Below are positions 1 to 25,619 of a stretch of DNA of 25,619 bases, one piece after another (positions within the stretch are counted from its first letter, which is position 1; every line of letters begins with the position of its first letter). Below the pieces are notes generated by a model, which worked only from the letters and a program-made list of their open reading frames with translations, was not told the DNA's origin and did no database searches. The position numbers were made by a program, and so were the translations under genes. The DNA lies in IMG/VR virus record IMGVR_UViG_3300034418_003828, positions 1 through 25,619 of that record; one strand, given 5' to 3'. The DNA comes from a virus.

Positions 1-42
1 AAACATAATGATTGCCAAATTATATTTGTTTTAGTATATATG

Positions 43-80
43 ACCCCTGAGATTACATCAAAGGGGTTTCTTTTTGCCCT
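43..80 (+). terminator. Rho-independent terminator of an upstream operon
   Basis: ACCCCT (43-48) pairs with AGGGGT (62-67) around a 13-nt loop and is followed by a T-rich run (67-75). It probably ends a + strand transcript entering from the left, so the window starts at a transcription-unit boundary. Confidence 0.65.
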
Positions 81-107
81 TTTTTCCATGCCTTTTTGAT
101 ATTTTTG

Positions 108-115
108 TATAAATA
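108..115 (+). promoter_or_regulatory. T4-type late promoter octamer TATAAATA
   Basis: Exact TATAAATA with no recognisable -35 hexamer. By the T4 late rule (start about 6 nt after the octamer), transcription would start near 121, giving an approximately 19-nt leader for the small ORF at 140. The same octamer or a one-base variant recurs before other genes in the window. Confidence 0.55.
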
Positions 116-139
116 AACAGTATACATGGCAGAAACATT

Positions 140-316
140 ATGGCACAAAAATTATACACAATAGAAGAATACTTAGAATCTCTTAAAACACCAAAAGGTG
201 GATATACCAGAGAAACATTACTAACATTGGGTGTTTCATGGCCTCCTAAGAAAGGTTGGAAAAGAGATATCATCAAGGCAGTTAAACAGAACCCTAATTA
301 TATAATCAACACATAA
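140..316 (+). CDS. Small 58-aa phage protein with GGYTR...WPPKKGW motif, function unknown
   Basis: The ORF runs from ATG 140 to TAA 314-316. It begins MAQKLYTIEEYL and has a conserved-looking core: GGYTRETLLTLGVSWPP followed by KKGWKR, then a short basic C-terminus. The pattern of Gly, Trp and Pro resembles small proteins I associate with marine phages, but no function can be given. There is no clear ribosome binding site; a TATAAATA octamer 25 nt upstream would give an approximately 19-nt leader. An ATG at 126 is in another frame and stops after 12 codons. The gene sits between a terminator and the structured non-coding region, and could be cotranscribed with it. Confidence 0.6.
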   Translation: MAQKLYTIEEYLESLKTPKGGYTRETLLTLGVSWPPKKGWKRDIIKAVKQNPNYIINT

Positions 317-740
317 GGTTAGCAGGCCAGATTATAATACTGCTGTGGAAAAAGATATAGGAATATATCACACGCAACATACTGAGACACCCTCCTTGGA
401 TAGTAGAAATCCAGCCTGAAAGATGGAGGTAGGGGCAGAGACTAGAGCACAACACATTTAGTCAAGGATTGGTATAGTGTAAATGTTGATACACGCAAAC
501 ACTGAGCATAAAAATTTGCACAAGTTGGAACGCAGTGCATTACTGTAGAAATACAGGGCCTTTGCAGGTGAGGAGTGAGAAAGAGATCCTTTGCTAACAG
601 TGAAAAAATACCTGCTTCCTTATATGGCTGTGGCGTTACTCACAGAAAGAGGAGGGAACCTGCAATAGGTTCCTTCTGACTGCAACATCATCTACAGAAA
701 GTTCTCAATTATTACTTCTACATGTTGTTGTCTGAATAGA
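317..740 (+). ncRNA. Putative large structured non-coding RNA
   Basis: This stretch holds no credible ORF but many stable hairpins: GATATA/TATATC closed by a GGAA tetraloop (354-369); CCTCC/GGAGG (391-395/425-429) enclosing GGAT..ATCC with an AGTA/GAA internal motif typical of E-loops; CTGTA-GAAA-TACAG (543-556), a GNRA hairpin; CTGTG/CACAG (628-645); a 10-bp stem at 651-677 around GGAACC/GGTTCC; and the long-range GCAACAT/ATGTTGT (682-688/722-728). GCAGGT (564-569) can pair with ACCTGC (610-615). An approximately 16-nt motif, ACACGCAA..CTGAG, occurs twice (370-386, 491-506). Size and phage context recall giant phage RNAs such as GOLLD or ROOL, but I cannot assign a family. The ends are uncertain. 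The rest of the gap to 876 has a perfect AAGTCC/GGACTT hairpin (811-826). Confidence 0.5.
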
Positions 741-876
741 AAAAAACAAATAAATTAGCATCAAATGAAATGTCTGGAATGAAATGAAAGACATTGAAAG
801 TAGATGCGTTAAGTCCTTTAGGACTTGTTACTTGAGTCTAAGTGATAGCAAATTAATGGGAGAATTGTGGGTTAAT

Positions 877-884
877 TATAAATA
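877..884 (+). promoter_or_regulatory. T4-type late promoter octamer TATAAATA
   Basis: Exact TATAAATA, no -35 box. The expected start site (about 890) falls on the ATG of the next gene at 891, implying a leaderless message if this promoter is used. Confidence 0.5.
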
Positions 885-890
885 CTTTTA

Positions 891-1163
891 ATGACACTCA
901 CAGAAAAACAAAAAACACATCTATTAGATCCAAGATTACACAATGAACAACATGGTGAATTCATTAGGAAATGGGTTCATGATAATCAAGCACCTCAACA
1001 TATTGTTCACATATTGCACACATTGGCAACAACTCCCATCAAAGAAACCAAAAAGTTTGTGTTTTATAGGGATGAAATATACACCATGCCTACTCACACT
1101 GAAATATACAAAAAGACCAAAAAAGGCTGGATATTATCACATAAAATCAAGTATAATCCTTAA
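891..1163 (+). CDS. Hypothetical protein, 90 aa, basic
   Basis: I do not recognise this protein. It is basic, rich in His, Lys and Thr (starts MTLTEKQKTHLLD, ends SHKIKYNP), with no signal peptide or membrane segment. The next in-frame Met is near residue 66, so ATG 891 is the only sensible start. No Shine-Dalgarno precedes it; instead TATAAATA lies only 6 nt upstream, suggesting a leaderless transcript or readthrough from further left. It ends just before the promoter of the terminase small subunit gene. An overlapping ORF in another frame (943-1176) looks like a shadow. Confidence 0.6.
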   Translation: MTLTEKQKTHLLDPRLHNEQHGEFIRKWVHDNQAPQHIVHILHTLATTPIKETKKFVFYRDEIYTMPTHTEIYKKTKKGWILSHKIKYNP

Positions 1164-1167
1164 ACTG

Positions 1168-1175
1168 TATAAATA
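1168..1175 (+). promoter_or_regulatory. T4-type late promoter octamer TATAAATA
   Basis: Exact TATAAATA without a -35 box. The predicted start near 1181 gives a leader of about 38 nt carrying the GGAG of the terminase small subunit gene. It probably drives the 1219-4089 gene cluster. Confidence 0.6.
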
Positions 1176-1218
1176 ACACATGCATACAGACTGAGTCTGA
1201 CTTACACTTGGAGCAAAT

Positions 1219-1620
1219 ATGAGTGAGCAAGAAGCCAACAAACAACCAACCTATCAAAAGAAAAACATCAAATATGGTGAAAAAACAGTCATAGGCAGAG
1301 TTGTGGGCAAAAACAAAACAGTGATACCAGAAGATGAGTTTTATCAAATGGCCTGTTTGTTTTCAACTTGGAAAGACTTTTCAGAATATTATGGTGTGCA
1401 TGAAAACACACTGAGATACAATTTTAGTGATTTATACACAAAAGCAAGGCAAACCACTAAAAAGAAATTGCGCCAAAAGATGTTGGAAACAGCACTGAAT
1501 GGTGATAGAACCATGATGATATGGTTAAGTAAACAATGGTTAGACATGAGTGAAACACCTAACCACAGTCAAGGTGAGCAAGTGTTACCATGGAATGACA
1601 ATGAAGACAAAAACCTGTAA
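1219..1620 (+). CDS. Probable terminase small subunit
   Basis: 133 aa, preceded by GGAG 6-7 nt before ATG 1219. The middle (about residues 45-75) reads like a helix-turn-helix: a short acidic helix, FSTWKDFSEYYGVHENTLRY, then a basic stretch. The C-terminal half has the pattern ETALNGDRTMMIWLSKQWL, which resembles the segment found in small terminases of many marine phages (ALxGxxxxxxWLSKxxL). Small terminases recognise the packaging site and load the large subunit ATPase on phage DNA. The position two genes before the large terminase supports the call. What is seen is the motif pattern and synteny; DNA specificity is not visible. Confidence 0.7.
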   Translation: MSEQEANKQPTYQKKNIKYGEKTVIGRVVGKNKTVIPEDEFYQMACLFSTWKDFSEYYGVHENTLRYNFSDLYTKARQTTKKKLRQKMLETALNGDRTMMIWLSKQWLDMSETPNHSQGEQVLPWNDNEDKNL

Positions 1621-1622
1621 GT

Positions 1623-1669
1623 CCTGCACCCAGTCACAGTAAACTCTGAGCTCAGTACTGGTGTGCAGG
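1623..1669 (+). other. Strong hairpin between terminase small subunit and next gene
   Basis: CCTGCAC (1623-1629) pairs with GTGCAGG (1663-1669), and CCAGT (1630-1634) with ACTGG (1657-1661), with one bulged T. The loop contains the palindrome CTGAGCTCAG (1646-1655). No T-tract follows, so it is not a standard terminator. It could be an mRNA processing or stability element, or a packaging-site feature. Confidence 0.5.
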
Positions 1670-1689
1670 CAACCTTTGGAGATATATAG

Positions 1690-1899
1690 ATGAAAATACC
1701 TGATTACTTTAACAAACCCTCAAGTCACAAAACCACAGTGTTCAACACAATGACACTGACTGGTGTTAGTTTGATGTGGGGTATCATGCTGAATTTGATT
1801 TCACCATGGTGGAGCATATTGTGTGTGCTGACTATATTGGTGGGTTATGGTTCAGAAATAGAAGCCAGAAAAATTGACAAAGACAACCTCAGTCTCTAA
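1690..1899 (+). CDS. Small two-helix membrane protein between terminase genes
   Basis: 69 aa, with GGAG (1678-1681) before ATG 1690. Two hydrophobic segments are visible: about residues 18-38 (ending LMWGIMLNLI) and about 41-53 (WWSILCVLTILVG), separated by a short SP turn, with a charged C-terminus (EARKIDKDN). This is compatible with a small inner-membrane hairpin protein. Two-helix phage proteins of this size include holins, but there is no lysis gene next to it and the location between terminase subunits is not diagnostic. The stop codon is directly followed by the terminase large subunit start (TAAATG), so the two are translationally coupled. The function is unassigned. Confidence 0.6.
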   Translation: MKIPDYFNKPSSHKTTVFNTMTLTGVSLMWGIMLNLISPWWSILCVLTILVGYGSEIEARKIDKDNLSL

Positions 1900-3144
1900 A
1901 TGCGTCTCAGCAAGCCTCAGCAAGAAATATCAGATTCAAATGCTAGATTCAAGATTGCGGCTTGTGGCAGAAGATTTGGAAAATCATTCCTATCAATAAA
2001 TGAAATGGCCAAATTTGCCAGAGTGCCAAACAGGCGTGTGCTGTATTTGGCTCCCACATATAGACAGGCAAAAACAGTTATTTGGGATGAACTCAAAAGT
2101 CAACTGTATGCTGTTAATTGGATCAAGAAAGTAAATGAAAGTGACTTAACCATTAGATTGGTTAATAACAGCACCATTGTGATACGCAGTAGTGACAACA
2201 AAGATGCATTGCGTGGTGCCAAGTATGATTACATAGTGTTAGATGAGTGTGCATTCATGGATGCTGATGTATGGTATAGTGTATTGCGTCCAACATTATC
2301 AGACACAGGTGGTCATGCACTGTTTATCACAAGTCCCCTGGGCAGAAATTGGGTATATGATTTGTGGGTAAATGCATCAGTTGAACAAGATTGGCAAGCA
2401 TTTCAATATACCACATTGGCAGGAGGTTTTGTGCCACCAGAAGAAATAGAGGCTGCCAGAAGAGACCTAGATCAAAAGCGTTTTGAACAAGAGTATGAAG
2501 CACAGTTTGTTAATTATGCAGGTGTTATATTCTATGCATATTCAGATGAACACAATCTAAAAGCATATGATATGGGTCAATTTAACCCCAGAACACCCAT
2601 ATACTGTTCAATAGACTTCAATACCTCACCTATCACATGTGGTATTTGGGTCAAATGGCAAGACACTCTGCATGCCATAGATGAAATAGAAATATTTGGC
2701 AGTAACACACTGGAACTGGTGCAAGAAATCAAAAACAGATATGGTGACAGACAGTATGTGGCATTTCCAGATGCAACTGGAAGCAGAACAAACACCAACA
2801 GCATGGGTATGAGTGATCACATCATATTGAGTAACAATGGTTTCAAAGTGATAACAGACAAAACCAATCCCAATGTAAATGATTCAATTGCTTCAGTGAA
2901 TAGTATGTTGTGTAACAGTCTAGGTGAAAGAAAGTTATTCATTGACCCTAAATGCAAAAAAATGCGTGAAAGCATGTTGAAGTATGTGTACAAAGAGGGC
3001 ACCAGAATACCCCTCAAAGACAACATACATGATCACTTTGCAGATGGTATCAGATATATTTGCCACAGAATGTTTCCTGTAAAACAAACACCTATTTCAG
3101 ATGTGCGTCAGACCAGGATGAGTGCAGGCAGAATGATGAGTTAA
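1900..3144 (+). CDS. terL: Terminase large subunit (packaging ATPase/nuclease)
   Basis: 414 aa, typical length. The N-terminal ATPase has a Walker A-type motif GRRFGKS (residues 23-29), Walker B IVLDE (112-116, D115/E116) and the coupling motif ITSP (143-146). The C-terminal RNase H-like nuclease shows the expected acidic residues: D239 in SIDFNTS, D291 in FPDATGSR and D382 in HFADGIRY. The enzyme pumps DNA into the prohead through the portal and cuts concatemers at headful or cos ends. It resembles the Terminase_6 type. ATG 1900 directly follows the previous stop with no separate ribosome binding site, so translation is probably coupled. Unusually, the portal gene does not follow; small genes and an inverted operon intervene. 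Confidence 0.95.
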   Translation: MRLSKPQQEISDSNARFKIAACGRRFGKSFLSINEMAKFARVPNRRVLYLAPTYRQAKTVIWDELKSQLYAVNWIKKVNESDLTIRLVNNSTIVIRSSDNKDALRGAKYDYIVLDECAFMDADVWYSVLRPTLSDTGGHALFITSPLGRNWVYDLWVNASVEQDWQAFQYTTLAGGFVPPEEIEAARRDLDQKRFEQEYEAQFVNYAGVIFYAYSDEHNLKAYDMGQFNPRTPIYCSIDFNTSPITCGIWVKWQDTLHAIDEIEIFGSNTLELVQEIKNRYGDRQYVAFPDATGSRTNTNSMGMSDHIILSNNGFKVITDKTNPNVNDSIASVNSMLCNSLGERKLFIDPKCKKMRESMLKYVYKEGTRIPLKDNIHDHFADGIRYICHRMFPVKQTPISDVRQTRMSAGRMMS

Positions 3145-3152
3145 CATAAATA
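3145..3152 (+). promoter_or_regulatory. T4-type late promoter variant CATAAATA
   Basis: CATAAATA starts directly after the terL stop. The predicted start near 3158 would give a short leader containing AAGGAG (about 3162-3168) before ATG 3175. Confidence 0.45.
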
Positions 3153-3174
3153 ATGTATGTGTAAGGAGAAGCAA

Positions 3175-3468
3175 ATGGCAAAAGACAAAAAATACATAAG
3201 AGCAGGAGATCCCATACAGTTACCACCAAAAGGCTGGATGAGCAACATAAGTGGTAGAAGTGATGGCATCACCTCATTCACAGAAGAATTTGAAAGTCAC
3301 CCAGGTAGAATCATGTTCAAAAAATACATCAAAGCCTGGAGTGAATTAGATGATGTAGAACAAGCACTGAACAAAATTGCATGTACAGATGTATACAAGA
3401 ACTATGCAGATGCAATGAAGTATGGTGTTCAAATATACAACAGAAGAGGTAATCCCAGTGAGTTTTAA
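3175..3468 (+). CDS. Hypothetical protein, 97 aa
   Basis: I do not recognise this gene. The ORF is open from ATG 3157, but ATG 3175 has a good AAGGAG 6-7 nt upstream and gives MAKDKKYIRAGDP, so I prefer it. The protein is charged, with a probable helical C-terminal half (FKKYIKAWSELDDVEQALNK) and the ending YNRRGNPSEF; no membrane segment. It lies between terL and a group of short overlapping genes, behind a late-promoter-like octamer, so it is likely a late-expressed accessory or packaging-associated protein; that is inference from position only. Confidence 0.6.
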   Translation: MAKDKKYIRAGDPIQLPPKGWMSNISGRSDGITSFTEEFESHPGRIMFKKYIKAWSELDDVEQALNKIACTDVYKNYADAMKYGVQIYNRRGNPSEF

Positions 3469-3712
3469 GGATGGCAACTTACCTCCAAAGAACAGCAGTG
3501 AGGGTAAAAAATTAGAAAAGATGGTGTACAACACACCATTCCTCAAAAAGATGAGAGCCAAAAGTCAAGGTGAAAAGTATTCAGACATAGTGAGTGCTGA
3601 TAATTCAGAAGAATACAAGCAGAACTATGACAAAATAGATTGGACTCACAACAGAGATCAAAAAAAGAACTACAGGGTAAAAATAAATGGCAAATACCAA
3701 GATGAAGACTAG
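3458..3712 (+). CDS. Hypothetical protein, 84 aa, GTG start
   Basis: The reading frame is open from an ATG at 3422, but that ATG has no ribosome binding site. GTG 3458 has GAGGT 7 nt upstream, and starting there overlaps the previous gene by 11 nt, a normal coupled overlap. The resulting protein begins MSFKDGNLPPKNSSEGKKLEK and is hydrophilic and charged, with K and D/E throughout and no cysteines or membrane segments. No homologue is recognised. The choice of GTG over ATG is inference from spacing. Confidence 0.5.
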   Translation: MSFKDGNLPPKNSSEGKKLEKMVYNTPFLKKMRAKSQGEKYSDIVSADNSEEYKQNYDKIDWTHNRDQKKNYRVKINGKYQDED

Positions 3713-3893
3713 AACATACAAGTGTTATTGGCGTCCTACCAAACACTGCACCACAGATCATGTGATTAGAAGTTTCACAGACAATGAATTATGGACTGCT
3801 GAACAACAGTGCAAGTACTACTGTGGTAAATGGGGAATATACATGGCAGAAGAACAATATGGAGAAAATGATGAGACACAGAGCAACAACTAG
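3702..3893 (+). CDS. Small cysteine- and tryptophan-containing protein, unknown
   Basis: 63 aa from ATG 3702 (an in-frame ATG at 3687 is also possible). It contains four Cys (within YKCYWRP, KHCTT and QQCKYYCGKWG) and three Trp, which argues that the frame is real rather than a shadow. The Cys spacing might form a small metal-binding or disulfide fold, but this is not a recognised zinc motif. The start overlaps the end of the preceding gene by 11 nt. No function can be assigned. Confidence 0.5.
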   Translation: MKTRTYKCYWRPTKHCTTDHVIRSFTDNELWTAEQQCKYYCGKWGIYMAEEQYGENDETQSNN

Positions 3894-4089
3894 ATACAAG
3901 AATGGTGGTAAGCACAGAGGCAAAACCATCAGTCAAAGTGAAATAAACAGAAGAATAGCACAGAGTTTTGGATACAAACACAGCATCAATCCAGAATTGA
4001 TTGGGGATAAAGGTTCAAATGCACCAAGTGTACCAACACAATCATTTGAAAATCCACATATAGTTGACACAGAAACCATCAAACTATAA
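3868..4089 (+). CDS. Hypothetical basic protein, about 73 aa
   Basis: The frame is open from ATG 3784, but ATG 3868 or 3871 lies just after GGAG (3861-3864) and gives a sensible 26-nt overlap with the previous gene. The protein is strongly basic at the N-terminus (MRHRATTRYKNGGKHRGK), followed by SQSEINRRIAQSFGYKHS and a polar tail. The basic region could bind nucleic acid, but no family is recognised. It is the last gene before the terminator at 4145, closing the terminase gene cluster. Confidence 0.5.
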   Translation: MMRHRATTRYKNGGKHRGKTISQSEINRRIAQSFGYKHSINPELIGDKGSNAPSVPTQSFENPHIVDTETIKL

Positions 4090-4140
4090 GTATATGTGCT
4101 TGTCCTAACTAGCCTATGCTGATATTAAATTAACAGTATA

Positions 4141-4335
4141 AAATAAAAAACCCTCAATGCAGATGTGCAAAGAGGGTTTTTTTATGAAGGTGCCACCCTT
4201 CTGGTTTTTACTACTAATTGAATAAAATAAGTATTAAGTATAGTGGGAGCGTTTGTTTACACAGGTTCTCCTGATATATGCTCCCTGGTTTTTTGTGAGA
4301 AGTGCTAACGCAATACACCTGTATTGCCAACTCAC
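4141..4335 (-). ncRNA. Putative small structured RNA B, from a consensus sigma70 promoter
   Basis: On the - strand the promoter at 4343-4370 predicts a start near 4335. The RNA would begin with TTGTGAG (4337-4331) pairing with CTCACAA (4299-4293), enclosing a perfect GCAATAC-aggt-GTATTGC hairpin (4327-4310). A second stem GGGAGC/GCTCCC (4285-4280/4250-4245) encloses CAGG-AGAA-CCTG (4273-4262). It runs to the bidirectional terminator. Total length is about 195 nt. It has no convincing ORF. The promoter-structure-terminator arrangement is seen directly; that it is transcribed is inference. Confidence 0.55.
4145..4183. terminator. Bidirectional Rho-independent terminator
   Basis: AAAAAACCCTC (4145-4155) pairs with GAGGGTTTTTT (4172-4182), with GCA/TGC pairing inside the loop. 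Because A- and T-runs flank both sides, it can end the + strand terminase cluster and also the - strand small RNA starting near 4335. Confidence 0.85.
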
Positions 4336-4342
4336 AATAATA

Positions 4343-4370
4343 ATTATAACACAGTGTAGAAGTTTGTCAA
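4343..4370 (-). promoter_or_regulatory. Near-perfect sigma70-type promoter
   Basis: Reading the - strand: TTGACA (4370-4365), 16 bp, TATAAT (4348-4343), with TG one base before the -10 (extended -10). This is the best host-type promoter in the window and precedes no protein gene, only the structured region ending at the 4145-4183 terminator. Confidence 0.8.
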
Positions 4371-4382
4371 CCTTTTTTGGCC

Positions 4383-4414
4383 AAAAAAAAGCCACCTTAT
4401 TGATTTGGTGGCTT
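4383..4414 (-). terminator. Rho-independent terminator on the - strand
   Basis: On the - strand AAGCCACC (4414-4407) pairs with GGTGGCTT (4396-4389), followed by a run of T. It ends the putative small RNA A. Confidence 0.8.
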
Positions 4415-4472
4415 GTGTCTACACTTCCATATTGAAGGGTTGTTCTTATGGTAACGCCCTGTATTTGGATTG
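4383..4472 (-). ncRNA. Putative small structured RNA A
   Basis: An approximately 90-nt unit on the - strand between a sigma70-like promoter (4478-4505) and a terminator (4383-4414). CCATA/TATGG (4451-4447/4431-4427) forms a stem, flanked by weaker pairing of ACAC..TCC with GGA..GTGT. It shares AATACAGG and GCGTTA with RNA B and has the same promoter spacing, so the two units may derive from a duplication. No ORF of meaningful length. Confidence 0.45.
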
Positions 4473-4477
4473 TGTTA

Positions 4478-4505
4478 ATAATAGCATCATCTAAACAAAA
4501 GTCAA
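4478..4505 (-). promoter_or_regulatory. Sigma70-like promoter on the - strand
   Basis: TTGACT (4505-4500), 16 bp, TATTAT (4483-4478) on the - strand, located just after the terminator of the glycosyltransferase operon and just before putative small RNA A. Confidence 0.6.
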
Positions 4506-4515
4506 CCATTTTAGT

Positions 4516-4550
4516 CAAAAAAAAGCCCTCTAATGGCTGTAAGAGGGCTT
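4516..4550 (-). terminator. Terminator of the inverted operon
   Basis: On the - strand AAGCCCTC (4550-4543) pairs with GAGGGCTT (4530-4523), followed by eight T. It lies about 70 nt past the stop of the glycosyltransferase gene. Confidence 0.85.
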
Positions 4551-4618
4551 CAATTTGATAACACTGTGTTAAACTAATAACACAAATACATTATAATTTG
4601 GGAAAACATAATGTAATA

Positions 4619-5686
4619 CTATTTACCAGATTTGATAATTTCATACAGTTTTTCACCACTAAAGAATTGATCTAGATGTTGTACCAATTTTGTGTAGTTG
4701 GTCAATCTCTTGCTGAGTTGACTGTGAAAACTGATTTTTGATATTAGATCATTGGCCAATTTGTCTCTGTGTTCTACAGCATTGCCATATGTTTCAGTCC
4801 ATTCACTGGGATACTTACACCATACAGGAAACATTTCTGAATAACTCAGTCTGTCTGGCACCATGGGCACACAACCACACAACACACCTTCATACATGCT
4901 GATACCCAGTGTTTCTTGTGTGTTAGCACTAAACACCACTTTGCTACTGCATAACAAATCATGATATTCTGCTTTGGTTAATGGTGTGCTTTGACATACT
5001 GTATATTCACAGTCTGGCACAGTGTTAGATAACAATTCAAATATGTCTAACTGTTTCTCTGGTGCTAATCTGTGTGGAAACAGCACTCTGTTAGCCCTCA
5101 CCTCAGTGAGTCTTTGTTGTGCAATATGTGGTGCAAGTTCAGTTTTCAAATACTCCATGGGCCAACCCACTTTGTGCATTCTGCCTTTGGGTAACAGTGG
5201 ATATGTGTTACTGAACAAATCACAGTGAAATTGTGTGGCAAAAAAGTTGTGATCATATGTGCTGTACATTGCACATTCTGTATAACCAAACACAGTTTTG
5301 TCTTGAACTCTGCCCAAAAAGTCATGAGGATCATAACTGCCAGCATGCCACATACCACCTATTTTTATTGATATGTTTAACAGATCAGCCATATACTTTA
5401 ACTGTATAACAGTGGGATTCCAAGCATCAGTGTACAAGAAATAATCACCATCTTTAACTGTACCATCTGCAAACAGAGTGGCAATTTGTTTGAGTTGTTC
5501 ACTTTTCCAATAGTTGGTGCCTGAAAAGTTCAAGAATGCACCAGGTGTTGTGTCTTGGGGTGTGTCTGGGGGACCTGATATCACAGTAGTAGGTATGCCA
5601 GCATTTTCCAATTGCTGTGGCAAATATTTCTGCCATTGAGCAGTGTATCTGGTTTCTACTGGTTCAAGTTCTATGAGATATAACAT
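4619..5686 (-). CDS. GT-B fold glycosyltransferase (GT4-like)
   Basis: 355 aa. The C-terminal half has the hallmarks of a GT-B retaining glycosyltransferase: FPHRLAPEKQ (residues 203-212) at the start of the donor domain and ETLGISMYE (258-266), matching the E(x7)E motif that binds the nucleotide-sugar, followed by GCVPMVPDRLSYSEMF. No signal peptide or membrane segment, so it is cytoplasmic. Phage enzymes of this kind glycosylate hypermodified DNA bases, virion proteins or host surface glycans; the acceptor cannot be read from the sequence. GAGGTG lies 8 nt before ATG 5686. It is last in an inverted four-gene operon and overlaps the previous gene by 23 nt. Confidence 0.8.
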   Translation of the reverse strand: MLYLIELEPVETRYTAQWQKYLPQQLENAGIPTTVISGPPDTPQDTTPGAFLNFSGTNYWKSEQLKQIATLFADGTVKDGDYFLYTDAWNPTVIQLKYMADLLNISIKIGGMWHAGSYDPHDFLGRVQDKTVFGYTECAMYSTYDHNFFATQFHCDLFSNTYPLLPKGRMHKVGWPMEYLKTELAPHIAQQRLTEVRANRVLFPHRLAPEKQLDIFELLSNTVPDCEYTVCQSTPLTKAEYHDLLCSSKVVFSANTQETLGISMYEGVLCGCVPMVPDRLSYSEMFPVWCKYPSEWTETYGNAVEHRDKLANDLISKISFHSQLSKRLTNYTKLVQHLDQFFSGEKLYEIIKSGK

Positions 5687-5858
5687 TTAACATCACCTCT
5701 TTCACAGTTTCATCATACAGTACACCATGTGTGCCTGTGCCATAACTGTATCTGTTGGGCATTGTGTATAATGCTTGTTGAACATCTGCATACTGTTTGC
5801 CTAATATGCCCAACAAATACTGTTTCATTTTAATGGTTTTTTCTTGATCACTGGTCAT
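5664..5858 (-). CDS. Hypothetical protein, 64 aa
   Basis: Third gene of the inverted operon. Its ATG (5858) overlaps the end of the upstream gene by 11 nt and its end overlaps the glycosyltransferase start by 23 nt, typical of coupled translation. The protein begins MTSDQEKTIKMKQYLLGILGK and contains YSYGTGTHGVLYDETVKEV; no membrane segment or known motif. The operon context suggests a partner of the glycosyltransferase, but this is only positional. Confidence 0.55.
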   Translation of the reverse strand: MTSDQEKTIKMKQYLLGILGKQYADVQQALYTMPNRYSYGTGTHGVLYDETVKEVMLNVISHRT

Positions 5859-6069
5859 TTTGTGCTAAGAATTCTCTCATGTTCATTGGCTTGGTGTTTG
5901 TTCTTTTCAATTGATCTACCAAACTGACTTCATTTTTGTTTTGTTGTCTGATAGATTCCAGTATGCCATTTGTGCCTCTGTATTCTACTTTATACTGTTC
6001 ATCTTCTCTGTCACAGTATTCTATGATGTCAATTAAGTCTGCTGGGTTTGTGATAATTATGTTGATCAT
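5848..6069 (-). CDS. Hypothetical acidic protein, 73 aa
   Basis: Second gene of the inverted operon, with AAGGAG 6 nt before ATG 6069. It begins MINIIITNPADLIDIIEYC, an amphipathic start, then is strongly charged (DREDEQYKVEYRG, QQNKNEVSLVDQLKR). No recognised family. The clear ribosome binding site and the tight spacing with its neighbours support a real gene. Confidence 0.6.
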   Translation of the reverse strand: MINIIITNPADLIDIIEYCDREDEQYKVEYRGTNGILESIRQQNKNEVSLVDQLKRTNTKPMNMREFLAQNDQ

Positions 6070-6078
6070 GTTTTCTCC

Positions 6079-6480
6079 TTATTGTGCGTTTTCTATCAAT
6101 ATCATCATTAGACGCCATTTGTCTGAATGATTGCTTTTTGTGGCTTTGTTGTATTCTTTGCTTTCTACTTTGAGTTCTACTTTTTTGAGAAAGTCATAGT
6201 CCCATTGTGGTAGAACTTTGTTATAGTGTTGCATACACATTCTGATCAAATCAGTCATGATATCAACATCTATGTTTTTTAAGGGATCAACAAATTTTCT
6301 ACCAAACATGTTTTCAACTGTGTTGTATTCTGCATGTTTGACATTTTGCCATATGTTTTTGTCTACATTGTTTTCAACCAATTCTTCAAAATAGTAATTG
6401 ATTGCATCTTTGACTCTGGGTCTATTCATCAATTTGAATTCTAGATCATTAGTGTCAACTTTTCTTTGTGTTATCTGCAT
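6079..6480 (-). CDS. Hypothetical protein, 133 aa, first gene of inverted operon
   Basis: The ORF is open from ATG 6510, but the promoter -10 lies at 6507-6502, so that start would be outside the sigma70 transcript. ATG 6480 has GGAGG (6492-6488) 7 nt upstream and is preferred. The protein begins MQITQRKVDTNDLEFKLMNR, is charged and probably helical, with IWQNVKHAEYNTVENMFGRK in the middle and MCMQHYNKVLPQWDYDFLKK later. I do not recognise a family. It leads an operon that ends with a glycosyltransferase. Confidence 0.65.
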   Translation of the reverse strand: MQITQRKVDTNDLEFKLMNRPRVKDAINYYFEELVENNVDKNIWQNVKHAEYNTVENMFGRKFVDPLKNIDVDIMTDLIRMCMQHYNKVLPQWDYDFLKKVELKVESKEYNKATKSNHSDKWRLMMILIENAQ

Positions 6481-6501
6481 TGTATTGCCTCCATATAAGT
6501 T

Positions 6502-6530
6502 ATTATACATAGTTTATTTATACAAGTCAA
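6502..6530 (-). promoter_or_regulatory. Sigma70-type promoter with embedded TATAAATA octamer
   Basis: On the - strand TTGACT (6530-6525), 17 bp, TATAAT (6507-6502). The 17-bp spacer contains TATAAATA (6522-6515), the late-type octamer. The inverted operon might therefore be transcribed early from the sigma70 site (start about 6495) and late from the octamer (start about 6509). Confidence 0.65.
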
Positions 6531-6569
6531 CCAAAATTTACAAATAAACTGGTGTAAAATGAACAATTA

Positions 6570-6577
6570 CATAAATA
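6570..6577 (+). promoter_or_regulatory. T4-type late promoter variant CATAAATA
   Basis: CATAAATA, no -35. The predicted start, about G6583, coincides exactly with the first base of an 8-bp stem of the structured RNA that follows. Confidence 0.5.
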
Positions 6578-6582
6578 GTATT

Positions 6583-6700
6583 GTGAGAGCGTGTAATTAC
6601 ATATTGCATTGATATTCTCCTAAGGAACTAGCTCTCACTCAAATAAAATTGCCATTTTGCCCCCTACAAATCTACTCCAATTGGTTTTAGGGGGTTTTTT
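6583..6700 (+). ncRNA. Putative short structured RNA with its own terminator
   Basis: The sequence opens with GTGAGAGC (6583-6590), perfectly complementary to GCTCTCAC (6631-6638), and ends at a terminator where CCCCCTA (6660-6666) pairs with TAGGGGG (6688-6694), followed by six T. The unit of about 118 nt has no ORF and lies between a late-promoter octamer and the separate promoter of the portal gene. It shares GAGCGT..TTACA..TTCTCCT with 4246-4272. Function unknown. Confidence 0.5.
6660..6700 (+). terminator. Rho-independent terminator
   Basis: CCCCCTA (6660-6666) pairs with TAGGGGG (6688-6694), then TTTTTT (6695-6700). It isolates the short RNA from the portal transcription unit. Confidence 0.85.
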
Positions 6701-6720
6701 ACAGTTTTTACCACAATATG

Positions 6721-6728
6721 GATAAATA
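6721..6728 (+). promoter_or_regulatory. T4-type late promoter variant GATAAATA for head genes
   Basis: GATAAATA lies just downstream of a terminator and 40 nt before the portal start. The predicted start near 6734 gives a leader of about 34 nt carrying AGGAG. Confidence 0.55.
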
Positions 6729-6767
6729 AACAATGTTAATTAACAAACTATAGTACCAGGAGAAACC

Positions 6768-8450
6768 TTGGCCAATCAATATTCTGAATTCATTACCTCA
6801 ACGCACAGTCTCTATGACAGATATCAAAAAGAATGGCAGTTATGCATCAACAGTTGGTATGGTGGTGAAGAATACAAAAGAGCAAGATTGCTGAGAGCTT
6901 ATAATGTAGACCTACAAACAGCCTCAGAACAAGTCACCACTTATGTAACAGATGAAAGTGGTGCAGTAGTTGGCAAAAGCAAAGCCAAACTCATGCAGAA
7001 CAGCACAAACAGTTCTAGTGCGGCTGCCAGAGGTGATGATGTTATTGATGGCACCTTTTATGGTGAAAAATTAGATAACACACCACTGTACAACTATGTT
7101 AAATTGGTTGTGGCAGAATACAATGCACTGCTGTTTAGAAACCCACCTCAGAGAACATTACCAGATACCCCAGAAATCAACACATTCCTACAAGATGTAG
7201 ATGGTGAAGAGAATTCAATTGGGGAATTCATGAGTCTAGTAGATATGTACACCACAGTGTTTGGTGTATGTCATGTGGGTTGTTACAAGCCAGCAGGTTC
7301 AGAAATACCAAGATGGAGAATACATACTCCACTAGATATCACAAACTGGGAATATGCATATGACATAGATGGCAACTTGAAACTAAACAAAGTTGCAATC
7401 AAAATAGATGATTCAGATGTGCATGAAGTGTACAGATTAATGACTCCAGAAACCATTGACACAGTGTTTGTGGCCAAAGAAGAAGAAGACTACATACCCC
7501 CACAAATACAAGGCCTCACACAGATAGATGAAGGTGTATTCATGGTTAGCCAAGAAAATGAATTGGGCTACATACCACTTAAAACATTCTATCAAAGCAC
7601 CAAAGTGTTCAACAATGTGGGCACAACAGTTATACAAGATGTTGCCAGCATACAGAGAAGCATATATGGTGACTTAGCAGAGATTTACAGCGCCATAACC
7701 TATGGTTCCCACCCAACATTACTGGTAGATGAAACCACAAGTCAACTCAATGATGGTGCAGTAGGCAGTGAGCCAGGGTCAATTATCACAGTACAAGCAG
7801 GACTTACAGGAGAGCCTGCGTATGTGTATGAATTTAGATCACCACAATTAGACAGTATTCAACAGATCAAAGAACTTATAGACAGCAAAATAGAAAAATT
7901 AAGTCAAATTGCCATGTTACGCAGTGAAGACTTGATCAAAGCCAGCAGAAGTGGTGAACAAATTGAAGTATATGATGACAAATTGTCAGCTCTTATACGC
8001 AGGAAAGCAACAAATTTAGAAAATGGTGAATCAAAACTGTGGGATATCTGGTTTGATTGGACAAATCAACAGAGACCTGCAGATTTTGGTGTATCATATA
8101 ATAGACAGTATAACAAAAAAGCTCTAGAACATGAATTAAATGAAATCAACCTCACAATGAGTGTGTTGGAAAAATATGAAAGCATGATGACTAGAGCCCC
8201 AAGTGAAGAATTTGCCTCAGAGGCAGAAGCCATAGGTAGGGCACAAGAGTTAGGAGGAGATGGTGCTCACAGTCATGTGGAAGATGGTGTTACAGTGTAT
8301 ATGCCATTTAGAACACATGCTGAATATGAGAGTGCTATTGGATTCCAATCAGAATCCATAGATGAGACTTTCAAAGCAGATATGCTGGACAAAGTCAAAC
8401 AGAGACTAGAACAGTTATTGAATGCAAGTTCAACAACCAACAGTCTTTAA
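6768..8450 (+). CDS. Portal protein, TTG start
   Basis: 560 aa, typical of siphovirus portals. Portals form the dodecameric ring at one capsid vertex through which the terminase pumps DNA. The body contains features seen in portals of the DUF4055-like group: YNALLFRNPP near residue 120, a long beta-rich wing, and the helical segment SPQLDSIQQIKELIDSKIEKLSQIA (about 363-387) followed by SGEQIEVYDDKL. Position before scaffold and capsid supports the call. The start is TTG 6768, with AGGAG 5-6 nt upstream; the next in-frame Met is about 75 codons in, too late for a portal. Behind its own late-type promoter. Confidence 0.85.
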   Translation: MANQYSEFITSTHSLYDRYQKEWQLCINSWYGGEEYKRARLLRAYNVDLQTASEQVTTYVTDESGAVVGKSKAKLMQNSTNSSSAAARGDDVIDGTFYGEKLDNTPLYNYVKLVVAEYNALLFRNPPQRTLPDTPEINTFLQDVDGEENSIGEFMSLVDMYTTVFGVCHVGCYKPAGSEIPRWRIHTPLDITNWEYAYDIDGNLKLNKVAIKIDDSDVHEVYRLMTPETIDTVFVAKEEEDYIPPQIQGLTQIDEGVFMVSQENELGYIPLKTFYQSTKVFNNVGTTVIQDVASIQRSIYGDLAEIYSAITYGSHPTLLVDETTSQLNDGAVGSEPGSIITVQAGLTGEPAYVYEFRSPQLDSIQQIKELIDSKIEKLSQIAMLRSEDLIKASRSGEQIEVYDDKLSALIRRKATNLENGESKLWDIWFDWTNQQRPADFGVSYNRQYNKKALEHELNEINLTMSVLEKYESMMTRAPSEEFASEAEAIGRAQELGGDGAHSHVEDGVTVYMPFRTHAEYESAIGFQSESIDETFKADMLDKVKQRLEQLLNASSTTNSL

Positions 8451-8501
8451 TGGAGATATATAAAACTACGCTAACTCCAGGCGAGAACTAAGGAGAAGAT
8501 A

Positions 8502-9365
8502 ATGAGTGAAGATATCACTTTAGATACACCAGTTGCAGGTGAGAATGTGCAACCAGTAAGTACAGATGCTGAAGCAGACACGCAAGTGGAAGCAAAATCT
8601 GAAACAGTTGATGCCTCAAAGGCACCAGCAGTAGAACTGAGAGATGGTAAAATGTTTGTTGATGGTGTGAGAGTTTACACCAGAGATGACACAAACAAAA
8701 TAGCCGCAAATGCCAAAAGAGATGCTGAAAGCAGAATCTTAGAGGATTTGCAAGTAGACAGTTTTGACAAGGTTAAAACAGTTGTAAGTCAATTACAAAG
8801 TGTTGACCCAGAACAAGACAGTCTTAATCTTAACAGTTTGAGAGATGCAGTTAAGAAGCGTGAGCAAACTGTGGAAGAGCTGAGAGCAGAACTTCATGCA
8901 GTAAAAACAGATTACGCTCTTAAAGAACATGTAGGCACACTCAGAGACAACATGCCTTCTAGTTGGGACGCTAACCAGAAACAAGCAGTTGTTGATTTGA
9001 TGAAAGCCAGAGACATGTTGCACTACCAAGATGGCACATTTGCTATCAAAAGTGGTGATGATTTCTTGACTACTGATGGTGAAACACCAGACTATAAGTC
9101 TGCTGTTGAAACAATTGGTAAAACCCTAGGTTTGCCATTTGCCAAGAAAGGTATTGACATGGTTGACTCTGAAAAAGCACCAAGCAAGACTACAGAATCA
9201 GCACCAATAAATGAAAGTTTATTAAAGACTGATCCACTGTACAGAAAGGCTTATGTAGACCTCAGAGAAAAACAAAGATTAAGCAGAGGTCAAATCACTG
9301 ATGCTTTGATTAAAAAAACAATGGACAGTTATGAAATGAACTTGGCTTCCAAGATGTTGAGATAA
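8502..9365 (+). CDS. Probable scaffolding (capsid assembly) protein
   Basis: 287 aa, between portal and major capsid protein, the usual place of a scaffold. The N-terminus is acidic and low complexity (ENVQPVSTDAEADTQVEAK), and the middle has a coiled-coil-like region (about residues 105-145, DAVKKREQTVEELRAELHAVK). Scaffolds guide prohead assembly and are removed before DNA entry. No protease domain is visible. Strong AAGGAG before ATG 8502. In the 51-nt leader, TGGAG (8451-8455) can pair with CTCCA (8475-8479). Confidence 0.7.
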   Translation: MSEDITLDTPVAGENVQPVSTDAEADTQVEAKSETVDASKAPAVELRDGKMFVDGVRVYTRDDTNKIAANAKRDAESRILEDLQVDSFDKVKTVVSQLQSVDPEQDSLNLNSLRDAVKKREQTVEELRAELHAVKTDYALKEHVGTLRDNMPSSWDANQKQAVVDLMKARDMLHYQDGTFAIKSGDDFLTTDGETPDYKSAVETIGKTLGLPFAKKGIDMVDSEKAPSKTTESAPINESLLKTDPLYRKAYVDLREKQRLSRGQITDALIKKTMDSYEMNLASKMLR

Positions 9366-9397
9366 CTGATTCAAAACGCTAGATAAAGGAGAAAATT

Positions 9398-10357
9398 ATG
9401 GCGGCAGTAGGAACTACCTCATTAACTTCTTTGTATGAAGACATTGTTGCAGACCTTATTCCATATTATGATAATGCGGTCTTGCTACCAAACCCTTCAC
9501 TTATTGTGAACTCATACAACTTAGAAGGAACAGTGGGGAACCAAGTAAAAATTCCTGTAACCAATTCATGGGGTTCAGGTAACTCTTCAATAGGAGAGAA
9601 CACAGCAATTATTACTAACGCAGAAGACAACTTTGGTCCTTCAAATGTTAGTTTAAGTGTTAACAAAAGAGGCGCAGGTTCTAAAGTATCAAATGAATCT
9701 TTAGAAGATGTTCCAGGAACAGTTGCACAAGCAACTACAACAAGATTAGCAAGAGCTATTGCACAAGGTACTGATGTAGCAGGATTTAGAGTCATGCTTT
9801 CAGGATCAGAAACAGCAATGACAGACATTGCTAACATTAATGTTACTAATGATGGTTACATTAACTCAGAACTAACAGGTGCTGACTTGGCAGTTGTGTT
9901 CTCACCAGAAGCAGGTGGTTATGCTATGAAGCGTCAACCAACTGTTAAAATGTTTGAAGACATTGACACTGATGCAGTAGAATTTGTTGCAACAGTGAGA
10001 AATGGTTTTGCACAGATCAAATCTGATTACATCAGAGCTGTTGCAACTTCAAATGTTATTGGTGCGGCTGCTTCAATCAGTGCAACACTTGACCACTTTG
10101 CAACTTCAGTTGCTAACTTAAGAAATGTAAATGCACCAACAGATGCTGGTGGATTCTACATTGCTTGTGTTACTCCAGGTCAAGAATTAGCACTAAGCAA
10201 AGAGCTTAATGGTGTTGGTGGAATCAGCAGTGGTTCTATTGGTTCTGTTGCTCAGTTAGCGGCTAATGATGCATTATTGCAAGGTTTAATCTCTGTAGCA
10301 ATTGGCTGTAGATTTGTTAGATCAAACAACTTACCAAGAGACTTACTCACAGCGTAA
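9398..10357 (+). CDS. Major capsid protein (HK97-fold expected)
   Basis: 319 aa. It follows the scaffold and has the composition expected of a capsid protein: Ala/Val/Thr/Asn rich and few Cys. The N-terminus (TTSLTSLYEDIVADLIPYYD) and the beta-rich stretch NQVKIPVTNSWGSG resemble coat proteins of marine phages. AAGGAG 7 nt upstream is one of the strongest ribosome binding sites here. Codon use is shifted to T-ending codons (GCT, TCT, GTT) relative to neighbours, which fits very high expression. No N-terminal delta domain or protease gene is evident, so scaffold function is probably separate. Confidence 0.85.
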   Translation: MAAVGTTSLTSLYEDIVADLIPYYDNAVLLPNPSLIVNSYNLEGTVGNQVKIPVTNSWGSGNSSIGENTAIITNAEDNFGPSNVSLSVNKRGAGSKVSNESLEDVPGTVAQATTTRLARAIAQGTDVAGFRVMLSGSETAMTDIANINVTNDGYINSELTGADLAVVFSPEAGGYAMKRQPTVKMFEDIDTDAVEFVATVRNGFAQIKSDYIRAVATSNVIGAAASISATLDHFATSVANLRNVNAPTDAGGFYIACVTPGQELALSKELNGVGGISSGSIGSVAQLAANDALLQGLISVAIGCRFVRSNNLPRDLLTA

Positions 10358-10374
10358 GGTAATTAGGGGATAAT

Positions 10375-10935
10375 ATGGCTTTTATAACAGCAGGTGGATC
10401 AGTAATAAGTTACGCAGAAGCAGTTGATGTGAGAAATCTTGATCAAAGACTGTTTGAATCTAATGAGATTGATTTTGCTAATGTGCCTGATGCCCCTGGC
10501 AGTCTAGATGACTATGTTGAAGACTTGGCCCAAAGAACAACTGATAGAATTAATGCTAAAATTAAGGCTAACAGTAAATGGCCACAGTACTTGAGCTATG
10601 CTGGTATCAGTTTTGATGGTATAAGCAATATACCTGATTTTGATCCCAACAAAATAGTTTCTAGAAAACAAGATTTTACAGACATGTGTGCTTTTGGTGT
10701 ATTGTACATGTATTTGTTGCCTAGGATTGCTGACTTTGGTAATCCAGAAAGCAGTGAAGTGCAAAAAATACAATACTATGAAAGGCGTTTCAATGAAATG
10801 TTTGCTGAATTAATGAGTGATTTCACTTGGTATGATGCAGACAATTCAGGTTCAGTTACAGATTCAGAAAGAATGGTAACTTATCAGCCTACAAGACGCA
10901 CAAGAAGTAAAAGAAGTATTGCTAGGGTATCATAA
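10375..10935 (+). CDS. Head-tail connector (gp6-like) with EF-hand-type loop
   Basis: 186 aa directly after the capsid gene, the position of the HK97 gp6-type adaptor that docks under the portal. The middle is helical (YVEDLAQRTTDRINAKIK; DMCAFGVLYMYLLPRIADF). Near the C-terminus DADNSGSVTDSE (residues 154-165) matches the 12-residue EF-hand calcium loop: D1, D3, S5, G6, V8, E12. The tail end is strongly basic (RRTRSKRSIARVS). Calcium binding would be structural; this is inferred from the motif only. Confidence 0.65.
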   Translation: MAFITAGGSVISYAEAVDVRNLDQRLFESNEIDFANVPDAPGSLDDYVEDLAQRTTDRINAKIKANSKWPQYLSYAGISFDGISNIPDFDPNKIVSRKQDFTDMCAFGVLYMYLLPRIADFGNPESSEVQKIQYYERRFNEMFAELMSDFTWYDADNSGSVTDSERMVTYQPTRRTRSKRSIARVS

Positions 10936-10937
10936 AC

Positions 10938-11330
10938 ATGGCATTCAGAGATGATCTCAAAGCAAACTTAGATGTAGCACTTAGTGGTACAAATGTCAGT
11001 GTAAGTGCAGAATTGCCTTTCACTAGTTCAGGTGAAGCTCTACATATGAAAAATATGAAGAAAGTTTACTTGGATGAAGACAACATTCTAAGAGAGCCAC
11101 TGGTTGAAAGTTTAGACTTTGATCCAGTTGAGAACATTGTGAGAACAGTGACTGGATATCTGGTTATAGATGCTAAAAACCCAATAAGTGACATTGATGT
11201 TATCACAGACAGAATTATCAACAGCAAAAATGCTGTTAGTAATCAAATTAGCAGAGATTGTGAAATGACTACAAGTTTTGAAGGTGATAAATTGGTGTTT
11301 CAGTTTGATTTTGAATTTACAACAATATAA
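10938..11330 (+). CDS. Probable tail terminator or neck protein
   Basis: 130 aa, starting 2 nt after the stop of the connector gene. It starts MAFRDDLKANLDVALSG and ends in alternating beta-like FEGDKLVFQFDFEFTTI. Its position between connector and major tail protein, its length and its alpha/beta pattern fit a tail terminator (gpU-like) that caps the tube before joining to the head, but no diagnostic motif is seen. A head-closure protein is the main alternative. Confidence 0.45.
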   Translation: MAFRDDLKANLDVALSGTNVSVSAELPFTSSGEALHMKNMKKVYLDEDNILREPLVESLDFDPVENIVRTVTGYLVIDAKNPISDIDVITDRIINSKNAVSNQISRDCEMTTSFEGDKLVFQFDFEFTTI

Positions 11331-11342
11331 AGGAGATTAGCA

Positions 11343-11825
11343 ATGGCTAAAATAACAGTAAATGAAACAGCAAGTTTTGTTTCACTAGATATTAATGCAA
11401 GTGGCTCATTTGCTAACGCAAATGTGGCTATGGCTGATACAGCAAATGTGCTGACAGTGCCTGCATTACAGGATGTAACTATTAATGCTACTCCAGGTAC
11501 ATTTACTTGGGAACAGTTAGATAGTTTAAGCCAACAAGTTGTTACAACTCCTAGTACCAATTCATTAGATATGAATATGGTGTTAGATGATACTGCATTC
11601 TTTACAGGTGCAGGATCTACTTTAGGATTATGGGACATCACCAATAATAAAACCAAAGCATACTTTAGGTTGAATATGAATGGTGAGTCTGCAGGAGACT
11701 TCTACATTGAAGGTGAAGGATATTTAAGTGGCTTGGCCATGACAGTATCACCAACTGCACCTGTATGGGTCAGTCCTATGAGTATCTTAGTTGATGGCAA
11801 TTATGTACAAAGTGCATACGCTTAA
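11343..11825 (+). CDS. Major tail tube protein
   Basis: 160 aa, with AAGGAG 7 nt before ATG 11343. It is beta-rich and rich in Ala, Thr and Asn, with few charged residues (SFANANVAMADTANVLTVP), and contains the tube-like segments TNNKTKAYFRLNM and GDFYIEGEGYLSGLAMTV. The gene order (connector, terminator, tube, chaperones, tape measure) strongly supports the call. A terminator right after it (11853-11878) is typical for this very abundant protein. Confidence 0.75.
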   Translation: MAKITVNETASFVSLDINASGSFANANVAMADTANVLTVPALQDVTINATPGTFTWEQLDSLSQQVVTTPSTNSLDMNMVLDDTAFFTGAGSTLGLWDITNNKTKAYFRLNMNGESAGDFYIEGEGYLSGLAMTVSPTAPVWVSPMSILVDGNYVQSAYA

Positions 11826-11852
11826 TATTTAGGTATAGAACTTGAAAAGTTT

Positions 11853-11885
11853 GTTAGCAGGGGTAAAACCCTGCTAACTCTTATA
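11853..11885 (+). terminator. Hairpin terminator after the tail tube gene
   Basis: GTTAGCAGGG (11853-11862) and CCCTGCTAAC (11869-11878) form a perfect 10-bp stem with a 6-nt loop, followed by TCTTATAT. The weak T-tract suggests partial termination, lowering downstream expression relative to the tube protein. Confidence 0.7.
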
Positions 11886-11896
11886 TAGGAGCAACT

Positions 11897-12169
11897 ATGT
11901 TAACAGACAAACAAGTGGAAGTGCTTAAAAGTGTCAGTGTTCAACAGAAATTTCATGAGAATTGTGTACATGGTGATAACAAACATTTCACATTGTGCAA
12001 AGTGGCAGTAGATGCAGATGTTATTGCAGAACACTTGGGCATAAAAAAGCCAAAATCCAAAAAACAAATAAATATAGATATAGAGAAAGAACATGCAGAT
12101 ATGGAACAAACTCACTCATCAGGAGATCTTGAAGACTCTGGAGATGGAGATAGCAAAGAGCAAGAGTGA
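11897..12169 (+). CDS. Hypothetical protein, 90 aa, acidic C-terminus
   Basis: AGGAG precedes ATG 11897. The N-terminal part is helical and contains C and H residues (FHENCVHGDNKHFTLCKVAVD), which could form a small metal site, though no standard motif is present. It is followed by EHLGIKKPKSKKQINI and an acidic, Asp/Ser-rich tail. It lies between tail tube and tail chaperone genes. Function unknown. Confidence 0.6.
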   Translation: MLTDKQVEVLKSVSVQQKFHENCVHGDNKHFTLCKVAVDADVIAEHLGIKKPKSKKQINIDIEKEHADMEQTHSSGDLEDSGDGDSKEQE

Positions 12170-12269
12170 ACTCTCTTGTGCTGAAACAGACTTAAAAAAA
12201 GTCAAAGGTAGAATTGCGTTTTTATTAACAGCAGTTCATCATTTACAAAATAAAGATATAAAGGAATAA
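12144..12269 (+). CDS. Possible 41-aa protein between tail genes
   Basis: A short ORF in another frame starts at ATG 12144 inside the end of the previous gene and stops 3 nt before the chaperone gene. The product (MEIAKSKSELSCAETDLKKV, then KGRIAFLLTAVHHLQNKD) has an amphipathic helix. It fills an otherwise empty 100-nt gap with coupled spacing, which favours it being real, but GGAG directly abuts the ATG and so is poorly placed. Confidence 0.4.
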   Translation: MEIAKSKSELSCAETDLKKVKGRIAFLLTAVHHLQNKDIKE

Positions 12270-12272
12270 GAT

Positions 12273-12584
12273 ATGAAACTTAAAGATTTATCAAAAGAAC
12301 CTCAATTGATCAAGATTCTGATCACCAAAGAAGACTTAGTAGAAAAATATGGTGATGAATTAGAATTTTTTGTCTATGATAGACAGAGTCTTGACACATT
12401 CACAAAATTAGCAAACGCCAAAGAAGGAGACATGACTGAAATGACTGATCTCCTCAAACAAATGATATTAGATGAAGAAGGCAATCCTGTTATGACTGAC
12501 AAGGAAGTGTTGCCTATGGATGTCATGATGGAAAGTTTGAGGCTAGTTAGTGAAGAGCTGGGAAAGTCACTAACCACCCAATAG
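12273..12584 (+). CDS. Tail assembly chaperone, gpG-like
   Basis: 103 aa, with AAGGA 8 nt before ATG 12273. An acidic, alpha-helical small protein (FVYDRQSLDTFTKLANAKEG; LRLVSEELGKSLTTQ) in the slot of lambda gpG, just before the tape measure. Such chaperones coat the tape measure protein and recruit tube subunits during tail assembly, and are absent from the virion. Near its 3' end the frame contains the slippery heptamer G GGA AAG (12560-12566), correctly phased for a -1 shift into the downstream frame, as in lambda G/T. Confidence 0.8.
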   Translation: MKLKDLSKEPQLIKILITKEDLVEKYGDELEFFVYDRQSLDTFTKLANAKEGDMTEMTDLLKQMILDEEGNPVMTDKEVLPMDVMMESLRLVSEELGKSLTTQ

Positions 12585-12832
12585 CAGAGGGATCAGCAGA
12601 AACAAACTACTTGTTGATGCTGGATGCAATGGGCCAAAGGTATAGTGTACTGCCCTCAGAACTGTTGAGAAGAGGTGATAGTTTTGATTTAATGGTTATG
12701 GATGTTGCATTGAGCTATCAACACTATCAAAGTTCAAAGAAAGATGCAAAAACTTTCAATGAAATGCTTGATACAGATGATTTAGCCAAATATGCTGAAA
12801 GGGTAAAAAACTCAAATGATGATAGACAGTAA
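12273..12832 (+). CDS. Frameshifted tail chaperone, gpGT-like (-1 at 12566)
   Basis: The fusion joins 98 residues of the G frame (12273-12566) to 88 residues of the -1 frame (12566-12829, stop 12830-12832), giving about 186 aa. The T part starts VTNHPIAEGSAETNYLLM and ends VKNSNDDRQ. The -1 frame is open from 12554, so the overlap covers the slippery site. GGGAAAG is the same heptamer lambda uses for gpGT. The ATG at 12611 within T has no ribosome binding site, so T is almost surely made only by frameshifting. The GT form bridges the tape measure and tail tube subunits. Confidence 0.85.
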
Positions 12833-13097
12833 ACAATTTGAAAAAAGAATGCAGGAACTGGTAGAGTTTCCTGATATTCTTGTGGAAGAATTGTTGCCTA
12901 TTGTTAAAAAAGAAACACCCATCAGAAGTGGCAACGCCAGAAGAAAAACCAAACAACAGAGAAACCAAATTAAAAGTGATTACCCATACGCAGGTAGATT
13001 GAATGATGGTTGGAGCCAACAAGCACCAAAAGGATTTATAGAACCAAGCCTCAAGCAACTGGACAGGGTAGTTGAGAAACAGTTGAGGAAGATCTAA
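12816..13097 (+). CDS. HK97 gp10-like tail/head-joining protein
   Basis: 93 aa; ATG 12816 or 12819 lies inside the end of the T frame, with no separate ribosome binding site, so it is coupled. It contains TPIRSGNARR near residues 35-44 and PYAGRLNDGWSQQAPKGFI (56-74), the pattern of the HK97 gp10-like family (PxxSGxLR...YaxxlexG...PRPF), which acts at the head-tail or tail-completion joint. That family is usually encoded before the tail tube, so its place between chaperones and tape measure is unusual. Its TAA overlaps the tape measure ATG (TAATG). Confidence 0.6.
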   Translation: MMIDSKQFEKRMQELVEFPDILVEELLPIVKKETPIRSGNARRKTKQQRNQIKSDYPYAGRLNDGWSQQAPKGFIEPSLKQLDRVVEKQLRKI

Positions 13098-15502
13098 TGG
13101 CACAAGATATCAGAGTAACACTTACACTTGATAACAGACAGTTTCAAAGAGCTGTCAAACAAAGCAAAAGTGAAATAAAGAGTTTTGAAAGTAGTAGTAC
13201 TAGAAGTTTAGGCTTAATACAAAGTGCCTTGGTAGCAATAGGTGGTACTGCTGTTATAGGCAGTATTGCTAGAACTGGAGCCGCATTCCAAGACTTACAG
13301 AATTCATTAAATGTGGTGTTTGGATCTGTAGAAGCAGGTGCTGATGCATTTGACAGAGTTCAACAGTTTGCTGCCAGCACACAGTTCAGTGTGCAAACAC
13401 TTACACAAGCATTTGTTCAGTTGAAAGGTGCTGGTGTTGAACCCACAGCAGAATTATTGCAAACATTTGCAGACACTGCCTCAGTTACAACAGATCAAAT
13501 GGGCACATTCCAAGCCGCACTTGATCTTGTTAGTAGAAGTACTGCAGGTGGATTAGGACTAGAAGACCTCAACAGATTAGCAGACAGAGGTATTCCTGTA
13601 TTCCAAATTCTACAAGAAAGAATAGGCAGAGGCAGACTTGAACTAAGTGAATTTGGTAAAACAGCAGAGGGTGCCAATACCATAGTCAGAGAACTGGTAG
13701 CAGGACTACAAGAGAACTTTGGTGGTGCATTAGAAAGTCAAGTAGGCTTGATCAACTTTGAATTAAACCAATTGGGTGATGCACTTGACAAATTGAAAGT
13801 TGCACTGTTTGACACATTCAGTGAAGATGCTGCCAAAGGCATACAAGGTTTAACAGGTGCAATCAACAATCTAGCAGAAAACACTGATGAACTAATTCCT
13901 GTGTTAAAATCAGTTGCAGGTGCATTACAAACACTAGTTGGTGTATTTGTGATATTTAGATTAGGTACCAAAGATGCTCTAGCAGGATTTGTGTTGTTTG
14001 CAGACAAATTAAAAGCATTCTTTACAGGTGGTGTGCTGGTAGGAATAGCAAATTCATTTAAGAATTTAGGTGCCGCCATTGGTATATTCATAGCAGCCAT
14101 AAGAGGATTCACTTTAGGTGGATTTATAACTGCCTTAGGTGCATTATTAGCCGCAATGGGTCCAGTTGTAGCCATTATTGCAGGTGCTACTATTGTTACA
14201 GATGGTTTATTTAGAATATTCAATGATGGTAAAGGCATTATTGGCACTGTTAAAGATCTATTTGGAGACACAGCAGATGAAATAGATGGCATGACAGGTG
14301 CTATGCAAAGAAATGAACAAGCACAAAAAGAATTTGAAGCCAGACAAAAGGCAGCCGCAGAGGCAGCCGCCAAAGCACAAGAAGAATTCAATGCTGAATT
14401 TGGTGCTACAATAACACTGGCAAAAGAATTTGCCAAAATAGATTACAGAACAGAATTAGAACAATTAGAAGGTAGACTGCAAACAGCCAAAGACACACTG
14501 TTCAAATTGAGAATGGCATTTGTGGCAGCCAATGGTGACATTGAAGGTTACATGGAATTGGTTGAAGCAACCAAAAATGAAATCAAGGCGGCTGAACAAG
14601 CATTAGCAGACTACAATGCAGAACTAGCAGATGATGGCTTACAGTCATACAATGAATTCTTAGTACAACTGTTGGAAAACACTCAAGAGTTTTCAAATGA
14701 ACAAAAGAATGCACAAAAGGCATTGGAATTCTTGAATTCAGAAATGGCACAAAATGCCATGACAGCAGAAGAAATGGCTTATGCAATGGATAGGCTGTAC
14801 AGCATATTAGGTATGGATCCTCCAGGTGTACAAGCATTTGAAGATTTCACTGACAGTCTAGAAGATTTAAGTTTAACCACAGAAGAATATGCAGAATATC
14901 AAAGACAATTAAATGCACTCATAGAAAAATATCCAGAACTTGCAGATGAAGCCAGAAGAGCACAAGATGAATTAAATGATGCACTCAGTGAAGATGAAGC
15001 ACTAAATTCATTCTTAGACACATTGGGTAGAGCACAAAAATCACTCAGTGAAGATCTTGCTACTGCATTGTTAGAAGGCAAATCAGTAATGAGTTCATTC
15101 AAAGATTTCTTCAAAACACTGATCACACAAATTATTGCAGACACACTGAGATTAATGGTGATACAACCAATTCTCAGCAGTTTGTTTGGCATACAGTTTG
15201 GAGCAGGAGGCTCAGTGAGTGGTATGAACTTTGGTGGTTCATTCTTTGGCAAACTGTTTGGCAGAGAAAGAGGTGGTCCTGTAATGAAAAACAAGCCATA
15301 CATTGTAGGTGAAAAAGGACCAGAGCTGTTTGTGCCTAGAGGTAGCAGTGGAGACATAGTGCCAAATGGTGCAATGGGTGGTGTGACCAACATATACAAC
15401 ATCAGTGCTGTGGATACACAGAGCTTTAGACAAGCACTAGCCAGAGATCCAGAATATCTTTTTAACTTAACACAAAGTGGTGCTAGGAGGATGCCAAGAT
15501 GA
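13097..15502 (+). CDS. Tape measure protein
   Basis: 801 aa. The N-terminus (TLTLDNRQFQRAVKQSKSEI) and the block near 115-180 (TADLVS-like repeats, STAGGLGLEDLNRLADRGIP, RELVAGLQENFGG) are typical of lambda gpH-like tape measures. Hydrophobic helices lie around residues 265-375, a strong Ala/Glu coiled coil around 398-431, and the C-terminus has the family signature GEKGPELFVPRG near 738. It sets tail length and is ejected with the DNA; at about 0.15 nm per residue it predicts a tail near 120 nm. It is coupled to both neighbours (TAATG before, ATGA after). Confidence 0.9.
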   Translation: MAQDIRVTLTLDNRQFQRAVKQSKSEIKSFESSSTRSLGLIQSALVAIGGTAVIGSIARTGAAFQDLQNSLNVVFGSVEAGADAFDRVQQFAASTQFSVQTLTQAFVQLKGAGVEPTAELLQTFADTASVTTDQMGTFQAALDLVSRSTAGGLGLEDLNRLADRGIPVFQILQERIGRGRLELSEFGKTAEGANTIVRELVAGLQENFGGALESQVGLINFELNQLGDALDKLKVALFDTFSEDAAKGIQGLTGAINNLAENTDELIPVLKSVAGALQTLVGVFVIFRLGTKDALAGFVLFADKLKAFFTGGVLVGIANSFKNLGAAIGIFIAAIRGFTLGGFITALGALLAAMGPVVAIIAGATIVTDGLFRIFNDGKGIIGTVKDLFGDTADEIDGMTGAMQRNEQAQKEFEARQKAAAEAAAKAQEEFNAEFGATITLAKEFAKIDYRTELEQLEGRLQTAKDTLFKLRMAFVAANGDIEGYMELVEATKNEIKAAEQALADYNAELADDGLQSYNEFLVQLLENTQEFSNEQKNAQKALEFLNSEMAQNAMTAEEMAYAMDRLYSILGMDPPGVQAFEDFTDSLEDLSLTTEEYAEYQRQLNALIEKYPELADEARRAQDELNDALSEDEALNSFLDTLGRAQKSLSEDLATALLEGKSVMSSFKDFFKTLITQIIADTLRLMVIQPILSSLFGIQFGAGGSVSGMNFGGSFFGKLFGRERGGPVMKNKPYIVGEKGPELFVPRGSSGDIVPNGAMGGVTNIYNISAVDTQSFRQALARDPEYLFNLTQSGARRMPR

Positions 15503-16167
15503 GCATACAAACAATCATAGACAATGCACAGTTTATAACTGTGGATAAGACCAAGTTGGCTGCTCAAACTCTGAGTAGAAGTGGTAGAATTAAAACAGCA
15601 GAAGTAGCCAGTGCTGTGCCATACAGATTTATCATAGGCATGCATAGTGGTCTAAAATACAGCACCAACAGAGGTTTACTAGAAGAATTAGACAGATTAG
15701 ACAAAACCATTGAAGAAGAAGTTGACATTGGTAGCACAAACACTGCATTGGGTTATGTAACAGCATATCAAGGTGATTTAACCAGTAGCCAAATTGGTCA
15801 AATAGTCACAGCCAGTGTTACACCATTTAGTGGTGCAAACATCTATTTGAACACAAACAGTGTTACAGGTTCTCCTGTGGGTAATCTGTTCAAGAAAGGT
15901 GATTTTATTCAAGTAGGACCAACAAATGGTAGATATCCTTATCAAGTAACAGAAGATGTCACATACAGTGTGAGCACAACATTGCGTATACCTGTGCATA
16001 GAGCAGTTATAGATCAAAGTGGCTTCAGTCAAAGTGCAAGAAACATTGCAGTGGGATCAGATGTACAATGGTTTGTTAAAATGGTTAGAAAACCCACATA
16101 CACCATTATACCACATGACAGAATACAATTTAACAGTGATTTTGAACTGATTGAGGTAATTGAATAA
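15499..16167 (+). CDS. Minor tail protein, distal tail
   Basis: 222 aa, with perfect AGGAGG 9 nt before ATG 15499 and ATGA overlap with the tape measure stop. The sequence is beta-rich (YVTAYQGDLTSSQIGQIV; GNLFKKGDFIQVGPTNGRYP), with VTEDVTYSVSTTLRIPVHRA matching segments of distal tail/minor tail proteins of marine siphoviruses. The slot directly after the tape measure corresponds to lambda gpM or distal tail protein. The exact role is inferred from position. Confidence 0.6.
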   Translation: MSIQTIIDNAQFITVDKTKLAAQTLSRSGRIKTAEVASAVPYRFIIGMHSGLKYSTNRGLLEELDRLDKTIEEEVDIGSTNTALGYVTAYQGDLTSSQIGQIVTASVTPFSGANIYLNTNSVTGSPVGNLFKKGDFIQVGPTNGRYPYQVTEDVTYSVSTTLRIPVHRAVIDQSGFSQSARNIAVGSDVQWFVKMVRKPTYTIIPHDRIQFNSDFELIEVIE

Positions 16168-16829
16168 TGGCAACAACCATAACTCCAGTACAAGACAACA
16201 ACATCAAACATGCTGTGCTGATAGATCTAGATCTAGATGGCAATGTGTACTACATATCAAGTGCTTTCCAAGAAGTAACTTATTCAGGTAACACATATCA
16301 GCAGTTGGGCAGTTTTCTACAAGTAGGAGAAATGGCAGAAGACATCAAAACCACAAATGGTGATTTAGCAATCAGCCTCAGTGGTGTAGAAGCAACATAT
16401 TTAAGTGACATATTGACCACACCAATCAAAGGTGGTGTTGCCAGTGTGTACAGAGCATTTTTCAATGATGATTACACATTGGACAGTGCAAATGTGTATC
16501 AGAGATTCAAAGGTGTTATCACTAACTTTGTGGTAGAAGAAGATTTTGACATATTAGAAGGCAATGATACTAACACTATTTCAGTAAGTTGTGCAAGTAT
16601 AAACACAATTTTGGAGAACAAAATAGCAGGCCAAAGAACCAACCCTGCAGATAGAAACAAATACTATCCAGGTGACCAAACATTTGACAGAGTACCAGAC
16701 CTAATGGGTGTGAACTTTGACTTTGGTAAAGAATACTCAGGTGGAGGTGGTTACCAAGGTGGTGGTGGCAGAGGTGGTGGAGGCAGAGACAGAGGTGGTG
16801 GTGGAGGCCGCAACCAACAATTAAAATAG
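16167..16829 (+). CDS. Tail-tip protein (gpL/DUF2163-like) with Gly/Arg-rich tail
   Basis: 220 aa, overlapping the previous stop (TAATG), with GAGGT upstream. The N-terminal 185 residues are beta-rich with ALIDLDLDG-like start (HAVLIDLDLDGNVYY), FKGVITNFVVEEDFDILEGN and AGQRTNPADRNKYYPGD, a pattern found in hub/tail-tip proteins related to lambda gpL or DUF2163. The last 30 residues are unusual: almost only Gly, Arg, Tyr, Gln and Asn, with four GGGG runs separated by R/D, like RGG boxes. It may be a flexible or nucleic-acid-binding extension. Confidence 0.6.
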   Translation: MATTITPVQDNNIKHAVLIDLDLDGNVYYISSAFQEVTYSGNTYQQLGSFLQVGEMAEDIKTTNGDLAISLSGVEATYLSDILTTPIKGGVASVYRAFFNDDYTLDSANVYQRFKGVITNFVVEEDFDILEGNDTNTISVSCASINTILENKIAGQRTNPADRNKYYPGDQTFDRVPDLMGVNFDFGKEYSGGGGYQGGGGRGGGGRDRGGGGGRNQQLK

Positions 16830-16833
16830 AGAT

Positions 16834-17289
16834 ATGATTAGAAGAGCAGGTATACAGGATTTTGATAGAATAATGGAGATGATGATTAACTTTGCCAATT
16901 CATCTCCTATGGAAGCACACCATAATCCACAATATGATGATCAATATGTGAGAAAATTGTTGTGTAGCATAATGAGTAATGGTGTAATCATAGTAGGTGA
17001 ATATCAAGGCAACATAGAGGGCATGTTGATTGCACACATAAATCAAGATCCATGGTTACCACATGTCAAAGTGTTAAGAGAAATGGCATGGTGGGTTGAA
17101 CCTCCTGCAAGAAGTAGCACATTGGGTTACAAATTATTGAAAAAATACATAGAATATGGTGAAAAAATGAAAAAACATGGGGTGATAGATGAATTTATGC
17201 TCACACTGATGGAGATTTCACCAGACTTTGACCTTGAAAAAAGAGGTTGGAACAAAGTAGAACACAATTATGTGTTTGAAGGAGCATAG
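16834..17289 (+). CDS. GNAT-family N-acetyltransferase in tail module
   Basis: 151 aa. It starts MIRRAGIQDFDRIMEMM, the usual GNAT first strand and helix, continues with GEYQGNIEGMLIAHI (strands 2-3) and EMAWWVEPPARSSTLGYKLLKKYI, where strand 4 and the acetyl-CoA loop are expected; the consensus Q/RxxGxG/A is replaced by R-S-S-T-L-G. GNAT genes at this place, just before gpJ-like proteins, are recurrent in marine phages. The enzyme probably acetylates a peptide, host protein or tail protein; substrate unknown. Only 4 nt separate it from the preceding gene and 3 nt from gpJ. Confidence 0.75.
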   Translation: MIRRAGIQDFDRIMEMMINFANSSPMEAHHNPQYDDQYVRKLLCSIMSNGVIIVGEYQGNIEGMLIAHINQDPWLPHVKVLREMAWWVEPPARSSTLGYKLLKKYIEYGEKMKKHGVIDEFMLTLMEISPDFDLEKRGWNKVEHNYVFEGA

Positions 17290-17292
17290 AGT

Positions 17293-19947
17293 ATGGCAGT
17301 TTTCACAGCAATAGCAACAGCAATTACAACTGCAATTGGATCCATAGGTAGTATTGCACTTGTCACAGCCACAGGAGCACTTACTACTGCAGGTGTTATT
17401 GCAACAGGACTTATATCCACAGGATTGATGTTGGCAACTGCCAAAGTCACAGGTGTATTTGACGCCCCCAGTGCAGGTGGTGTTAGAGATCCAGGTGTTA
17501 AAGTACAGTTACCTCCTGCTACAGACAACAAAATACCTGTTTTTTATGGTAGAAACAACACTGGCTCTATAATCACAGATGCACAAATCAAAAACCAAAA
17601 CAACACCATGGTGTACATGTGTATTATTGGTGAGAAAACAGATTCAGGCACATACACGCTGAACAAAGTGTACAGAGGAGACAGTACACTTAACTTCACT
17701 GGAGGTTATAGTGGTACAAGTTCACCAAATGTGATCAGCATAACAGATCCAAATGCCACAACATCTAACAATGTAAATGGCAAAATGAGATTGAGAGTGT
17801 ATGCAGGTAATGCCCAAACAGCCAGTAACCAAATATTCCCTCCATTAGGATTGAAAGTTGCGGCTCAAACACTGATGCCCACAATCACTGCAAACACAAA
17901 TTATGAAGACCTTGTGTATGCTGTGTTTGAAATAGATTATGATCCAGAAAATGGTCTCACAGACTTTGGTGTATTGACTTTTGATATTACAAACAGTTTG
18001 AGTGAACCCAGCAATGTGTTGTTAGACTATTTGCAAAATGACAGATATGGTGCAGGACTCAGTAGCACAGATCTTGTTACCACAAGTTTTGATGACTTGT
18101 ATGACTATTCAACAGCACAAGTAGATTACATAACACCAGCAAATGTCACAACAACACATGATAGATGGCAAATTGATGGTATGTTATCAACATATCAACC
18201 TGTTAAAAGCAACATTGACAAATTGTGCCAAAGTTGTTCAGCCTTCTTTACCTATGACCCCAAACAAGGTAAGTTCAGAGTACAACCTAACAGGGCAGCC
18301 ACAACAGCAGAAAAGAGTGCGGCTTTCCAATTTAATGATGACAACATAATTGGTAAAATAGGTGTAAGTACCACAGAACTGTACAGTTTATACAACAGCA
18401 TAGAAGCAGAATATCCAGAAGTAAACAAAAAAGACCAAACCAATGTGGTCATAGTGGATACTCCTGCAGGTGATAGAAATGCCAATGAACCAGACAATCC
18501 ATTAAACACCAGATATGATCTAGTTAATGATTACAGCAGAGTATACAATTTAGCAAACATTGACCTGCGTCAAAGTAGAACCAGTATGGTGTTGGAATTT
18601 GAAGCAGATTATAGTGCAATACAAGTAGATGTAGGTGATGTTGTAAAAGTAACCAATAGCAGATATGCATTCACTGACAAATTGTTCAGAGTGATGAGAA
18701 CCACTGAAATAGAAGATGCAGATGGCACACTGAAATGTAAATTGCTGTTGTTGGAATATTCAGATGATGTGTACACACACAACACTGTGAGCAGTCAAGG
18801 TGAAACAAATGCCACAGGCATACCAGGATGGTGGACCAGCATAGGTAATTCAAACATCAATATTGGTAACATTGTGATCATTGATGATCCAAATGATGCA
18901 AATGCAAATATTGTTGATGATGGTGGTAATATTATTGGCAATGTGGATTGGGGCAACATTGATTGGCCTACATTCCCAGGCTTTATACCTCCAAACAATC
19001 CATTTATTAACTTGCCAATTAACTTTGATTCTAATGTGTTGCTGGATGAGATAGTGGTAGATGTTACACCAGTTGTAGATGCCAACAGCACAAATACAGC
19101 AAACACTGTGGCAAACACAATTATAACCATACCAGCACCTTTTGATCCCACACTGGGCATACCAATGTTCCCCACAGATGGCACAGTATTCAATGTGGGT
19201 ATTCCCACAAATGGTTTTGGTAGTACCAAATATAATTCACCTGATTACACAGGCATAATTATCAATGATATATATGGTAAAAACAGTCAAACAGGTGCAA
19301 CCACACAACATGCAAGTACTGGCACATTGCCACTAAATCCAGGTGGATTTATATCACCAACTGATCAAGGTGACTTAGCACCAGGTACACAAATAGAAGA
19401 TAGACCTCCTAACAACACAAGTGTTGCAAATGCGGCTGTTACTGCAAACACTGCCCTAGGTGAAGCAAACAGTTTGATCACCAGTGTGTTTAATTATGAT
19501 ATCACAGGTATTGACCAAGGTGAATTTTCAATCATTGCCAGTACACAAGCAGGTGGTGTAAACTTTGGTGCAGGTTTTGATGTGGCTTTTGCACCAGTAG
19601 GAAATATTTTTTACACAGAAAGATATGAAGCAAACAATGAACCAACAGGTGCTTTCATAGAACAAGCACTCAATGATGGTACCAGTGGTGTTGTAGGTGG
19701 AGGCTTGACTGCTCCATTAGGCACATTGGTTGCCACACAAAAAGTAGAAATATCAGATCAGGCAGCCAGAGATATTGCCAACAACACCATTAACACTGCA
19801 GGTTTATATTACACACCTCTGAGTGCAAATGTACAATTAGCAGGTAACAGCACCATACAAGATGATACTGCAAATGGTTCACCAAGAGCATTCTTTAACA
19901 ATAAGTTTGATATTATCAGATTAACCAAGGGGGATAATTTCTTCTAA
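17293..19947 (+). CDS. gpJ-like tail-tip / host-specificity protein
   Basis: 884 aa, with GGAG 9 nt before ATG. The first 60 residues are hydrophobic Ala/Thr/Ile-rich (AVFTAIATAITTAIGSIGS), as in gpJ-family proteins whose N-terminus enters the tail tip. The middle carries hub-like segments (KIPVFYGRNNTGSIITDAQI; LDYLQNDRYGAGLSSTDL; DYSAIQVDVGDVVKVTNSRY) matching the Phage-tail_3 region. The C-terminal third is Asn/Gly/Thr-rich and beta-repetitive, probably fibre-like. The protein closes the tail and, in lambda, binds the receptor. Coupled to the next gene by TAATG. Confidence 0.8.
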   Translation: MAVFTAIATAITTAIGSIGSIALVTATGALTTAGVIATGLISTGLMLATAKVTGVFDAPSAGGVRDPGVKVQLPPATDNKIPVFYGRNNTGSIITDAQIKNQNNTMVYMCIIGEKTDSGTYTLNKVYRGDSTLNFTGGYSGTSSPNVISITDPNATTSNNVNGKMRLRVYAGNAQTASNQIFPPLGLKVAAQTLMPTITANTNYEDLVYAVFEIDYDPENGLTDFGVLTFDITNSLSEPSNVLLDYLQNDRYGAGLSSTDLVTTSFDDLYDYSTAQVDYITPANVTTTHDRWQIDGMLSTYQPVKSNIDKLCQSCSAFFTYDPKQGKFRVQPNRAATTAEKSAAFQFNDDNIIGKIGVSTTELYSLYNSIEAEYPEVNKKDQTNVVIVDTPAGDRNANEPDNPLNTRYDLVNDYSRVYNLANIDLRQSRTSMVLEFEADYSAIQVDVGDVVKVTNSRYAFTDKLFRVMRTTEIEDADGTLKCKLLLLEYSDDVYTHNTVSSQGETNATGIPGWWTSIGNSNINIGNIVIIDDPNDANANIVDDGGNIIGNVDWGNIDWPTFPGFIPPNNPFINLPINFDSNVLLDEIVVDVTPVVDANSTNTANTVANTIITIPAPFDPTLGIPMFPTDGTVFNVGIPTNGFGSTKYNSPDYTGIIINDIYGKNSQTGATTQHASTGTLPLNPGGFISPTDQGDLAPGTQIEDRPPNNTSVANAAVTANTALGEANSLITSVFNYDITGIDQGEFSIIASTQAGGVNFGAGFDVAFAPVGNIFYTERYEANNEPTGAFIEQALNDGTSGVVGGGLTAPLGTLVATQKVEISDQAARDIANNTINTAGLYYTPLSANVQLAGNSTIQDDTANGSPRAFFNNKFDIIRLTKGDNFF

Positions 19948-20351
19948 TGAGTAAAGGTACATATTACATATTTTATAACACAACCACAGGCGCAATAGAG
20001 CAGTGTAGAAGATTAACACCAGCACAAGCAGAAAGAAATTGTGCTGTGAATGAAAACATGCATTGTATGCCAGGTCATGTGCTTGACATAAACAAATGGC
20101 GTGTTGATTTAGACACAATGGAGATTGTGAGTTGTACAAAAAGAGTTATAGATCCTAACAAATATGCACTGTGCAGAGAAAGAAGAAATGGTTTACTAAT
20201 AGCCAGTGATTGGACACAGGCAGTTGATGCACCTATCACTGATGCAAAAAAAACAGAATGGGCAACATACAGACAACAACTGAGAGATTTATTAGCAAAC
20301 ATAGATGATGTAGAATATGCTGACATTGTGTGGCCTACACCACCAGCATAA
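19947..20351 (+). CDS. Tail fibre assembly chaperone-like protein (APC-type domain)
   Basis: 134 aa, overlapping the gpJ stop by 1 nt. The C-terminal half has RNGLLIASDWTQAVDAPITD and WATYRQQLRDLLAN ending in VWPTPPA, matching the phage tail assembly chaperone domain (Phage_tail_APC type, R..LL..sDWTq..Dap....YRq.LRdl....WP..P). The N-terminal half begins GTYYIFYNTTTGAIEQCRR and contains several Cys (C20, C32, C40). It probably helps fold or trimerise the adjacent fibre proteins. The motif and the neighbouring fibre genes agree. Confidence 0.65.
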   Translation: MSKGTYYIFYNTTTGAIEQCRRLTPAQAERNCAVNENMHCMPGHVLDINKWRVDLDTMEIVSCTKRVIDPNKYALCRERRNGLLIASDWTQAVDAPITDAKKTEWATYRQQLRDLLANIDDVEYADIVWPTPPA

Positions 20352-20360
20352 GGAGAACAC

Positions 20361-22121
20361 ATGCCTCTAGGTAGTAGAAAATTACAAAGTCAAGAAAATG
20401 CCAGTCAAAAAGATTATGATTTCAGAGATCTCACTGCAACCAGAGAATTCACTTCACCTGACACCATGCAGTACAACATCACTGGTAATAGACCAAATGT
20501 TGTTATTGAATATGATATCACAGGTGACACATCAGAAATAACCACACCACTAACTGGTAATGTTACCACAGACAGTGGTGGTAATGCCACAATAGGCATT
20601 GCAATTGATCAAAGTGGTTTAGGTTCTGGTAACACCAATTTCACTACCAATGTGGTTGTACAAGGTTATGATATCACATTGGTAGATAGAGAAACCACTC
20701 AAATCACAGAGCGTATACCTGTTACATATGACATAGATCAAAACTTTGCAGGTAATGGCAATGTTGACTTTTGGATATCACCTTCAGTGAGCAATGTGGT
20801 TGCCAGTAATGTTGCAACTATTACATTCAGTGCTGGCACAGACATGAACACACTGAATGATCCTGTACACACCAGTATGTGGGCAATAAGTGAAATATGG
20901 AGTACTTATGCCGCAGTGCCTACACTTAAAATTAATTTTTACAGACAAGGTCCTAGATCATATACCACAGACAAATTAACTGGTGTAACTGCCAAAATGA
21001 TAGGTGGTGGTGGAGCAGGTGGTTGGCCCAGCAGTTTTAATCCAGGACTCACTATCACACAAGGTGGTGGAGCCGCAGGTAATCTAAACACAAAAACTGG
21101 TAACATAACACTGTATAACAGTGAATATGACAAAAGCAGAGAACCAGCATCACCAGTACCACCAGACTATGTGTTACTGTTAAAATGTGGTGCAGGGGGT
21201 TTTCAAGGTCTAAGTGGCAATGTGAGAACAGGTTATCCAACCAATTGGTTAAGACAACAAGCAGATGAACCAAGTCCAGGTGATCAACCTCTGGGTGATG
21301 ATGGCAACTTTCTTACTCAAGACAGATTAGGTCAAGGTGGTGCTACTGCTATAACTCACTGGAATAATGCACCTGATTTTAGACCTAAATTTGATGGTGC
21401 TGGTAATCCATATCCACCAGAATATTATGTATGGTATAGGTATCTAAATATCAATGATGATATTATATATGGAACACAAGGTGGTGGTACTGGTGCAGGT
21501 AATATTCATGCTACTGGCACTAGTGGACAATTGGGTACACAAGGTGAAAGACCTGTGGTAGGATCAGTAGTAGTTGGTGGTTATCATGGAGGTGGTAGTG
21601 CAGGATTAGCCACAAGATATAGTGATGGCTCATTAACTAGATTTAGAAACAGTAGTGGTAACAATGGTGGTGGTGGTAAACAGTGGACTATAGATGGACT
21701 ACCCACTGGCCAAATGAGAGTATCAGGTGCTGGTGGTGGTGCAGGCCAAGGCAGTGCTGGTGCTAATGCCAATGTGTTTGCCAACAGCAGTTATGCAGAA
21801 GTCATTGCTGGTGATGGTGGCAGTGGTGTAGTAGACAGTGATTTTGGTAATGTGTGTGGTGGTGGAGGTGGTTATGCCAATATAGCCAATCCAATAGCAA
21901 ACACATCAATAACACTGGGTTCAGGTTCACATGGTGGTGGAGATGCAGGCAACAATGCTACAACATTTGGTAGTGGAGGTGGAGCCAATGCAGTAGATTT
22001 TCAATCAGGTGTGGCTAATACAGAAATACTTGCAGGTGATATCACAATACCACCTAGTGGATACCATGGTGCAATAAAATTAAGTTTTGATTTTGCTCCA
22101 AAAAGAGAATGGGGCTCATAA
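20361..22121 (+). CDS. Glycine-rich tail fibre / adhesin
   Basis: 586 aa, with AAGGAG before ATG 20361. The N-terminal ~200 residues are beta-rich. From about residue 213 to 540 the sequence is dominated by glycine runs (IGGGGAGGW, GGGAAGN, GGGTGAG, GGYHGGGSAG, NNGGGGKQW, GAGGGAGQG, CGGGGGYAN, SHGGGDAGNN, GSGGGANA), ending in PPSGYHGAIKLSFDF. Interspersed glycine motifs like these are known from fibre-tip adhesins such as those of T-even phages with polyglycine-II sandwiches. Here it is a good candidate for a receptor-binding tip, though sequence alone cannot show the fold. Confidence 0.65.
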   Translation: MPLGSRKLQSQENASQKDYDFRDLTATREFTSPDTMQYNITGNRPNVVIEYDITGDTSEITTPLTGNVTTDSGGNATIGIAIDQSGLGSGNTNFTTNVVVQGYDITLVDRETTQITERIPVTYDIDQNFAGNGNVDFWISPSVSNVVASNVATITFSAGTDMNTLNDPVHTSMWAISEIWSTYAAVPTLKINFYRQGPRSYTTDKLTGVTAKMIGGGGAGGWPSSFNPGLTITQGGGAAGNLNTKTGNITLYNSEYDKSREPASPVPPDYVLLLKCGAGGFQGLSGNVRTGYPTNWLRQQADEPSPGDQPLGDDGNFLTQDRLGQGGATAITHWNNAPDFRPKFDGAGNPYPPEYYVWYRYLNINDDIIYGTQGGGTGAGNIHATGTSGQLGTQGERPVVGSVVVGGYHGGGSAGLATRYSDGSLTRFRNSSGNNGGGGKQWTIDGLPTGQMRVSGAGGGAGQGSAGANANVFANSSYAEVIAGDGGSGVVDSDFGNVCGGGGGYANIANPIANTSITLGSGSHGGGDAGNNATTFGSGGGANAVDFQSGVANTEILAGDITIPPSGYHGAIKLSFDFAPKREWGS

Positions 22122-22154
22122 AAACAGTCTTTACAGCAAAAAACACACAAATCT

Positions 22155-22162
22155 AATAAATA
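22155..22162 (+). promoter_or_regulatory. T4-type late promoter variant AATAAATA
   Basis: AATAAATA in the 101-nt gap after the adhesin gene. Predicted start near 22168, giving a leader of about 55 nt with TAGGAG before ATG 22223. It would give the distal fibre genes their own promoter. Confidence 0.45.
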
Positions 22163-22222
22163 GTACATATAAAACATTCTGTAAAACCTTAGTATTACAG
22201 TCTTATCCCATAGGAGCCCAAC

Positions 22223-22993
22223 ATGTCAAATAGACTTTTAGACTTCTCCCAATATATTGGTGGAAGTGACAATGTAAAAGTAATCAATCTTTTTCCAAGA
22301 AGCCAAAAATCATTCACATATGACTTTCAAGGTGATGTATCAGGATACACATTCTCTGCAGATCAGCAAAGTTTAGTGTTAGACAGTATCAGTTTTGATA
22401 GAGCAACAGGCTTGCCTAATTTTGCAGACAGCACAATTACTGGTTATATGAATGCAAACAGTTCAATTGATGCTAACACTTATATTAATACAAGTGCCGC
22501 AAGTACAGGTCAAGTTCAATTCACAATACCAAGTGATAGATACACAGGACCATTGCTACCAAATGCAAGAAAAAATCCTGTAATGACAGTTGTGAGTTTT
22601 GAATGGGAAACAGATGATTCTCCAGCACAAAAAGAAAGTCACAGATGGGCTGTATTAGAAACATGGGAGCCAGGTGTAACAGTGGGTGATCCAGCAGTAA
22701 GCAATGTGTTTGTTGCTATTGGTGTAGGTGCTATCAGTTCATTTACAAGTGATGCAGGCACAGATGCAAGTAGAACAGAAGGCACTTATACAGTTAGTGG
22801 TTTACCAGATGCAACTTCAGAGGGTGCTGGTCACAGTTTCCTAGTTGTAGTAGATGCTTCAGGTGGTACCACAGTAGATATACTTGCTAGAGGCACAGGT
22901 TTTGCAGTGGGAGATACAATCAAAATACTTGACAATAACATGGGTGCAGGTGGTGGAGCAGATATAACTGTAACTGTGACTGCTGTAGCATAA
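22223..22993 (+). CDS. Tail fibre / structural protein
   Basis: 256 aa, with TAGGAG before ATG 22223. The N-terminal part (RLLDFSQYIGGSDNVKVINL; YDFQGDVSGYTFSADQQSLV) looks like a fibre attachment domain. The C-terminal ~90 residues (GVGAISSFTSDAGTDAS ... DILARGTGFAVGDTIKILD) are a beta domain I associate with structural proteins of marine myo- and siphoviruses. It is likely part of the fibre complex together with the long fibre that follows, whose gene starts 11 nt downstream (AAGGAG between). Confidence 0.65.
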   Translation: MSNRLLDFSQYIGGSDNVKVINLFPRSQKSFTYDFQGDVSGYTFSADQQSLVLDSISFDRATGLPNFADSTITGYMNANSSIDANTYINTSAASTGQVQFTIPSDRYTGPLLPNARKNPVMTVVSFEWETDDSPAQKESHRWAVLETWEPGVTVGDPAVSNVFVAIGVGAISSFTSDAGTDASRTEGTYTVSGLPDATSEGAGHSFLVVVDASGGTTVDILARGTGFAVGDTIKILDNNMGAGGGADITVTVTAVA

Positions 22994-23004
22994 GGAGATA
23001 ACCT

Positions 23005-25619
23005 ATGGCTAATGTAGTAGTAACAACCACAGATCTAGGTGTAAATGTAACATCAACTGCCAGTAATATTTCAGTTACAGATGACAGCAGTAACATTGTT
23101 GTAACAAATGTTGCTACTGCTATTGCAAATGTCACAGTCAGTTCAACAGAAACCAATGTAAATGTCAGTCAAACAGCCATTGTTTCAAATGCGGCTGTTA
23201 GAACAAAAATATCAGTTGAAAATGTAAGTGGCTTTGGCAACTTATCATATGACAATACCACAAGTTCAAATGGTGTAATTCAATACACTGGCACAAGTGA
23301 AAGTGATGTCAGAGGCACAATAAGCAGTACCAAAATCAGTGGTTATGGTAATGTGGTATACAATCAAGGCAATGGTGAAATACAATACACTGGTATCAGT
23401 CAACAAGAAATCAGAGACAGTTTCAGTGTACAAAACATCAGTGGTGATGGTTATCTAAACTACCAAAATTCTGCAGGTACAATACAATATGTAGGTCCAG
23501 ATGATGCTGATTATAGATTAGCAGTCAGTGGTGGTTATGGTATAACTTATTCAAATGTCACAGGTGTTATTGAAACTGCAAATTCAGATATCAGAGGTTT
23601 ATTATCAAACACACTGCCAATTACATACAACAATGCCACAGGTGAAATTGGTTTTGATGCCAATTTAGATGATCTTACACTTAAAAAATATCAAGAAACC
23701 ATTGTAGATCAAGGGCCACAAAGTGGTAATGTCACAGTAGATATAGCAGATGGCACTGTGCATCAAATGGTATTGAATGGCAATATCACAGGATTAACAC
23801 TTAGCAATATTTCAAATGGTGGTAGTGCTACATTTGTGTTTAGACAAGATGGTTCTGTGGGTGGATTTGGGTTAGACTTGACCACACATGCCAGTAACTG
23901 GACAGGATGGCAATTTATTGATGACAACAGCACAATAGATCCAGCAGTTGCCAGTAACAGTGTGATGACAGTGTTCTACAATGCAGATACCAGTGGAAAC
24001 TACCCAACTTACACAGCCAGTATGATGGATTTTGTAGATGAAGATCCATTTACAACAAAAACCACAGATGATTTAACAGAAGGCAATGTAAATTTATATT
24101 ACACCACTGACAGAGCCAACACTGCAATAGAAAACTTTGTTGGTGATATGGATATCAGTGGCTTGCCATTTGTGATGAATCCTGATAAAAACAACAGTCT
24201 AATTGCAAACAGTTTATTAAGTGGTGGTAACATTGTGTTAGGTGCTTCATTGCAGGACAATGAAGATTATAGTAATGCCACAACCAGTTGGAATATTCAA
24301 GTGCCAAGAGCATTGCAGGGTAATCCTACACAACAACCAAATGTTTACATCAAATGGAATGAAACCATAGATAAATGGCAGTTCACCAATGATGGTAATA
24401 CCTATGTGGATTTTGCGGCTGACACTGGTGATTTGCCAGAAGAGGCTGGTGCAACAGGTAATGTAGGCAATGCTTATTTCACAACAACAAGAGCTAGAGA
24501 AAGTGTAAATGCCAGTAACAGTATAACACCAAGTGGTAATGGTAGTCTTGCTTACAACAGCACAACTGGATATTTTACATTTACACCAGCAGATGTACCT
24601 CAAACAACAGATGATTTACCTGAAGGTACAACAAATTTATACTTCTCAAATGCACATGCAAACACAGCCATAGTATCATACTTTGGAGACAGTTCAAACT
24701 TCCCATTCACAATGGAAGGCAACTTAAATGTTAATGGTAATGTAGAAGTTGCAGGTAATTTGAACTATGTGAATGTTGAAGATTTATTAGTACAAGATCA
24801 AAGCATAACACTTAACTATGGTAATGCCACAGCCAGAGATGCATTTGTTTATGTAGACAGAAGTGGTACAGGTGGTGGTACAAATGTTGCTATTAAATGG
24901 AATGAAGCCACAAACAGTTGGCAGTTTACCAATGATGGCACAACATACAACAATATCAGTTCAACAACAGGCACAGTTACAAGTGTAGATAGTGGAGCAG
25001 GTTTAACAGGTGGTCCTATCACAAGCAGTGGCACATTGGCTGTTGGTGCAGGATATGGTATCACAGTAAATGCTGATGACATTGAAGTAACAAATTCAGA
25101 AATACAAGCACAAGCCAACATAGCAATTGGCAACAACACCACTGACAATCTAACAGAAGGCAGTGCAAACTTATACTTTACAACTGCAAGAGCCAACAGT
25201 GCAATGGATGATTATTTGGTCAGTATCACTGCAAATGTTGACAGTGTAAATGGTGCAACAGGTGTAGTAAACCTTGACAGTGATGATATTACCCAAGGTG
25301 TTGTTAATAGATATTATGCAAACTCATTGGTAGACAGTCATTTGGTTGGTGGTACAGGCATTGACTATACCAGTGGCACAATAGATTTAGCAGATACAAC
25401 AGTAACACCTGGAACATATGGTAATGCTACACATACACCAGTTGTAACAATTGATCAGCAAGGTAGAATCACAGTTGCCACAGTGGCAGCCACATTGGGT
25501 TCATATGGTAACACAGATGTTGCCAACTTCTTAGAAAATGGCTTTGGCAGTAACAGTATTGTAACAACTGGTAATATAACTGCTGACTATTTCTTTGCAA
25601 CAGAAGAATTCATAGGTGA
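23005..25619 (+). CDS. Long repetitive tail fibre protein (3' end outside window)
   Basis: The frame is open from ATG 23005 (AAGGAG upstream) to the window end, at least 871 codons with no stop, so the gene is partial. It is Asn/Thr/Ser/Gly-rich. First a set of SG.G.L.Y....G.IQYTG repeats (units near 23224, 23335, 23437, 23524). Then TDDLxEG..NLYFT..RA.. repeats near 24064, 24428 (degenerate), 24604, 25138 and 25282. Two copies of IKWNE....WQFTNDG.TY (near 24350 and 24894) are similar also at DNA level. These repeats are common in marine phage fibres and predict a trimeric beta-rich shaft. Confidence 0.8.
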   Translation, partial: MANVVVTTTDLGVNVTSTASNISVTDDSSNIVVTNVATAIANVTVSSTETNVNVSQTAIVSNAAVRTKISVENVSGFGNLSYDNTTSSNGVIQYTGTSESDVRGTISSTKISGYGNVVYNQGNGEIQYTGISQQEIRDSFSVQNISGDGYLNYQNSAGTIQYVGPDDADYRLAVSGGYGITYSNVTGVIETANSDIRGLLSNTLPITYNNATGEIGFDANLDDLTLKKYQETIVDQGPQSGNVTVDIADGTVHQMVLNGNITGLTLSNISNGGSATFVFRQDGSVGGFGLDLTTHASNWTGWQFIDDNSTIDPAVASNSVMTVFYNADTSGNYPTYTASMMDFVDEDPFTTKTTDDLTEGNVNLYYTTDRANTAIENFVGDMDISGLPFVMNPDKNNSLIANSLLSGGNIVLGASLQDNEDYSNATTSWNIQVPRALQGNPTQQPNVYIKWNETIDKWQFTNDGNTYVDFAADTGDLPEEAGATGNVGNAYFTTTRARESVNASNSITPSGNGSLAYNSTTGYFTFTPADVPQTTDDLPEGTTNLYFSNAHANTAIVSYFGDSSNFPFTMEGNLNVNGNVEVAGNLNYVNVEDLLVQDQSITLNYGNATARDAFVYVDRSGTGGGTNVAIKWNEATNSWQFTNDGTTYNNISSTTGTVTSVDSGAGLTGGPITSSGTLAVGAGYGITVNADDIEVTNSEIQAQANIAIGNNTTDNLTEGSANLYFTTARANSAMDDYLVSITANVDSVNGATGVVNLDSDDITQGVVNRYYANSLVDSHLVGGTGIDYTSGTIDLADTTVTPGTYGNATHTPVVTIDQQGRITVATVAATLGSYGNTDVANFLENGFGSNSIVTTGNITADYFFATEEFIG

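Follow-up and report, generated by a model that had tools for sequence, protein, structure and literature searches.

Loss of HCGD and other short words from an aquatic phage genome fragment, probably by elimination of host restriction sites

Introduction

Why would a phage genome lose nearly all of its CpG dinucleotides and keep the rest only beside particular neighbours? The question is raised by a 25.6-kb fragment of the incomplete genome of a tailed phage (dsDNA phage, aquatic), called here the window, by which we mean the whole stretch of DNA analysed (positions 1 to 25,619). The window encodes a terminase large subunit (1900 to 3144, plus strand), a portal protein (6768 to 8450, plus strand), a major capsid protein (9398 to 10357, plus strand) and a tape measure protein (13097 to 15502), followed by tail genes up to its right end. 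By terminase, the nearest named phages were DSL-LC06, a lake metagenome phage (43.5% identity), and pelagiphage HTVC026P (40%). Scans of bacterial and archaeal genomes for prophages or mis-binned contigs returned no relatives.

Results

CpG content and flanks

The window contained 76 CpG against about 920 expected, an observed/expected ratio of 0.08 (expected values are from base composition except where stated otherwise), in line with an earlier note on this sequence that had reported about 75 against 800 to 900. That note had also claimed that no HCGD occurred in genes or gaps, and the count was indeed zero on both strands, where composition predicts about 610. H...D denotes a core that is neither preceded by G nor followed by C. 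Even an expectation built from the trinucleotides of the window itself gives about 17 HCGD (P ~4e-8). In the relative L001, 143 of 300 CpG were HCGD, and at the flank mix of L001 the probability of finding none among 76 is about 4e-22.

The surviving CpG were distributed as ACGC (25), GCGT (23), GCGG (12), CCGC (11), GCGC (4) and GCGA (1), with zero in all other contexts. All of them complied with the proposed GCG/CGC rule, but the true rule was tighter, with TCGC/GCGA and HCCGC nearly gone as well. TCG/CGA was almost absent regardless of flanks (1 copy against about 576 expected); the only copy, a GCGA at 8482 to 8483 on the plus strand, lies in the gap upstream of the gene at 8502. CCG/CGG was kept only inside GCCGC/GCGGC, the sole exception being a GCGGT at 9477 to 9478 on the plus strand, which is the single CpG of the GCGGD/HCCGC type. 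Consequently, 74 of the 76 CpG between positions 1 and 25,619 were ACGC/GCGT, GCGC or GCCGC/GCGGC, against 94 of 300 in L001. Two of the permitted contexts, ACGC and GCGC, were about three times rarer in the window than in the relative L013.

Codon usage, gaps and control contigs

An AT-rich phage might show such a pattern through ordinary bias in its dinucleotides or codons, the flank rule being an accident, and the genome has 38% GC and relatives that mostly have moderately low CpG (~0.5). When synonymous codons were shuffled within genes, however, CpG across codon boundaries rose to 420 on average and HCGD to 260, compared with 24 and 0 observed. Codon usage is therefore a consequence of the loss and was ruled out as its cause. 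The 65 coding CpG were spread evenly over the codon phases (22/18/25), and the 3.1 kb of non-coding DNA held 11 CpG against 93 expected. The note's claim of arginine encoded by AGA and AGG alone was too strong: the window has 231 AGA, 22 AGG, 15 CGT and 7 CGC codons, with zero CGA and CGG.

The same pattern did not occur in 105 unrelated contigs of at least 4 kb, among which the lowest CGA ratio was 0.22 and none was HCGD-free. These contigs were picked by an AGA-AGA terminase DNA pattern, which biased the sample towards CpG-poor phages and made the control a strict one. An explanation by ordinary bias is therefore hardly credible. The loss affects both strands, genes and gaps, and goes beyond composition and codon usage, as is required of restriction-site avoidance.

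Sister contigs

The sister contig L002, 99.5% identical to the window, had 20 CpG and no HCGD; the few single-nucleotide differences between the two included none that makes a CpG. A second contig of the same species, represented by the stretches L207 and L249 (99.5% and 99.95% identical to the window in the overlaps), extends 5,858 bases beyond the window's right end, where all 15 CpG were of the permitted kinds and HCGD was again absent. This continuation was not part of the DNA on which the earlier note was based. L207 had 39 CpG and, where it overlaps the window, one HCGD, an ACGT made by a single-base difference.

Purged words other than CpG

The pattern was not confined to CpG. Across the window (1 to 25,619) and the 5,858-bp continuation in L249, AGCT was about five times below expectation and all 21 surviving copies were GAGCT or AGCTC, leaving no HAGCTD (P 2e-10). 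GCAGC/GCTGC was likewise reduced, and each of the 15 survivors had a 5' G or a 3' C, leaving no HGCWGCD (P 1e-7). TTTAAA (about 20 expected) and GTGCAC (about 15 expected) were missing from the same DNA. The flank scan covered many cores, and the P values for AGCT and GCAGC survive that multiplicity. Since HCGD, HAGCTD and HGCWGCD are all absent, one rule of not-G, core, not-C spans three cores. All of these absent words, TTTAAA and GTGCAC included, are palindromes, in contrast to CGA/TCG.

Fate of the lost CpG

The loss could in principle be mutational, if a host or phage enzyme methylated or deaminated the C in HCGD and the sites decayed from C to T without any cutting. Elevated TG (1.55) and CA (1.67) in the window would fit, but relatives whose CpG have normal flanks also showed high values (1.2 to 1.6). 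At third positions aligned with relatives, C had become T in 145 of the 244 CpG that had changed and in 392 of the 710 other C that had changed (P 0.26); for sites aligned with L013 the figures were 22 of 29 and 84 of 135 (P 0.20). The TG/CA excess that the note had suggested looking for at aligned sites was thus not significant. The portal gene was used for these aligned-site fates. T was weakly in excess at four-fold sites that precede G (z 1.6) and slightly so at the L013 sites, which leaned towards C-to-T change. Where relatives had CGN arginine codons, the window kept arginine at 105 of 175 positions, nearly all as AGA or AGG. This retention, together with the lack of a significant C-to-T excess, fits selection better than methylation and deamination, and the aligned-site fates ruled out deamination as the main cause. 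Furthermore, CpG decay cannot remove AGCT, GCAGC, AATT, GTAC or TTTAAA.

Searches for a phage-borne enzyme were also negative. No C5 methyltransferase was found in the 52 family contigs tested; PF00145, PF01555 and PF02086 had no match in the window, itself a genome fragment, and PF00145 and PF01555 had none in the L207/L249 contig, whose genome is likewise incomplete. A phage-encoded C5 methyltransferase was accordingly unsupported in the contigs tested, and of the options offered in the note, neither methylation-deamination nor, in these incomplete genomes, phage-borne modification gained support. Overall, we regard a mutational origin as very unlikely. Vertebrate-type CpG suppression, which arises by methylation and deamination, shares with the window a scarcity of CpG and elevated TG and CA; unlike it, the window has no significant C-to-T excess, follows an absolute flank rule and has purged non-CpG words.

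Cleavage of RNA at a three-base word by a MazF-like enzyme was rejected as well. Both TCG and CGA were missing from the coding strands (0 copies each), which excludes a single-stranded RNA target. Selection through double-strand cutting is the explanation left after the mutational and RNA readings.

Avoided words in the family

The avoided set differed among related phages, as expected if hosts dictate it and as restriction-site avoidance requires. Only CGA was purged in L006 to L008, L012 and L025; CGA and ACGT in L013; and CGA and CCGG in L061 and L062. Other relatives had purged CCGR (L060), YCGR (L063) or ACGY (L011). AGCT and GTAC were purged in many relatives, and L038, L070 and some others had long purge lists drawn from AATT, AGCT, GTAC, CTAG, TGCA, CATG, ACGT and YCWGR. 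On a tree built from the terminase, CGA avoidance changed at least five times, and the patchwork of purged words was discordant with phylogeny. After near-identical contigs had been removed by hand, avoidance of the AGCT/GTAC/AATT/TGCA/CATG group was seen in 0 of 11 CGA avoiders and in 36 of 46 other contigs (P 2e-6). The purged words are of the restriction-site type and many are palindromic, which suggests restriction.

L013 was the closest distinct relative in the head genes (capsid 82%, gene at the scaffold position 80%, portal 71%), and L001, with ordinary CpG flanks, was the closest by terminase. Since L013 avoids CGA and ACGT only, the HCGD rule of the window looks like an addition to a CGA-avoiding background.

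The sparing of sites with a 5' G also recurred in relatives: for GATC in L033 and L243, for ACGT in L209 and L210, for AGCT in L242, and for GCGC in L036, L038, L041, L045 and L243. Among survivors of depleted GCGC, AGCT, ACGT and GATC, a 5' G was 2.0 to 3.0 times as frequent as expected. Palindromes that were not depleted gave 1.06, and unrelated phages gave 0.4 to 1.2 for the same four palindromes and 0.4 to 1.25 for all tested. As a universal trait of depleted palindromes, the sparing was only partly true, being followed by these four and not by TCGA, GTAC, TGCA or CTAG. Other flank exclusions were VTTAAB in L052 and VGGCCB in L060.

One enzyme or several

The separate avoidance of CGA, ACGT and CCGG by relatives means that HCGD may be the union of several enzymes. 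Separate systems acting at CGA, ACGT, CCGG, ACGG/CCGT and HCCG would leave only GCG and CGC, and the H...D outline seen around CpG would be a coincidence; in other respects the mechanism would be the one proposed in the Discussion. Such a union draws on the parts that relatives avoid one by one, as listed above, and it accommodates the loss of TCGC and HCCGC, which lie outside HCGD. It must, however, treat as a repeated coincidence that H...D also frames AGCT and GCWGC in the window, and GATC, GCGC, ACGT and AGCT in relatives, and avoidance of ACGG alone was found in no relative examined. We consider a union a serious contender, at clearly less than even odds. The recurrence of H...D on AGCT and GCWGC favours, though it does not prove, a single putative HCGD enzyme acting over an inherited CGA layer; the missing TCGC and HCCGC then need that CGA layer plus one further preference.

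A modified base, or a methyl-dependent (Type IV) nuclease whose neighbour preferences make it attack HCGD only, would be a different agent. L063 avoids exactly YCGR, the context read by McrA, a Type IV enzyme. McrA-type restriction, with YCGR absent and other CpG normal, was rejected for the window, in which HCGD is broader than YCGR and ACGT and ACGG are gone too. A published survey that lists YCGR as a Type IV site saw no strong avoidance of such sites (PMC6286503). No modification gene was found in the genome fragment either, and this explanation is unlikely.

Discussion

We propose, with a probability of roughly three in four, that this genome has been cleared of the sites recognised by host restriction systems, one of which would be HCGD-like. 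In the host population, these systems would act on unmodified DNA and cut it at HCGD, TCG/CGA, HAGCTD, HGCWGCD and probably TTTAAA and GTGCAC. An incoming phage genome with an unmodified site would be at risk of cleavage, and selection would favour synonymous and intergenic changes that abolish sites until none remained. CpG with a 5' G or a 3' C would be spared if the enzyme were blind to it or read it poorly. A restriction enzyme as the agent, a single enzyme for HCGD and a matching modification in the host are presumed parts of this proposal.

The words are absent from both strands, in genes and gaps and in a second contig, the H...D outline is found on three cores, the avoided set changes between relatives, and the proteins are preserved. 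The same outline on AGCT (HAGCTD) and GCAGC supports avoidance, and CpG chemistry cannot explain it. Together with GATC, GCGC, ACGT and AGCT in relatives, these two further cores are the strongest support for the palindromic HCGD avoidance suggested in the earlier note. Its interpretation stands as regards an externally imposed avoidance of HCGD, but avoidance of HCGD accounts for only part of the pattern, since CGA is avoided in every context and several non-CpG words are purged. Some observations count against the proposal. CGA/TCG is a three-base asymmetric word, and elimination is usual for orthodox palindromic sites (PMC6286503). The simple rule leaves the roughly threefold rarity of ACGC and GCGC relative to L013 unexplained, and the weak T excess before G leans the other way.

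It is established that phages, mostly non-temperate ones, eliminate Type II sites (Rusinov et al. 2018, PMC6286503), and the window resembles those cases in its near-total, genome-wide loss of short sites, palindromes included, with proteins unchanged. It differs in that the core of HCGD is two bases long and has a single forbidden base on either side, in that the asymmetric CGA/TCG is purged, and in that several cores share a flank rule. A comparable motif, VATB, is described as a methylation motif of marine prokaryotes (PMC9516812). Like HCGD it is palindromic, with a two-base core and one base excluded on each side, although its core is AT with T/A excluded and that of HCGD is CG with G/C excluded. 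VATB is thus an instance of a two-base core with an excluded flank; it is reported as a methylation motif, with no phage avoidance mentioned in the passage on it. The same source describes GANTC depletion in pelagiphages, where a host-linked motif is low in some phage lineages only, as here; that depletion concerns one classical motif, and the window has purged many words.

The literature searched contained no account of HCGD, of the purging of an asymmetric three-base word or of one flank rule common to several cores, nor anything matching enzymes that read TCG or HCGD or phages depleted in CpG. Site avoidance itself is already known, and these three features appear to be unreported. More tentatively, and at less than even odds, the hosts may carry related enzymes with interchangeable cores (CG, AGCT, GCWGC, GATC, GCGC, ACGT) and a single rule by which a 5' G on either strand is rejected; the phage genomes would then record these enzymes, including ones with the two-base-core site HCGD and the three-base site TCG.

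If the elimination of restriction sites is the right explanation, phage genomes from metagenomes could be read backwards to give the restriction specificities of uncultured hosts, and the specificities listed would include cutting frequencies, for a two-base core and a three-base word, far above those of usual enzymes. The sets of purged words, which switch between lineages, would help to match phages to their hosts. The window illustrates how far a phage genome can be rewritten, with hundreds of sites lost in 25 kb and the proteins kept, and it may be a record of restriction enzymes not yet isolated.

Relationships of the terminase, head and tail genes

The nearest relative of the window phage differed between gene blocks. 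While the terminase large subunit gene (1900-3144) was closest to that of the phage contig L001, the region from 6768 to 11825, comprising the portal, capsid and adjoining head genes, was closest to L013, a relative that avoids only CGA and ACGT. This difference in nearest relatives suggests that recombination has occurred between packaging and head genes. The near-identical stretch L002 carried an 11-base insertion in its terminase gene at window position 2345, representing either a frameshift or an assembly error. A GNAT acetyltransferase gene was located within the tail genes (16834-17289), and the matching position was occupied by an N-acetyltransferase in phage DSL-LC06 and by an acyltransferase in HTVC026P and HTVC111P.

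Short words missing from the window phage and its relatives

Among the CpG contexts allowed in the window, ACGC and GCGC were about three times rarer than in L013, whereas GCCGC was not reduced. The asymmetric four-base word AGCC/GGCT was absent from the whole of DSL-LC06, against approximately 128 expected occurrences, and both orientations were missing from its sense strands. The whole Pelagibacter phage HTVC026P lacked many words resembling restriction sites, namely GGCC, CCGG, GCAGC, GGTGA, CTCTTC, AGATCT, GATATC, GTTAAC and TCTAGA. The surviving CCAG/CTGG words in this phage were mostly those with a 5′ G or a 3′ C. The five-base palindrome YCWGR (CCAGA, CCTGA, TCAGA and others) did not occur in L038, L039, L070 and their near relatives, which also lacked AATT, AGCT, CTAG and TGCA.

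Methyltransferase genes in the family

A PF01555 (N6/N4 methyltransferase) gene was carried by a few family members, namely L081 (L003 contig), L247 (L229 contig) and L248 (L209 contig). These carriers are exceptions in a family that otherwise seems to depend on site loss.

Follow-up and report, generated by a model that had tools for sequence, protein, structure and literature searches.

The segment at positions ~306-827 of the window (by which we mean the whole 25.6-kb virus contig that was analysed) probably encodes a noncoding phage RNA of a new class that is large and pseudoknotted, acts in trans and carries two sites for one partner. That the + strand encodes a structured noncoding RNA here is indicated by covariation beyond phylogeny among its homologues, and judged from sequence comparisons the RNA is a new class, large and pseudoknotted. 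The substitution patterns show that the predicted fold is conserved across homologues, with a 5' domain closed by a pseudoknot to a loop and a 3' core that has more pseudoknots.

A first-pass annotation of the same DNA had noticed a gene-less stretch behind a 58-aa ORF and proposed a giant structured phage RNA, possibly of a new class. The stretch is indeed devoid of ORFs of 50 aa or more on either strand between the end of the 58-aa ORF at 316 and the next ORF start at 891, and the reading-frame check proposed in that annotation revealed no conserved frame across the RNA (longest stop-free run 47.8 codons, versus 52.4 in shuffles). The GNRA hairpins that it listed are present, with GGAA (360-363) capping 354-359/364-369 and GAAA (548-551) capping 543-547/552-556, and the stem at 651-677 (-16 kcal/mol) was matched by none of 200 shuffles. 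On the other hand, its more general argument from a fold of many hairpins is weak by itself, because the minimum free energy of the whole region barely beats that of shuffled sequences (z -1.35 on the + strand, -1.02 on the - strand), and the case for an RNA thus rests on the homologues. The proposed extent of 317-740 does lie within the RNA but proved too narrow, since a covarying strand begins at 306 and 3' hairpins continue to ~827; the label giant is likewise generous for an RNA with a core of ~400 nt, or ~520 nt including the 3' hairpins.

Homologues were collected starting from terminase relatives of the window, and then with sequence patterns. One of the relatives is a contig (L007) with a terminase 59% identical to that of the window, in which a matching gene-less region aligns with the RNA over the greater part of its length (nhmmer 71.9 bits, E 2e-22). 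A 16-base pattern from the 5' end of the L007 RNA retrieved at least 120 stretches, a second pattern, from a 3' hairpin, gave matches whose listed number is a lower bound, and a third, window-type pattern gave 45 stretches, ~37 of them real. By profile search, at least ~198 RNA loci were found in IMG/VR contigs, from uncultivated aquatic viruses. Among the first 170 profile hits 106 cover the model from end to end, and the remaining hits comprise the 3' core alone (e.g. L181) or are truncated by contig ends. Another relative, L005, has a homologous 5' domain (E 1.6e-10) and gives no match with the 3' model. At L007:1160-1310, within the gene-less stretch that precedes the RNA in that contig, lies a different long inverted repeat (TGTAGCAGTTGAGAAC ... 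GTTCTCAACTGCTACA). Two near-identical T4-like stretches, L181 and L182, reside on contigs of 335 and 153 kb in one MAG labelled Neomarinimicrobiota, and each holds one copy of the RNA consisting of the 3' core only; their T4-like gene names were read from the sequence, and they are likely large-phage contigs in a bacterial bin.

Covariation was assessed in 90 diverse copies (less than ~93% identical) by a background-corrected G-test whose null came from alignments re-simulated along the tree, i.e. an in-house re-implementation of the R-scape idea and not R-scape itself. Eighteen column pairs were obtained at E<0.05, 16 of which are Watson-Crick pairs and two of which are same-base pairs between direct repeats, so that the covariation asked for in the first-pass annotation is present. 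In a separate count over 24 sequences of the 3' core, 95.6% of the pairs were of standard type, a value reached by 0 of 500 shuffles, and ten pairs exhibited changes on both sides as compared to 5.3 in shuffles. In the same 24 sequences there were 36 double-change cells (8.6 when shuffled), and the covariation score was 0.303, versus at most 0.058 for slid structures.

Table 1. Coordinates of the predicted RNA, its structural elements and the preceding ORF in the window.
Feature	Position	Strand	Basis and remarks
58-aa ORF, putative protein	140..316	+	last codons overlap 5' strand of RNA
Whole RNA	306..827	+	inferred extent, from nhmmer, covariation and tail structure in homologues; ends approximate
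5' domain	~306-495	+	as whole RNA
3' core	~497-703	+	as whole RNA
3' hairpins	to ~827	+	as whole RNA
Pseudoknot strand TCAACA	306..311	+	pairs with loop 484-489 (TGTTGA)
P1, AGCAG 321-325 / CTGCT 340-344	321..344	+	324-341 E 0.033, 100% paired
P2, GTG 345-347 / CAC 371-373 plus hairpin 354-359/364-369, GGAA loop 360-363	345..373	+	covariation, fold
P3, stem 379-388 / 466-475, variable apical part	379..475	+	380-474, 381-473, 382-472, 387-467 E~0
P4, hairpin GTGTA/TACAC, loop pseudoknotted with 306-311	477..494	+	478-493 E~0, 479-492 E 0.033
P5, long-range helix CACTG-AGC 500-507 / GCT(aa)CAGTG 593-602	500..602	+	covariation; window register by inspection
P7, hairpin of variable length, window loop GAAA 548-551	543..556	+	columns 221-266 E~0; fold
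P8, pseudoknot helix CTTT 560-563 / AAAG 580-583	560..583	+	both-side changes in 3/3 modelled pairs; window register by inspection
P9, GCAGGT 564-569 / ACCTGC 610-615	564..615	+	97% paired; U-A to C-G and G-C changes
P10, AGGA 571-574 / TCCT 587-590	571..590	+	both-side changes in 3/4 pairs; window register by inspection
Direct repeat A, ACAGAAAG	642..649	+	covaries by identity with repeat B
P12, conserved hairpin, end ...GGTTCCTTCT, then GAC	651..677	+	pair count, fold
Direct repeat B, ACAGAAAG	694..701	+	covaries by identity with repeat A
3' tail hairpin 1	769..795	+	fold z -3.6; counterpart in homologue tails
3' tail hairpin 2, possible RNA end	811..826	+	fold z -3.3; counterpart in homologue tails

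The strongest Watson-Crick pair of the alignment is 306-489, with the highest covariation score (130, E~0), and it belongs to the helix that ties the first strand of the RNA to the loop of P4; this helix has 98% standard pairs, and more than one Watson-Crick type occurs at five of its six pairs. The hairpin of P2 contributes four covarying pairs at E~0. An E-loop-like AGTA/GAA segment pointed out in the first-pass annotation falls within a hairpin near 394-410; this part of the RNA is variable and missing from many homologues. In the 3' core, P5 (alignment columns 178-181 with 304-307; two pairs at E~0 and a third at E 0.1) crosses P9 as a predicted second pseudoknot, and P8 crosses P10 as a third, giving at least three in the RNA. 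Downstream of the core many copies have a further pair of hairpins, which correspond to the two tail hairpins of the window.

The two direct repeats, 7-8 nt long, flank P12, the last conserved hairpin, and read ACAGAAAG in the window and ACATGAA in most copies. Columns 363-427 (GG/AA/CC) and 365-429 (AA/TT/GG) covary by identity at E~0, and columns 359-423 (AA/GG/TT) and 362-426 (TT/GG/AA) exhibit a like pattern that does not reach E<0.05 on its own. The alignment thereby shows repeats A and B changing together, to identical sequence. Fourteen motif classes were counted, and the window-type subfamily adds others. Neither the RNA nor its tail nor the upstream gene contains an exact complement of the repeats. 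The tail was considered as a pairing partner and rejected: duplex energies were slightly better than with tails taken from other phages (p 0.0003), yet at scattered positions. The simplest reading of the repeats would be one partner bound at two sites, although their identity could instead come from gene conversion, i.e. copying between the repeats, or could reflect a role within the folded RNA. In most motif classes the reverse complement of the repeat includes NNNATG, which would look like the region of a start codon and may be a coincidence of the conserved CAT core.

Rfam 15 includes models of GOLLD, ROOL, HEARO, IMES, group I introns and RNase P, the families against which the first-pass annotation had suggested a comparison, and neither the window nor eight homologue loci gave a match at gathering score. 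The RNA is likewise unmatched by the models of the HEARO/IscB omega RNA and of group II introns, and hits at permissive E-values were weak, sub-threshold and taken as chance. When the RNA was compared by blastn with 50,697 named phage records no relative was found, only short weak matches. A covariance model of the RNA (R1) gave nothing convincing in the jumbo relatives PA5oct, Phosso and Vibrio 2.275.O, in Melnitz, S-SRM01 and phiN3, or in the small relatives DSL-LC06 and HTVC026P (best E among all tested phages 0.136), and no description of the RNA was found in the openly licensed literature searched. Together with the covariation, the lack of an Rfam 15 match bears out the suggestion of a large structured phage RNA that may be a new class.

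Few large structured phage RNAs are known to us, and the closest, GOLLD and ROOL, are to our knowledge without known function. Both form homo-oligomeric cages, and the present RNA might similarly self-assemble into a cage or particle with no obligatory protein, a reading that we consider unlikely. Whereas GOLLD is located near tRNA genes, ARAGORN detected no tRNA gene in the window; tmRNA, which combines a tRNA-like domain with a tag reading frame, was found there neither by ARAGORN nor by Rfam. GOLLD is a pseudoknotted RNA of several hundred nt from phages and prophages, with a conserved 3' region and a 5' region that is less conserved or absent (PMC12286853), and the RNA described here resembles it in being phage-borne, of that size and rich in pseudoknots, with a conserved 3' core and a 5' domain that is less so or absent. 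With ROOL it shares the status of a pseudoknotted phage RNA of several hundred nt (PMC12286853). In contrast, its sequence and structure match neither family, no intermolecular contact can be inferred, and it differs from GOLLD in being shorter and in the direct repeats that covary by identity around the last conserved hairpin, and from ROOL in occurring in other phages and contexts, with no tRNA genes near it in the window.

The RNA occurs in two unrelated lineages, one of large T4-like phages with kinship to jumbo phages, the other of small window-like phages of ~30 kb. A T4-type Gp23 capsid protein is encoded in 9 of 20 sampled contigs, and that of the L098 contig is 67-70% identical to Gp23 of the jumbo phages PA5oct, Phosso and Vibrio 2.275.O. 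In the small phages, the terminase is of the same family as that of the window. In the RNA tree the small-phage copies L184 and L215 are nested inside the large-phage clade, which shows that the RNA was transferred between the lineages. No family-A DNA polymerase was found in 12 RNA-bearing small-phage contigs (the window included), most of them perhaps incomplete, nor in the relatives L010, L012, DSL-LC06 and HTVC026P. Octamers TATAAATA, the T4-type late-promoter sequence, are found just upstream of gene starts at 108, 877 and 1168 on the + strand and at 6515 on the - strand of the window. As an argument that the small phages need a T4-like helper these octamers were set aside, the four sites (1.4 expected) being reached by 7 of 100 shuffles; taken with the sharing of the RNA with T4-like phages, they hint at such a dependence.

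The gene most often next to the RNA encodes a SegE-type GIY-YIG homing endonuclease (PF19835, E 7e-34), which is directly upstream in most copies and in most large phages holds the position of the window's 58-aa ORF. In the large-phage copies it is mostly on the same strand, and the first strand of the RNA often overlaps its last codons. In L176, L184 and L215 it is instead directly downstream, suggesting that the adjacency arose in more than one arrangement. TnpB with its overlapping 3' RNA and IscB with its HEARO/omega RNA are analogues in which a structured RNA lies beside or overlaps the end of an endonuclease gene, and by analogy the RNA could guide, or form the scaffold for, a nuclease that depends on it; the adjacent SegE-type protein would then bind it, and the repeats would specify the target. 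We regard this as quite improbable, notwithstanding the recurrent adjacency. There is no constant tie to one nuclease gene, in that 10 of 13 RNA-bearing small-phage contigs, the window among them, have no SegE gene, although these may be fragments, and SegE relatives are found in many phages that lack the RNA, among them Melnitz (74% identity) and cyanophages. Moreover, the RNA differs from the omega RNA and the TnpB reRNA in the type of its neighbour, a GIY-YIG protein that is often missing, in having no Rfam match and in showing no variable guide, the 7-8 nt repeats being common to many phages and unlike a guide.

A compact pseudoknotted core next to a homing-endonuclease gene might also suggest a self-splicing or self-cleaving ribozyme, e.g. 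a diverged mobile intron. This is very unlikely, since group I and group II intron models gave no match, the flanking ORFs are complete and vary between phages, leaving no shared interrupted exon, and an intron guide sequence would need the internal complement that the repeats lack. A role as cis-acting leader or riboswitch for the gene downstream would fit the 99 of 133 loci whose next ORF has the same orientation, but it is opposite in the other 34, the downstream genes are of many unrelated families and the RNA has 3' hairpins of its own, which makes this reading highly improbable. Packaging genes near the RNA in the window could speak for a DNA element that folds in single-stranded form, such as an origin or a site of packaging or recombination, an idea with barely any credibility given that copies are at different genomic places and that 583 G-U cells against 101 A-C cells over the whole structure identify the + strand as the RNA.

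We thus favour a trans-acting RNA with two sites for one partner. Action in trans, as a free molecule, is suggested by neighbours that vary by phage, by the many next genes on the opposite strand and by the paired hairpins in which the copies end. Repeats A and B would then be two binding sites for the same protein or other nucleic acid, with a specificity that may drift between phages, and the compact fold would place one site on each side of the hairpin so that both could be engaged together. During infection, such an RNA may be a scaffold for its partner, or a sponge or decoy. Against this reading, the frequent adjacency to SegE genes could mean that the RNA does not work alone but together with that nuclease, or that the nuclease moves it. 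In a far bolder version, a partner would recognise two co-evolving segments displayed by a single large RNA, possibly with the neighbouring GIY-YIG nuclease as effector; the system would then be an RNA-directed nuclease or decoy unlike CRISPR, TnpB and IscB, and this we hold to be quite doubtful.

The RNA is common in aquatic viromes, in unrelated lineages with small as well as large genomes, and the covariation of its repeats by identity suggests that it interacts with a partner, which is directly testable. If confirmed, it would provide phage biology with an additional RNA class and a target for structural work.

Follow-up and report, generated by a model that had tools for sequence, protein, structure and literature searches.

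Small RNAs (sRNAs) encoded by phages are known mostly from phages of model bacteria. VpdS of phage VP882 and PreS are reported to act in trans on host and/or phage mRNAs, and the OOP RNA of lambda is a short RNA, transcribed from its own promoter, that is antisense to cII (PMC12197685). CfrI is antisense to psbA, and wcaG, PhotoRC-II and glnA are Rfam RNAs of T4-like cyanophages (PMC9964418, PMC12197685). The locus analyzed here lies in a 25.6-kb virus record whose structural genes form a module on the plus strand (the whole stretch is referred to as the window). Read from the sequence, positions 4505-4383 (unit A) and 4370-4145 (unit B) of the minus strand are two tandem modules, each made up of a predicted sigma70 promoter, a short RNA and an intrinsic terminator. 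Both resemble OOP in having their own promoter but, unlike OOP, they overlap no gene on the opposite strand, the plus operon ending at 4089, and a cis-antisense RNA of the OOP or CfrI type was rejected on these grounds.

A nucleotide search of the window against 50,697 phage records gave no match, and the small-RNA region showed no meaningful similarity to phage records either. The only matches of its portal among phage records were pelagiphages and phage DSL-LC06, at only about 23% identity. The relatives used for comparison are metagenomic contigs, 12 of them retrieved via the terminase, more via a terminase profile and 73 via a portal profile; the closest by both portal (71%) and major head protein (82%) is contig L022. 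A search of bacterial genomes for portal relatives, intended to find the host, returned none. The features that frame the locus are as follows.

1900-3144, plus strand: large terminase (Terminase_6N / large terminase families)
6510-4619, minus strand: operon of four ORFs, with promoter TTGACT-N17-TATAAT at 6530-6502
4551-4518, minus strand: terminator of this protein operon, directly before promoter A
6721-6728, plus strand: putative late promoter element GATAAATA of the portal gene, T4-type
6768-8450, plus strand: portal gene, structural module
9398-10357, plus strand: major head protein, structural module

Every minus-strand cassette in this region has its own promoter and terminator, and the interval 4090-4618, beyond the end of the convergent plus operon, contains no supported plus-strand gene. 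The first-pass annotation had held that the minus strand offers no protein genes for such promoters to serve. This had to be abandoned, since the four-ORF operon adjoins the units upstream and, in several relatives, the cassette that follows the small RNA is a protein gene. The ORF at 4619-5686 (minus strand) encodes a 355-aa protein with relatives at about 50-60% identity among the 80 listed of 153 viral contigs, some of them longer than 100 kb, and without a match of note in Pfam, PHROGs, NCBIfam or PDB.

The elements of the two units, in the direction of transcription, are:

4505-4478, minus strand: promoter A, TTGACT (4505-4500), N16, TATTAT (4483-4478), extended -10 (TGC), 10/12
4472-4383, minus strand: predicted RNA A, about 90 nt, terminator stem at 4414-4389 and T run to 4383
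4370-4343, minus strand: promoter B, TTGACA (4370-4365), N16, TATAAT (4348-4343), extended -10 (TGT), 12/12
4336-4145, minus strand: predicted RNA B, about 190 nt, ending in the terminator at 4182-4145
4182-4145, both strands: predicted bidirectional terminator, ending RNA B and the convergent plus operon

Promoters and terminators were called as consensus matches, not mapped ends, and a module was defined as a promoter of at least 10/12 followed by a terminator within 60-260 nt, with 300 dinucleotide shuffles as the control. The window contains two such modules, against a shuffle mean of 0.037, and a single shuffle in 300 reaches two, so that the tandem arrangement first proposed for this region lies far above chance. 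About half of the 22 relatives scanned likewise carry one module, and their shuffles almost none. Promoter B, flanked by AAAAAAGG, is the only 12/12 sigma70 match in positions 1-12000, and the flank AAAATGGTTGAC of promoter A recurs in L237 and L239, in each case at the promoter that comes first on the minus strand. Because the stem at 4182-4145 is T-flanked on both strands, the terminator would also serve the plus operon; a near-identical terminator sequence, CCCTCAAAGCAGATGTGCAATGAGGG, is found in L239. Coding potential was rejected for both units, as the first-pass annotation had anticipated: RNA A has no ORF of 8 codons, and RNA B has no conserved ORF, its GTG frame ending after 33, 14 and 21 codons in three homologues. 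A candidate third unit (4617-4518), with ATTACA-N16-TATAAT at 4617-4590 followed by a hairpin and the terminator at 4551-4518, folds well (z -5.1); it was set aside for its weak -35 and more probably forms the 3' end of the operon of protein genes.

The evidence for an RNA under selection comes from unit B. When the terminator is left out, the fold of its two compound hairpins is better than that of shuffled sequences (z -2.97), and upstream of the terminator the RNA can be divided into three parts:

4336-4293, minus strand: H1, a 44-nt bulged 5' hairpin (UGUGAGUUGGCAAUACAGGUGUAUUGCGUUAGCACUUCUCACAA), homologous in L239 and L237 and with a paralogue in unit A2 of L239, L209 and L218
4285-4245, minus strand: H2, a hairpin with the stem GGGAGC ... 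GCUCCC
4244-4217, minus strand: unpaired linker containing UACUUA twice, with AUACUUA in L239 and L237

Homologues of B are few, comprising the window with the near-identical contig L004, and units in L239 (from 9727) and L237 (from 1202), both uncultured relatives found by the portal profile. L004 differs from the window at two positions in B, both unpaired in the predicted fold. In L239 and L237, the unit lies on the minus strand between the portal gene and a homologue of the plus gene 3784-4089 (homology judged by eye from the common C-terminus VETIKL / VDTETIKL), matching the window, and both loci lack the minus-strand operon that is inserted in the window. The promoters are closely similar, with the spacer, -10 and +1 region of L239 nearly identical to those of window B, and TATAAT is followed by GTGAGTTGGCAATCCGGGTGGATTGTATTAGCACTTCTCAC in L239 and L237 and by GTGAGTTGGCAATACAGGTGTATTGCGTTAGCACTTCTCAC in the window. 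H1 is common to all three (E about 1e-13). The H2 stem, in turn, has had its sequence replaced with the pairing kept (GGGAGC/GCUCCC in the window, GUUAGG/CCUAAC in L239 and GAGCAC/GUGCUC in L237) and is followed by AUACUUA in each case. With the hairpin model R2, matches at 60-63 bits were obtained in the window, L237, L239 (two), L209 and L218, the next best reaching 22 bits in the 989 kb scanned; since these six hairpins are the training set, the score separates them from the background and is not an independent test. Unit B itself scores 61 bits, a full-length match to the bulged hairpin with its pairs kept and, given that B belongs to the training set, the weight rests on the pairs that changed on both sides. 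In the R2 alignment, 100% of cells are paired and 3 of the 11 pairs changed on both sides, against at most 1 in slid controls. The loss of the stem pairings in homologues had been named beforehand as the outcome that would speak against the proposal, and the covariance check on the relatives found the pairs conserved. Judged from this covariation among homologues, unit B contains a selected RNA structure. A search of 4227 Rfam models at gathering and permissive thresholds gave only weak matches, below the threshold of every family. On this comparative evidence, RNA B belongs to a previously uncatalogued RNA family with a preserved fold. Its apparent novelty is that of an uncatalogued, structure-conserved RNA, phage-encoded sRNAs being already known as a general kind.

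The promoter pattern of unit B led to a second RNA type in related contigs (model R1), with the layout of a 5' hairpin, a hairpin with a variable stem and a loop that often includes AUGUGURG, a linker that often includes UACUUAU, and a terminator. It was found at nine loci near terminase and portal genes (L007, L008, L010, L014, L016, L022, L127, L192 and L199), five of them with UACUUA(U). The R1 alignment was fitted to its model; pairing holds in 91% of its cells, and both sides have changed in 28 of 35 pairs. Shuffles gave 71% paired cells and a mean of 13 such pairs, and slid controls no more than 49% and 16. The closest relative, L022, has an R1-type RNA at the position, on the strand and with the promoter type seen in the window (34.6 bits; E = 6e-5 / 5e-4). 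Membership of unit B in R1 was rejected, as the B region scores only 8 bits; the best R1 score in the window is 20 bits, for the terminator region 4628-4519. As RNA B has no R1 match, any kinship between the two types is argued from promoter, layout and UACUUA, and we conclude that predicted RNAs of different types occupy comparable slots. In eight of the nine contigs (the exception being L022), a gene for a 49-aa protein (MTPYEIRLELLKLA... / MTPYEIRLELLKLAFDIL...) stands just before the R1 RNA. This protein, which has no Pfam or PHROGs match, is conserved in L007, L008, L010, L011, L014, L016, L127, L192 and L199, and in L011 its gene is followed only by a promoterless hairpin and a terminator. 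Another possible RNA lies behind strong promoters at 2849-3020 of L007 (plus strand) and 3470-3200 of L010 (minus strand), with GGAAGAAGTA ... ATGTGAAAAAGTCCAA / ATATGAAAAAGTCCAA.

RNA A gave a different picture. Its fold is better than that of shuffles with the terminator (z -3.09) and hardly so without it (z -0.63), and neither a structure beyond the terminator nor a homologous RNA in the relatives was found. Homology to the L022 RNA (AAGTGTAGACAC versus AAGTGTGGACAC) was rejected, since the score of 49 lies below the best of 200 shuffles (52) and largely reflects the common promoter. The first-pass annotation had proposed a duplication on the basis of a motif shared by A and B, AATACAGG..GCGTTA. 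The motif is real, B having 6 nt more between the halves, but because the similarity has p = 0.002 for chosen 5' pieces and 0.06-0.16 for longer ones, a duplication in the window is only suggestive. The tandem units of L239 fit such an origin better. There, a second unit (A2) lies upstream of the B unit, with the B promoter directly behind the A2 terminator as in the window.

L239 9885-9735, L218 from 588 and L209 from 474, all minus strand: unit A2, a nearly invariant predicted RNA of about 150 nt

Its 5' hairpin is paralogous to that of B: of 45 aligned columns, 23 are invariant, and three pairs of the inner stem differ on both sides. Since both units carry this same hairpin, the L239 units look like duplicates. 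A2 further contains a second hairpin (GATTATAAC..GTTATAATC) and an element GCCCAACTCGGGC. RNA A occupies the place that the first promoter has in L239 and L237, and may be either a duplicate of B that has decayed or an sRNA of another kind.

The T4 late promoter has the sequence TATAAATA, which the element upstream of the portal gene resembles. In nearly all of about 29 relatives, an ATAAATA core, mostly as GATAAATA, stands upstream of the portal gene; as the motif is no more frequent in the window as a whole than expected by chance, the late-promoter argument rests on position and conservation. The element is conserved at a distance of about 30-80 nt from the portal gene, and the phages concerned are, by the proteins examined, no close relatives of T4. 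This suggests that a gp55-like late sigma factor may be encoded outside the fragment. With such an element at the late portal gene and sigma70 elements at A and B, both units are assigned to the sigma70 (early) class, which supports, without proving, their expression before or independently of the late program. The proposal of early small RNA genes with host-type promoters is upheld as to the promoters, which are distinct from GATAAATA and fit early expression, and is weaker as to A, with neither a homologue nor a structure beyond its terminator. In L005, five 12/12 promoters with similar spacers (5409, 6534, 7369, 8286 and 8686) lie on the minus strand of the terminase-portal block, most with a Shine-Dalgarno-like sequence and then a start codon behind them, which suggests an array of early-gene cassettes.

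We consider it fairly probable that A and B are two adjacent phage sRNA genes transcribed by sigma70 polymerase at a variable cassette site, with B a structured, trans-acting sRNA. The comparison with relatives establishes the predicted gene boundaries, the homology and structure of B, the synteny and the promoter classes; the synthesis of the RNAs, its timing, and base pairing by B are what we infer. Host sigma70 RNA polymerase would transcribe A and B from separate strong extended -10 promoters, and each RNA would end at its own intrinsic terminator. These promoters and terminators place the units in an early or host-dependent class and not in the late class driven by GATAAATA. Within RNA B, H1 may provide stability and/or bind a partner, H2 may act as a hairpin whose sequence is free to change, and the U-tailed terminator would close the molecule. 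Conservation and accessibility coincide in the H1 bulge and loop and in the linker with UACUUA, the latter being the best candidate seed for pairing with mRNA. A duplex-energy target scan of phage start regions returned the antisense of the RNA itself as the top match and the rest without pattern. UACUUA could pair with UAAGUA just after the stop of the neighboring plus gene in the window, L237 and L239, a short and AU-rich match. A conserved non-coding motif, TGTCCTAACTWGCCTA, is also present between the plus-gene stop and the convergent terminator, at about 4093-4118 (plus strand) of the window and in L239, L237 and L223. The site near the terminase and portal genes would be a variable cassette slot, filled in relatives by sRNAs of other types or by genes for small proteins.

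Other readings of the locus were weighed against that of sRNA genes. The units could be vestigial cassettes, left after the loss of protein genes and giving short RNAs without a function of their own. In L008, L010, L014, L192 and L209, the cassette after the sRNA is indeed a promoter with a protein gene, the protein mRNAs of L011 begin with GTAGC..GCTAC hairpins at their 5' ends, and RNA A lacks structure and homologues. Vestiges would, however, not keep paired stems, and B has kept its 44-nt hairpin, in which changes compensate each other when the window, L237/L239 and the paralogous A2 are compared, as the R1 type has its strong covariation; the reading is thus rather unlikely for the locus, and a serious competitor for unit A alone. 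Another reading is a sponge or decoy, in which the bulged hairpin would titrate a host RNA-binding protein, a nuclease or a host sRNA rather than pair with mRNA. Conservation in B is highest in a paired, bulged hairpin whose 3' bulge is itself conserved, which would suit a site bound by protein, and the promoter of B is strong. Yet the unpaired UACUUA is conserved too, and a search of bacterial genomes, covering 84,980 species genomes, did not find the H1 pattern (one fairly strict pattern), which leaves mimicry of a host RNA by the hairpin unsupported and led us to reject it. We regard a sponge or decoy as unlikely.

The arrangement of the locus could also be explained by a cis-acting boundary, in which minus-strand transcription and terminators insulate convergent operons and the RNAs are by-products. 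Unit B does end in a bidirectional terminator at a convergent junction, and terminators insulate every cassette, but an insulator needs no conserved, covarying 5' hairpin, and in L127, L016 and L199 the R1 unit points the same way as the portal gene, making this very unlikely. The phi29 pRNA is an early RNA of similar length, and that likeness, together with the proximity to the terminase and portal genes in many relatives, would suit a structural RNA of the DNA-packaging motor. We hold this to be highly improbable, as the slot contains different RNA types, many portal relatives are without such a module, and the terminase belongs to ordinary large-terminase families, which need no RNA.

If the sRNA reading is extended to the whole clade, the terminase-portal region might be a dedicated slot where sRNA genes (B/A2, R1 and further types, in some cases as tandem units) duplicate and are exchanged. 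It would be the RNA equivalent of loci for accessory early proteins and would serve to reprogram or disarm the host early in infection; this is offered tentatively, as a possible but less than even prospect. The locus would add, for a clade of uncultured phages, structured RNA families that Rfam lacks; their promoter classes predict timing, and the covariance models can find more members. Should the RNAs act in trans, they would give access to the host and to early takeover for phages that only metagenomes have revealed. The sRNA family is well supported, and its regulatory role is a candidate one.

Compared with described systems, A and B are short phage RNAs like VpdS and PreS, which have cultured hosts and known partners (Hfq, dnaN). 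They share with CfrI and the cyanophage Rfam RNAs that they are putative non-coding RNAs of aquatic phages; CfrI is antisense, and wcaG and glnA are cis-regulatory, unlike A and B, which reach no Rfam threshold. With the phi29 pRNA they have in common that they are phage-encoded, probably early and of similar length, but a pRNA of this type was rejected, given no Rfam match and a terminase of the Terminase_6N / large terminase families. By their sequence organization, A and B fit best the general kind of the phage-encoded intergenic sRNA gene, with a predicted promoter of its own and an intrinsic terminator around a short non-coding stretch.
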